From Chlamydoabsidia padenii (taxonomy: Eukaryota; Mucoromycota; Mucoromycetes; Mucorales; Cunninghamellaceae), in the NCBI GenBank assembly GCA_025330725.1, contig JAIWND010000028.1, forward strand, positions 119,501 to 183,500: a stretch of 64,000 nucleotides of DNA. Reading direction: 5' to 3'. Made by a program: the position numbers and the translations under genes. Under the pieces are notes generated by a model. That model was not told the origin of the DNA. It did not search any database and saw only the letters and a program-made list of their open reading frames with translations. Numbering within the stretch: the stretch's first letter is position 1; each line of letters opens with the position of its first letter. Below are positions 1 to 64,000 of this stretch, one piece after another.

Positions 1-2307
1 TGGCAAACAAATTCAAGTTTCTGGCGAAAGGGAAAAGGGTGGCCTAGACAATTACCTTATTCTTCTACAACCACCAATCATGACCAATCTGCGAACGCGC
101 TTTGCCTGGTACCATCCAATTATGCTGTGGATGAACAACTTTATGGGATTTACCGGGATCGAATTGTAAAATGTGGTCGGTGTTGGTCTTCGTCTTTACA
201 TCCGACAACTCAACAACAACCAATGACAAAATTATCCACCAACAATGATGCACACAAGACAAAAGCAACAACAACAACCACATGGATCGATAGTGATATT
301 CAAAACTCATCCTCGGCTGGTTCAAGATCTCTAGACTATCCACCTGGCGGCGGCAACAGTAGTAGCAACAATAGCGGTATTTCCGACTCATCATCTGATG
401 GATCAAAGTTCTGCTCGACTCATATCTCAATCTCTTTGAAAAGAACATCTTCATCATCTATTGGACTACACTCTACTACTAGGCTTAGTATTACTGGTGA
501 AGATGATTCTGATCCGGCAACAGCAACAATAACAAACAAGCGGTCATCACTTATCAACAAATTCATTCCTTATACTAAATACATCAAGCGGACCGAATTT
601 ACACCACCTACTGGACAACAACATGCTTATATCGGTCTGGGCTTTGAACCTCTCTGTTTGGAACGTAAATATGGATTCATGGCTATTGGTGGACTGGAAG
701 GGGAATTCGAATTATATTGCTGTATGGATAGCGACAATCCGACCAAAATATGGGGCACCAAATTTAAAGGGCGGGACAATATCATGCTTATGACGAATGC
801 GATTCAAATTGTACGATGGAAACGAACGAACGACGATGACGATGGCGACGACGACGACAATGATGACACCACCACCAAAGATGGATACGACTACTTTTTA
901 TTTGCTTGCATGAATGAAGCAGGTATCCTTGTCTATAAACTACCACCACATCATCAATGTATAACGAAACAACAACAACAACAACCATCAGCACAGCTTT
1001 ATGCACATTTACAATCATTCGACCTTGTACCTATAAACGACGCCAAGATTAGCCCGGATGGAACAAAGATGGTATGCGTGGGCGACGATGGTTTCGTCTT
1101 CTTAGTCAACATTACGCATCACCCAACATCAACAACCTCTTCACATGATTCTAATGATATGGCGGTTGATGACTGTGTCTTATCTTTTGGCACTCCTGTA
1201 AAACTACCAATTCCAATTAGCTTACTTCAATCGATGGATCCAACAGCATCATCAACATCAACAGCATCAACAGCATCACCAACAACAGCATCATCATCAT
1301 CAACACCATCACCATCATCATCTAATGTACAATCAACATCAACTCAAATGGAAGTGGATGGGCATGCTCATCACTTTGATAATACCAGCAATGTTACCGA
1401 CGATCTATCTAATTCAACTGTACCATACTCTTCTCAACATGTTGTTTGGAATCACTCTTCGGAATACTTTGCTCATACATCTGATACCCATCATCGTGTC
1501 CTGGTCTGGCGTGCTTCGACCCTCGATATTCTATGCTCCATCGATGCTGCTGGTTATACCTACGCTATCAAGTTCCATCCTTATCTTGATGGTGTTTTGG
1601 CCTTCAGTAATAGATATGGTTACTTCCACACTGTAGATATCAACCAGACTTACGACAGAACAACCTTCACCACATCATCCACCAATACCAACAACAGCAT
1701 ACTTGATTTTGACCAACAAACTGCTGAAGCTAGGGGCCATACTTGTAATCCTTACTGCATCGAACAAATCAACATACCAGCATCTGTGCCAACATCATCA
1801 TCAATATCAACCACAACAGCAGCATCATGGGATCATTATCATCATCATTCAGCTCACCATACGAATCATCTAAAGGTCAGGCATGAAATGACCATGGTTG
1901 CATTCCGGGGGGAAAAGGATCGACGATTACGGATATTGGCAAAGATTAACGGCATTCAATGGTCTCAAGATGGATGCTATCTCTATGTGGCAACAAAGAA
2001 ACGGGTATTGGCTTACGAATTTGTCTTTTGGTCTCAACAACATGTACAATCCTTGTTTGGTCTGGCGGGGCAAAAGATCAGGCAACTCTTGGAAAAGCAA
2101 CAACAGCAGACACATCAACGGAATCATCAGGAACGAAAACGAAAAAAGGCCGGGCTAACTCGCTCAGAAAGGAAAAAACGACAAGGACAAGATCAGGATG
2201 GAACAACATCATTGGATCAGCAAAAGTGGCATCAAAAGTGGTCTAATCTCCCTCAACATGTCCGCCATCAAGTACTTAAAGAAAAACATCTATCTAGTCA
2301 TTGGTGA
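1..2307 (+). CDS. WD40-like fungal protein, 5' end cut by window edge
   Basis: The reading frame is open from base 1 to a TGA at 2305-2307, so the N-terminus lies left of the window; at least 768 codons are present with no intron visible. Short segments look like WD40/beta-propeller blades (for example LVWRASTLDILCSIDAAGY, and a block with ISPDGTKMVCVGDDG). The protein is interrupted by low-complexity stretches: an Asp-rich run near 830-870, Gln runs near 970-990, a Ser/Thr-rich region near 1240-1325, and a basic Lys/Arg/Gln-rich tail. The architecture recalls fungal proteins annotated with the short domain DUF2415, whose function is unknown; that link is from memory and not proven. No catalytic motif is visible. 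The next gene lies about 1.8 kb downstream across a repeat-rich spacer. Confidence 0.75.
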   Translation, partial: WQTNSSFWRKGKGWPRQLPYSSTTTNHDQSANALCLVPSNYAVDEQLYGIYRDRIVKCGRCWSSSLHPTTQQQPMTKLSTNNDAHKTKATTTTTWIDSDIQNSSSAGSRSLDYPPGGGNSSSNNSGISDSSSDGSKFCSTHISISLKRTSSSSIGLHSTTRLSITGEDDSDPATATITNKRSSLINKFIPYTKYIKRTEFTPPTGQQHAYIGLGFEPLCLERKYGFMAIGGLEGEFELYCCMDSDNPTKIWGTKFKGRDNIMLMTNAIQIVRWKRTNDDDDGDDDDNDDTTTKDGYDYFLFACMNEAGILVYKLPPHHQCITKQQQQQPSAQLYAHLQSFDLVPINDAKISPDGTKMVCVGDDGFVFLVNITHHPTSTTSSHDSNDMAVDDCVLSFGTPVKLPIPISLLQSMDPTASSTSTASTASPTTASSSSTPSPSSSNVQSTSTQMEVDGHAHHFDNTSNVTDDLSNSTVPYSSQHVVWNHSSEYFAHTSDTHHRVLVWRASTLDILCSIDAAGYTYAIKFHPYLDGVLAFSNRYGYFHTVDINQTYDRTTFTTSSTNTNNSILDFDQQTAEARGHTCNPYCIEQINIPASVPTSSSISTTTAASWDHYHHHSAHHTNHLKVRHEMTMVAFRGEKDRRLRILAKINGIQWSQDGCYLYVATKKRVLAYEFVFWSQQHVQSLFGLAGQKIRQLLEKQQQQTHQRNHQERKRKKAGLTRSERKKRQGQDQDGTTSLDQQKWHQKWSNLPQHVRHQVLKEKHLSSHW

Positions 2308-2703
2308 ATTATAGGATTAACTTACTTTTACAATTACCTACATAAACATATTTATTAACCACCTCCCCATCGCCTCCCTGATTTTATTATTATATGACAT
2401 TTGCTTTTGATTGATTACTGTTAATCTATTCCCCTTCCTCTTTGGTATCCTTTAATAAAACAATATATCCAACTTTTTTTTTAAAAAAATAAAAATACTA
2501 TCATTTGCTACAGTATTAGTAGCAATGTCTTTGTCTTATCTTATCAAATGTGTCTTATCGTTTTGTTGTGATGCTAATCATAGTGCATGACAGCATTTAG
2601 CCTCGAAAGCAAATACCAGTAACTTGGTTATGCACTATTATATACATATTGTTCCTTCCTTTGTCCCACCCTCACCCCTTTACTGTAAATGAAAGTTCTT
2701 CTT

Positions 2704-2761
<58 letters not shown>

Positions 2762-3432
2762 CCATAGCATTACTCCATGAATACGAACTTGCACTTTTTT
2801 TCTTGTCGATCCTTCTCCCTACCCTTTTTAAGGTTTCCGATCGGCTTTTTCTTTGGCATCTTTTCCCCGAGGCATCGTTCTATGATGTTATGTCAAAAAA
2901 CTCCCACATTGAATCATGATAATGAAACCAAGGCAGTAGGGGGGAGTATTTCATGCAAACAACTTCTCCAATTTTCAAATTCCGATCACGTAAACTTGTG
3001 AAGTAACCTTTATTCAAACCATCATAGCTCGCCAATCATCAATTAACAATTGTACTTTCAATTCTTTTGTGTCATAAACATAGGGGGTTTGCCTATCAAT
3101 AAAGCAAAATATAGATATATCTCACCATACAGGAAGAACAACTAGAAATATTCATATCCTCTTTTTTTTTTCTGTGAGTGGGTCTGACAACATTTTTAAA
3201 TTCCGATTGCTTTAAACGTTTGCCCAGGCCGATCACCTGATTGGATCTCTATGAAACTTGATCTACTATGGTCGAAGTAGATGTGATATTCGTAGTATCA
3301 AAGAAAGCTATATGTCCATTTGTAGGGTCTAACATAAGTGCCTTTTTTTATTACTAGATCGCGCGTGGAGTGATCTCGGAAGAGAAAGAAGGGAATGAGC
3401 ATAGCCCCACCCCATAATCCCGTGAAGCGTAG
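2308..3432. other. A/T-rich spacer with 56-base poly-T
   Basis: No gene is seen here. The spacer begins with the 3' region of the WD40-like gene (an AATAAA-like signal near 2454-2460) and holds an uninterrupted run of 56 T at 2706-2761. Short open frames across the poly-T are artefacts of the homopolymer. Confidence 0.6.
2706..2761. repeat. 56-base poly-T
   Basis: An uninterrupted T homopolymer in the spacer after the WD40-like gene, the same length as the intronic run in vps23. Confidence 0.9.
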
Positions 3433-3980
3433 GAATCGAGATTTTGGGAATTGCTAGGCGCACGGAAATTTGATTTTCGGTGTTTGAAATGAAGTTTCCT
3501 ACCGTCTATCATAGAAAAAATAAAACAATCTTAATCGCAAAGGACAGGTAAAAGTCATCGCAAGCCTGGACAGACTGACACAAGGGTCTTGGTGCTTGGC
3601 TTTTGCGGTAACTTATGTTGGAAATATGCCATAGTATTCACATCGCCACTTTAATCATTAGCATTCGTTGACAATTGAGCGAGTAGTGCTCTTACCATTT
3701 AGTAGGGAATCAAAGGCTGGCGGGGGTTAAAAACGAAGTATGGTTCCCTCTTCACACTTTTTCTTTTTCTTGCAAATGACAGAAAAAAAAAGTCATTGCA
3801 AGCTTGGACTGACCGACACAAGGGTTTTGGATCTTGGCTTTTGCGGTAAATTATGTTGGAAATATGCGATAGTATCCATATCGCCAGTTTAATCATTAGC
3901 ATCCGTTAATAATGAGCGAGTAGTGCTCTTCCAAAATTCTGTGCGTACTTTCCGTGCGCCTATGATTTCCCGAGATTTAA
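3433..3980. mobile_element. MITE-like repeat element with inverted ends
   Basis: A 14-base sequence, TAGGCGCACGGAAA, at 3455-3468 recurs as its reverse complement at 3949-3962. The similarity extends imperfectly outward on both sides (GAGATTTTGGGAATTG on the left against an imperfect inverted match ending near 3978). Between these arms is a tandem duplication with a period of about 242 bases. There is no coding capacity. The layout fits a small non-autonomous element; no target-site duplication was pinned down. Confidence 0.5.
3545..3932. repeat. Tandem repeat, about 1.6 copies of a 242-base unit
   Basis: About 145 bases starting near 3549 (AAGTCATCGCAAGCCTGGAC...) repeat near 3791 with scattered substitutions. 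Both copies contain TTGGCTTTTGCGGTAA, TTATGTTGGAAATATG and GCGAGTAGTGCTCTT. The unit is also related to the repeats at 46.8-47.5 kb, which share the pattern GTTGGAAATA...CATTAGCAT...GTAGAGCACTCT. Confidence 0.75.
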
Positions 3981-4154
3981 TACATAGAGTCATACATATA
4001 TGGGTATTTTATTCATACAGAGCGGTCATATGTATATCTATCCCCACACAAAAAGTCAAACAGAGGATACATAGTATATACAAAGATATGATTTTATTAA
4101 TCGTAAAAAGATAATCAAAGTGAGGGAGAAGAGTATAACTAATCTAATTACAAA

Positions 4155-5453
4155 CTAGGGAAGAGATAAGGTCCGCCGATGGGATGGGTTCGATACATCC
4201 ATTTTCTTTTCTTCATCAGCATCAAACTTGGTGGTATGATTGATCTTACCCATCGAGTTCAACAAATATACACCCGAGAAGATGATAAGGAATCCACAGA
4301 TCAAAGTGACAGTATTGACAGCGTCCGAGGTATGCCAACCTCTATACATGATAGCCGACGCCACGATGGTTGCCGTTGTAAAAAATACAAAGTAGATTGG
4401 ATTGACACTAACCAGAAAAAAAAAAGTTTAGTTATACAGTATGAAAAAGTGATAAGAATCGAGACTTACATATTGGTTGAGAATGTATCCAGAGCTTTAT
4501 TAAAGTAATTCATCTGAGTCAATATAAACACCAAACACATAAAGCCAAATACATAGGTGGAGAATTGGGTGAATTGATTGTTACCGCCGATCGTCAGTCG
4601 AACCGCGATTCCAAACGCCTTGATGGCCATGATACTGAGGGATCCCACCAAGGAGCAGATTGTGACATATACAATCGGTCGAGTTTTCCCCCATCGAGGA
4701 ACCGCCTGCCAAATTAGACCCATTGTGACCAGCACCACTATCACGGCATAAGTTATAAACCCAGGCTGGAGCATGTAGGACACAAGCTCATCGACGCTTT
4801 GTACCGCAGGATCTTCAGGTGAATGAAGGACAATGATGACTGCACCAATTAAGGATAATAAACACCCCACCATGCCTGTTGGACCTAGTTTTTCTTTTAG
4901 AAAAATGGACGCCAGTATCGCCCTAGACCCACCCATATGCATACATTAGGATATCATATATTAAAAAATAAACAAACTGGGGAATGAATTATTATTTTAG
5001 AATGACCTGCTAGTATAGAGATTAGTACTTACCCAGTAATAACACTGAGTGCACCTAATGGTGTAATTAGAATGGCTGGTGCAAATGTATATCCTGGGAA
5101 GATAGGGAAGAAGAAGAAAAAAAAAAAAGGAAAAGGAAAAATCAGCGCCTTTTTTAAATCCAAGATGGAAATTTAATTACCGACAAAGTTTAAAAGCTCG
5201 CCGCATATCATGGTGATCAAACCTACCCACCAGATGGGATTCTTCAGATATCGATGTGAATCAGAAGCACTTTTATCCTCTTGTATATCAAAAAGCAAAA
5301 AGATTAGTAAAAGGTATACTGTGTGATTGTACCTTGGTATTTACCATGCTCTGATTTACAACGTTGTAACCCTTTCTTGGTAATGACAAACGATGTCCCA
5401 ATCAAAATGCTCGAGCAAATGGCAAGTATCAGGCCTATGATTTTCCCTTCCAT
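4155..5453 (-). CDS. NIPA-like magnesium transporter
   Basis: Five exons (4155-4407, 4470-4922, 5033-5093, 5181-5279, 5345-5453) join in frame to 324 residues; start ATG at 5453, TAG at 4155-4157. The protein is almost wholly hydrophobic with about nine membrane segments. It carries family landmarks: FVITKKGL near the N-terminus, YLKNPIWWVGLITM, FAPAILITPLGALSVITGAI, FLKEKLGPTG and a C-terminal ATIVASAIMYRGW. NIPA (DUF803) proteins carry Mg2+ or related divalent cations across plasma or endosomal membranes; the exact cation here is inferred only from the family. Length is typical. Splice sites are GTAAGT- or GTAATT-type with TAG or AAG acceptors. The short cytosolic tail is acidic then basic. 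Confidence 0.9.
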
Positions 5454-5880
5454 AATGATCCTTATGATATACGAATAACGAGTGAATAATAGAAAGAGAA
5501 AGAGAGATGATGATGATGATGAGAAATCCCTTCTTTTTCAAAATTGAAAAAAAGGAGGGGGGATGTCAATATCAACACATATCCTATAAGACATGCTATA
5601 CATTCGCAGGAGAAGGAGGGGTAAAAAGGGTTTAGATGATATGTATGCCGAACATACCACTGATCATCCAAAAGGTTTATATACATAAAAAAAAGTTTGT
5701 TTATTAGAATGTAATATATCAAAGAAGCAAGCACATATATAAAAGACTAACTAATAGAATAAGGAAGAGAGAGAGAGAGAGAGAGAAAGAGAATAATAAA
5801 AGAAGAAAGAGGGAGTGGATAAAGAAAAAAAAAAAAAAAAAAAAAAGGAGGAAGGGAGGGTAAGGGAAGGGGGGATATGA
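5454..5880. other. Spacer between NIPA start and rac1 end
   Basis: This is the promoter of the NIPA gene and the 3' region of rac1. It contains a GA microsatellite near 5767-5786 and a poly-A run near 5825-5846. No gene is seen. Confidence 0.5.
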
Positions 5881-6792
<912 letters not shown>

Positions 6793-7255
6793 GGTATATT
6801 TATGTTGGATTCCAATAAAGATAATAAAGACGAAGGGGATAAGCAAAAATGGTAATCAAGAGGAAAAAAGGAATGAAAGAAAGAAGAAGAAAAAAAGGGG
6901 AAGAATAAAAAAAAGGGTCCCTTTTTTTAAGAAGGTCTGTGACGTACAAAAAAAGGATGAGTGACACAAACTAGAATCAAGCGCATTTCAAATCCCGAAT
7001 GACCCTAATTGACAAGTAATGTGTGTTTGATAAGACATTTTAAAATTGCATGGCATGTTTTATTTAAAGCTTTGTTCTATAAATGAATCAAGGTATAATC
7101 TAAAAAAGACAGAATGCATGAATCAAACATATAAGGTTACAAATGAGGGATAATAATGAATAGTAAAATAAAAGGTGTAATGAGATGATATTGATTATGC
7201 TATTTGTATGCAGTTAGAGAGAGAGAGAGAGAGATGGTGGGGGGGGGTGTATGAT
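6793..7255. other. rac1 promoter and helicase 3' region
   Basis: No gene is seen. The spacer has the recurrent motif at 6986-6997 and a GA repeat near 7214-7233 just after the helicase stop codon. Confidence 0.5.
6986..6997 (-). promoter_or_regulatory. Copy of GCGGGATTTGAAA motif
   Basis: Read on the minus strand this is CGGGATTTGAAA, about 195 bases upstream of the rac1 start codon and pointing toward it. It is one member of the recurrent family described in the findings. Confidence 0.5.
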
Positions 7256-9336
7256 CTAATATCTGTTTCCACCACCATATCCACCACGACGGTTTCCACC
7301 TCCATAACCGCCGCCACCACCACCGTTTCGGTTGTATCCACCTCGACCGCCGCCACCACCGCCGTTTCGGTTGTATCCACCTCGACCACCTCGACCACCA
7401 CCACCGCCACCACCTTGGAAGCGACCTTCACGTTCGGCCAATTCAGGAAGTTGATCAGGAGCAGACAATTCGATTCTAGTATCATGCCAAGCGCGACCGG
7501 CCAAGTAAACCACACCATCTTTGACTTCGACCTTGGAAGAAGTAAAATCAGCCACGACACCGGTACGATCCAATGTCATACGCCAGCCACGAGTATCTTC
7601 ATAGGAGAATTCAGGGTATTCTCGGTTGATGATGTTGCGAATATAGCCAGGATGGTTGATAGGTTGACCGACATTAAAGTACAGAGTTGTTTGATTATCC
7701 ATGGAAGTAAGTAAAGACCGGCTTGGGACACCTTTATGATAACCGGACATGAAAGCCAACGCAGACGCCACAGCGTCTTCGGCACCATGTTTTTCAATGA
7801 GCTTTTGCGCAGATTCAGTAAAGAGAGGAAGCACAGAAGGGTTGACACTATCGATAGACTTGAAGCAATCATCTACAGTAGCCTTGATGATGTCTTCAGC
7901 ACGAGGAGCAGACATGGTTTCAAACTTGACACCCGTTTTTTTGGAGATAAAGTTTAAAAGACCTTCTTCTTGGGCCTTGTAGAAGGTGACACAGACACCA
8001 GAGCGGCCAGCACGACCAGTACGACCAGATCGATGAACATACGATTCAGTATCTTTGGGAGGTTGACAGTTGATGACCAAATCCACTTGAGGGATATCCA
8101 GACCACGGGCCAGCACATCGGTACACACAATACACTTGTACTTGCCTTCACGGAATGCCTTCATTGTTGATTCCCGAGATTGTTGAGCAATATCACCATG
8201 GAGCACCGCGGCATCTTGCTTGATCTTGTCGTGAGTTCCCAATTCATTCGCATCGGCTTTAGTGGCACAGAAGATGACAGTCAAACCACTTTTACCATAG
8301 ACGTTCACGACATCACCAATGATATCCGCACGGGCTTGATAAGAGGAGGGCATGGCAATATGACGAATGTTGGTGTTGGTGCGGTTCTTGGCGTTCCCAA
8401 TCAAATCAATACGTACATAGTCTTCACGCACAAATCGGTTGATAGTTTCCATAACAGATTCAGGTACAGTAGCGGAGAAGAGGAGGGTTTGGTAATCACG
8501 GCTGGTCTTTTGTTCTTCAATCTTGGCCAATACGTTAAACATATCTTCTTGGAAACCACGAGCATCAAGCCTAAACAAACACACATACAAAAAAAAAGAG
8601 TAATAATCAGTATATATTCTTTTTCTATGTTTCCCTCCCCCCCTTTTTTTAATCATGTCACTTACATTTCATCGGCTTCATCAAGGATAATATATTGCAA
8701 ATCGTTCAATTTCATGTTACCAAACTTGATATGATCCATCACACGACCAGGAGTACCCACCACGACATCACAACCTTGACGGAAGACATTGGTTTGTTCA
8801 TTATAAGGAGTACCACCATATACAGGAAGAGCCACGAGACGAGAGCCAGAGATGTATTCAAAGTCACCACAGACCTGTTTAGCCAAATCACGAGTAGGAC
8901 AAAGCACAAGCACACGAGGAGACCGGCCCCGACGGTTACTGAATGCATTATCAGCAGCAAGTTTTTCAATCACAGGCAGAGCAAAGGCCAATGTTTTACC
9001 AGTACCAGTTCGAGCCCGAGCAAGCACATCCTTTCCATCATAGATCGTATCAAATGTCTTGGCTTGAATTTCAAACAAAGACTTGATCCCCTTGGTCGCC
9101 AGGTTTTGAATTGTGTTTTCAGTGATACGGAAGTTGCTTAATTTAAGTTCTTCAGGAATGGCATCTTCTTGATCTTCAGTAGTAGCATGTTCGGGATCCA
9201 CAATGTCTTGTTCCACAGAAGCAGCAGCAGCAGCATCGTCATCAAACTTGATCTTCTTGTTGATAGACTTGTTATTGTCTTCAGATCGATCCCGTTTCTT
9301 GGAATAGTCTTTTGCAGCATAGGTAGAAGAAGGCAT
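7256..9336 (-). CDS. DEAD-box RNA helicase, DDX21/DDX50 type
   Basis: Two exons (7256-8570, 8666-9336) give 661 residues; the intron splits the DEAD motif from MLDARGF. Order of motifs: Q-motif region, ARTGTGKT (Walker A), PTRDLAKQV, GTPGRV, DEAD, SAT, ARGLDIPQVDLVI, HRSGRTGRAG. After the helicase core come a GUCT-type domain (approx. residues 450-560) and a Gly-rich tail of GGGRGGYNRN repeats. The GUCT domain plus RGG tail is the hallmark of nucleolar DDX21/DDX50 and plant RH3/RH7, which remodel RNA during ribosome biogenesis. The N-terminus is charged and carries a KKIK nuclear signal. A variant promoter motif lies at 9444-9455, about 110 bases upstream. Long frames on the opposite strand are shadows. 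Confidence 0.93.
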
Positions 9337-9758
9337 AATGTGTTATAGATCTGAAGTAAAAAAAAAAAAAAAAAAAAGATAAGAAAGAAAGAAAGGAACT
9401 TTGAAAAGTTTTTCTTTAAATCCGTGACCGAGCCTTCCAAAAGTTGAAATCCCGCTTCCAATGCCGCACAGTATCACCCAATGAAATAAACCCAGAATCT
9501 GGATCAAACCAAATCAAATTGAACATTACCTACAAATCGAATGAAGTAAAAAGGACATCTTTATTTGTTCAACAAACTATAAGGGGGGGCTATGTTAATA
9601 TATATATATATACTATACGAATTATAAATGGTGTAAATATGATATTTTGTTAAAAAGAAGAGTAAAAAGAAGAGAAGAGAGTAAATAATGGTAAGATGGT
9701 AATAAGTATATAAGAGTAAAACTACAGGTCCAGGTGTCCAGGTGTTCAGGTTATGGGT
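9337..9758. other. Helicase promoter and zinc-cluster gene 3' region
   Basis: No gene is seen. It contains a poly-A run near 9358-9377 and a variant of the recurrent motif (TTGAAATCCCGC) at 9444-9455. Confidence 0.5.
9444..9455 (-). promoter_or_regulatory. Variant motif GCGGGATTTCAA
   Basis: On the minus strand this reads GCGGGATTTCAA and lies about 110 bases upstream of the DEAD-box helicase start codon. Confidence 0.45.
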
Positions 9759-10547
9759 TTATCGTTTCCGTTTTCTATCGATCGGTTCTTGTTGATTGTC
9801 CACCAGTTCAGAGTTCGATTTGGATGAAGAGAAGGAGGGTTGCTGAGGATAGCAGTAATCTTGTAGACTATTTAATGGTGGTAGATCCCTATGTTCGGTG
9901 GTGGTAGGAGGAGCAGATAAGGAATGGATCGATGGTAGTCGGACTTCACGGCCGGAAGAAGGTGGTGGTGAGGATGGTGTGGTGGTTGAAGTGAGGTTAG
10001 GTCCTGTGCTGCTGCTACCACTAGTAGGTGGTGTTGCCGTATTGGTCAAAGAAGTAGCCGAAGGTGGTGAGGGTTGTGGTGAAGGTGAGATATAAAGATG
10101 TTGACGATTATAAGAAGGAGGTCCTGAACTAGTGCTTGGTGGTGGTGGTGGTGGTGGTGAAGAGGCCGTTGTTGCTGTTGTTACTGTTGTAGCAGAGGAA
10201 GAAGAATCTTTGTTTAAAAACCTACTGACGGCCACAGGATCCAAGTCAGCCCTATAAACTTGAGATTGTACAATGGTCTTGAGCATGTCTTCAATGGTTT
10301 GGAGTCGTTCTTCAATAGCTTCCAGGGCAGCCCGACTAGGTCCGTTCCGTTTATCATCACTATGAGAGACTGGATAAACACAAGGCGAGGACGACTTTTG
10401 GCAATTCCGGCAAGGTTGTTCACCATTACAGCGAGTCTTCTTTCGACGACATTCACTACATGCACTGACAATCTTGGCCCGTTTTTGTCGAGTTTCAGTT
10501 TGTTTCTGTGGTGATGATTGTGTTGGTTGTTTTTCGTCAGCAGGCAT
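9759..10547 (-). CDS. Zn2Cys6 binuclear-cluster transcription factor
   Basis: A single exon of 262 residues. I chose the ATG at 10547 (MPADEKQ); the frame stays open upstream but that part is low-complexity and looks like 5' UTR. The DNA-binding cluster lies at about residues 27-53 with spacing C-X2-C-X6-C-X5-C-X2-C-X6-C (begins CSECRRKKTRC), preceded by the basic stretch RQKRAK. A short predicted coiled coil follows (ALEAIEERLQTIEDMLKTI). The rest is Ser/Thr/Pro-rich, with Pro runs and a basic end RKRKR. There is no fungal-specific TF domain, so it is a short member. It shares a 624-base spacer with muskelin, transcribed divergently. The target genes cannot be told. Confidence 0.88.
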   Translation of the reverse strand: MPADEKQPTQSSPQKQTETRQKRAKIVSACSECRRKKTRCNGEQPCRNCQKSSSPCVYPVSHSDDKRNGPSRAALEAIEERLQTIEDMLKTIVQSQVYRADLDPVAVSRFLNKDSSSSATTVTTATTASSPPPPPPPSTSSGPPSYNRQHLYISPSPQPSPPSATSLTNTATPPTSGSSSTGPNLTSTTTPSSPPPSSGREVRLPSIHSLSAPPTTTEHRDLPPLNSLQDYCYPQQPSFSSSKSNSELVDNQQEPIDRKRKR

Positions 10548-11171
10548 TTGGATTTGTCGTTTATAAAGGGGGGAAAGGAGAATAAAGGAAGGTGGGATAA
10601 ATGATAAAATGGGGCAAGTTTGTATAAAAAGTGTATAGAAGTGTAAATACAAGTATATTTTAAATGTAAAAGAGGAAGGGTAAAGTAAATAAATAACAAA
10701 ACTATAGAAGACAGTGGGTTTAAAATAAAAAGAAGGAAAGGAACAAGAAACAAAAATAAAAAAGTGAGGAGCACAATATAGAGAAGAATGGCGGCGATTG
10801 AAAATAAAAAAAGCAGATCCATTTTGATTGGATACTTGGCTGAAAGGACGGTTCCAATAAGTGAATCCAGTTTCCCTTTCTGTCTCTATCCCACACCTTT
10901 CCACCCCACACTTTGAAATCAACGTGGACACACTGGGAAAAAAAAAAAAGAGAGATCAATGAGATGGTTTCGGATCCAAACACATGATCAACTGGAGCTA
11001 GTACGGAGCTTTCATTTACGTCAAAAGTGCGGAAGTTTTTTTTTTATTTTTATAATCGATCGAAAACATTGTCATCTTAACCGCACTTTCATTCCTTCAT
11101 TATTTATATCATACAGCAAACTTTTCAAGAAAAAAGATAATCGTCTTTTTTTTTTCCCCTTTTCTTAAACG
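10548..11171. promoter_or_regulatory. Divergent promoter region, zinc-cluster gene and muskelin
   Basis: The 624-base spacer separates two divergent starts. It is rich in A/T with several poly-A and poly-T stretches. No clear copy of the recurrent motif is seen. Confidence 0.4.
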
Positions 11172-14100
11172 ATGGGTCATGATGAAAAGGTATGGTTGCC
11201 AAGTATGGAAAAGAACGGAGTTCCATCCCGGCCAAGTCCACCTATCGTCAGCGGTAACCAAGGGCACGGCGGGTTCCGAAAAGCATCATCTGTCAAAGTG
11301 ACAGATTCCCATCCTTTGATCAGTACCATGACCACTGTGACCATACCTTATAGTATTCATAACTATTCATCTCATTCGGGTGCTTATTTCCCTCATTATA
11401 TTGTGGAGAATAAACCTACCGATCAAGCCTCAAGATGGTCATCAGGAACACATGATCAAGATCAATTCATCACCCTTCGATTTTCATCTCCCGTCGTCGC
11501 ACGTAAAATGAAAGAGCCAAAGTGGGGAAAGGGAATTTCCCGATACTCACCCTTTTTATTCTTCTTTATATTGTAGGTACTATTACTTTTGGTAAATTCC
11601 ATCGAGGTAATGTAAAGGTATACTAATGCACTGAACAGGTTCATTGACTTTTATTCTCTCTTGCATGAAAAGCTCATGTGTGCAACTTGAAGGAGTTTAA
11701 AATTTACGGTGGATACTCCGACAAGAATTTAATGGAACTTTTGCACACTGGTAAGGTTTTTCTTTTTCTTCACTTTTCTTCCTCTCTCTAATTACTTCTC
11801 TCTGACAGGTTTAAAAAATGACACTGAACCTGAAACCTTTGACCTTCGTATTCATTGCCAACAACTGGTAAGTATAACATGGAAATAGTAAAAATCTAAC
11901 ATATTGTACTTGGCTGCTTTTGTATGTGTGTGTGATAGGTCTTCCCCATACAATACTTGAAAATCGTACCTCTCTCTACGTTTGGCGCCAATTTCAACTA
12001 TAGTATATGGTTTGTCCAGGTGGATGGTATTCAAGACTGTACTCTTTTAAAAAAGATTGTAACTCAATATCAAAACGTAAGCAAAAGATCCCACCCCTAC
12101 ACAAAAAAAAAAAAAAAAAAAAAAGTCAATTACTAACACTTACTTTTTCTTGTAAAGTATCAAGAAATTCAAACCACACGACTCTGTCTCAAACACTTTC
12201 GACAACGAAACATGATGAATCTCTTCCAATTATTACAAGAACGAACAGGGGTTGAATTGGAACATCCACTATTGACAGAACTGCATTCCCAACTGGTACT
12301 CCAAGGCGACTTTGAAGGCACCGAACGACTGTTATCACAACTTTTGGATCAAGGCGTATTCCAACAATATGTCAAAAATGCTCTTTATAAAGCAAACTGG
12401 CGTCGAATATGGGCAACTAATCAAGATGGCGATGTACCTTGTCCTCGTGGTGGCCATCAAATGTGCATCGATGTCAAAGGCAAGATGATTTACTTGCTGG
12501 GTGGATGGAGTGGACAAGAAGACTTGGCGGATTTATGGTGTTATGATATTCAACAGGATCAATGGAAACTACTATGTGCGGATACATCATTGTAAGTATA
12601 CTTCATGGTCAATCAGGTATTTGTGTGTTAATCTTCTCTCTGTCTATAGGCATGGTGGCCCTAGTCCTCGGTCATGTCACAAGATCAGCTTTGATGCTAA
12701 AAGTCGATCTATATTTGTATTAGGGAAATATGTGGAATGTCAATCTGCTCAAGATCAACGATTGGAATCGGATTTCTACCGGTACTTTTGTGATTACAAT
12801 AAATGGGTCAAGATCAGTGATAATACAGCGGTAAGAAGAAACTGGGATAATCAAATACGATCAATGTAAACTCACTCACTCTTCATTTTTATCTCTATAC
12901 AGCAAGAGAAAGGACCAGGACTTATATTCGACCATCAAATGTGTGTGGATGAAGAAGGTGAAACGATCTATGTTTTTGGTGGAAGAAAAGTCACTTCTGA
13001 AACAACAACGACGATGTACACCTATAGCGGATTATATGCCTACAACATTGCAACTAACGTCTGGCGATTAATTCGAGCTGATGGTGGTAGTGGAAATAGC
13101 CCGGTTACTTCTTCATTTTCTTCTTCATTTCATGGTGGTGGTGATTCGGCAACAACAGACGGTAACTCAAACACTGTTAAATCACGAGTGGGGCATTCGA
13201 TGCTAATGGATCCAAATACTCGGCAACTCTATATATTTGCTGGCCAACGGGTAAAGGTCTATCTATCTGACCTCTTTATCTACTCTATCGACAGCAATCA
13301 GGTGACGGAAATTTCTCAAGATTACTCTAAGGAAGCCGGTGGACCGGATGCTGGCTATACTCAACGGGCAACTATTGATACGGATCGGAAGGAAATTTAT
13401 GTCTTATCGGGGTATTTACGCAATCAAGGCTGTGATGTGGTGAAAAGTGGATTATGGGTATACGACATGGAACGCAACTCTTGGACCAAAGTTTACCAGA
13501 ATGAAAACCGCGATCCTGACTATTGGCAGAAAATGAAACATGTCGAACCTTGTCCCCGCTTTGCTCACCAGATGGTTTATGATTTTACAACAAAGATACA
13601 ATATATCTTTGGTGGTAATCCCGGTGATCGTGAATGCACAAGTAAGCGATTGGACGATTTCTGGCAATTGAAATTAACAAGGTAAGGGAAGGAAAAAGAA
13701 GACAATATAAGCAATTTGTCACTGACATTCATGTTTACTTTTGGTTGATAGGCCTGATCCTGATGATATCCTACGACGATCTATCTACTTGATACGAACA
13801 CAGCAACTTAAAGAAATATGCATGAATACATCATCAAACACTATGGATGCCCTGGACTACCTTCAAACCAAACTGACGCCTTTGGTGAATTATGATAATC
13901 AAGATGAAGTTGACCAATTCCGCCAATTATGTACCCATCTCTGTCTGTCCTCGGAAAACAACAAGATCTTCTCAGGAATTTACGGAGAAAAAGATGCCAA
14001 GTATGATCAAGGTAAGTAAAAGAAGATGAAAAGAAGGACCATGACCTGTGCTAACTTGACTTTATATGTTTTGATTGTAGATCTCTTCTCACAGAGGAAT

Positions 14101-14187
14101 CAAGTATTTGATAGACTACTAGAATATATCCCGGACGAAATGAAGGAACCTAAAGGACAACTACTGGATTCCGTCAAATTTGCTTAG
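11172..14187 (+). CDS. Muskelin homologue (discoidin-LisH-kelch)
   Basis: Ten exons (11172-11502, 11577-11606, 11673-11750, 11809-11867, 11939-12076, 12158-12591, 12650-12830, 12903-13681, 13752-14011, 14081-14187) join in frame to 798 residues, a little longer than the about 735 of human muskelin. The N-terminal discoidin-like domain has ITFGKFHR, HVCNLKEFKIYGG and FNYSIWFVQVDGI. A LisH/CTLH region follows (MMNLFQLLQERTG). Then come kelch repeats (residues approx. 280-690) with GGW, FGGRK and FGGNPGD signatures, and a conserved muskelin C-terminus. In animals muskelin is a substrate receptor of the CTLH/GID ubiquitin ligase; the role here is inferred from that. Muskelin occurs in animals and early-diverging fungi but is absent from most Dikarya. 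Exon 2 is only 30 bases. Confidence 0.93.
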
Positions 14188-14643
14188 ATTAGTGTTATTA
14201 GCAATAGCTTTTATTTTATTTTGGTAAAATGGTTACTATCTGAATAAATACATGATTTATATATGATTGATTTATATCATTGTATACTCAGTGTTATGAT
14301 GATGAACAATGATGATCATCCTCGGGGTTTTATAAAAGTTAATGCTAGTTTAAATGGAAATCAATTAAGAATCATGTATGGATTCATAGATAACCATGAA
14401 AAAGGACTATATAGCATCATTATGGGGTAATGGGAACGGTCAACCGGAACGGCAAGAAATGAACTGTACGTACTATGTGGGTGATATGGCTTGTGTGTGG
14501 CTCAATGACTTTTTAGAGAAGAGTAGTTTAAAATGGACCTGATTTTTTTTTTTATTTACATATAGCTTATTGTAGAACGGAGATGACTTTTTCTTTTTCT
14601 CTTTCTCTGTCTTTTCTTTTTTCTCTTTTCTGTCTCCCATACC
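14188..14643. other. Spacer, muskelin end to cytochrome b561-like start
   Basis: No gene is seen. A pyrimidine-rich stretch (CTTTTTCTCTT type) at about 14587-14637 runs up to the downstream ATG and is probably the core promoter or 5' UTR of that gene. Confidence 0.4.
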
Positions 14644-15318
14644 ATGGATTGGCCAACCAAAAGCAAATTACTCACGATTCATGCTATTTTGATGGCCTAT
14701 GTCTGGTTATTGGCCGTGCCATTAGCCATAGGCATTGCAGTCTATGGAAAAGTCTTTAACAAGGCATGGTGGGGGAAAGCGCATATGTGGATCATGTCTA
14801 TCGGAGTGATTGTCCCCTTGACAGTGGCAGGTCTCTTGGGGTTCATTGCTTCAGAAACATTAAAGCCCCGCCCGCATACAGTAAGAAAGAAAAAGCATAA
14901 AGACTGACCTCCCCCTCTTTTTTTTTAACAAGGATTCATAATATAGATTCTAGGAACCATTGTATTATTATTAGCATGGTTTCAAATTATTTTGGGCATA
15001 GTGAATCATTATGTTTACCGAGTGAGAGCGAGGGAGAACAAACTACCTGTCAAAAAACCATGGCATAATATATTACATATATGGACAGGACGGATCGTCT
15101 TCATTCTTGCATTAATTGCTATTCCTTTAGGAATGATAATTAAGCGCGATATAACTTCTGATTTCTTTATTGCTTATGCAGTGTGGGTATCACTCATAGC
15201 CTCCTTTTTCATTGGTCTTTATTTGTATGGAGTGTACCATCAAAGAAAATCGGCTGCTGCTGCTGAGTGCGATCTTGCATCGGAATTTGAAAATAAGAAA
15301 TTGGGCAACGGGCTTTGA
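14644..15318 (+). CDS. Cytochrome b561 domain membrane protein
   Basis: Two exons (14644-14880, 14947-15318) give 202 residues. The protein is hydrophobic with about five membrane segments. Candidate haem-ligand His residues sit where the family has them: LTIHAILMAYVW, AHMWIM, PHTILG (at the exon junction) and HNILHIWTGR. The fold matches the b561 core found alone or after DOMON domains in fungi. Such proteins pass electrons across membranes, often for ferric or ascorbate reduction; the substrate here is unknown. No signal peptide or DOMON domain is present. It is followed within 200 bases by nus1 on the same strand. Confidence 0.8.
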
Positions 15319-15393
15319 CCACGTTGGAGGGAAAAATTATAAATTAGGGTAAACATTTCGAAATAAGTTTCTTTCTTCTCTCTCTCTCTCTCT

Positions 15394-15425
<32 letters not shown>

Positions 15426-15509
15426 CTCTTCTAAACTCAAAAAACAATAAATCAATCTTCTTACCAATTCATCCTTTGGCTCGACTCTTTACTTTATTAT
15501 ACATACACC

Positions 15510-16722
15510 ATGACTTTGGTCACTACAACAACAACACAACAAGAGTGTCATCATCGTCGATCGTCTCTGCAAATCGTAGCATCCGACCCGATCCTGCCAA
15601 GTCCACAGAACTATGCCAACACGAATCCAGATCCGATTAAGCCTGCCTCAAAGCTATCAATGGATACTGATAACAAGGCCGTCATCAGCAACAACTATAC
15701 CATCATCACTCGACCGATTATTAATGCTCTCTGTGTCTCCATTCTTTATCTGATCCACTTTGTCTACATTGCCCATCTTGCTCAACAAGTCGTGCGAACC
15801 ACTCTTCATCGTCACTGGCGTCAATTTGTGTGGAATCAACAAGACAACAAACAACCACAAGACGCTTATTCCCTTTTGAAGAAGGATCAAGGACAATTGA
15901 CAAAAGTACCTCACCACCTGGCCATCACTGTCTCGAGCGAACATTTATTGGAACGATCGGAGGAAGATTGGAAAACTGTGATCTCTGATCTCTGCCAAGT
16001 CACTTGTTGGGCATGGGAAATGGGAATCAAGGAAATATCTGTGTTTGATGCGACTGGTGTACTGAAGAACAAGACGATGGAAATCAATAAGGAACAATCG
16101 ATGGCCCTACATTGTTGGAAAAAGGAGCATCACCCTGAAGATGACCTAACACAAAATGGTAAGTAGTATGTATATATATGGTATTGGAAATAGGAGTGTA
16201 GATTGATCAACTAACATGTGATATAACATTTACATTTATATAGATTTCCGATTTATAATTCTGTCATTGGAAGATTCTCAATCTCAATTGGTCAAGGCGA
16301 CTCAAAAGTCCTATCAACATTATATCAAGAACAATAATGCGTCTATAGATATCGATCTAGTAAATGGATTTATGCAAGGTAAGAAGAACTTTAATATTAT
16401 GCATTAGATTGGCATGTTTTAATAATACCATTTGTTTCTGTTTATAGAATCCATGTCTGACCCTGATTTGATGATTATTTATGATGGACTCCCTCATAAC
16501 TATGTCTCGATTGATGGGTATTCTCCTTGGCATATTAGACTAACTGAATTTGTGTAAGTTGAATCATGTATGGGATGGTTATATGATATCAATTTAACCC
16601 TTTTTTTTTTTCCTCTCTTTTTTTATTATAGAAATGCTACCTCCCATCATCGACTAGACTATCCCCTATACATCTCTTGCTTATACAAGTACTCAAAGGT
16701 GGAACAACGCTTTGGTCAATAA
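15510..16722 (+). CDS. nus1: Nus1/NgBR-like dehydrodolichyl diphosphate synthase subunit
   Basis: Four exons (15510-16158, 16244-16378, 16448-16553, 16632-16722) give 326 residues. One hydrophobic segment (LCVSILYLIHFVYIAHLA) near residues 75-92 would anchor it in the ER. The C-terminal domain is a cis-prenyltransferase fold without the catalytic Asp motif, with VPHHLAIT, WAWEMGIKEISVFDATG and PWHIRLTEF. It ends in QRFGQ, carrying the RXG motif that NgBR/Nus1 uses to complete the active site of its catalytic partner. The complex makes the dolichol needed for N-glycosylation and GPI anchors. The Ser/Thr-rich N-terminus is not conserved. Confidence 0.88.
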
Positions 16723-18122
<1,400 letters not shown>

Positions 18123-19284
18123 ATTATATACTAGTTTATTTTAGTCTTTTAAAATGAATCAATAAATAAAATACTTGTTTATAAACACATGTCTTATGGA
18201 TAGAAACCATGCCTTTTTTAGAAGTTGATTGGAATAGACCGGGGTAAATAGGGTGTTTAGAGTTTTGTTACTCCACACACCCGCACACAGTGATCGAAGT
18301 CAACTATAAAAACATGTTGGTCGAAGATGTGTTTTTATGGAGGGGGGGAAGGGGGTATATGAACAACATGTTCGTCATGCATATTTCTCCAAGATACGTT
18401 CATGTCTACTACTACATCTATGATATAATATACATACAATCTCCTATTCTTTTGATTCATATCAAATTACGGCAATATCACAATCGTTGCTCGATGGTTT
18501 TGTATCGATTCAACGGGGCAAGATCTTTTGCATAAGATTTTTTGGGGGCTGTTTGTAAATTATTATTAGATGAATCTCCTTAAATAATTAAACAAACCAC
18601 CAAGTTTCTATCGACACACCCGATTTAAACTAGTTCATATGTGTGAATGGAGGATGGATTAGTAAAATAACAACGGTTCGATCGGACTCGTACCTGTCAG
18701 ATCGACGGATTCCCTTTTTTGTAAATCGGGATTTGAAAAATTATCGTCCCTGGGAAACCTTTCCTCCTCCCTTATTTATCTTAATCCAAACCATCATTAA
18801 CATTCATACAGATGATAAGGTTTCCTCTATATATGACATCCCGATGTGACCCAAAAAGAAGACCATCATAATCAATATCTCCGCATCCCACAAAAAAGGG
18901 GGTGATGATTTACCTACCTGGCATACGTTTCACTTATACAAACACACACGCACTTTTTTTTTCCCTACATCTGCATAATCCGTCATGATCATGTGGATAC
19001 GAGCCCAACGAAAACAAAAACAGGGTTTATTTGTTCCGTGGATCTACCAAGTCAAGTAAAGGAATCAAAACAACGTGTATCAATATGAGATCAACATTTT
19101 TTTTTCTTTCTTTAATTGAGGTGTGCTTTTTATTGTAAAAAAAAAGGGAGGTCATTGGCTAAACTATATGAGATAAAAAAAGTTGATATGTATATAAATA
19201 TATAAAGGGAATAGATATAAATAGACTATTATACACAGATGACACAATGGAGAAGTGACCCAAATAACAAAGTAACAGTAAGGA
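18123..19284. other. 1.16-kb convergent spacer
   Basis: The spacer lies between two convergent genes. I see no coding pattern with codon structure, no tRNA and no repeat shared with the rest of the window, only short homopolymers. Confidence 0.45.
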
Positions 19285-20019
19285 CTAGAAGAGTAATAAT
19301 GAATAAATGGAAGGTAATGTTGGTCGTTGTTGATCCTTTGGAGATAAAGAAGGTGATGTCAAAGTAGGATGATAAGGTGTTGTTGGCGTGGTAGGTGAGG
19401 CGACAAGATAAGAAGATGTTGTCGATGAGGAAGAAGGAGAAGATGCCAAAGGCGTCGATGATCCCGGCATCAAAGCATGATATCTTGTACTACATTCCAT
19501 TGGTTGAGGTTTATTATCCCGTTGCTGTTGATGATAATCGTCTTCCTGAGATCGTTTGTGATATAAGGGACCATCACCAAAGTAATAGGTCGTGGGAATA
19601 GGTCGTTGAATCATAGATCGATCAGATCGGTGAGAGTAATCAATCGATGCACAGGTGGAAAGTGCTGGACTTGGTGGTAAAGAATAGCGTTGTTGTTCCC
19701 GATAACAAGTCATACTAGGTGGGGACAAAGGTGTTGTTGTTTGATGATGATGATGATGAAGAGGTAGTTTCCGATAAACCATATCTCTTCTTTCATATCT
19801 TCGTGATGGTGCTGATGAGGTCGTATGAGTTCGAGAATGTCTTGTTAATTCATCTGATCTTGAGAATCGCTTTCCACAGCCAGGATATACACAAGGATGA
19901 GGTTTTTCACCTGTATGGGTTCGGATATGTCGAGTACGATGTTCTAGTCGGAAGAACGCCTTGGAGCACATGGAACACTTGTATCGTCTTTGTACGGAGG
20001 AGTTGGATTTACGGTTCAT
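19285..20019 (-). CDS. CreA/Mig1-like C2H2 zinc-finger factor
   Basis: A single exon of 244 residues. Two C2H2 fingers lie at about residues 14-66: [19 protein letters not shown] then [18 protein letters not shown] and [13 protein letters not shown]. The finger residues and the linker closely match the CreA/Mig1 glucose repressors, which bind GC-rich SYGGRG sites. Distant relatives (Msn-like or Egr-like) are possible. The rest is low-complexity with a His run and Ser/Pro/Thr-rich blocks, and ends in SIYSLLLF. The long 5' spacer (1.6 kb) suggests complex regulation. That it mediates carbon repression is inference. Confidence 0.85.
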
Positions 20020-21620
20020 GATGTTGTTTTCAGGGTTCCAGTGGTTTGTAATAATGATAATAGTAGACTAGTTGAAAGGTTGTCAATTTGTAGAGTTGCC
20101 CAAGATGGAGATGGATCTTGTCTGTGCCAAAGGAATGAATGGAATGGTAATGTGAATGTAAACGAGTCAGTTTTGTAAAAAAGAATAGACAGTGTAAGGG
20201 TAGCAGTTTAATAAGAAGAAGAAGAAAAAGAAGAAAAATTAAAAAAAAGAGTAGAATGAGAGAGAAGGGGGAAAAAAAGTAAAGTAAAGAGGAAAGAGAG
20301 GGAAAGAATTAACTTTTTGATTTTTTAAAGTCCTCTTATACTTTTTTTTTTTTTTTTTTTTTTTTTTCTTATGCTGCTGAGTTTTCAAGGGGATGTTTTT
20401 TTCCCCCTCTTTTTCTTTTTTGAGCCAGTCAAAGCACCAAAATAAAGAAAAGCGGCGCAAAAGTGATTTTTTGGCTTAAACAACCGATGACCACTACCTT
20501 TCATATTTCCCACTCTTTTCAATATCAGTCTCCTTACCGATCTTCTGAATGACATCGCAGTAAAAGGGAATGGGGGATACTCTACTACGACTGTCTCCTC
20601 CCTTTCTCCCCTGAACCTACCTTTTTTTTTCTTCTTCTTTTTCTTTTCTATTCATTATCTGGACCCTTGATTTCCTATTTAAGTCTAATCAACCCATTCC
20701 TACGAGCGAAAGCTCGATACCAGGCGGGATTTGAAAATGTACATTCCAAATCCCGCTTCATGCATGAAAGCATGGGCCCAGTGATTACATTGCATCTCCA
20801 AAAAAGAACCCCAATTCATCTATCCCGCCATTTTAACTTGTTACCAAATGTAATCCATAGAACGAAGGGAAAAAAAAAGGAGTAAGGTCACTGTCGTTAA
20901 TGGCTTTTTTCTTTCTCCCCCCCCACGATGATTAATCGATTTTTTGTGGATGATTAAGGAAATCAAAACAAAACCAACCTTTCATTCTAATGCAGGGCTC
21001 TTTAATATTTCCGTGGATGTGAATCATACAACAGAAATGGGGGGGGGGTAGTCAAAGAAAGAGAGAAAGGAGAAGAAAAAAGAGATTCATGTGCATGGCT
21101 CGTCACTTGATCTGTCACGCTCTTTTTACTAAATCGCCCGTCCAAGGATACATCATTGAGACCTGAGGATTAAATCTCATCAAGGAGACAACACGAGTCT
21201 GAGGCAAATGAGGAGATCGAAGGAAATAAAAGTGTGTGAGAGTGTGTGAGAGTGTGTGAAAGTGTTGTTAAGGAGATGGAAACGTGTGTTTTTTGTCTGA
21301 ATAGCGGTAAATGAAATTATTCAATGTAAATTGCCTTTCAATTCACCCCACGGATCTCGAGTAGGTGGTCAGGGCGTCCCCCCGCCTACCTTTCATTTAC
21401 ATTTTCATCCGCCCCGCCCCTTTCCCTATTTATGTAATCATATTATTTCTTCAAGGGATACCCCCCCACCCCTACTCCATTCTTTTTTAATGTGTGCTTA
21501 GTTTACATAGTCAACAGCATAAATAATGTTTTTGGGTGTTTTAAAAAAAGATGATGGGTTTTATTAATAACAATAAGAGAGAGAAAAAGTGTGTGTGTGC
21601 ATGCTATGCTATAATCTAAT
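20020..21620. other. 1.6-kb spacer upstream of CreA/Mig1-like gene
   Basis: No gene is seen. The spacer contains a poly-T run near 20342-20367, the palindromic motif pair at 20724-20756, and three imperfect copies of the 10-base unit GTGTGTGAGA near 21233-21260. It ends in the 3' region of the asparaginyl-tRNA synthetase gene. Confidence 0.5.
20724..20756. promoter_or_regulatory. Palindromic pair of the GCGGGATTTG motif
   Basis: GCGGGATTTG at 20724-20733 faces CAAATCCCGC at 20747-20756, giving perfect 10-base arms around a 13-base centre. It lies 705 bases upstream of the CreA/Mig1-like gene. Confidence 0.55.
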
Positions 21621-23776
21621 CTAAGGAGTACATCTACCAGTGAATCGAGGATAGAGAGAGCAATCACGGACAGTGTATCTGTTGAGCAACCAAGCGAGGA
21701 ATCGTTCGACACCAAGACCATAACCACCATGAGGAGAAGTACCATATTTGCGTTGATCGGTGTACCAGTAGTAAGGCGAAGGATCAATACCTTCTTTCTT
21801 GTAAGCTTCCAACAATTCAGCCTATTCATCATTCACCCCCACACAACAAAATAAAAAACATAAATCATACAGTTAGTTAAATAATCAAATCGCCCCCTTT
21901 CCCCCTATTTTCTTCTTCTTCTTCTTCTTCTTCTTCTTCTTCTTTTCTTACCATATCGTTCATTCTCATACTACCACCAACGATTTCACCAACGTTAGGC
22001 ATCAAGACATCCACACTTTCAGTCACAGATCGATCGTCGCTACATTTTTGCATATAGAAAGCCTTGATATCAGCGGGGAAGCGACATAACAGGATAGGCC
22101 TGTTGATCTTGTCAGTCATCAGACGTTCAGGAGCTTCGGGGATATCTTCACCATATTGATAATAAGATCCGTCTTCCTTCTTGATATCATTGTCCTTGAG
22201 GTACTTGATGGCATCTGCATAGTTCATACGCAAGAAGGGTCGAGCAGGAGGTTGGAAACCAGGGTTGAGTTGTTCGATCAATTGACGAGTAGGTTCATGG
22301 GCCATAATACGATCAATCACGTCACACACCAAATCTTCAATGTTGTCCAAGAGATCTTCGAATGACAAGAAGGCCATTTCAGCTTCCAAGTGGGAGTATT
22401 CGGACAAGTGGCGACGAGTGTGAGATTTTTCGGCGCGGTAAGATTCAGCAAGACAAAAGACATCACCGAGAGATGGAAGACATGTTTCGAGGTAGAGTTG
22501 AGAAGATTGAGTCAAGTAGGCCTATATATAGTAAATGAAATGATCAGTCATTATCATCAGGTTGTTTTCCATTTCCTTTTTTTTTTTTTTCTACTTACAT
22601 TTTCACCATAGTAGTTGAATTCAAACAAGGTGGATCCACCTTCCACTTGAGTTTGCACCATACAAGGAGGAGTGACTTCAGTATAACCACGAGATTCATA
22701 ATGAGCACGGAAAGCCTTGATTACTTCAGCACGTGCTTTGAATACAGCAGAAGAAGTTTCACCACGGAGGACCAAATGACGATTGTCGAGTAAATAGGAG
22801 GGATCGGCATCAGATGTCACCTTGCTGTTGAATGCTTCTTCACCATCAGGGGCCTTGCCAACCAATTCCCAGTAATCAACCACCAATTCATGATTGTCAG
22901 GTGCCTTTTTGCCTTCAGGAAGAGCGTTGATCACACCATATACAGTAATAGTAGATTCAGTAGTCAAAGTGATCGCATCGAATGTATGGCACTATCACAA
23001 TAAAAATAAAAAAGAGCATTAATATATGCCACCATTACTACTTTTCATTCTTTATTCTTACCAATTGACCGGTCAACACACATTGCAAGTAACCGGAACC
23101 ATCGCGAAGGATGACAAACATCATGTCTTTACCTTGGACACGAAGACGATGGACCCAACCTGATACCTTGACACGTTTGCCACGAGAAGCAACACCTTGA
23201 CGAATCTTGATCTAAAATACACGCGATACAAATATGTATATAAAAAGTCAGTTCCCCCTGTTTCAGCGTTTTCAGTTTTCATTACCTTTTCAGCCTTGGG
23301 TAAAGAAGCATCTTCAGTCAAAACGATAGCCTTAGCACGTTCCAACGCCTTTGCTTCTTCTTCAGCCTTCTTCTTCAGTTCTTCGTCTTGTTTTTGCTTT
23401 TGTTCTTCTTGTTTCTTGAGTTTGCGTTGTTGTTCGAGCAAAGTTTTCTTGGCCTTCTTGAGAGCAGCACCAGAGACATCCTTGTAACCTTCAGCATCCT
23501 TCTTGATCACCACCTTGATGTTTTCACCATGTTTTTCAAGAGCCTTCAAGACGGTTTTCAAGGGAGAGACTTCAGTACCGGCACCACTGTCATCAGATCC
23601 AGCTAATTCGTCAACATAGACAGCTGTCAAATGGAATAATAATAAACAAAAAGAGGGAATGATTGAGTTGATAAGACAATAGAGTCAAGGGTTATTATAT
23701 TAATAAACCTTTGTAAAACATACTTACTTTCTGTAATAGCGAGCTTTTCAGCTGCTTCAGAGATTTGAGAGGCCAT
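21621..23776 (-). CDS. Cytosolic asparaginyl-tRNA synthetase
   Basis: Six exons (21621-21821, 21952-22521, 22599-22991, 23062-23211, 23286-23623, 23728-23776) give 566 residues. The N-terminal part (to about residue 125) is a Lys/Glu-rich extension with a long predicted coil, usual in eukaryotic AsnRS. An OB-fold anticodon-binding domain follows ([20 protein letters not shown]). The class II catalytic core has motif 2 ([21 protein letters not shown]) and motif 3 ([19 protein letters not shown]). It charges tRNA-Asn in the cytosol. It shares a 193-base divergent spacer with the molybdopterin synthase gene. A CTT triplet repeat near 21911-21945 forms the polypyrimidine side of the last intron on the opposite strand reading. 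Confidence 0.96.
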
Positions 23777-23969
23777 GATTTTGTTTAAAGGGAAGAAGGA
23801 GAAAAAAAAAGAAAAAAAAAAAAGAGAAGAACCCCGATTTTTTTTTTTTCCAACCTCTCATATTGCGAAAAAGATGAATCATCGTGACCGGACTTTCCCT
23901 TTTGGATGATATGCTTCATTTTTTTTTTTTTTAAGCTCCCACTGCTTCTTTCACTTTAGACAATATACC

Positions 23970-24459
23970 ATGAATGGACGAACAGTGATCCTGATTACCA
24001 AGGATTCTATACCCCCTTTGGATACGATAACACAGCAAGTACAAGATGACAGTGCAGGCGCAATTAGCACTTTTTCAGGTACCACTCGGGATTCATTCCA
24101 AGGTAAGCAGGACTCATCCATTACTCTCACCTACTCACTCTCTTTTCTTTATGAACAAAGGAAAACGGGTGCTTCAATTGGAATATCAAGCTTATGAAGG
24201 AATGGCTATCAAGGTACTGGAAACGATTATACAAGAAGCACGACAACAATGGCAAATTGACCATATCGCCATCTATCATCGAACTGGGATCGTTCCTGTT
24301 GGTCAAACGAGTGTGGTGGTGGCTACAAGCTCTGCTCATCGAACCGAAGCCATCCATGCTACAGGCTACCTGATTGATGAATTAAAAGCCCGATGCCCAA
24401 TCTGGAAAAAAGAAGTTTATGAAGATGGTAGTGTATGGAAAGGATCATGCACGGGGTAA
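23970..24459 (+). CDS. Molybdopterin synthase catalytic (large) subunit
   Basis: Two exons (23970-24102, 24161-24459) give 143 residues, the size of MOCS2B/MoaE. Family features are AISTFSGTTRDSFQGK near the N-terminus, LEYQAYEGMA, IAIYHRTGIVPVGQTSVVVA, SSAHRTEAI, and CPIWKKEVYEDGSVWKG, which carries the conserved Lys pair of the active site. It joins sulfur from the small subunit to precursor Z to make molybdopterin. The stop used (24457-24459) overlaps a possible donor site GGTAAG, so an extra short 3' exon cannot be wholly excluded, but the end matches the family. Confidence 0.9.
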
Positions 24460-24887
24460 GTGACATCCTTTGTATTATTTAGTATAGTATAATATAGTAT
24501 ATAGAGAATGATTAGAATAGCAACAGCCTTATGTAGCACCATACTCTATTGTATGTACACTTGATCCCTGTAGTGCAAAATCAATAAAGTTTTTTTTTAT
24601 GGCGGGATTTGAAAATATCTATAACTTTGGCATTTGATTTTTTTTTTCCCCTTCCCCACTCTTCTTCTCTTCCTTGCACCTTCTTTTCCCACCTTCATTC
24701 ATCCACCTACAGTCATTTACACATTAAACCCCTCATCATCTTTTATCTACCATTAATCTACTTTACAAAGTAAGTTTATCTATGATGCTTTATATTGATC
24801 CAACTCTAACCTCGTTTTCCTCTTCTCTCTTTTTCGCCTTGTGGGGGGGGGGTGAAAAAGACCACTACGAAATAGATAACCTATACC
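24460..24887. other. Promoter region of the Nrd1-like gene
   Basis: A 428-base spacer. It has a motif copy at 24602-24614, a pyrimidine-rich stretch after it and a poly-G run near 24843-24852. No gene is seen. Confidence 0.45.
24602..24614 (+). promoter_or_regulatory. Exact GCGGGATTTGAAA motif
   Basis: This exact 13-base copy lies 273 bases upstream of the start of the Nrd1-like gene, in the same orientation as the gene. Confidence 0.55.
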
Positions 24888-25856
24888 ATGGTACCAACTG
24901 AACAAGACTCTTCTTCTTATAATATCACCTCACCTCTAATCAAATCTCAACAGCCGGAAGGTGCGAATACCTCTCCTATGACCAATATCTGCTGGTAAGA
25001 ACAATATACACATAAAGAAAGGCTAGTCATGAAACTCACTTTTTTTCTTTTTATATAAATGTAGTAATAGTGATACATATCCTCAATATAGTGTGCCACC
25101 ACAAATGATCATCAGCAGAACATACTCGCCTGGCGTTCCAGACAATAATGGTATGTATTCCTCACCACCTTATGGCGCTCCTGCAACTATAATTCAATCA
25201 CCACCCTTTATACACAATACTATTGGATCACCATCACCCTCACCATCAACCACCACTACATCTCTTTATTCAAACCATCACATAGCGCAGCCAACTTGTC
25301 GAACAGTATACCTTGGTCATATGACACCAGAAACCCAAGTCTCCGACATATTGGATCAAGTACGATCGGGGATGATAGAAACAACACGCTATTTGGTGGA
25401 CAAGAATTGCCTCTTTTTGACCTTTGTCGATCCTTCTGCTGCTATTCAATTTTATTATCAGGTGGTCAATTGTCCTCTTATCGTCAAAGGGGTGGAACTC
25501 AAGGTGGGTTGGGGGAAACCAAGTGTCTTGTCGACCAATATCAAGCTCTCTTTACAAAATGGGGCCAGTCGGAATGTCTTCTTGGGGTCCTTGGATGAAA
25601 CTGTGTCTGAAAACAAGATTCGTGATGATTTGAAACGATTTGGAACCATTGAACATGTACGACTGATTCGGGATAAAAATATTGCTTTTGTCCATTTTTT
25701 GTCCATTGTAGATGCTATCAAATGTGTCAACAATTTATCAGTGGAAGAAGAATGGGAAACATGCCGGATCTCTTATGGAAGAGATCGATGTTGTCCATCG
25801 AATAACAACAACAATCAGTCATCACCAATGTATACCGATCCCACCATTTTATCATC

Positions 25857-25887
<31 letters not shown>

Positions 25888-27008
25888 ACATCAACAACAA
25901 TACCATTATCGTCACCTTATACCTGGCATTTACCACACTACCAGCTTATTCAACTGCCACACACTACTTATCAAGTACATTATTCTTCTTATGATCCTTA
26001 TACTGGCACCACTACTAACACTTATGCAACATCACCACCACCACCACCACATACCATTATACATCATCATCATCAACAACATAACATTAACGATACTCCA
26101 CCAACACACAATACTGGATCACTTTATTCTTACTCATCAGACAACACTAGTGGGCACACATTGGCTGGGATGGCAAATCGAACAGTCTACTTGGGTAACA
26201 TTCACCCCGATACGACCTGTGAAGACATATGCAACATGATCCGTGGCGGCTTACTCTACAAGATTCGATACATGACAGACAAGCACATTGCCTTCATCTC
26301 CTTTGTTGACCCAGTACAAGCTCTCCAATTCTACACCGATGCTACAAACCAAGGGATGATCCTCAAAGGTCGACGACTCAAACTGGGATGGGGGAAACCA
26401 TCAAGCTTACCGGGGCATGTGATCCACGCCGTCCAAAATGGTGGATCTCGCAACGTATACCTGGGAAACATTGACACCACTATCATGACTGAAGAAAAAC
26501 TTCGACAAGACTTTGCTGAATACGGTGCGATCGAGCTGTTGAATACTCTCAAGGAAAAGAACTGTGCCTTTGTCAATTTTACAAGTATTGCTGCTGCCAT
26601 CCGTGCCATGGAAGGGATACGGACCAAAGAAGAATATATGGGGGTGCGTATCAACTATGGTAAAGACCGGTGTGGTAATCCTCCGCGGAAGGAAGCTCGA
26701 CCGGTTGTCGTTCCATCTGCTCCCTCACTTTCTTTATCCTCGTCTTCTTCGTCATCGGCCTCTTCTTCCAATGGGATCGTCACTCCTACCACGACACCTG
26801 CCTCTATTGCTAAAACAACATCTAATCAAGACGCTCCTGGAACACAGTCTCTTGATCATCTGGATAATGAACGGAATGATACCATTGATTCGTAAGTGAT
26901 GCCTCCCTATATTCCCTCATACTCCTTATACTCATCTTTTTTACCTCTTCTTGTGTCAATAGTGTCCAGCGGTCAATAATTGATGATAATTCCTTATCCA
27001 TTGGTTAG
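24888..27008 (+). CDS. Nrd1/Msa2-like RNA-binding protein with four RRMs
   Basis: Three exons (24888-24994, 25065-26891, 26963-27008) give 659 residues. Four RRM domains are arranged as two pairs, near residues 115-190, 200-280, 405-480 and 495-570. Each pair begins with a TVYLGH/TVYLGN and then a SRNVFLG/SRNVYLG RNP2 motif, and the first of each pair ends LKVGWGKPS or LKLGWGKPS. This architecture matches fission yeast Nrd1/Msa2, which binds mRNA and represses sexual differentiation. Linkers are Ser/Pro/Thr- and His-rich; the tail is Ser/Thr-rich. The last exon adds 15 codons; without that splice the protein would end at DTIDS. Confidence 0.9.
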
Positions 27009-27119
27009 ACTGTAGTATTAGTGTAGATGTATTTGCTTATGTTAATGATAATCAATGAATAAACAACTTCATACCAATATCGGGGCTAATTTGAAACAGG
27101 CTATTTGTCAGTCTATCTG

Positions 27120-27154
<35 letters not shown>

Positions 27155-27857
27155 GTTTTGACAGGGAGTTGATCCCGACATATACATAATAAATGGGGCG
27201 GCTACAAAAGGAGATGGCGGGAAGGGTCTTTCCTGTTCAAGACGACTGCTTCCAGAACAGATGCAGGCTGCATTTCAATAACACTTTGGAAGCTGTACAG
27301 GATCGAAAAAAAGTATTGATAGTCAAGATCAATACAATGCAAATAATCCAGTACATTCTTTTATAAAATGATCTTCCATGTAGGGAGACGGGAATGGAGT
27401 TGGGTAACAATGGATCAACTTTTTTTTTTTTCTTGCCATCGGCGGGATTCGAAAATAAAATTTATACAATGCAGACAGAAAATCATTAAACCCCCGATAA
27501 TCCAAGTCTCTTACCCGAAAAAGTGAACCATGCAGCCCCCCCCCCCCCACAACAAGTTCACTTCCGGAGCCCATCGACACTACAAAACATTAAACATTAC
27601 ACAAAATCATCAGATTCTGAAACCAAAGAAGAAGAAATAAAAAAAGAGGAGGGGGGAGGGTAGTTCCTCGGAACTGACATTGCAGTCATAGAGAGAAAAG
27701 GAGATGAGTGATATAAATAACACATGGTCGTCAGCTAAAATCATACAGCGTCATTTTTGCCAATGGATGTCGATCCACCCAAAATAAAATATTACCACAG
27801 TTGTAAATGAAAGAATGGATGTTTTGTTTCTTTATTTGTTAATTAATAATAATAATA

Positions 27858-27891
<34 letters not shown>

Positions 27892-27950
27892 GCATAATGA
27901 AGGGACTAGACAACTAAAATGAGGATGGATGGTAATAATAAAGTACTAAA
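27009..27950. other. Convergent spacer with motif copy and poly-T
   Basis: No protein gene is seen between these convergent genes. It holds a 32-base poly-T at 27122-27153, a variant motif GCGGGATTCGAAA at 27442-27454, and a GA microsatellite at about 27861-27888. The motif copy is odd because neither neighbour starts here. Confidence 0.5.
27442..27454 (+). promoter_or_regulatory. Motif variant GCGGGATTCGAAA in convergent spacer
   Basis: A motif copy with ATTCGAAA instead of ATTTGAAA, between the 3' ends of two genes and therefore not in front of any gene I can see. Confidence 0.45.
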
Positions 27951-28541
27951 CTAGATAATAGATGCAATAGGGGATTGATGACCAAAGGAGCGGCAATCAG
28001 AGGTGGGTATCATAAAAGAGGATGGATATTGTAAAAAGTCTTCATCATCTTGAGGAATCACAAAAGCATTAGTACCCATAGGTAAGAGAGATTTCAAAGT
28101 AGCCAGTTGACCCTCTTCAGGGGGTGGTGTTGTAGGTTGATATTCTTCTTCTTCGTCATCATCGTCATCATCGGTTGCTTCACAAAGAGGAGAATGATGT
28201 TCCATAGGTTGGGCAGGAGGAGGATTACGTCTATTATCTTCAGAATGACCCACCACATCATCTTCTTCAAAAGCCATCACACGTCGATTGGTTCGAGTCG
28301 TTCGTTTCTGTAAGAATTGTTCTGCCCGGCTGAGTGTGTTGCAAAGTAACAGTCGTTCACGCACATTGTAATGAGGCCGGCTCCGTTTATCATCACGATC
28401 CAGTTTCTTGATGGCAAGACTATAGGCTTTGTTGGCTACTTGGCGAGGTGAGAGATTGCTATTGTTGGAGAAGATGCTACTGGGAGCACGGCTGTGGGAT
28501 TTACTGTGTTGTTGATTCTTTGTCCAGAGAAGAGAGGCCAT
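27951..28541 (-). CDS. Uncharacterised protein with SERTA-like segment
   Basis: A single exon of 196 residues starting MASLLWTKNQ. I do not recognise it with certainty. Residues about 30-77 read ANKAYSLAIKKL then NVRERLLLCNTLSRAEQFL. That resembles the SERTA motif of animal cell-cycle and transcription cofactors (a Ser-rich helix with a KL pair, then a helix with the NTL core). The middle carries an eight-residue Asp run and Glu-rich acidic blocks, and the end is Ser/Ile-rich. An acidic C-terminal part could act as a transactivation region, as in SERTAD proteins; this is inference. A motif copy lies about 232 bases upstream (28773-28785). Confidence 0.7.
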   Translation of the reverse strand: MASLLWTKNQQHSKSHSRAPSSIFSNNSNLSPRQVANKAYSLAIKKLDRDDKRSRPHYNVRERLLLCNTLSRAEQFLQKRTTRTNRRVMAFEEDDVVGHSEDNRRNPPPAQPMEHHSPLCEATDDDDDDEEEEYQPTTPPPEEGQLATLKSLLPMGTNAFVIPQDDEDFLQYPSSFMIPTSDCRSFGHQSPIASII

Positions 28542-29250
28542 CGTGTAATAAATTATCGTCGCTATTAGTGGTAGTTGACAATACAGTAATGTTCATGGAA
28601 TCACAAAGGAAGAGTTATATAGTAATAGAATAAGAGAGTTGGACTAGTTCTTCCTTTGTTAATGGATAAGAAGGAAGATTTTGTTTTTAAAAAAGGTACA
28701 AAGTCAAAGAAGAAGAGAAAGAAAGTTTTTTAGTTTTTTAGTTTTTTTGGCTCCTTCTTTTATTGTCGTCCGTTTCAAATCCCGCTACGGCCAATACCGG
28801 AATTCACTCTGCGGTCCCCATATGAAAATAGCCACATTCCTTTTAGAGTATACATTGAGATCAGTTCTTGCTCACATCCTTTACTCTCCAATTATTGGTC
28901 AAACTCAAAACTATATATACACAATCATCTTCTTTCCAAGAAGAAATACAATGCTTTTTTTTTGAATGATTTCTCCAAATGACTCACCAGCTGGGCCAAG
29001 CGGCGATTGAAAAAAAAGTTAAGGGGACATGAGCGGCATTCAGTTTTAGTGCGAATGCTCGATTCAAATCCAGATGAGCATTATGAAGTCATTAAAGATA
29101 AGGCATGAGGGGTATATGAGCAATGAGTTAATATAAAAGAATAAGCTCATTATCGATAAAAAAAAAAAAAAAAAAAAAAGGACAATGGATATGATATAAT
29201 GGTTTTTATTATTATTATGTGACAAAACAAAAAAAGATGAGGGGAAGATA
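28542..29250. other. Promoter of SERTA-like gene and A/T-rich spacer
   Basis: It contains an exact motif copy at 28773-28785 and a poly-A run near 29158-29179. No gene is seen in this part. Confidence 0.45.
28773..28785 (-). promoter_or_regulatory. Exact GCGGGATTTGAAA motif
   Basis: The minus-strand reading is an exact copy, 232 bases upstream of the SERTA-like gene and oriented toward it. Confidence 0.55.
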
Positions 29251-29267
29251 ATCCTAACTACAACTAT

Positions 29268-29985
29268 TCTAACCAATCTTAACCAGAGGAGAGATCCAAT
29301 ATGATGATGTGATGCATTGATCCATGAATCGACCGGTCTTGTTAATAAAGTGATTGTCTTTTTTTGTGGCACATATTTTTGTTCCTGAGTAAATAAACAG
29401 TCCATCGAATTTGACAACTTGTCCGTTGAGATTTTGTTGTAGAGGGGGGTCCTAAAAGAAAAGAAAAGAAAAAAAACCAAATCAGTCATCATTCTAGTCA
29501 CCATAAAAAGGGGGAAAGATACTAGTTACCTATCTTAGTGCCTTTGAGACAGATCCTTCATATCATACCTTCTGCCATGGGGTCACCTAATCGATGAGAA
29601 TCATGCTGTAAAGACAACCAAAAGGAATCACGGGATCAGAGATGGACTCTATATTTTTTTTTTGTGACACTTGATACAACTTGATCTCCAAAACAGCACT
29701 TGTTTAGTAGTAACCATTAGCAGCACGGGCCTTCATCATCTACATTCATAAAAAAAAAAAAAATAGAATCATACCATATTAGTATCTTGATGACTTACCA
29801 AGGTGGTTTCAATTTTAGAAAGTTTGCATGAATCATCGGCTTGGTCATAATATGTATACCGAGAGAATCTAGTTTGATCATCGTAAAATAAGAAGGAAGA
29901 CCTGTTGATCCTTAAAACAAAAAAAAAAAAGAAGACCTGTTGATGTTTCAAATTCCAACCACATTATTTTATTTCAAAACCCGCA
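29268..29985 (-). pseudogene. Possible small Cys-containing gene or decayed relic
   Basis: Three minus-strand stretches look coding but do not join cleanly. One at about 29807-29925 reads RFSRYTYYDQADDSCKLSKI and ends at a good donor (GTAAGT). One at about 29700-29745 follows a TAG acceptor and reads MMKARAANGYY then stops. One at about 29268-29450 follows a TAG acceptor and contains KICATKKDNHFINKTGRF and DQC before a stop. The pattern recalls small secreted Cys-rich fungal proteins, but I cannot find a signal peptide exon or a consistent frame. A duplicated ATCAACAGGTCTTC lies at the 5' side. It may be a real spliced gene, a relic, or chance. Confidence 0.25.
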
Positions 29986-30058
29986 CCATAATGACGCATA
30001 AATCAAGTTGTCCATCCATTACGTTCTGAATAAAAAGTATAGGTACATATAATACAAT

Positions 30059-30842
30059 CTAAGCATCTGTAATCTTCTTCACCAAAGCACGTTTCATGAA
30101 TTGTTCCCGAGCCAGTTTGCGGGTACACTAAATCATATCATTTAAAACATTTTAGTACATATTCCACCACCACCCTTTTTTTTTTTTTGATTTACCTTCA
30201 TAAACGTTTGCAAGTCAATACATTCTGTTGTCAATGCTTTTCCCAAGTAATAGATCGTATCCACAATAGCATTATCGTCCGCTACCAAGTCAAACAACCT
30301 ATCATAAAGAAGATACATCAATATAACTCACCCCCCCTCTTATTATCCACTTTTTCAATCAATTTACTGATTATAGACCACCGTTGTTCCAGAGAGAGCT
30401 TCATCCACCGAAACATCCGGCATGGCATTTACATCCTCGGTCACCGTATCAATATCATTCGTCCTTGATTGTAAAATACCAATGTTCGTCTGGAATCGTT
30501 CACGAAGATCTTGTAGCACCCGTAGTTCATTTTGAAGTTGTATTTCACCATCATTGAGTTGTCGATTCACATTTAACAGTTCGTCCATATCAGTCGAAAT
30601 GTCCATATGGAATGCTTGCAATCGTTCTGTTATTTTTCGATGTAATTGTTGATGTAAATTCTTATTATCCATGTTGCCAACCTGTTGCTGTTGTGGTGTT
30701 GGTAGTTGTGGTGGTGGTGGTGGTGGATACGTGGAAGTGATGGCTGGAAGTGATGAAGATTTAGAGAGATAAGAGTTACTTGTACTGGAAACTGGAGTAG
30801 GACCATAAGTATTAGGACTTAGTGACAATCCCTATAACATGA

Positions 30843-30902
<60 letters not shown>

Positions 30903-31891
30903 AGAGAAGATCAATTTTGCATTTTGACTTTGGTAAACTTACAGACATATCTTGATTCAAATTGTAATAAGCAGTTCCTTCACCAGGCCATCGTAACTGT
31001 TGTTGTTGTTGTTGTTGTTGCTGTTGCTGTTGTTGAGATGATCCATCGATCAAACCCGATGATTGTCTAGGTGATTGAGGTAGAGGAGGTGGAGGTGGGT
31101 AAGGCATCGTCAAGTGAGATAGACCAGGAGACATACCATTTTCCTTGATAGGTGATCCAACATTTGATGAAGGATTTGATGTTACTGCTTTGGTATAAAC
31201 AGGTGGTTCGTTGCCAAAAATATGTTGAAGAATGGCAATCAGTTCAAGTAATGTATGGTTCTATTGTATGTATCATATCAAAAACAAAAAAAGAAAAAGT
31301 TAGTATAACCTATTCTTTATATAGACTTATTTTATCTATTCTTACGTTGACATCCTCTTTCCAGTTGGAGCGATACGGGTGATAACAAAGGCCACTTTTA
31401 TCAACGTATTTGCCTTCACGGACAAGCATGTTTGCTGTTGGTTTTACGTATGGAATAGGAGGGTATTGAGGGTATTCAGTCGGAATCCAGAACGCCACTG
31501 GAATGTTGTAAGGAATCGATCGATAAGTGATAGGCACTGTTCCATGGAGACATAACAAAAGTTGGGTATGGCCGTCATTGTATGCTACATATCAAAAAAA
31601 GGGAAGACTGTTAGTACAATATAAAATGATAAATACATTCTCATTTGCACAAAAGTTAACGACTTACTATAGGTGTCCATCTTGGGTTTGAGAGAAGTAA
31701 TATGCATTTGAAGCACTGCATCTACATCTCTAAACGTGCGGTCAGGATCGTTATACTAGAAGGAATAAAAAAAAGTGTTGGTAAACTCGGCAAAAGAGAC
31801 ACCATCCCATTCTTCTTCTTCTCTTTGTTTTATTATAGAGAGGTCTTACATATTGGAGAAGCACAGTTTGAAGCCAGCTTTTTATGTCCAT
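30059..31891 (-). CDS. vps23: ESCRT-I subunit Vps23/TSG101
   Basis: Seven exons (30059-30127, 30196-30298, 30368-30831, 30943-31260, 31346-31584, 31668-31755, 31850-31891) give 440 residues. The N-terminal UEV domain (residues 1-~145) has DTYTYNDGHTQLLLCLHGTV, YNIPVAFWIP, YPPIPYVKPT and SGLCYHPY, and lacks a catalytic Cys as expected. A Pro/Gln-rich linker with a polyQ run follows. Then a coiled coil (approx. 270-370) and the C-terminal steadiness box (RKLAREQFMKRALVKKI). Vps23 binds ubiquitinated cargo at endosomes and starts ESCRT assembly. Intron 4 carries a 56-base A run (30844-30899), which is poly-U in the transcript. The short exon 1 codes only 14 residues. Confidence 0.95.
30844..30899. 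repeat. 56-base poly-A inside a vps23 intron
   Basis: An uninterrupted A run within the intron at 30832-30942. In the vps23 transcript it is a poly-U run that begins about 12 bases before the 3' splice site. Confidence 0.9.
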
Positions 31892-32052
31892 GGATGAAGG
31901 TAAAGATTTGTATCAATTATATATCAAAGATGGTTTTATAAAGAAGAGAAAGAAAAGCAAACTAATGATTTCCTGGGCGGAGCTCCTTGCAACGACACCA
32001 AAAAATGCGGGCTTTCAAACTACTTTTCATTGCTTTCTTTGTATTGATTGAC

Positions 32053-32083
<31 letters not shown>

Positions 32084-32098
32084 TCATTCGATTTTTAA
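31892..32098. other. vps23 promoter
   Basis: It contains a poly-T run near 32059-32079 and no gene. Confidence 0.4.
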
Positions 32099-32859
32099 AA
32101 AAGATATAAAAGTATCTCACTTTACTCTTACTGTCTTTATTGTCAAATTCCACAATCTTCTTTAGATGGTAAGAAAAAGAAAGATAAACTCAAGACCTTA
32201 AACTAATATCTATTTGCACTAATATGATGTATAGGACTGATCAAGAAAACGTGGAAATTAAAGAAATCCACTCTGGTATCCAAACGGTTCCCTGATACTT
32301 GTATCACAAAGTTGAATGGTGTTGATTGGGACTACAACGTCGGATTTGGTGAAGTCAAGTGCGCTGGGGAAGGCGACAATCTACACGGGATCTGCAAGGA
32401 CTTACTTCGGCTTGGAATCTTCAGTAAAAACGCAATTGATATTGGCAACATTGAAGGTGTCCTCTCTTTTCAAGCTGTGGGTAAGTTTTATCTTTCAATG
32501 TATATGTTTGTGTATATAAAGGTGTGCGACTGACTTCTTTATATATTGTACAGGACGATCAATTGCTTTCTATTTGACAATCTAACCAAACGATGGTCTT
32601 TACATGATGACTGAACTAGCTAGCTCGTATAACTGCACCTGGATGCGTGGATGATTTGCTTGGCTACTTTATGAACTTCAACAAAGTAATGTATGTACTG
32701 GATGTTTTTGAAACGTGGTGTCAGCCTGTACCTTCCGAAGAAACTGAACTACATGAACAACGATCTCGTGCCAGTCTCTCCTCTCCCATTTATTCCTATG
32801 TCGTGTCACCTACAACCTCTCGTAACCGCCATTCGGTATTCAAACACTATTACAACTAG
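32099..32859 (+). pseudogene. Decayed member of a lineage-specific repeated gene family
   Basis: Three spliced-looking segments run in one frame: up to a donor at 32167, then 32236-32480, then from 32555. They read QSSLDGLIKKTWKLKKS, KLNGVDWDYNVGFGEVKC, ICKDLLRLGIFSKNAID, GVLSFQAVG and IAFYLTI. A TAA then interrupts the frame, NDGLYMMTELASS follows in frame, a TGA interrupts again, and the rest (DDLLGYFMNFNKVMYVLDVF) continues only after a frameshift. It ends with an apparent natural TAG at 32857-32859. The pattern WDYNVGFGEVK...DLLRLG...LSFQAVG...FYL resembles a large family of repeated uncharacterised proteins that I associate with Mucoromycota genomes. No function is known to me. Confidence 0.6.
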
Positions 32860-33205
32860 GAGCCTATCTGATTTGGTTAAACTTGGCAAGGAAGTGAAGC
32901 GAATGGTGACATTGATCTTTTGGCGGCTTTATGTGTCTCCCTTTTCCTCTCTTCCCCTTCCCCTTATCATAGTATAATTTAATATAGTATAGTATAGTGT
33001 AGTATAGTATAATAATGATCCTTGTTTTAAACTGAATATAATAAAACAGTGGTAGTTTATCAGGTGTTTTATTAAAAAGAATCAAATCAAATCATGCAAA
33101 TTAAAGGTAAAAAGACAATGTAAACTAAGCTACACTAAATAGGGTTTCCATTGGAAACAGGCATCAAAAGCGATGCAGAACCAAAATATCCATAGAAGTA
33201 TCCTT

Positions 33206-33720
33206 TTAATTATCATTTTGCATTTCAGAGCACCATTTGAGCAACCATTCCACCTTGGACTGACATAGATCGATTGGATTGAATTCGGGAGTAAGTGGAG
33301 ACAGATGTAGCGGTAGGTATCCAGGGTTCAGTAGCCAAAGATCATAGCCAAATGGTAGCAGTTTGAGTCCAGATAAGCTGTTTCTTGATGACCGCCAATT
33401 TTCTTTTTGTTGTTGGTGCTTGCTGGTGCTTGTTTTAACGGCGTTGTTCTTGTTCATACTGGTCCAACTGGTAAGTCACCCGCCTAAAAAAAAAAAAAAA
33501 ACCAAGTGCATTATCACCATAACGTAGGTAACATATGCTATTTTTATTATCTTTCCACCACAGATTGATTTCAATTTATCACACAGGAGGAGATGGCAAT
33601 ATCAGTCATTTGACTACCAAAGGCAATGGCACCGAACAAGTTGTTGAAAACTTGCCACCCCCAATGCGAGGTATTTCGTCGAGCCCAGTGACTGGTAATC
33701 CAAGTACAAGTTAACTAAGC
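33206..33720 (-). mobile_element. DDE transposase remnant (Tc1/mariner or IS630-like)
   Basis: The minus-strand frame at 33206-33457 contains GYLPLHLSPLTPEFNPIDL followed by QSKVEWLLK. This matches the conserved block around the last catalytic acidic residue of DDE_3 transposases, usually LPPYSPxLNPIE...SxxK, with changed residues. Upstream on the same strand, at about 33580-33720, a separate frame reads TWITSHWARRNT and LFGAIAFGSQMTDIAIS, resembling the middle of such a transposase. The two parts are out of frame and no N-terminal DNA-binding domain is seen, so it is inactive. Confidence 0.5.
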
Positions 33721-33974
33721 AGGCGGTCCCGGTTGTACTTTCACTATGGTCGTATGGTAAGGTGGGGACATGCGTCGAATATTACCAAGCTCTGGCTTCC
33801 CAAAAGATGTGTCCTATAAAGAAAAGAAAAAACATCTTCAGGATGAAAATGTATCAGTGATGTTGCGTGCGGAAATTAAACTTGTTTTTTTAAAGCGTAA
33901 GCCAATCACAAGTGTATATATGCGGGTCACGATTTTTTTTTTTCTTCCCCCTCTTCAATTCTTTTGTTGATACA

Positions 33975-35991
33975 ATGTCGAATATCTACGCCCTCGAACC
34001 TCATACAAAGTAAGAACGACTAAATAGACTATGAATCAACCCAAGTATGAAACATGTTCTGTATCGTTAACTTTTGTATACTTTCCTTCTTTTTATTTTT
34101 CTAGTGCCAAGGTGATCTTACATACGACAAAAGGTGACATTGAAATCGAACTTTGGGGGAAGGAAACACCTAAAGCAAGTCGCAACTTTATTCAACTTTG
34201 TATGGAAGGATACTATGATAATACCATCTTCCACCGAATCATACCCAACTTTTGTGTACAAGGTGGCGACCCCACCGGGACTGGACATGGTAAACAACAG
34301 TAACAATAACAATAACAATAAAAAGGTGTAATACTAACAATTCAAGGGGGGTTTCTTTTTGCATAGGTGGTGAATCTATCTATGATGACGAATTCCCTGA
34401 TGAATTCCATTCTCGTTTACGGTTTAATAGGCGTGGACTGGTGGGTATGGCAAACACTGGTGAAAACGACAATGGTAGTCAGTTTTTTATTACTCTGGAT
34501 CGCACCGATGAACTTACAAAGAAGCATACTCTATTTGGACGGGTAAGAAGATCCAAACTGATGAGAGGGGGGGGGGGAAGTGAACAGAACAGACCGACTA
34601 ACTATTGTTACTACTACTTTTAGGTTGCAGGTGATACTCTTTTCAATGTGATGAAAATGACTGAACTGGAAGTGGATAGTAACAATCGACCCCTTTATCC
34701 TCCCAAAATCAAGACAACAGAAATTGTAATAAACCCATTTGACGATATTGTGCCAAGAATCTCTGAACGTGAAAAACAGGTGGCTCTTCAACGTGAACAA
34801 CAAAAACTCAATGAATCAAAGCCAAAAAAGGTCAAGAAAGAAAAAAAGTAAGTATGAATAATGAACATCATGCCAGTCTTTTATACTAATCCAATACATA
34901 TATTATAGGAAACTTAATCTTTTGTCTTTTGGGGAAGAAGCTGAAGAACTGTCACCAGATTCACCTCGAAAGACCAAAATGAAAAGCAGCTACGACTTTA
35001 TTGATTCACCATCCTCTGACTTGTCTCAACCTACTCCACCAAGCAAACCAGCATTACCAACCAAAGTATCGTCATCGTCATCATCCTCTTTGACGGTATC
35101 ACCAAACAACGCCAAAACTGCGGATGAACTAAAGTCGAAGGTTATTCCTGTCACCAAGAAGAAACAAGACTCTACACCAACGACTCCTACCAAGACCATG
35201 TAAGTAATCAAGTACTATATAGAGTCATATTTTTAACCTTTTTGATTCTTTGTAGGTCTGCCAAGGAAAAGATTGAGCAACTCAAAAACGACATCAAGAA
35301 CATCAGTCGACGGGGCGAAGATGAACAGGAAACACGAAACGACAAGAAGGAAAAGGTATCTCTGCTACAACTCGAACGGGAAAAGTATCAAAAGAAAGGC
35401 AAGGTGATTGTCGGTGGTGGCAAAGAACGAAAAGCTAAAACCAACAATGGCGATGATGTAAGTATCTCCAAGGGGGGAAGGAAAGAAAGAAAGAGTATTT
35501 ACTAATTTGTCTTTATATAGGTCTTTGCAAAACTGATGGCTTTCCAAAATAAAATCTCATCAGCAAAAGAAGCAGCACCTCTAGTTAAAAAAGAATCGGC
35601 TCCTTGTAAACTTCATGGCATTCCAAACTGTGAATCCTGTTATGATACTATAGATGATACTAGTTTGGACAACGATGATCCCAATAACTGGATGGCGCAT
35701 AAATTGGTGTTTGACAAGGATCTCAAGGGAAAGGATTTACTACAACGAAAGGAAACGGTGGATGATTATGTCGTGTTGGATCCTCGGGATAAAGACATGG
35801 GGGCAAAACAAAAGGCATTTGAACACGACTACAACACTAAACGAGGATCAAGACAACATGATTCGGACAGGAAACGAAGACATCATCACGATCGAGAAGA
35901 CGACAGCAGGCGTCATCGGCACCGTTATGATGACTATGATGATGATAGGAAACGATCAAGAAGATCCGGTGATGATCGACATAGACACTAG
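33975..35991 (+). CDS. cwc27: Spliceosome-associated cyclophilin CWC27
   Basis: Seven exons (33975-34009, 34105-34289, 34367-34542, 34624-34847, 34909-35199, 35256-35457, 35521-35991) give 527 residues. The N-terminal cyclophilin fold (to about residue 175) has [59 protein letters not shown] and HTLFGRV. The position of the catalytic Trp of classical cyclophilins is changed, as is normal in CWC27. The long C-terminal part is charged: coiled Lys/Glu segments, a conserved CWC27 block ([13 protein letters not shown], then [17 protein letters not shown]) and an Arg/His/Asp-rich tail. CWC27 works with CWC22 and loads onto activated spliceosomes. Confidence 0.95.
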
Positions 35992-36505
35992 TTAACTATC
36001 TTCCTTCCCCTTTTTAGTTTAGAACATCCTAGTATAGATACAGATTCTTTTTATAATACTCAAAATCTTAATAAATGTTATATTGGCTACGCTGGGATCA
36101 TATATTTATAAAATCCTACCATCACATAAAACTTGTCCCAAAAGAATGATTACATATGATAACACTTTGATATATTCCATAATAGTAGGCTTGAGCAAGT
36201 TTTTGATATCTGAAGCTTGCAGATGTGGAATGATCTGCATGAATGCGGAGTTCGAATACCTAAACGTGTTTCTTCAGATGAAGAGTCTACTTTTGATATT
36301 AAACTGTGAAGCAATGGTCAGATACCATGATCTTATTATATCATTTAATAAATCGAAGAGACAGATAGTATGATACTTTTTTAATATAAATATACATCTT
36401 TATTAAGTTTGTTATTTACAAGGCGATGGTGATAATAATATAAACTAAAGTAATATTGATTAACACATATCTAATCTAATACAAATCCAAAAGGCCAGAG
36501 TCCAT
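35992..36505. other. Convergent spacer
   Basis: It holds the 3' regions of cwc27 and the next gene. No coding pattern or repeat is seen. Confidence 0.4.
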
Positions 36506-37484
36506 TTACAGGTTTTTAATATCCGCATCTTGTTCCCTTCGATTGATGTAATCCCGACCTGTTGCCAAGTCCATATGCAGATGTGACCCAAAAGGCAAGA
36601 ATCCTTCAAAAGTCGCTTCGGAGGCCAAAGAAGAGAATGTATTCACTGTACTAGTATCGTTTTCGATCAGATGATTGGTGAGACGTCGTAGATTGTTCCA
36701 AATCGCCGATAAAACTGTCAAAGAAGTGATTGATCCAGACAATGAAGGATGATGGGTTGGAATACTAATCATATAAAGCAGCAGTTAGTAATACAGTGTT
36801 ATTACAAGAGACAACTTACTAATCCAAGTTTCTTGACCTTTTCCGAGCAGAATTTGCTTTTTTGGGACGTGTGCCTGTGGTAGATAGTTGTTCGTCTGAT
36901 GATAACACAATATCTTTTGCAATAACCGTTGGTTGGAAGGTGGGTGAAGCCATGGTTGGTGATGAGGACTGATTCTGAGTGGCAGTGACAAACGAAGGCA
37001 AATGGATACCACCATAAGGAAGTAGTATATTTGGCATACTTGGTGAATTCGGTTCAAAATCATGGAAACTTGTTGATAAACCGGTTTGTTGTTGTTGTTG
37101 GCTGGTTGGCAGTGGTTCTGGATCCATCGTAAAAGCCCCGGTGCCATCATGGGAAGGTAAAGTATCAAAGACAATGTCATTATCTGAATATGAATCAGTA
37201 TCCGAAGGACGAAGCGAAACGAAGGATTCCGGTTCTGACGATTCAATAGACAATGCTGAATGATGAGCCCATGTTGTTAGTGGTGTTGTCAAGCGTGGTG
37301 AATAAGTGACAGAGGAGCCAATAACATTCCAATCAGTTTCCGAGTCAGAAGTAAAAACGGGAGTTCCCGTTAAAGTTGTTGCCGAGGTAGATGATAAGGA
37401 TAAAGAGGTTGATTCATCTTCAGAGTTTACGGCTAATTTCTGCGAGTAGTGTCTTGGACGTTGTTGAGCTTGAGCAAAGGCCAT
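36506..37484 (-). CDS. Uncharacterised Ser-rich protein with possible LIR motif
   Basis: Two exons (36506-36764, 36820-37484) give 307 residues. The splice converts a stop (TAG in GATTAGTAAG) into a Tyr codon and continues the frame. I do not recognise the family. The N-terminal 200 residues are Ser/Thr/Pro-rich and acidic, with SETDWNVIGSS, in which an acidic patch precedes W-x-x-I as in LC3/Atg8-interacting motifs, and with DNDIVFDTLPSHDGTGAF, which looks conserved rather than random. A basic patch RPKKANSARKRSR follows. The C-terminal exon encodes a compact part (SAIWNNLRRLTNHLIEND and EGFLPFGSHLHMDL). A link to autophagy is only a suggestion from the motif. Confidence 0.65.
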
Positions 37485-38021
37485 TATTTAAGAGAAAGAG
37501 AAGGAAAATCGAAAGAATTAAAAAAAAAAAAAAAAAAAAGTGAAATAAAAAGAGATTAAAGCTTCGTCGGGATTCGAAAAATAGCACACGCATGAGTGGC
37601 AATCCAAAAAAGCATAAGCAAAACTCAATTAGCGTTGATTCTCCATTGGAAGAGTAAATGATACTTGGTACTTGGTAACAAAGCAATCGTTACATTGTCA
37701 TTCCGCTAGTTTCCATATCAGTTGCTAGAATGATGCATCACCCCCTCCCCCAATTCGAGCTAACGGGAAATATTCAAACCCCGAGCATTCTGTCTCATTA
37801 TTATATTTGATAAAGACCCGCCTATTCGAACCATTTCTTTCACTTTTTTATCTTTTTACATCCAAAAACATCGATAGGTAAATACGAACCAGACATCATC
37901 CATATCACGATCATCCATCTCTCCAGTATACAAGACGGATGGATGGTTTATTTATTGCTAAGCACACGTTTTGGTGCAACCCATACTAACTTACCAACAT
38001 CTTCCCATCCATCATCTAGTC
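37485..38021. promoter_or_regulatory. Divergent promoter region
   Basis: The 537-base spacer separates the divergent LIR-motif gene and ran. A motif variant CGGGATTCGAAAA lies at 37568-37580, 84 bases upstream of the minus-strand gene. A looser one, ATTCAAACCCCG, lies near 37773-37784, about 240 bases upstream of ran. Confidence 0.45.
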
Positions 38022-39031
38022 ATGGCCCAAGAAACCCCCACTTTCAAATTGGTGCTAGGTAATGCCTTTTTTACTAAAATGTCCCATTCTTATTGATTTA
38101 TTTTTTAATAGCCTCAATACTAACCTTTAATTCTTATTAACAACTCATAGTTGGTGATGGTGGTACCGGTACGAATTGACAAAAAGACGATAATTTAACT
38201 GCGACAACAAACTTACACACTCATCCATTGTTTATAGGTAAAACCACCTTTGTCAAGCGTCACTTGACTGGTGAATTCGAAAAGAAGTATATTGGTAAGT
38301 TTGAACCCTCATCTCCATTTGTTGTTGTTTTTACTAAATACTTGTTTTCATTAGCTACTCTTGGTGTCGAAGTTCATCCTCTCACCTTCCACACCAACTA
38401 TGGTGATCTTGTCTTCAACACTTGGGATACCGCTGGTCAAGAAAAGTTTGGTGGTCTCCGTGATGGTTACTAGTAAGTGAAAAAAAAAAGAGGTATTTTT
38501 GGGGAAAAGGGTATTATTGTTAACCAAGTTTATCTATATGAATAGTATTCAAGGTCAATGTGCTATCATCATGTTTGATGTTACTTCTAGAATTACTTAC
38601 AAGAACGTCCCCAACTGGCATCGTGATTTGGTCCGTGTATGTGAAAACATTCCTATTGTCCTTTGTGGTAACAAGGTCGATATCAAGGTAAGTCGGTTTA
38701 AAATTATCAAGAGTGAAGGGATAACCAACCATCTTTTCAAAAAAAAAAAAAAAAAAAATAGGAACGTAAAGTCAAGGCCAAGACCATCACCTTCCACCGA
38801 AAGAAGAACTTGCAATACTATGATATCTCTGCCAAGTCCAATTACAACTTTGAAAAGCCCTTCTTGTGGTTGGCCCGCAAGTTGATCGGTAACACCAACT
38901 TGGAATTCGTGGCTGCTCCTGCTTTGGCTCCTCCTGAAGTCGCTGTCGATGCCAACTTGATGCAACAATACAATCAAGAAATCACTGAAGCTGCCAACCA
39001 ACCTCTCCCCGAAGAAGATGATGATTTGTAA
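38022..39031 (+). CDS. Ran GTPase
   Basis: Six exons (38022-38058, 38151-38168, 38238-38294, 38355-38472, 38546-38687, 38762-39031) give 213 residues. Visible are GDGGTGKT (split over exons 2 and 3), [14 protein letters not shown] in the switch I region, [16 protein letters not shown], the Ran-typical [23 protein letters not shown], and the acidic tail ending PEEDDDL. Ran (Gsp1 in yeast) drives nuclear import and export and spindle assembly. Exon 2 is only 18 bases. No CAAX box is present, as expected. Codon use is biased to C-ending codons, as is usual for highly expressed genes here. Confidence 0.97.
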
Positions 39032-39967
<936 letters not shown>

Positions 39968-39974
39968 CGTGATA

Positions 39975-39978
39975 CTAT

Positions 39979-40013
<35 letters not shown>

Positions 40014-40199
40014 ATGTGTAAAGATGAATGTGAATGTGAGTTAGGCATGTTTAGGTGAGTGCATATTATTTATCCATCCATTCATCCATCCACCATGAGT
40101 AATATACAGTAATCATTATCCATCCATATCGATTATATATACATACGCCCAAATGAGTAGAATGGATGGATCGATGGATGAAAGTATCCGTTTGCTTAC
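39975..40199 (-). other. Probable 5' UTR intron of ubiquitin-eL40
   Basis: A donor (CAAAG|GTAAGC) at 40199 and an acceptor (TAATAG) at 39975, just 7 bases before the ATG, bound a 225-base segment rich in TA and CA/TG repeats. The same arrangement is seen for eL34. This is inferred from splice signals only. Confidence 0.5.
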
Positions 40200-40293
40200 C
40201 TTTGACAAGGATTAGAGGAAGAGGGAAAAAAAATTAAAAAAAGTTGGGCGGCCCTTTCTTTTCACTCTGTAAAAATGGTCAGGCCTGATTTTA

Positions 40294-40304
40294 TTTAAAT
40301 CCCG
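40294..40304 (-). promoter_or_regulatory. Motif variant CGGGATTTAAA
   Basis: It lies in the divergent spacer between ubiquitin-eL40 and the pseudouridine synthase, 58 bases upstream of the latter's start codon, in reverse orientation to it. Confidence 0.4.
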
Positions 40305-40361
40305 ATACTTGAGTAGGATTTTTTCTTTCCCTCCTCTTCTTTCTTCCCTTTGCAAACCAAC

Positions 40362-41906
40362 ATGATAGAACAAGTGGACTCGGATGGACCTTTGATCAAG
40401 AATAAACCTAATAACAAGAAACGGAAATGTACTGACGATGACAATCAACCTACCTACCCACCAAAGAACCGAAAACAGCAAAAGAAACTGGATTTTCGAG
40501 ACGTGGATGATTTACCTCAAGCGGAATACTACTTTGAACATGGCAAGTACCTTGTGCTTGGATTATGTTAATTATCACTGTGAATTAACTCTCATTTTAC
40601 GTTTTAGGACTTCGTAAGGTCAAGCCATATTACTTTGTATATCAAGCATATGCTAAAGGTCGTTGGTTGGGTCGATCTATCTTGGAGGTGTTTACTCAAG
40701 AATTCCGGGATCGTAATGAACAATACTATGTAAGTTTATTATTATGTTATTAAAAAAGAAAGATGGGATACTAATATGATTCATTGTTTAGAAATATGCA
40801 ATAGAAAAGGGTTTGATCATGTTAAACGGCAAAAAAGTGGAACAAGATACGGTGATTCAAAACAGCGATGTTATAGGGCACAAGATTCATCGGCACGAAC
40901 CTCCAGTGACTGATGCACCGATCAAGATTGTACACCAAACGGAAGACCTTTTGGTGATCGACAAACCAGGGGGTATTCCTGTCCATCCAGCAGGTCGGTA
41001 TCGCCATAATTCGGTGGTACATGTTTTACGTAAAGAACTCGAAATACCAAGATTATTCCGTAAGTAACAATCTCAATAGAAACAATGGAGACTCATCTTT
41101 TATTTATTGTAGCCTCGAATCGATTGGATAGACTTACATCTGGATTAATGCTGATCGCCAAATCTTCTTTAAAAGCATCACACATGGAACATGAAATGTC
41201 AAGTGGGAATATACAAAAAGAATATGTATGCCGTGTGGATGGTGAATTCCCGACGTAAGTAGTTTTTAGGATCATTTGATATGATATGGGCTAAAAACCT
41301 ATTTTTAATAACAATAACAGGGACGAAATCATATGTGATGGACCTATCAAGACAATCTCTCATAAACTCTCAGTCAACTATGTCCACCCGGATGGCAAAC
41401 CATGCTGTACACACTTTAATCGAATCAGTTATGACGACAAGACAAACACCAGCGTAGTACGATGTAAACCTATCACTGGAAGAACACATCAAATTCGTGT
41501 CCACTTGAAATACCTTGGATATCCTATCGGCAATGATCCTTTATACGGAAATACAACATCATGGGCATCTAATCTACACTTGGGTCAATTCATGTCGGAT
41601 CAGGATGCGAAACAATTGGTGGATAAACTGATGGAAGCCTCACCATTCCAATCAGGTGAATGGGATGAAAAGAACAAGAACAAAACAACAGCAACAGCAC
41701 CTCAGGTCGAATTCACCGATAAAACAAAGTTGCTCGAAATAGAATCAGGCGAACGGTGTTCAGATTGTAGTGTGGCATTGTTTGTGGACCCACCCCGGGA
41801 ATCGCTCTTCATCTGGCTACATGCATGGAAATATAAAGGTCCTGGATGGGAATACGAAACGGAATTACCTACATGGGCCCAACCTGCTTTATCACCTAAT
41901 AATTAG
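40362..41906 (+). CDS. RluA-family pseudouridine synthase, Pus8/Pus9-like
   Basis: Five exons (40362-40542, 40608-40729, 40792-41059, 41113-41254, 41321-41906) give 432 residues. The N-terminus is basic (nuclear signal-like KKRK). An S4-like segment follows ([20 protein letters not shown], then [13 protein letters not shown]). The catalytic core has [19 protein letters not shown], the active-site motif RLDRLTSGL and [20 protein letters not shown]. The C-terminal part with [13 protein letters not shown] and [11 protein letters not shown] is typical of fungal Pus8/Pus9, which modify U32 of tRNAs. No deaminase domain is fused. Intron 1 has a GC donor (CATG|GCAAGT), since only that splice gives the conserved [12 protein letters not shown]. 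Confidence 0.9.
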
Positions 41907-42297
41907 ACCTTCTTATTTTATCTTCTCTTGTTATTAATATAAAGAAAAAAATACATGACTCTATCTTTTAATCTGTAGCCAACACTTCATTAAAAAAAAA
42001 GTGGGGTAATATTGTGTAACATATAATTGTATGCGTCTTCCTCACAGGGTAATGACTTGTAGCAGTGATGGAGACTCCAAATGAACACAAATTGGGATGT
42101 TTTAGGCTTACTCTCACATGTGCGGGGATCATCGGGATTTCAAAATTTGCATATTCCCTCCCCACCCGATTTTTGGACTTCGGGCGCGTCTCTTTTCCCC
42201 TTCCCACTTCCTTTTTTTAATTCTAAATCTATATAAACAGTTTTCCATACTTCTTCCACTTTTACTTCTTCTTTATACACACATAACTACAATCACA
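41907..42297. other. Acyl-CoA oxidase promoter region
   Basis: A 391-base spacer with a motif variant at 42133-42145 and a pyrimidine-rich stretch before the ATG. No gene is seen. Confidence 0.4.
42133..42145 (+). promoter_or_regulatory. Motif variant CGGGATTTCAAAA
   Basis: It lies 152 bases upstream of the acyl-CoA oxidase start codon in the same orientation. Confidence 0.45.
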
Positions 42298-42712
42298 ATG
42301 ATCATTCCTTTGACCAACTCCAAATCAAAAGATGCACCAACTGCTTTGGCACGTTTGGAACAACTCAGGGCTCAACTCAACATGACACCTTCCACCATGT
42401 CTCTTCAAGCTCCTAAAGATATGGCAGCTGAACGTGCTGCAGCTGAATTCAACATTGAAGCCTTGGCACGATTTTGGGCAGGTGGTGACAAGACTTATGA
42501 ACTCACGGTAAGCTGAATTCATTCAAAAGACATACTTTGCTCACCTAAGCTTTTTTCTTTTTCTTTTTGTAGAACCAAGCTTATGATATAATCAAAAATG
42601 ACCCTGAACTGATATTACAATCACCTAAAAACTTTTTGGAAATCACTCGTGAAGAAATGCGGGAATTGTAAGTAGAAAAATAAACAGTAATTGATACATG
42701 TACTCACTCACC

Positions 42713-42764
<52 letters not shown>

Positions 42765-45085
42765 TACCATGGGTGAAATTCATCGCTTGATCCAACTTAG
42801 TCTCAGTGGCAAATACGACAAGGACCTGATGTATGAAATATTCCGCACCACCAACCTATACAATGAATCCTTCAGTATGCGCTTCTTTGTCCATGACTCT
42901 CTCTTCAGAAATGTGGTGAATATGTTGGGAAACAAGGAACAGGCGGATAGATACAATGACGATATCGATAACTTTCGTATCTGGGGCTGTTTTGCTATGG
43001 TAATTCATTCTGATGATGATGATGATACCCCACTTTACTCACTTTATATATATATATATTAATTTGTTGTTATCTCTTTATATAGACTGAACTAGGTCAT
43101 AGTTCTGCTTTGCGGGACATTGAAACAGTGGCTACTTATGATGCTAATACGGATGAATTCATTATTGATTCTCCTACAATTACAAGCACAAAATGGTACA
43201 TTGGGGCGGCTGCTCAAACTGCTACTCATACCGTGGTTATCTCTCAAACGGTGGTCAATGGCAAGAATGTCGGTCTTAACTGGTTTGTGGTCCAATTGCG
43301 TGAAAAGGCTTCGGGGAAACTGATGCCTAATGTTATATGTGGTGATATTGGCTCCAAAGTTGGCAAGTTGATAATCAAGGGGGGGGGATGTTTGATCACA
43401 GTCTAACTTTTTATATTTGTCTATTATAGGCCATGAAGGTGTTGACAATGGTTGGATCCAATTCAAAAAACTGCGAATTCCTCGAACTAACATGTTAGCC
43501 AAATGGGTTAGTCTTGATCGTGACGGTACCTATCATCCTGCTCCTAATCCTGCGGTAATGTATGGTAAGTCATTCTTATGAAAAAAAAAAAAAAGTAATA
43601 AAACAAGTTAATGATTTATTCAATCGTCTGCCTTTTATCCATGTAGCCACATTGATTCCCGAAAGACTTAGTTTGTTAAAGGTTACCACTCAAATGATCT
43701 CTCAAGCTTTAACGATTGCGACAAGATACGGTGTGGTACGGCGCCAAGGACCCAAAAACCAGCAAATCATGGATTACCAATCTCATTATGTCAAGTTGAT
43801 TCCCGCCATCTCCTTCATGTACATGATGCAATCTGCTTCCATCGACATTCTCCAAAACTTCAATGTGCTAACCTCGGGTGGAAACATCGACGATCCTATT
43901 GTGTACTTGAATCATATGGGTGAAATGCATGCTGTGTCAGCAAGTATCAAGGGATTATCTGGGTGGTATGCTTCCGATATCTTGGAAACTTGTCGTCGAT
44001 GTTGTGGTGGTCATGCCTACTCTGCCTACAATGCTATTGGTCGTATCACGAATGACTGGGGTGTGATGGTAATGATGACTCAGGCAAACGTAAAAAGAAT
44101 AACTAACTCACTCACTCTTTTACGATAGACAACGGGTGGTGGTGATAATGTAGTACTTTTGCAACAAGCTGCTCGTATGCTTTTGTATCGTTTGGAACAG
44201 AAATTGGAATTCGACGATTACCCTAACCTCAAATTCAAATCTTCCTCTCATTATATTGATGATGCTAAACGATTATTGGCTTTGAATCAATGGGGAATCA
44301 CTGATATTGGACTTTGTCAACGGGATCCATCATTGATTGAAGAAGCTCTTAATGCTATTCTTGTAAAACGCGTAAGTAGATAAACATGATTAATACAATA
44401 CAGGATACTGACCTTGTCTCTCTCTATCTCTCTCTCCTTTTTTTGATGAACACATAGCTCAACAGTATCAACGACAGTCTCAAGAAAGGATCTAGCCACA
44501 ACGACGTACTTTTGGAATCAGTGCGGGTGGCGGAACTACATTGTGCTACTTACATCTTCTCTGTGAATGTGACCAAATTTGGATTACCTCAAGCTCCGAC
44601 GGGCATTGAAAAAAGTGTGTATGCAATCATGCAACGTTTGACCATTCTCTGGGGGCTTCATACACTCCATACTTATGGTGATCAAGGCTTCAAGGAAGGA
44701 TTTTTATCTCCTCAACAAATCAAGGATGTGGAAAAACTGTATTTGGAGGCAAGTAAATCAGACCGAGGAAAACCTTTACTCATTCACTCACTCACAAATC
44801 CTCTTTTTTTAGGTCAATAAAAGTCTACGCACTCAAGTTATTGGACTGACAGATGCTTGGTCATTCCCTGACTTTATCCTAAAGGCTCCCATAGCAAAGT
44901 ATGACGGGGATATCTACCAAAGTAAGTAGAAGAAAAAAAGATGTGTGGAAAATGACACTTGTACTGATTTTTTATTTATTTATCTAGCTTACTTTGAAAC
45001 CATTTTGGCCGCACCCAACAGCACTGGTATTCCTTCTTATCACGAACGCTACATCAAGCCCTTGACGGAACGCGAAGTAAAATAG
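42298..45085 (+). CDS. Acyl-CoA oxidase
   Basis: Ten exons (42298-42507, 42573-42667, 42765-42999, 43086-43362, 43430-43564, 43647-44068, 44129-44371, 44458-44748, 44813-44921, 44988-45085) give 704 residues, the usual size. Features are the FAD-binding CFAMTELGHSS, TKWYIGAAAQTATH, ICGDIGSKVGHEGVDNGW, CRRCCGGHAYSAYN and MTTGGGDNVVLLQQ. It oxidises acyl-CoA to trans-2-enoyl-CoA and passes electrons to oxygen as the first step of peroxisomal beta-oxidation. The C-terminus is TEREVK, so no PTS1 is present. Introns 4 and 8 use GC donors (GTTG|GCAAGT and GAG|GCAAGT). Intron 2 ends in a 47-base T run. Confidence 0.95.
42716..42762. repeat. 47-base poly-T at an intron 3' splice site
   Basis: An uninterrupted T run ends directly in the TAG acceptor of acyl-CoA oxidase intron 2 (exon 3 begins at 42765). 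Confidence 0.9.
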
Positions 45086-45525
45086 TGCAGAAGTGACCTA
45101 CATTTGTTATGTAGTGTTATGATTTTATAGTTGCTAGCATATATTTACTTTTTTACACTCTTTTTATTTGATTTATTTGTGTCATGATTTAAATAAACTG
45201 AAACCATGCTTTTTTTTGCGATGCTCTTTTATTCTGATTGTTGCTTGGACTTTATTATTAAGGCGCCGATTAAACATATAATTCATGCAGACTTGACTAG
45301 AGCTGTAAAGAAATACTTATCGCTCTTGAAAGGGAAAGACACGAACATGACAGGAAGGTATATGTAAAGACAAAGCATTGGTATGTTGATATGTGTAGAT
45401 CATAGAGTTCCTAAATTAGAAAAAGGGACCGACGGGATTTCAAAAAAAGTTGCTGACATCACCCCGACCGCTCTTCTAAAAAAGACCCACTTTTTTTTTC
45501 CTCTTCTTTTCTCCTTTTTACAATC
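45086..45525. other. Promoter region of ZNF830-like gene
   Basis: The spacer has 3' signals of acyl-CoA oxidase and a motif variant CGGGATTTCAAAA at 45433-45445. No gene is seen. Confidence 0.4.
45433..45445 (+). promoter_or_regulatory. Motif variant CGGGATTTCAAAA
   Basis: It lies 80 bases upstream of the ZNF830-like start codon and in the same orientation. Confidence 0.45.
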
Positions 45526-46482
45526 ATGACTCCACCACCATCCAACAATGTCCGACAAATATTCAAACAACAACAATCACAACGACAACAACAAAAGAAG
45601 ATTGATCATGTTTTTGCAAAATATGATCGACAAGGAAAGTTGGGTTGTGTCCTCTGCCATTTGACTATCAAAAGCGAACCGCTTTGGGGTCCTCATTTAC
45701 AATCAGCCAAACACAAGGAACTTTTAGCGCAACTCAAGGCAATCAAACAGCAACAACAGCAACAAAGCGAGATGAAAAAGCGACCTTTATCTGATGAACA
45801 AGGTTCCAACAGCGATGCGGCACTCTTAACGAAACGAGCACGATTTGAACAAATCGAAAAAGAAATGGAACAAGGCGATGACGGCAACGACGAATCAGCT
45901 GACGATGACTCTGACGATTCAGACATGGATGAAGAAAACGATGACAGTGCATTACCAGCCGACTTTTTTGATACCCCTGCACCACCACCTCCTCCCAGTA
46001 TGAAATTAGGTGTACACCGCGACTTGCCTAATGGATTCTTTGATGATGCTAATGAAGAAGCCAAAGCTCGACAAACAGCTGCACCAGACGAACAAGTAAG
46101 CCAACAGTTGGAGGAAGATTATGAAGCCTTCAAGGAAATGATGGTCGACACCAATGAAGAAACCGACAAGATGCAGGAACAAGATGAAGAAGCACTCTTG
46201 ATAGATCGCGAAGTCACTTTGGCACGGCAACAATTGGCTTTGGACGAAAAGGTACAACATCTCAAACGATTAAGGCAACAACCTCAATTGCTTCAACAAC
46301 AAGAACAAAAGAAAGAGACGGGTGACGATGATGGATGGGCAACTGGTTTGAAATCTTCTGTACGACAAACGATGATGCAACAAAGATCAAGGAAATCAAC
46401 GCAGTCTGTTGTCTTTGATGATATGGATGACGATGATGACGACGATGATGATGAATTGGATTGGCGCGCTCAACACTTGTAG
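45526..46482 (+). CDS. ZNF830 (CCDC16)-like zinc-finger protein
   Basis: A single exon of 318 residues. Near residues 43-66 there is one C2H2 finger of the matrin/U1 type (CVLCHLTIKSEPLWGPHLQSAKH). A polyQ/basic linker follows, then acidic Asp/Glu blocks with the ZNF830-like segment ALPADFFDTPAPPPP and LPNGFFDD. A predicted coiled coil is rich in Gln and Glu (EEDYEAFKEMMVD; DREVTLARQQLALDEKVQ), and the tail ends ELDWRAQHL. Human ZNF830 is a nuclear factor linked to pre-mRNA splicing (XAB2/Syf1 complex) and DNA damage response; that role is carried over from the family. Confidence 0.87.
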   Translation: MTPPPSNNVRQIFKQQQSQRQQQKKIDHVFAKYDRQGKLGCVLCHLTIKSEPLWGPHLQSAKHKELLAQLKAIKQQQQQQSEMKKRPLSDEQGSNSDAALLTKRARFEQIEKEMEQGDDGNDESADDDSDDSDMDEENDDSALPADFFDTPAPPPPPSMKLGVHRDLPNGFFDDANEEAKARQTAAPDEQVSQQLEEDYEAFKEMMVDTNEETDKMQEQDEEALLIDREVTLARQQLALDEKVQHLKRLRQQPQLLQQQEQKKETGDDDGWATGLKSSVRQTMMQQRSRKSTQSVVFDDMDDDDDDDDDELDWRAQHL

Positions 46483-46766
46483 TATTAGATATAGTTTATA
46501 TGGGACTTTTTTTTTTTTTTTTTTTTTGAAAAAATAAAATAAAATTGTTGTTTTAATGTTTAGTTTGACATGTAAATGGATGGGATCTAATGATTTCCAA
46601 TCAACATGGCAAAAGATCCACTCAATTAGTAACCTCCACATAAAGACCTACTATAATCAAGACACATTAATCCCCACCCGTGTCTCCATAGTTCGGGGGA
46701 AAAAAATGGTTGGACTACAAGTTGGGCGTTAATGTCAGGCGAGTTCTGGGATGCTCCAAAGTCGCC

Positions 46767-47452
46767 ATGCGCATTCGTTAGCCTATTTCCTACAACGTTT
46801 ACATAATGGATATTGTACCAAGTCCACTGTATGGAGCAATATAGCCTCAAGATCGTTTTACCCTGACTTTTGTGAAAATAATGCTGCAGAATGAAAAATT
46901 GACACACAAGACAAAACTTAATTCAAAACCCGCTTACTCTCGCCTTGAATATTGAGAGCTCTGTTGTATCAATGAACAAGTGATGCTAATGACAAAAGTG
47001 ACCATATGCATTCCTTAACCTATTTCCAACAAAATTTACATAATAGTCAATATACCAAGTCCACTGTATGGAGCAGTATACCCTCAAGATTGTTTTACCC
47101 TGACTTTTGTGAAAATAATGCTGCAGAATGAAAAATTGACACACAAGACAAAACTTATTTCAAAACCCGCTTGCTCTCGCCTGGAATCTTGAGAGCTCTA
47201 TTGTGTCAATTTTTCATTCTGCAACTTTTTTTTTTTTTTTTTTTAGAAAACTCAGGCTAAAACGATCTTCAGGCTATATTGCTCCATACAAGGGACTTGG
47301 TACAATGGACATTATGTAAACTCTGTTGGAAATAGTCTAAGGAATGCACTTGGTCACTTTTGTCATTAGCATCACTTGTTCATTAAGCTAGTAGAGCACT
47401 CTCAAGATTCAAGGCGAGGGTAAGCGGGGTTGAAATAAGTTTTGTCTTGTGT
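46767..47452. repeat. Direct and inverted repeat cluster
   Basis: A unit of about 200 bases at 46767-46967 (with TACCAAGTCCACTGTATGGA and TGCTGCAGAATGAAAAATTG) repeats in direct orientation at 47002-47201, a period of 235 bases. An inverted, diverged copy runs from about 47205 to 47452, interrupted by a poly-T run near 47227-47244. The parts form a long hairpin-capable structure. The family is related to the 3.5-3.9 kb repeats. All copies carry a variant of the recurrent motif (GCGGGTTTTGAAAT or GCGGGGTTGAAAT). No coding capacity is seen. Confidence 0.8.
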
Positions 47453-47687
47453 GTCAATTTCAAATTGCGTGATTTCTGGCGGAAGGGGAAGTCGGCGGTT
47501 AAATATTTTGGCAGGTTGATTTTATGCAGGAAAACCAGGTTTTCTTTTGTCATGCATGAAGGGCAAATGTCGTTTTATACTACCTAAAAGAAAGAGACAA
47601 GTTGGGTTCTATATAAAGTTTATTTTTTTATTGATGATATAATACAATGATTAGACTATATAACATACAAAAAAAAAAAAAAAAGAA

Positions 47688-49035
47688 TCAAGTAAAAAAA
47701 TGGTATATAAACTGTAGAATAAAAACACAACGTATTAATTGACGATAAATAAGGGAGGAGGGGACTATAAACAAGTGATGTCGTTTGGGATGAAGAACCA
47801 ATCGACTAGTGATCAAGATGATCAAGGTAGTAAGACGATATCGATGCTGTCGACGATCTATAGATGATGATTGTATTGGACCATCGTCAGTAAACCAAGA
47901 TCGGACACGTCGAATGGGTGTGAATGCTGTTAATAAAGAGGGTCGATCATCATCGATTTGTCGAGATAAAGGCTGATCGTTGTGGTAGTAATGGTGATGA
48001 TGGTGATGGTGATGGTAATAATGATTTATTATAGTTGGTGGTGGTATCATTGTTGTTGTATTGTCATATTCCTTTTCTTTCATGTCTACTTGATTCGTAA
48101 GTTGTGCGAATGCCCGTTCGAGGTTTCGTTCACTGACTTGGTATCGATATTGTTGATCAGGTGTCATGGTTATGGTCGCCGACGTCGCCGTCTTTACGAT
48201 CGTGTTACTGGTGGTATATGGAATGTCGCGGTCCAAACTTGCTTTTGCTTCATCAAGTAATTGCTGCACAGTCATTGTCATTGTATCAAGCAAGTCGATG
48301 TAATCATGAGGTGTAGTAGTAGATGATGAAGATGAAGATGGTGATGGTGATGAGGCTGTTGAACAAGTGGCCCCATTGCGACTAGTGGAAGAACTATACA
48401 ATCGAGTAAGTAACAAAGAAAAAGTGTTATGTAATGTATATAAATACCTGTTGTCGTTCATCCATTGGGTCAATCCAGTGACTAGTAGTTGATTGGAGCA
48501 TTCGAGTCTATGTTGACAAGGTAGAAAACTTTTAGTCACAAAGAAGGAGATTTTTTCCCTTTTGTCCCTCCTTTTTTTTTCTGCTTACCTGACCAGCCGT
48601 TTTTGTGACTCTTGTATCATCAGATAGGTGGTTTCGATCACTTCTTGCATCTTTGAAACAGTCTTCTCTATCTCCTTTTGTTGATATTCCCCCCCCAAAA
48701 AAAAAGGAGCCGAATGAGTTAAAGTTCATTTTTCAATACATAACGTGATTTTTTTATATTTATAAATATATTTAACTTACCGTTTGTTGGCCATGATAGA
48801 GGTGATGATGATCATTGTTGTTGATTGAAGTATAAGGTGGTGGAGGAGGAGAGATCAGGGACCGACCGGCTATGCTATTTGTTAAATGTCCATGCTGCGT
48901 ATCGTTTGTCATACAAGTTTGGGTTAGTAAATAAATAAACAAAGAGAGAAGAGAAGAAGACACACAAAAAAAAAAAAAAAAAGTTTCCACGATTTTTATT
49001 AATTTGCCTCCGCTTACCCGTTGTGTAACATTCAT
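47688..49035 (-). CDS. Uncharacterised protein, hydrophobic C-terminus
   Basis: Five exons (47688-48393, 48448-48507, 48589-48674, 48781-48894, 49018-49035) give 327 residues in one frame. Exon 1 (MNVTQR) is supported by a donor GTAAGC and an intron with a TACTAAC branch site; starting at the ATG of 48912 instead is possible. I do not recognise the family. Residues about 45-95 form a helical segment (EIEKTVSKMQEVIETTYLMI, RLVRLECSNQLLVTGLTQWM). The middle is Ser/Thr-rich with a second helix (TMTVQQLLDEAKASLDRDI) and a run of eight His. The last 60 residues are hydrophobic and basic (LTTLIILITSRLVL, then LIYRQLIRCVFILQFIYHFF), so it may be a tail-anchored membrane protein. Confidence 0.6.
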
Positions 49036-49082
49036 TCCACACCCCCCGATTATTTGATACAAGTGGTAAAAAGTTCGTTTAT

Positions 49083-50775
49083 TTAATGTCTGTTATATCC
49101 ACCAGTATATCTAGGTTTTCGGGTTGTTGATGAGTCCAAATGTACAATACCACTAAAGGATGGTTTAGGAAGCTGCTTGTCATTATCACCGCCACCACGA
49201 GGGAAATCATTTTCTATTCTTTTATTATTTTTCTTCTTGTTGTTGCTGTTCTTTGTCAATGCTTTCCAATTATTGTTGCCTGATCCACGTTCATTATCAC
49301 CATTTATACTACTATTGTTGCTGCTTGATCCATGTTTGCTGTGTTGATAGCTTTTTGATTTGACAGGTTGTCGTCGTCGTTGCCTATCATAAGAATCGTC
49401 ATCCGTCACTCTGTGTCGTTTCCTTCTATCATGTCGATCTTCATCCGTGTCACTTTGATCCGCCCACCTTTGATGATGTGATGATCCGTGATGTCGACTG
49501 TTGCTGTGTTTTCGTTGATGACCCCCATGTAATTCTTTACCCATTGCCGATGCTTTTGAAAGATGTCGGGCACTAAATGCTGATGCTTGTGCCTGAAGTT
49601 TATGTGATAAGGTCGGACATTCCTATATAGATTTCCCAGTTGGCATCATCAACAATCAATCAATCGTATCCTGTATCACTTACATCACCAAAATGACCTT
49701 TATCACCGCAATTGTAGCAAAATCGTTTGACAGTTTTGTGTGGAGGTACTTCATCAATGTATACATGGACCAGAGTAGGACAGCATTGAGAAGCATGGAT
49801 ATCATCACCACAGTAACGGCAAGAATCACGGCAAGCTGCATTGTCACATTCCTACAATAAAATAATAATAAAAAAAAAGGTGAGTAAGTGATTATCTTTT
49901 CAGTCGGAAATAACATACCGAGGAGAAATGACCACGCTGTTTGCATCTACGGCAATAATCTAGACCAGGACAATAAGAGGTGGTATGTCTTTTTTGACCA
50001 CATTCGCCACACTATATTAAAAAGAGGATAAGTGTCAAAATCATACAGTTACTTTATCCCTACCAACTTACCAAATCGCATTGATATCCCATATGTCCTG
50101 GGTTACCACAAGTATTACAAATAATCACCTTTTTATATGACCTCTGTTTCTGTCGATTCTTATTTCGATTATGGATCTATATATAAGAGCAGACTGATTA
50201 ATATCAAGAAGGAAACCAAATACCTTTGTTATCAATTTGTTACCTGATTGTCTATCAGTTGTTGTAGTTCATAGTTCAGTTCCTTTTCTTCTTCATCAGT
50301 AGATTCGTCATACGGTAGTTGTTTATTAGTCAAGTTGAGATCAATGTGGTGAATGATGGGTGGGACAGATTGTGGTTTGTTAGTGTGACGGTGAGTATCA
50401 TTATCATCGCTGCTATCTTCACCGCTGGAGGAGTCCGTGCCTGGTTGGGTCATATCAATAGGGGGTATGGTGGAGCGTGTCTTGGTGTGTTGTTCTACTG
50501 TTTCCTTTGATTGCTGCTGCTGTTGTTGTTCTTGTTGCTGAGGTCTAGGAGTGTCTTGATTGATTCCGTATTCTACTGCACTCATAATCCTATCTTCCAG
50601 GTCGCTGTCTAGATCATTATCGCTTGAATCACAATGTACACCCGTAAAAATAAACAAAGAGTTAATACTGTATTTGACAAGTAAGATAAAAGAGTTAATG
50701 GACAAACCTGGATCTGGCATTTTGGTCTTCGTATTGCTGTAGTAAAGCCAAATCTTCCTCATCGTCGTCGTACAT
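49083..50775 (-). CDS. Air1/Air2-like zinc-knuckle protein (TRAMP complex)
   Basis: Six exons (49083-49622, 49684-49851, 49919-50011, 50072-50176, 50244-50622, 50708-50775) give 450 residues. The N-terminal third is acidic with a Gln run. Five CCHC knuckles follow: CNTCGNPGHMGYQC, CGECGQKRHTTSYC, CRRCKQRGHFSSEC, CRYCGDDIHASQCC and CYNCGDKGHFGDEC; knuckles 3 and 5 are completed only by splicing. The tail is Arg/His/Asp/Ser-rich. Five knuckles in this array are typical of yeast Air1/2 and human ZCCHC7, the RNA-binding subunits of TRAMP, which feeds RNAs to the nuclear exosome. The stop codon lies only 47 bases before the start of the next gene on the same strand. Confidence 0.9.
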
Positions 50776-51047
50776 GGTATTAACAATAAAGTGGAGAGAG
50801 GAGAGAGAGGAGAGTAAAACGAATTAAAAGATTTTTTTTTTTTTTTTTTTTTTTGATTTTATAAGTCCGTGACAGCGCGCGGGGTGTTAATCTACAGACT
50901 CACCAATGCAATGCCCAATTGACAAATAACTAGAATCAAGTCAAACACCACAACAGTTTATTATCCCACCAAAATAACAATATATATATATATATATATA
51001 TAACTACTATTATGTACAGTTGAGATAACAAAAACAAGAGACTACAT

Positions 51048-52707
51048 TTACAATCGACTCCATAACCATCCAGAGTACCAGTTCGATTTCTTGGGAGTGG
51101 CCAATCTTGGGAGGATTTCGACCTGTTCAGCAGGAGTTACTTGACCCACATTTTGGAAGGAAGCCAAATCAGTATCTTGCTCATCCTTGAGTTCGATCAC
51201 CGTAACAGTAATATCATCACGATACCGACGAGAAGGTTGACGGGTCAAACGTTTTGACAATTCTAAAGTAGGATCAGAAACCGGGACATTTTTACCCACA
51301 TTTTTGTAAACGGCATCATAAAGAAGTGATTCACGAATCATGTGTGTAGCTGGATTGGCTTCTTCATTGGCAGCAGAGTTCTTCCATCGACTAATAAGTT
51401 GAGCAGCCACTTGATCACCAGATTCACTTCGTACATTATCCCAGCTAAGTTCATCCCAAAGTCCATCTGTGCCGATAATCACATACTTGTCGCCCTTTTG
51501 TAATTTATGGTGAGAGGTCAATGGTTTGGAAGATAAGTAAGGTGGAGTACGATAATGAACAACGATACGATGGTGATATCGAGCAAATGTGCTGTATGCT
51601 TCATAAGGAATAAAAGGAAGAACCTTGATTTGATAATCCCGAGGTACCTTGTACATTATATCACCAAAGGCTACAAATATAATAAAATAAAATAAAACAA
51701 GGATGAGTTTCCGAGTGCATATTAGACTGTATTGATTTGACTTACATCCACCAACGGCAATCAACCCAAAGATACGGTTCCGGTGGACAATGTTTTGAGC
51801 TTCGTCAGGTGGGTGTTGTGAGATCATGTGCGCCTTCCATGCTGGATTAGCAGGAGATTCTTCTTCCACCAGTCGACGACCAGACCAGGTACCATCTTCT
51901 TCTTGACGTACAACTAGAGAATAAGATTAGATTCATTCATTCCATTCAAATTAAAATTTATACTTACTAACGACGCGAGAGTCACCTGTATTAGCAGCAT
52001 AAAGATCGTCACCATCCAAATAGACCGCACAGGCACATGACCCATGAATGGCTTCCTTGATAATTAAATCAGCAGCAGCAGGATCGGCATGTTTGCGTAC
52101 GGCGTCCTGGATATCCTTTTCATTCAACTGTTGGACATTACGAGGGAAGAGATCATAAAAGCGTTGTTGTATATCTTGATCGAGGTCTTCAAATGCTGTA
52201 CTAATCGCCACTTCCACCGAGTCCTTGTCGCCTTTGTTTTCCAATTGTCGCGCTACATAACTTGGTAATTGTTTTTGAATCAATTTGGAGCAAAGAGGTC
52301 CAATATGTCCTACAGTTAATTAAGAGAGAAAGTTAGGACAAGGGACTTGCGTATTGTTTTTGATTATTACCATCATAAACACCAGCAAACAATCCACTGC
52401 TTCCAATAAGATAGGTACTAAAGTGATCTTCTACAGGATTGTTGGATGGCAATTGACTTGTATAAACCGCCCGGACACGATTTAGAGTCACCTTGTTAGC
52501 TAGTTGTTTTGACCGTAGACGAGTATTGATTTCTTCAGGGGAGAGCCACTTGAATGGAAGAGAGTCATGAAATTGTTGAGGAGGATGTTTTTCAGTCTTG
52601 TCCTCCAAAGTAGTAGGGATTTGTTGGTTTTTATAATAATAATATCCAAAACCAGATAATCCTACACCGGCGGCAGCTGTGGATATTATACGGATAGGAA
52701 TAGGCAT
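51048..52707 (-). CDS. PP2C phosphatase, mitochondrial Ptc5/PDP type
   Basis: Four exons (51048-51670, 51746-51913, 51968-52309, 52371-52707) give 489 residues. The N-terminus (MPIPIRIISTAAAGVGLSG) is amphipathic then hydrophobic and fits a mitochondrial signal-anchor. PP2C motifs follow in order: VEDHFSTY, GVYDGHIG (metal-binding DGH), CAVYLDGDDLYAANTGDSR, GLIAVGG, YVIIGTDGLWDEL and RYRDDITVTVIEL. The closest group is Ptc5/Ptc6 and animal pyruvate dehydrogenase phosphatase, so the likely substrate is PDH E1alpha in mitochondria (inference). The C-terminus ends in an aromatic WYSGWLWSRL. Confidence 0.92.
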
Positions 52708-52890
52708 GACAAGGATGAAGAAGAGTTTTTTTTTTTTTTTTTGGGACGCCCACACTTTTATATATCCCACCCCACCCCTCTGTATAATTTAAACACCGAC
52801 AAAAAGAGACAAACACAATGATATAACATCCATTTATTATTACATCAAAGTATTTAAAAAAAAATAAAGAGGAAGAGACGTCCATGTCAT

Positions 52891-53069
52891 TTATTTTTGG
52901 GCCTTGAGGACACGCTTGACGATCTTTTGTTCTTCAATCAAGAAGGCACGAACGATACGGCTACGGACACAGTGACCACATCGAGAACCACCATAGGCAC
53001 GGTTGACAGTCTTTTGGGTCTTGGACACATTGTGGAATTGACGAGCACGGAGAGCCTTAATCTATATAT

Positions 53070-53109
<40 letters not shown>

Positions 53110-53427
53110 AGGATTGGTTGATTAGTATTTCATCAAATGGGATCATAAAGTCCGCCTTACACCAGCCAAGTTATTGCCACAGTCACCGCAACGAGGAGCC
53201 TTGACAGGCTTCTTTTGGTATTGGTAGACAAGCTTAGCACCTAAAAGAGAGAGAGAGAAAAAAAAAAAAAAAAAAAAAAAAAAGAGGGTGAGATGACCAT
53301 TGATGATTCAGGGGAATAGGTTGATGGTATTGTATATGGGATTATTACCAGGAGTCTTGACAATCTTAACTCTGTTGGAGCGAGTGTTGTATGAGAGACG
53401 ACGTCTGTAAGTGACACGTTGAACCAT
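52891..53427 (-). CDS. Ribosomal protein eL34
   Basis: Three exons (52891-53061, 53161-53240, 53349-53427) give 109 residues. The sequence [42 protein letters not shown] and [10 protein letters not shown] is plain eL34, with the two CxxC pairs of its zinc site. It is a 60S subunit protein. It is a little shorter than yeast eL34 (121) because the C-terminal tail after VKRVLKAQK is missing. Introns carry long A/T tracts (poly-T in the transcript near both acceptors). A probable 5' UTR intron lies at 53438-53599. Confidence 0.96.
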
Positions 53428-53894
53428 GGTGAAAATTCTATAACCAAGAGAGAGAGACAGAGAGAGTCGTCAGTATCTATTCATCCATCTGTCGATCCAT
53501 CCATTCATCCATTCATCCATTCATCCATATAATTAAAATCATCCATTATATATCGATCGAAGGATGTATCATCGACAAAGTATCGCCCTGCATTTTTACC
53601 TTTGTGAAAGGAGGAAGTGGGAGATGAATAAATGAACAGAGTCATTTTCAACCTCTCCATCGAGAACGGAATTTGAAAAGCGGGATTTAAATGTATTTTT
53701 TGGGTTGTGCGAGTGTTTCTTTTTGCATTGATGTCCCCAAATATGGAAAGCTGTTTTGTTTCATTTTTGCCCATGCTTTGGGTTTATGATCTTGTGTAAA
53801 TAATAACAATAATGATAAAGGATATAAAAAGGAGGAAAGACAAAATAACATCTTTTTTTTTTTTTTTTTTTTTTGCTCTTTCTTTATAGAAACA
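53428..53894. promoter_or_regulatory. Divergent promoter region, eL34 and F-BAR gene
   Basis: The 467-base spacer holds the probable eL34 5' UTR intron, a motif variant at 53680-53691 (GCGGGATTTAAA), TCCA-type short repeats near 53479-53530, and a poly-T run near 53850-53873 just before the F-BAR start. Confidence 0.45.
53438..53599 (-). other. Probable 5' UTR intron of eL34
   Basis: A donor (CACAAAG|GTAAAA) at 53599 and an acceptor (GGTTATAG) at 53438, about 10 bases before the ATG, bound a 162-base segment with a TCCA repeat. It mirrors the arrangement in ubiquitin-eL40. Confidence 0.45.
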
Positions 53895-56348
53895 ATGACA
53901 CGCAACTTTACTTTTTCTGGTCACTTTTGGGTAAGGGGTATGAAAGATAGGTACGAGTACTTCTCTTAACTTTTATCATCATGTAGGAACATTCTGGTGA
54001 TAATGGAGTGGTGACTCTTGTCAGTAGAATGCGAATGGGGAAACAGACTTGTGAACGACTGAAGGCGGCGTTTGAAATCAGGTAGATAAAAATAAAAAAA
54101 AAGGATGGCGATTTTTCTCTTCTTTCTCTCATTAATCACTTTTGAAAATAGAGTAATTGCTGAACAACAATATGCTGACAATCTCTTTCGAATGGCGGAC
54201 AACATGCAAGGGTGCGAAGAAACAGGACATTTGGCTCAAGTACTAGAAACGACGCAGCACCAATGGACTCACTTGGCCAACATTCATCAACAAAATGCTC
54301 AAGACCTGAACACCAAAGTTATTCAACCTTTATCCAACCTACTCTCAAAACAAAAACAACTACGTCGAGAAGTAGGTTGATGTGGTTCTTTTGTTTTATC
54401 GTATTTGTGATAGATACTGACCACCTTCTTCCTTTTTTAATCAACATTTGTTGTTGTTGATATTAGCTTCAAGCTAGTATGACGAAACTTTTTAATAATC
54501 GCCAATTACAGGTAATAGATCTCCCTTTTTATATATACAATTATCAATAACTAACCAAATAATATATCACTTTTCTCTTTTAGATCCATTGTGTATTACT
54601 GGTAAGTGGTAATAGATCAATACTTGATGATGTATTTGAACTCTTGTTACATTTATAGGCCCGGGATCGATACAACGCCGAATGTACTAAAGCCAATGAA
54701 ATCATGCAACAAAGCTCTGGAAAGGAAAAACACTTTTCTTACAAAAGGGTTAGTGCTGTGATCAAGAAATATCGTAAGTAATGACAATAAAAAGGCATTA
54801 ATTGACAAATACTCATTTTACCTTATTTTGTATAGAACAAGCTTATGATGATGCTATGGCTGATCTGGAAATGGTGACAGAAGAATGGAACAAACAATGG
54901 CAGTACACGTGTCAGGTAAGTTGAGGGAGCAGAGATATCGTATGATTTACTCACATCATGTCATAATTTAGGAATTCGAACTACTGGAAGAAGAAAGACT
55001 TCGATTCCTCCAATCCAATATCGATGATGGTAACGATCTCTTCTTGAATACGTCTTGTACATCTGAAGAAGTAAGTATTCTCTCACAAACGGATATAAAA
55101 CTGAACCAACTTTTTTTTTTTTTTTTGTTACTAGGCCTACCAAAAAATTGAGGATGCTGTGGGCATGATGGATGTGGATGCTGATTTGGATGACTTTGTG
55201 CAAACCAAGGGTGGAAAAACCGATATCCCAAGTAAGTAGGTGATAAAAAAGTAAAAAGTGTAAATGACTAACTCTTTAAGAATGATCATTTAGGTGCCAT
55301 GGATTATATCAAGATGTTTGTTATCCAAGAACAAGACAAATCTAAAGATGAAGATGATATTGAAGATGCCCCAGTGATGGACTCTCATGCTTTGGAGAAG
55401 TTTGATACCGATCATGCTCGCTTGGTGGATCAAGAAGAAAGGCCTGTGAACGACACTTCTCTCATGGTAGGTCGAATAGAAATCTACAACTCTGATGACG
55501 AAACAGACTCGGAGGATTATAGCGACTTTGATTTCGACGATTTGAATGAATCAACAAACGACACTACTGGTCCATCACAACAACACTCATTCCAACATCA
55601 TGATGATGATCATGATCCTTTATACCAGCCTGAAGAATACATTGGAACATCGGATGGGTACTGGGAATACAATCACCATTCTCTGCAAGACGATGACACC
55701 CAGGACACTTTGACGAATGATATAAACAACACACACCACTCTTCCAACTTGCCTGATGATGAAGACAAGACACAAGAATGGGAAGCAACAGACTATGATA
55801 CGCCTCTGATATGTTCTGAAGGCGACAGGATCGACGACTTGCAAATCAGCAATCCAAATGATGACACAAAGCCAACACACTTGGACACATCACAACGACT
55901 ATCCGATAACGCCGAAAAACCTGATTGCCACAACTCACCACCACCACCACCACCTGTCCACCAATTCTATCCCGAAGATTCAAGTTATCAAGTAAATGAA
56001 GAACTGGAAACAATGTTACGGCAATTGGAACAGCAAAAGGAAGCGACACCTATCAGTAAACCACTCGGAGGCCGCCCAAGACTCTCAGGTGTGCGACAAC
56101 GGACACCGAAACCTCGTCAGACATTATTGAAAGCATTGGCGGGGGTACATCATGACGATCAGGCACCTTCTACTATTGTTGCTGGATCAGAAGAACGCAC
56201 CGCGTTGGATTTCTTTGATCCTTTCTCCTCCTTGGCATCTGTGGCAACAAATGATCATCAACAGAAATGGCGATTGCAGGAAGTGACACATGCATTACAA
56301 CATCAAACCGCTCGACGTCCATTGCCCGAGCGTCCTGGCAGGAAATAA
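53895..56348 (+). CDS. F-BAR domain protein (Imp2/Cdc15/Hof1-like)
   Basis: Ten exons (53895-53930, 53987-54081, 54152-54371, 54467-54511, 54584-54601, 54659-54773, 54836-54915, 54972-55070, 55135-55231, 55294-56348) give 619 residues. The first about 280 residues are an F-BAR module: FTFSGHFW at the start, LVSRMRMGKQTCERLKAAFEIR, EQQYADNLFRMA, KQLRRELQASMTKLFNNR, ARDRYNAECTKANEI and EEWNKQWQYTCQEFELLEEERL. F-BAR proteins bind curved membranes, and this subgroup acts at the cytokinetic ring or septum. The rest is acidic and disordered with a Pro run and a basic patch (RPRLSGVRQRTPKPRQ). No SH3 domain follows, unlike Cdc15 and Hof1. Exon 5 is 18 bases. Confidence 0.87.
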
Positions 56349-56731
56349 TGGCCAACTTGATCTCTCTCTCTCTCTCTCTCCCCACTCCCTACTTGTTTGT
56401 TATCTTTAGTATATATCTATATCTATATCTATAAATAGTGTAATATGTTTTATTCTTTACTTTGACTCTTAATAAATGCTATGTTTTTATCAATACCCAT
56501 CATGGTAGATCTAAAACACATACATACAATAAAGACGATGGTTAAATTGATTATAATACAATTTGGATTTGTTTATTAAAGAGAATAGATAGAAGGGGGG
56601 GATATAAAAGTATATACAAAAGGAGGGTGGAAGGAGTGCTAATCACTAAAAGACAAAGGGGTGGGTGATACTATGCTATGTCATCTAAAGGTGTGTGTGC
56701 GTGGGAAGTGTGTGTGTATAGAATAGAAGTT
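56349..56731. other. Convergent spacer
   Basis: It contains a CT repeat just after the F-BAR stop (near 56360-56379), AATAAA-like signals and GT repeats near 56690-56718. No gene is seen. Confidence 0.4.
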
Positions 56732-57192
56732 TCAATAAAATTCTTGGGCGTGATGAAGAATGTCATCAGCACTGGTGATGGATCTAAAAAAAAAAAGTGT
56801 TAGATGGATCATCACATGATAGTATGATGGAACTTACTTGATTTGATCCAAAGGATATTCTTTTTTCAAGAGGTTGGCCAATACCTTGCCTGGGCCAAAA
56901 CAAATGAATTCATCTACATCTTGACCTTTACAATAAGTGATACTTCTTGACCATTGGATCGCTGAAGTAATTTGTTGGACAAGATGATCAGGGATTTCTT
57001 CTGCCGAAGTATACTACAATATACAAAAGAGGTTAATACAATGATATATCCATTTGATTTGTTTTAACTTACAGGTTTAGCTGTTACATTGGAAATGACA
57101 TCCACACATGGTTTTTGGAAGGTGACGCTTTTTAATGCATCTTTCATCACTTGAGCAGCCTCCGCCATGAATTCACAGTGGAAAGGAGCCCT

Positions 57193-57253
<61 letters not shown>

Positions 57254-58275
57254 ATACCAAATAAGGATAAAAGAAGATAAAAAATGTTAATAAGCGTGGT
57301 TTCATATCATCGTCATAGGTCCCACTACTTACGAGACAGGTAAATCGACTGCACGGGCGGCTAATTGCCGTTGTTGTAAAATACGAGAGGCACCATCCAC
57401 ACCACGACTAGTTCCACTAATGACTACTTGGAAAGACTATAAAGAGTGATGAATAACATTGATCAGTATACTTTATTGTCTTTTTTTTTTTTTTTTTTTT
57501 TTTTTTTCTTTACAACTTACGCTGTTGATATTAGCCAATTCCACCACTTCTCCTTTAGGCAACATATCCTTGATTTCACCAATAGCATCTTCAAGATCCT
57601 GGAGTCGGCCTTGCCGCACCACCAAAGCCGCCATTGCCGTATTCGTCTGATGCAAATCCTCCACCGATCGAGTCATGGCTTCACCCCGAAGTCGTACCAA
57701 TCGGACAGCATCGGTCAAGGACAATGATTTTGTCGCCACCAATGCAGTATATTCACCCAAAGAATGACCCAATACATAACCGCATGCCTTGGTCACATCC
57801 AGTCCGAATTCGAGTTCAAGCACTCGAAGCATGGCCACAGAGGTGGTGAGAATCGCCGGTTGTGCATTTTCTGTCAGTTTGAGCTTTTCTTGATGACCAT
57901 CAAAAATGAGTGACTTGAGACCGTATCCTAATGCTTCGTCGGCTTCGTCGAATACCAGTTTGGCAGACCGTGGATAGAGATGGTAGAGATCTTTGCCCAT
58001 CCCCACATATTGAGATCCTTGACCTATATCACCAACAACCCAAGTTTAGTTGTTTGTTTTGCTTTGTTTTGTTTTTATTGTAATGAGTGAGTGGACTGTA
58101 CCTGGGAAGAGAATGGCGCGATGAGCTCGTTCAATACCGGCTGTGCTCTGTAGAGAGAGAGAGAGAGAGAGAGAGATTAGAATATGTAGATTGACCTTTC
58201 TTGTTATGTTTTCTTTACCATCCATGTTCGTCGTCCGCTTGGTGCAAATTTCATAAGGTGTCGAGTAGCAGCCAT
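56732..58275 (-). CDS. mct1: Mitochondrial malonyl-CoA:ACP transacylase
   Basis: Seven exons (56732-56783, 56838-57013, 57073-57190, 57333-57436, 57521-58023, 58102-58147, 58219-58275) give 351 residues. The N-terminus MAATRHLMKFAPSGRRTWM is basic and amphipathic, like a mitochondrial presequence. Motifs of the FabD fold: ILFPGQGSQYVGMGKDL, GHSLGEYTALVA with the nucleophilic Ser, the Arg of LVRLRGEAM, and SAPFHCEFM with the catalytic His. It moves malonyl groups from CoA to ACP in mitochondrial fatty acid synthesis, which supplies lipoate. Introns 1 and 4 carry long CT tracts (plus-strand GA) right before the acceptors. Confidence 0.93.
57195..57251. repeat. GA/CT microsatellite in mct1 intron
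   Basis: About 28 GA dinucleotides. In the mct1 transcript this is a CU tract that ends at the CAG acceptor of exon 5. Confidence 0.9.
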
Positions 58276-58539
58276 AATAATATATAATAAGATGTATAAT
58301 AAAAAAAAAAAGGAAGAGTAATGAAGAAAGAAAGAAAAAAGGAGGAATAAAAAAAAAAAAAAAAAAGATTGGGTTTAAATATAAAGTTAACGACACATGC
58401 CGAAAAAAATGAGGTCCTGACAAAGCTTCATTCAATTAATGGTTACACGAGACGACCGACCCCACACAATTCGGTTAAACGTTTATTGGCATGATTCACA
58501 TAATAGATTTTATTTATAAAACAAAAAAAAAGTAGATGG

Positions 58540-58570
<31 letters not shown>

Positions 58571-58630
58571 AGATGACTATTATGAAAAAAGAAGGGGGAT
58601 GGAATAAGATGTATTTACAAGCAGCAGGAT
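58276..58630. other. mct1 promoter and SSADH 3' region
   Basis: The spacer holds poly-A runs near 58301-58312 and 58350-58366 and a TA repeat near 58543-58570. No gene is seen. Confidence 0.4.
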
Positions 58631-60423
58631 TTAAAGACCGCCCATGTTAATATATTTGATATTGACATAATCATCAATGCCATGGAGAGATCCTTCACGG
58701 CCTAAACCACTTTCCTTGACACCACCAAAGGGAGCATAACAGCTTGAGATGATACCAGAGTTAGCACCGACCATACCCGATTCAAGTTGTTCAGACACAC
58801 GCCATACCCGACCGACATCACGAGAGAAGAAGTAAGCAGCCAAACCAAAGGGAGTATCATTCGCCCGGCGAATAATTTCTTCTTCAGTATCAAAAGCAAA
58901 CAGACCAGCAATAGGACCAAATGTTTCTTCATCGGCGATCATCATGTCATTGGTCATACCCGTCACAACCGTAGGTTCAAAAAAGTTACCGCCCAGAGCC
59001 TTACCACCCACGAGTACCTTGGCACCTTTACTGACAGCATCATCCAGATGACGTTGGACCTTTTCCACCGCGCGAGAGTTGATCAAGGGGCCATGAGTAG
59101 TATTGGAATCAAAGCCATGACCGACCTTGAATTCAGCCACCTTGGCAGCAAATCGTTTGGCGAATTCATCATAGACACCGCGTTGCACGTAGATTCGGTT
59201 GGCACACACACAGGTTTGACCAGTGCCTCGGAATTTGGAGGCCAAAGCACCTTCCACTGCAGCATCCAGATCAGCATCGTCGAATACAATAAAGGGAGCA
59301 TTGCCACCGAGTTCCATCGATACCTTCTTCATTGTGCTAGAGCTTTGAGACATTAAGAGTTTACCCACAGCAGTCTATACATAATAATAATAGAGAGAGA
59401 GAGAGAAAGATGAGTGATCCGACCCTGATTTATATATATATATATATATATGTAGTACTTACCGAACCAGTGAAGGAGATCTTTTTGATAGCAGGGTTAG
59501 TACACAATTCTTTACCAACGTCGGCCACATGTTGATGAGAAGTAACGACATTAACCACACCAGCAGGGATACCCACACGTTTCGCCAATTCACAAAGAGC
59601 CAAAGCAGAGTAAGGGACTTCGGCACCAGGTTTGATCACCACCGTACAACCAGCTGCCAAGGCAGCTCCGACCTTACGAGTCAACATGGCAGTAGGGAAA
59701 TTGAAGGGCAAGATGATACCGACCGGACCCACAGGTTGCTTGATGGTGAGATAACGTTGGTTAGGCATGGGGGAAGGAATCGTGGTACCATACATCCGTA
59801 CAGCTTCTTCGGCAAACCATTCGTAAAAACTAGCACCATAAGCAATTTCACCACGCGCTTCCGCCAATGTTTTGCCGTTTTCCCAGGTGAGGATGGTGGC
59901 GAGATCTTCTTGGTTGGCCATGATCACATCGTACCATTTCTTCAACAAGTCGTGACGTTGCTTACCAGTTGTTTTTGACCAGGTCTTGAAGGCATCGTTG
60001 GCGACATTGATTGCTTGACGAGTTTCTTCCAGGCCCAAGTCGGGGACAGTACCGATTTCTTTACCAGTAGCAGGATCTAAAGAGAAGATACCCTTGTTAT
60101 TGACCTTTTTCCTATTCCCTTTTTTTTTTTTTTTTTCTTTATTACCATCTACTGAGAATGTTTCAGACTTGGAAATCCATTCATTGTTGACAAAAGCTTC
60201 TTGGCGGAAGAGGGAAGGGTCAGATAACTATATATAAAAAAGAAGAAAAGAAAAAATGGTTAGTAATGTGGTTAAAAAAGAAAAAGATACAACTTACCTT
60301 GGGGACTGTGACAGATGTGACAAAAGACTTGGTAGCAGACATGGTGAATTTCTTGGCAGTATAAGGACGGGTGGTATTAAAACAGGCACGTAAATAAGAA
60401 GTCTGCAAAGCAGCTTTAATCAT
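58631..60423 (-). CDS. Succinate-semialdehyde dehydrogenase
   Basis: Four exons (58631-59374, 59463-60076, 60146-60227, 60298-60423) give 521 residues. The first about 27 residues (MIKAALQTSYLRACFNTTR) look like a mitochondrial presequence; a second in-frame Met at residue 28 could start a cytosolic form. Aldehyde dehydrogenase motifs: PFNFPTAMLTRKVGAALAAG, the NAD-site FTGSTAVGK (split by an intron), ELGGNAPF with the general-base Glu, GQTCVCANR with the catalytic Cys, and KESGLGREGS. It fits SSADH (yeast Uga2, bacterial GabD), which oxidises succinate semialdehyde in the GABA shunt; other aldehydes cannot be excluded. Confidence 0.92.
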
Positions 60424-61227
60424 TTGTTAAAAAAAAAAAAAAAAAAAGTTGAAGAGGAAAAGATAAAAGGTGGGATAGGAAAAAAGGACGAAACTAAATG
60501 AACGAGCGGGATAGAAATCTTGTTAGTCAAAAAAGCATTCTAACAAAAATGATTGGATAACGGGTTTTGAATATTAGTCAAAGCTTGTTTTCTGGTTTTG
60601 GAAACATCTGCCCGTTCCTTCCACCATAGATTAATCCTCTAATCGAGAACAATGCAAAGAGAAGGTTACATCATCAAAGACATGATATTGTTAGTCTAAT
60701 TATCTGCTGTATTATCTTTGCATTACTCACGGCAAATTGTTAAACACGAACAACGTCTACCCCATTCCAAATTAAAATACCGACGCATGATTTTTCACAC
60801 GGGCTTTTTCAATAAACTACTGCTATTAACAAACATTTTGGATCTCTTAATACAACCGATGATGCATATTTACAAAATATAGTCTACTATTATGTCATAG
60901 TTATTGTTTTTGTTAAGCTCGTGGATGATACATGCAGCATCTATTATCAAAACACAAGAGGGGTTGTCAAAGATCGATCGATTAACATCTGAGTAAAATA
61001 GGAGGTAGTTTATTTTCTGGCACGCGCTGGGATCACATACCAATTATCATTGCCCATTTTACTTTACAAATACATTAGTGACATTTTTTATTTAAAGAAG
61101 AGAGGGGGGGGAGATAAAAAGAACTACTGTATTTATATAAACGGGGGAATGAAGTCTATATCTACACTATGCTATCAAGTTGTCAGCTGCATTATCGAGT
61201 TGGATGATTGGTTCAAGTTTAGTATTT
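60424..61227. other. SSADH promoter and spacer
   Basis: It holds a poly-A run near 60428-60447 and a weak GAGCGGGATAGAAAT near 60502-60516. No gene is recognised. Confidence 0.4.
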
Positions 61228-62107
61228 TTATGTAGGTTGTGCCGAGTGATGTTCGTCAAGGATTGCCGCTGTTCCAAATACCTGTCGTCTTTGCATTGAT
61301 TTCCATAAAATGAAGAGCCCAAGTGAGCAATTGGAGTGTCTTTTTTTAATGAATACCATCAAACACCATTGCAGGAAAGATCGATAAAAGTTATTGATGC
61401 CGTATCGCCTTTAAGTTAATCATTGTTGTGCCATTAGCAATTTACTTTATGTTGGTGAAGGTGGGAAGCTTGCCGTAACCTGTTGTTTTAATGGCGACAA
61501 GGACAACCCAGAAGACTGCAGAAATACTATCGAATTCACTTCTAGAGAGAGAGAGAGATGTTAAACATATATCAGTTATAGCTCCCTATTACAATGGATA
61601 AATATACCTTGGATTCCAAAGTGTCATCCCATGTTCATCTTTGGGCAAAATAGACCAAGGTAGATAATATGGCCACAAAAGTCACCAAAGGGCAGATAAT
61701 GAATGTATAATCAAAAAGAAGTAGAGATACCACCATCGCTTCGATCGTCATAACAATCGAGTTGGAATACTTAGTAAATAGTAGTAATGCACGGAAGAGT
61801 CGAAGGATGGTGCATCAGAATCCATATATCTACAAAACGCTGGAATAAAAAAAAAAAAAGACGTGTTAGTTTCAGTCTGGCCAGCTACCCACTCATCCTT
61901 TACTTACCAATAGCAACCATTTTCACCATCATCCAGAATAAGCCAACAGCCGAGAAGAGCCACCTTGGTAAATTCCAAACAGACAGAACCTACAAAGAAA
62001 AAAAAAAGATCAGGCATTTTGTTGTTACAAATCCGTATTCTTCTTACCAGATCCAGTTGTTTTCAATCGACCGAAAAGCAAGCATCGTTTGCACCTTGAC
62101 ACAATCC
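61228..62107 (-). pseudogene. Kv-type potassium channel pseudogene
   Basis: Minus-strand exon-like segments line up with a voltage-gated K+ channel. At 61908-61989 there is SVWNLPRWLFSAVGLFW (transmembrane). At 61608-61839 there is RFVDIWI, then, in a different frame, an S4-like ILRLFRALLLFTKYSNSI and an S5-like VTFVAILSTLVYFAQ that runs into TGA. A third frame resumes DEHGMTLWNP. At about 61433-61541 there is FDSISAVFWVVLVAIKTTGYG, the pore helix and selectivity filter (family: TVGYGD), then a TAA. A last piece near 61280-61330 resembles post-S6 sequence (LGLFILWKSMQRRQ). The frameshifts and stops show decay. Splice sites between segments are still recognisable. Confidence 0.7.
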
Positions 62108-62435
62108 AAAGCAAGTGCAAGAAAGGTTCTAGTTGTTTGACGAATTCAAACCCAAGTTGAGAGACCATGCCACTATTTTCTAGTGTGTCTACCTTTCACC
62201 AATACCCCTAGTGAATGGGCGTATTTCGTCATGTACTGTAAAAGAGGCATCCGTCAAATATGAGATCTGTCTGCTGGTGGAGTGCAACTATGTTACAATT
62301 GTAATTGTTTTTCTTCATTGTCGAGTTTTATATAAAAGTTCCAAATGTTTGTATAAAGTAAGGTAGATTAAAAAGAAAGAAAGTAAGGAAAAGAAAAAAA
62401 AGAAAGGGGGAAATGAATGGTTTTGGATATCCCCA

Positions 62436-62448
62436 GCGGGATTTGAAA
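62436..62448 (+). promoter_or_regulatory. Exact GCGGGATTTGAAA motif
   Basis: It lies upstream of the potassium-channel pseudogene (which runs leftward) and downstream of the homeobox gene. It may be the relic of the channel gene's promoter. Confidence 0.5.
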
Positions 62449-62774
62449 TGCATTTCCGTAACCCACGTTGTTGTAGATCCTGGCATAAGATGATTCCTGT
62501 TCCTTTCACTTGCTCGATCTGTCCTTACTTGATTACATGTTTATTGGAACTTACTCTTCATATACTATTATATCTGTACTTGATCGCAGGAAAACAGGAC
62601 ATCACTCATATCAGCACAAAAGACGCTATTATGTCGGGTACATATTGTCTTGCTCCCTTGCACAATAGGTTTTCCCCCCCCACTCTAGTGCACTTGGGTA
62701 GAGTCTTTTTTTTTTTTACAGAATTGTGATTAGTATCGATGTGGGTAAGCATTTCCAAAGGTAAAAAGATCAAA

Positions 62775-62797
62775 GCGGGATTTCAATTTTAATCCCG
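62775..62797. promoter_or_regulatory. Motif dyad GCGGGATTT ... AATCCCG
   Basis: CGGGATT at 62776-62782 is mirrored by AATCCCG at 62791-62797 across 8 bases, a second palindromic arrangement like that at 20.7 kb. Confidence 0.45.
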
Positions 62798-63287
62798 AAA
62801 GTGTCCTTTATTTTTGCATGATTTCCGATATCTTGATGTCAAACTACGAATCATAATATAAAAAAGATTATATATATATATATAAGTCATTACTATGAAA
62901 TCATCATCATCATCATCATCATCAAACATCCACTGCAGCGTTTGTACAATCATGCGATATTTATTATGCATTATATATAAAAAAGGAGGGGGAGGATACC
63001 ATTATGTGAGTTGGAGTTGTTATGTCAATGAATTACATACATAATCACCACAAACATGGTCAAATTTGAATCCATCAAGACAAAAGAAGAGGTGTTATTA
63101 ACATAAGGGCAAACGTTATTATAAAAAGACTAGTACATCATAATCAATCAAAGGTAGTTATAAAAAAGGTATAGGTTCATAAAGTACAGTACATAAGACA
63201 TAAATGGGGAAGGGTGGGGTATCATAAGTAATAGAGTCATAGAAGGGGGCATAAAGGAATGAGGAGAAGGGTGGCGGGGTATCAATA

Positions 63288-63549
63288 TTATTCATGCATA
63301 ATAGAACCCATCCAATCGTCTTGTTCCCATATATAGTTGATATAATCTTCTTGAATCGTCTAAACCAAATAAAAAAAAAATAAACGAGTTAATATCTTTT
63401 TTTTTTCCTTCCATGAGCACAGACTTACATATGGATTGATCATCATATATGGCCAAGATGGGATGACAGACGCAGCTAGATCCGGGTCGGTCGGAGTTTT
63501 TTGCATCCAGTTCAGAATAAAGGCAGGGTCGTATTCATCATGTGATTGC

Positions 63550-63586
<37 letters not shown>

Positions 63587-64000
63587 CCATAGGAGATGGT
63601 GTAGTAAAAAATGATGACGATTCGTCGTAAAACCATAGATCAGAGTGTGGCAAAATAGGTGATGTCGTTGCTGAAGAAGAAGAAGAAGACGAGATGGTCC
63701 CTGTCCTGTCCATGGCTTCATTACCAAATATGTCATGATGATTCAAATAAATCGGATCTAATCTTCCATCATCAAAAGTCAATAGGTCTATTGGTGTTGA
63801 AGGTGGTTGTGGAGAAGGAATAGGTGTCGGTGTTGGTGGTAATGGAAGGACGCCGCCACCAGATTTCATTTGTTGCTGTTTTGCCTTTGCTCGTTTATTC
63901 TGGAACCATATTTGGACAGTACGTGGTGTCATTCCGAGCTGTTCAGCCAATTGATGTCGTTTGGTGGCATTTGGTTTAGTGTTGATCAGGTACTCGTCTT
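63288..64000 (-). CDS. Homeobox transcription factor, 5' part beyond window
   Basis: Two exons are visible (63288-63359 and 63429 to the right edge); the N-terminus and the start of the homeodomain lie outside. The window holds the homeodomain from its first helix onward: DEYLINTKPNATKRHQLAEQ and the recognition helix region MTPRTVQIWFQNKRAKAKQQ with invariant W, F, N and R. After it come Pro-rich and Ser-rich stretches, a run of 13 Gln (63546-63587 region), and an aromatic/acidic tail (NYIWEQDDWMGSIMHE) that could be an activation domain. Fungal homeobox proteins of this type regulate development; the target genes are unknown. Confidence 0.9.

Follow-up and report, generated by a model that had tools for sequence, protein, structure and literature searches.

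In yeast, specific sites for general regulatory factors (GRFs) such as Reb1, Abf1, Rap1 and Cbf1 lie near the promoters of many genes and are used in both orientations, the Reb1 word being CGGGTAA. The CCAAT box, bound by NF-Y, is orientation-independent and has a preferred distance upstream of the start. In the human CDE/CHR element GCGG is separated from the CHR by a four-base spacer, the E2F consensus half site being GCGSSA and the CHR consensus TTYRAA, and the hybrid motif of C. elegans spells an E2F-like part and then a CHR-like part. Like the GRF sites, the motif that we analyze here is specific and lies near the promoters of a large number of genes; like the CCAAT box, it occurs in either orientation at a preferred upstream distance; and like the CDE/CHR of DREAM and DRM, it begins with an E2F-like part and continues with a CHR-like one. 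However, its sequence differs from those of the yeast GRF sites and of the CCAAT box, and its spacing, E2F variants and gene set differ from those of the CDE/CHR. Moreover, three of the known words are not enriched in noncoding DNA: per 10 kb, CGGGTAA occurs 0.18 times versus 0.29 in exons, CACGTG 0.49 versus 0.58, and CCAAT 10.5 versus 19.5.

Our analysis suggests that probably, though by no means surely, the motif is bound by a single abundant sequence-specific protein, or by a rigid complex, that would act as a general regulatory factor at promoters of this Mucorales fungus. GRF repertoires turn over among fungal lineages (PMC2897762). The promoter grammar of early-diverging fungi seems little mapped; among the literature matches listed, no title or abstract opening names a general promoter element in these fungi. 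Since it is present at between half and two thirds of the examined promoters, the motif would offer a direct handle on the missing general factor and on the placement of transcription starts, and could be used in promoter design for industrial Mucorales.

The motif and its copies in the window

The window, the whole 64-kb stretch of DNA analyzed, holds 24 matches to GCGGGATTTGAAA with at most two mismatches, whereas 100 dinucleotide shuffles gave 2.04 on average and never more than 6. Genome-wide (34.2 Mb) there are 1177 exact copies versus 0 of the reversed word, and both counts bear out the excess over chance claimed in the first-pass annotation. The degenerate form KCGGRATTTVAAW has 5640 copies genome-wide versus 6 for its control. 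All 14 copies listed in that annotation and its three looser ones were found, zero or one base from the positions it gave and with zero to three mismatches, the listed ones lying outside exons under the present gene models, as it had held; further matches lie, for example, at 2973, 15280, 18726 and 53666. Our gene models come from a simple HMM built for this analysis from DNA alone, and their start codons are predicted. The copies are given below, with mismatches to GCGGGATTTGAAA in parentheses for those noticed earlier; the looser copy at 29972 has one.

6986..6998 (-): TCGGGATTTGAAA (1), 289 bp upstream of a Ras-family model with its end at 6702 (-), named rac1 in the first-pass annotation
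9443..9455 (-): GCGGGATTTCAAC (2), 112 bp upstream of a helicase-type gene, model end 9336 (-)
10791..10803 (+): GCGGCGATTGAAA, divergent spacer, 249 bp upstream of 10547 (-) and 375 bp upstream of 11172 (+)
15280..15292 (+): TCGGAATTTGAAA, 224 bp upstream of 15510 (+)
16910..16922 (-): TCGGGATGTCAAT, partner of the 16929 copy, 121 bp upstream of 17037 (+)
16929..16941 (+): GCGGATTTTGAAA (2), 102 bp upstream of 17037 (+)
18726..18738 (+): TCGGGATTTGAAA, convergent spacer, distal class
20724..20736 (+): GCGGGATTTGAAA (0), first half of a distal inverted pair, adjoining TTCATGCATGAA
20744..20756 (-): GCGGGATTTGGAA (1), second half of the pair
24602..24614 (+): GCGGGATTTGAAA (0), intron of a doubtful gene model, two genes perhaps fused; it may belong to the promoter of the RRM gene that follows, called Nrd1-like in the first-pass annotation
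27442..27454 (+): GCGGGATTCGAAA (1), convergent spacer, distal class
28773..28785 (-): GCGGGATTTGAAA (0), 182 bp upstream of 28596 (-)
33869..33881 (+): GCGGAAATTAAAC, 100 bp upstream of 33975 (+)
37567..37579 (+): TCGGGATTCGAAA (2), 88 bp upstream of 37484 (-)
37772..37784 (-): TCGGGGTTTGAAT (3), divergent spacer, 293 bp upstream of 37484 (-) and 244 bp upstream of 38022 (+)
40293..40305 (-): TCGGGATTTAAAT (3), divergent spacer, 63 bp upstream of 40362 (+) and 331 bp upstream of 39967 (-)
42132..42144 (+): TCGGGATTTCAAA (2), 160 bp upstream of 42298 (+)
45432..45444 (+): ACGGGATTTCAAA (2), 88 bp upstream of a ZNF830-like gene at 45526 (+), by which the organism was placed in the Mucorales close to Absidia
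46758..47504 (no strand): dispersed repeat with inverted repeat arms, carrying GCGGGTTTTGAAA-type copies, within the repeat minority
52787..52799 (-): TCGGTGTTTAAAT, 85 bp upstream of 52707 (-)
53666..53692 (+): ACGGAATTTGAAA / GCGGGATTTAAAT tandem pair (2 for the copy at 53680), divergent spacer between 53427 (-) and 53895 (+)
60560..60572 (+): ACGGGTTTTGAAT, 142 bp upstream of an aldehyde dehydrogenase gene model ending 60423 (-)
62436..62448 (+): GCGGGATTTGAAA (0), intron of the doubtful gene model 61748-62561 (-)
62775..62787 (+): GCGGGATTTCAAT (2), 219 bp upstream of the doubtful model ending 62561 (-)

Most copies had been placed 60-280 bases upstream of a start codon. This stands for eight of the 14, at 63-258 bp (for 62775 relative to a doubtful model), and the copy at 6986 lies at 289 bp; it fails for the 20724/20744 pair and for 27442, which are not near a start, and for 24602 and 62436, which fall in introns of doubtful models.

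For closer analysis we counted motif words in noncoding DNA and in exons of a 314-kb sample from two contigs, where CGGGATTTGA is the most over-represented 10-mer once simple words are removed (45 versus 0.71 expected, both strands). In this sample the motif has a rigid core of CGG, two bases and TTTnAA, within a rigid consensus unit of 13-15 bp, [AG][GT]CGG[G>a,c][A>g]TTT[G>a,c]AA[AT]. A spacing of two bases between [GT]CGG and TTTGAA is seen in 81 noncoding copies, repeat-borne ones counted, and every other spacing from 0 to 9 in 0-3 each. The motif is seldom found in exons; at its loosest threshold the site matrix has 121 exon matches in 315,166 positions versus 309 noncoding matches in 256,628. 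The exon matches at this threshold were counted against a general promoter reading.

Placement upstream of predicted starts

How widely is the motif used? With fully separate training, 60 of 118 genes (44/89 plus 16/29) have a site of score 9 in the interval 30-300 bp upstream, versus 2.0 and 0.4 genes (2.4 in total) in shuffles; with matrices from jointly found sites, at the same score and distance, 78 of 118 do (61/89 plus 17/29), versus 2.6 and 1.6 (4.2 in total). The motif is a candidate general promoter signal for at least half of the genes examined. Flanks of equal width on the 3' side have sites at 21/88 and 6/31 genes with separate training and at 33/88 and 7/31 with joint matrices, although this control is blurred since some 3' flanks double as the 5' flanks of neighbours. 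Both these 3' sites and the location of about half of all sites far from starts were counted against a general promoter reading.

Enrichment near starts had been proposed as a check, and across the 314 kb we do find sites concentrated 50-150 bp upstream of start codons: the density is 6.6/kb at 100-150 bp and 4.8/kb at 50-100 bp, with 0.5/kb at 0-50 bp and 1.6-3.3/kb beyond 150 bp. In 48 of the 91 genes (120 in total) that have a site within 400 bp, the nearest one lies 80-140 bp upstream. A pyrimidine-rich tract, which precedes the predicted start codon by about 48 bp, served as a proxy for the transcription start, and the site lies about 61 bp upstream of it with an interquartile range of 22.5 bp (76 genes), compared with a mean of 73.7 and a lowest value of 39.5 in 5000 permutations.

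This tight spacing, together with the presence of the site in many genes and the similar frequency of TATA-like words in promoters with and without it (19/79 and 9/39), is what one would expect of a core-promoter element that the basal machinery (TFIID/TFIIB) itself recognizes, like TATA or Inr. However, the site shows no clear orientation bias within 400 bp (77 same, 59 opposite; binomial p 0.14), the counts at 40-200 bp being 18 same and 13 opposite in tandem promoters and 17 and 19 in divergent ones, and its distance to the tract is 62 bp in the same and 61 bp in the opposite orientation, unlike directional core elements; moreover, many copies are far from starts. We therefore regard direct reading by the basal machinery as rather improbable: of the earlier suggestion of a core-promoter element, the placement at promoters survives, but proximal is a better name than core because orientation is without clear bias.

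The site might instead serve a regulator that activates or represses many genes under particular conditions, such as a growth regulator of the Zn2Cys6 or C2H2 type, rather than a general factor that opens chromatin. CGG is typical of Zn2Cys6 sites and is present here, the window happens to encode one Zn2Cys6 and one C2H2 protein, and 39 of the 118 genes with full upstream sequence have no site at 40-250 bp. A regulon that took in half to two thirds of genes would nevertheless be a broad one, and genes with and without a site are alike in median coding length (1146 versus 1068) and exon number (4 versus 5), so that we hold this to be unlikely. Under the general regulatory factor reading, the candidate factor would bind its site first, in either orientation, about 60 bp upstream of the pyrimidine tract, and would keep the proximal promoter nucleosome-free; the open promoter would then fix where the transcription machinery starts, roughly at the tract.

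Resemblance to cell-cycle elements

The first-pass annotation had likened the motif to a cell-cycle element, a CHR bound by LIN54/CXC proteins joined to an E2F-like box. Such a hybrid motif has been described in C. elegans and has relatives in fly and human (PMC3093354), and the 13-mer, with GCGGGA followed by TTTGAA, resembles it. A hybrid site for E2F/DP and LIN54, of the CDE/CHR type used by DREAM/MuvB, would time cell-cycle genes. Zygomycetes retain E2F (PMC4862756), and a search for E2F-like genes, as had been advised, found six E2F/DP-type domains encoded in the genome (PF02319, above cut-off); also, 126 of 219 sites match TTYRAA at the expected place.

The rules of the motif are different, however. 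The site is carried by half to two thirds of the genes examined on the two contigs and is not restricted to cell-cycle genes. Before TTTGAA in noncoding DNA, GCGCGA, GCGCCA and GCGGCA each occur 0 times versus 25 for GCGGGA; there is no noncoding enrichment of canonical E2F words (6 noncoding versus 10 exon); and a spacing of four bases to TTTGAA occurs 0 times in noncoding DNA and once in exons, versus the 81 copies at the fixed spacing of two. Moreover, the first base of the site is G or T about equally, and genome searches for CXC, LIN9-type DIRP and pRb (RB_A) domains, run without a positive control, gave no match. We thus consider the hybrid reading very unlikely and set the cell-cycle claim aside; as read from its sequence, the motif fits a promoter element of the general regulatory factor type. 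Its likeness to the animal E2F/LIN54 hybrid, under other rules, counsels caution in naming elements by resemblance.

Distal copies and repeats

Of the 219 sites, 109, or about half, have no gene of 100 codons or more with its predicted start within 400 bp. A GCATGAA partner accompanies 20 of 77 non-repeat distal copies versus 1 of 79 promoter copies, and the pyrimidine tract is found at 25% of 104 distal sites (distal judged here against all gene models) versus 21% at random. Per 10 kb, convergent spacers hold 17 sites and divergent and tandem spacers 27. The frequency of sites in convergent spacers, too, was counted against a general promoter reading.

An element chiefly of chromosome structure (an insulator, a termination roadblock or a replication origin), only incidentally common in short spacers, would suit the distal copies and inverted pairs as well as the sites in convergent spacers and the GCATGAA partner. 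Since this would leave both the sharp peak upstream of starts and the spacing to the pyrimidine tract unexplained, we give it little credence. If the motif is bound by a general regulatory factor, the distal copies, lacking the tract and often having the GCATGAA partner, could reflect a second role of the same factor, for example as a boundary, termination roadblock or origin. It is also conceivable, if doubtful, that a lineage-specific general regulatory factor of Mucorales without yeast counterpart reads the rigid bipartite CGG-N2-TTTnAA and thereby governs a large share of promoters, and that it also marks distal elements of another kind together with a second factor on TTCATGCATGAA. This would imply a two-word genomic code in Mucorales, one word for promoters and the other for boundaries, origins or enhancers.

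That all copies belong to one dispersed repeat family had been named as one outcome that would overturn the earlier proposal. We reject it: in 44 aligned copies of CGGGATTTGAA the flanks are mostly unrelated and nothing is conserved past 1-3 bases, and among 188 flanks compared 74 of 79 proximal sites have no relative. Moreover, insertions of one family near promoters would not be expected to keep a fixed spacing to the tract, and a relic of this kind is scarcely credible as an explanation. Repeats do carry the motif: 32 of the 109 distal sites and 5 of the 79 proximal ones have flank relatives, and 9 of the 16 copies of the NCGGGTTTTGAA form sit in one repeat.

A rigid 13-mer in the spacers

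Our analysis indicates that the 13-mer, a candidate promoter word made of CGG, two bases and TTTnAA, is a real motif and behaves as one rigid unit. Its exact form, GCGGGATTTGAAA, is found at 24 places in the window when up to two mismatches are allowed, against a mean of 2.04 and a maximum of 6 in 100 dinucleotide shuffles, and all copies listed by the first-pass annotation were confirmed, with positions within one base. A genome-wide scan, of the kind that the annotation had proposed, over 34.2 Mb in 95 contigs, gave 1177 exact copies (596 and 581 by strand) against none of the reversed word, and 5640 copies of the degenerate form KCGGRATTTVAAW, roughly one per 6 kb, against 6 of a control.

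Our close reading covered 314 kb, namely the window and a second stretch of the same genome (contig C1, positions 1-250000), two stretches that amount to less than 1% of the 34.2 Mb. Gene models came from a simple HMM, self-trained on the sequence and run without RNA evidence, and start codons are hence predictions throughout; the 136 models have a coding share of 54.6% and a median intron of 74 bp, and counts by gene use only the 120 with at least 100 codons. For one window protein the best relatives with a name come from Absidia, Halteromyces and Cunninghamella, at 51-63% identity, and one further sequence reaches 69%; on this single protein the organism is placed in the Mucorales, close to Absidia.

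Within these 314 kb, CGGGATTTGA is the most over-represented 10-mer once simple words are removed, with 45 copies against 0.71 expected under an order-4 Markov model. A matrix built from noncoding DNA by thresholded motif EM, with the false rate simulated and copies of one repeat form excluded from building, reads [AG][GT]CGG[G>a,c][A>g]TTT[G>a,c]AA[AT][AT]T and has 309 noncoding matches (about 36 expected false; 273 once overlaps are removed) and 121 in exons. The rigidity is seen when the gap n between [GT]CGG and TTTGAA is varied from 0 to 9: noncoding DNA, repeat-borne copies included, holds 81 copies for n = 2, compared with 0-3 for each other value. With one mismatch, KCGGGWTTTGAAA occurs 0.52 times per 10 kb in exons, 0.97 in introns and 7.0-9.3 in spacers. 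Could all copies simply be parts of one dispersed repeat family, as the first-pass annotation had considered? In 44 aligned copies of CGGGATTTGAA the flanks are mostly unrelated past 1-3 bases, and for the proximal copies, those in promoters near predicted start codons, we reject that explanation.

Placement in promoters and the pyrimidine tract

Upstream of start codons the density of sites per kb is 0.5 at 0-50 bp, 4.8 at 50-100 bp, 6.6 at 100-150 bp and 1.6-3.3 beyond. A site lies within 400 bp in 91 of 120 genes, and in 48 of these 91 the nearest one is 80-140 bp upstream. When matrices were trained fully separately, on one contig for use on the other, a site of score 9 at 30-300 bp upstream was present for 44 of 89 genes in one test and 16 of 29 in the other, against 2.0 and 0.4 genes in shuffles of the same sequence; for predicted starts in 314 kb this is enrichment near starts of the kind that the first-pass annotation had named as support. 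Matrices from jointly found sites gave 61 of 89 and 17 of 29 genes (shuffles 2.6 and 1.6), and the totals are thus 60 of 118 with fully separate training against 78 of 118 with joint training, where the sites themselves came from the joint matrix. Among 3' flanks of equal width, separate training finds a site in 21 of 88 and 6 of 31, and the joint matrices in 33 of 88 and 7 of 31. Half to two thirds of the genes examined therefore carry the site, a proportion roughly double that of the 3' flanks.

No orientation bias is clear. At 40-200 bp the ratio of same to opposite orientation relative to the gene is 18:13 for tandem and 17:19 for divergent promoters, and over all sites within 400 bp it is 77 to 59 (binomial p 0.14). 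Divergent and tandem spacers hold 27 sites per 10 kb and convergent spacers 17; since sites are present in convergent spacers as well as in 3' flanks, there is more to the site than a promoter role.

A pyrimidine tract at transcription initiation is usual in fungi. In 78 promoters the DNA 50-70 bp from the site in the direction of the gene is 55% T, 27% C and 5% G, and we infer that this tract marks initiation here too. In the 76 genes that have both a site at 40-250 bp and a tract with a pyrimidine share of 80% or more, the distance from site to tract has a median of about 61 bp (62 and 61 bp for the two orientations) and an interquartile range of 22.5 bp, while the range is 73 from site to start codon and 60 from tract to start codon. 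Permuting site positions among genes gave a mean range of 73.7 and a lowest value of 39.5 in 5000 trials. Since the spacing to the tract varies less than that to the start codon and less than in any permutation, the site is tied to the layout of the promoter and not to the start codon. The tract is present in 96% of 79 genes with the site and in 69% of 39 without. A TATA class among genes that lack the motif was also considered and rejected, TATA-like words showing no difference between these two groups. Runs of at least 10 T occur in 33 of the 79 promoters with the site and 7 of the 39 without (p 0.013, for one of eight words tested).

Possible readings: cell-cycle element or general promoter site

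The 13-mer resembles a hybrid motif known from worms, which joins E2F/DP to LIN-54, and the first-pass annotation had suggested a cell-cycle element. This hybrid motif has relatives in flies and humans (PMC3093354), and zygomycetes retain E2F, with pRb lost (PMC4862756). E2F-like genes, which the annotation had proposed to look for, are indeed there: the genome has six E2F_TDP (E2F/DP-type) domains, on contigs C7, C56, C19, C67, C1 and C8. Three of them score about 88-97 bits and the other three about 68-72 bits, which may reflect E2F and DP types. Domain searches for CXC, LIN9-type and pRb, run without a positive control, gave no matches. The sites themselves argue against a cell-cycle reading. 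Before TTTGAA, GCGGGA occurs 25 times and the E2F variants GCGCGA, GCGCCA and GCGGCA not once; a spacing of 4 between [GT]CGG and TTTGAA has no noncoding copy; canonical E2F words are not enriched, with 6 noncoding against 10 exon copies; and G and T are about equally frequent as the base preceding CGG. On spacing, on E2F variants and on breadth, at half to two thirds of genes, we reject the E2F/LIN54 reading.

What else could place one word in so many promoters? Sites of general regulatory factors (GRFs) in yeast are broad, have no orientation bias and lie at a fixed distance from initiation. The 13-mer is like them in being broad, without clear orientation bias and at a fixed distance from the presumed initiation tract. 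Most likely, then, it is the site of an abundant sequence-specific protein that would bind at proximal promoters and, through an effect on nucleosomes, would hold them open in a large share of genes. We know of no general promoter factor of this kind in this lineage. Among the matches listed in the open PMC literature (subscription papers being outside its scope) for the 13-mer and for promoter motifs of Mucorales and of early-diverging fungi, the 13-mer is not described; five papers there contain an exact 12-mer form, without a title on fungal promoters among them, and two contain shorter words along with Mucor, neither of them on fungi to judge by title. In yeasts, GRF sites differ between lineages and get replaced over time (PMC2897762).

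Distal copies, a partner word and repeats

At a score of at least 8 there are 219 sites, of which 79 occupy the 250 bp before a start, 109 are distal (more than 400 bp from a predicted start) and 31 are elsewhere. Hidden promoters could lie behind the distal copies, and we reject this because no pyrimidine tract goes with them (25% of 104 distal sites against 21% at random). Known noncoding RNA or tRNA genes are rejected likewise, since neither Rfam nor ARAGORN reported any in the window and C1:1-250000, with a bacterial ARAGORN setting that may miss intron-bearing tRNAs. The matrices of the promoter and distal classes are nearly identical, and thus one protein may bind both.

Also over-represented, with 42 copies in 314 kb, is TTCATGCA / TGCATGAA (palindrome TTCATGCATGAA), a word that clusters within 30 bp of 13-mer copies, at window positions 20724-20770 and at distal sites on C1. 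Its core, GCATGAA, marks distal copies of the 13-mer and avoids promoter copies: of the 77 non-repeat distal sites 20 have it no more than 40 bp away, as do 1 of the 79 promoter sites and, among spacer positions drawn at random, 3.4%.

Flank relatives exist for 32 of the 109 distal sites, in dispersed repeats with copies about 240 bp apart, and 9 of 16 copies of the NCGGGTTTTGAA form are repeat-borne. By eye these repeats make up at least two families; some copies are inverted, with AGAGCTCT words, and many units bear a 13-mer-like site. In a single 10-kb stretch, TRF did not pick up these repeats of about 240 bp. They lie at:

Window, 46758-47504: dispersed repeat
C1, near 9.4-9.9 kb: dispersed repeat
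C1, near 27.0-27.5 kb: dispersed repeat
C1, near 63.2-63.8 kb: dispersed repeat
C1, near 83.8-84.5 kb: dispersed repeat
C1, near 156.6-157.3 kb: dispersed repeat
C1, near 177.9-178.4 kb: dispersed repeat

Several distal copies form inverted pairs of variable spacing, with 12-34 bp between starts, for example:

C1, 215419/215431: inverted pair
C1, 117799/117813: inverted pair
C1, 222060/222083: inverted pair
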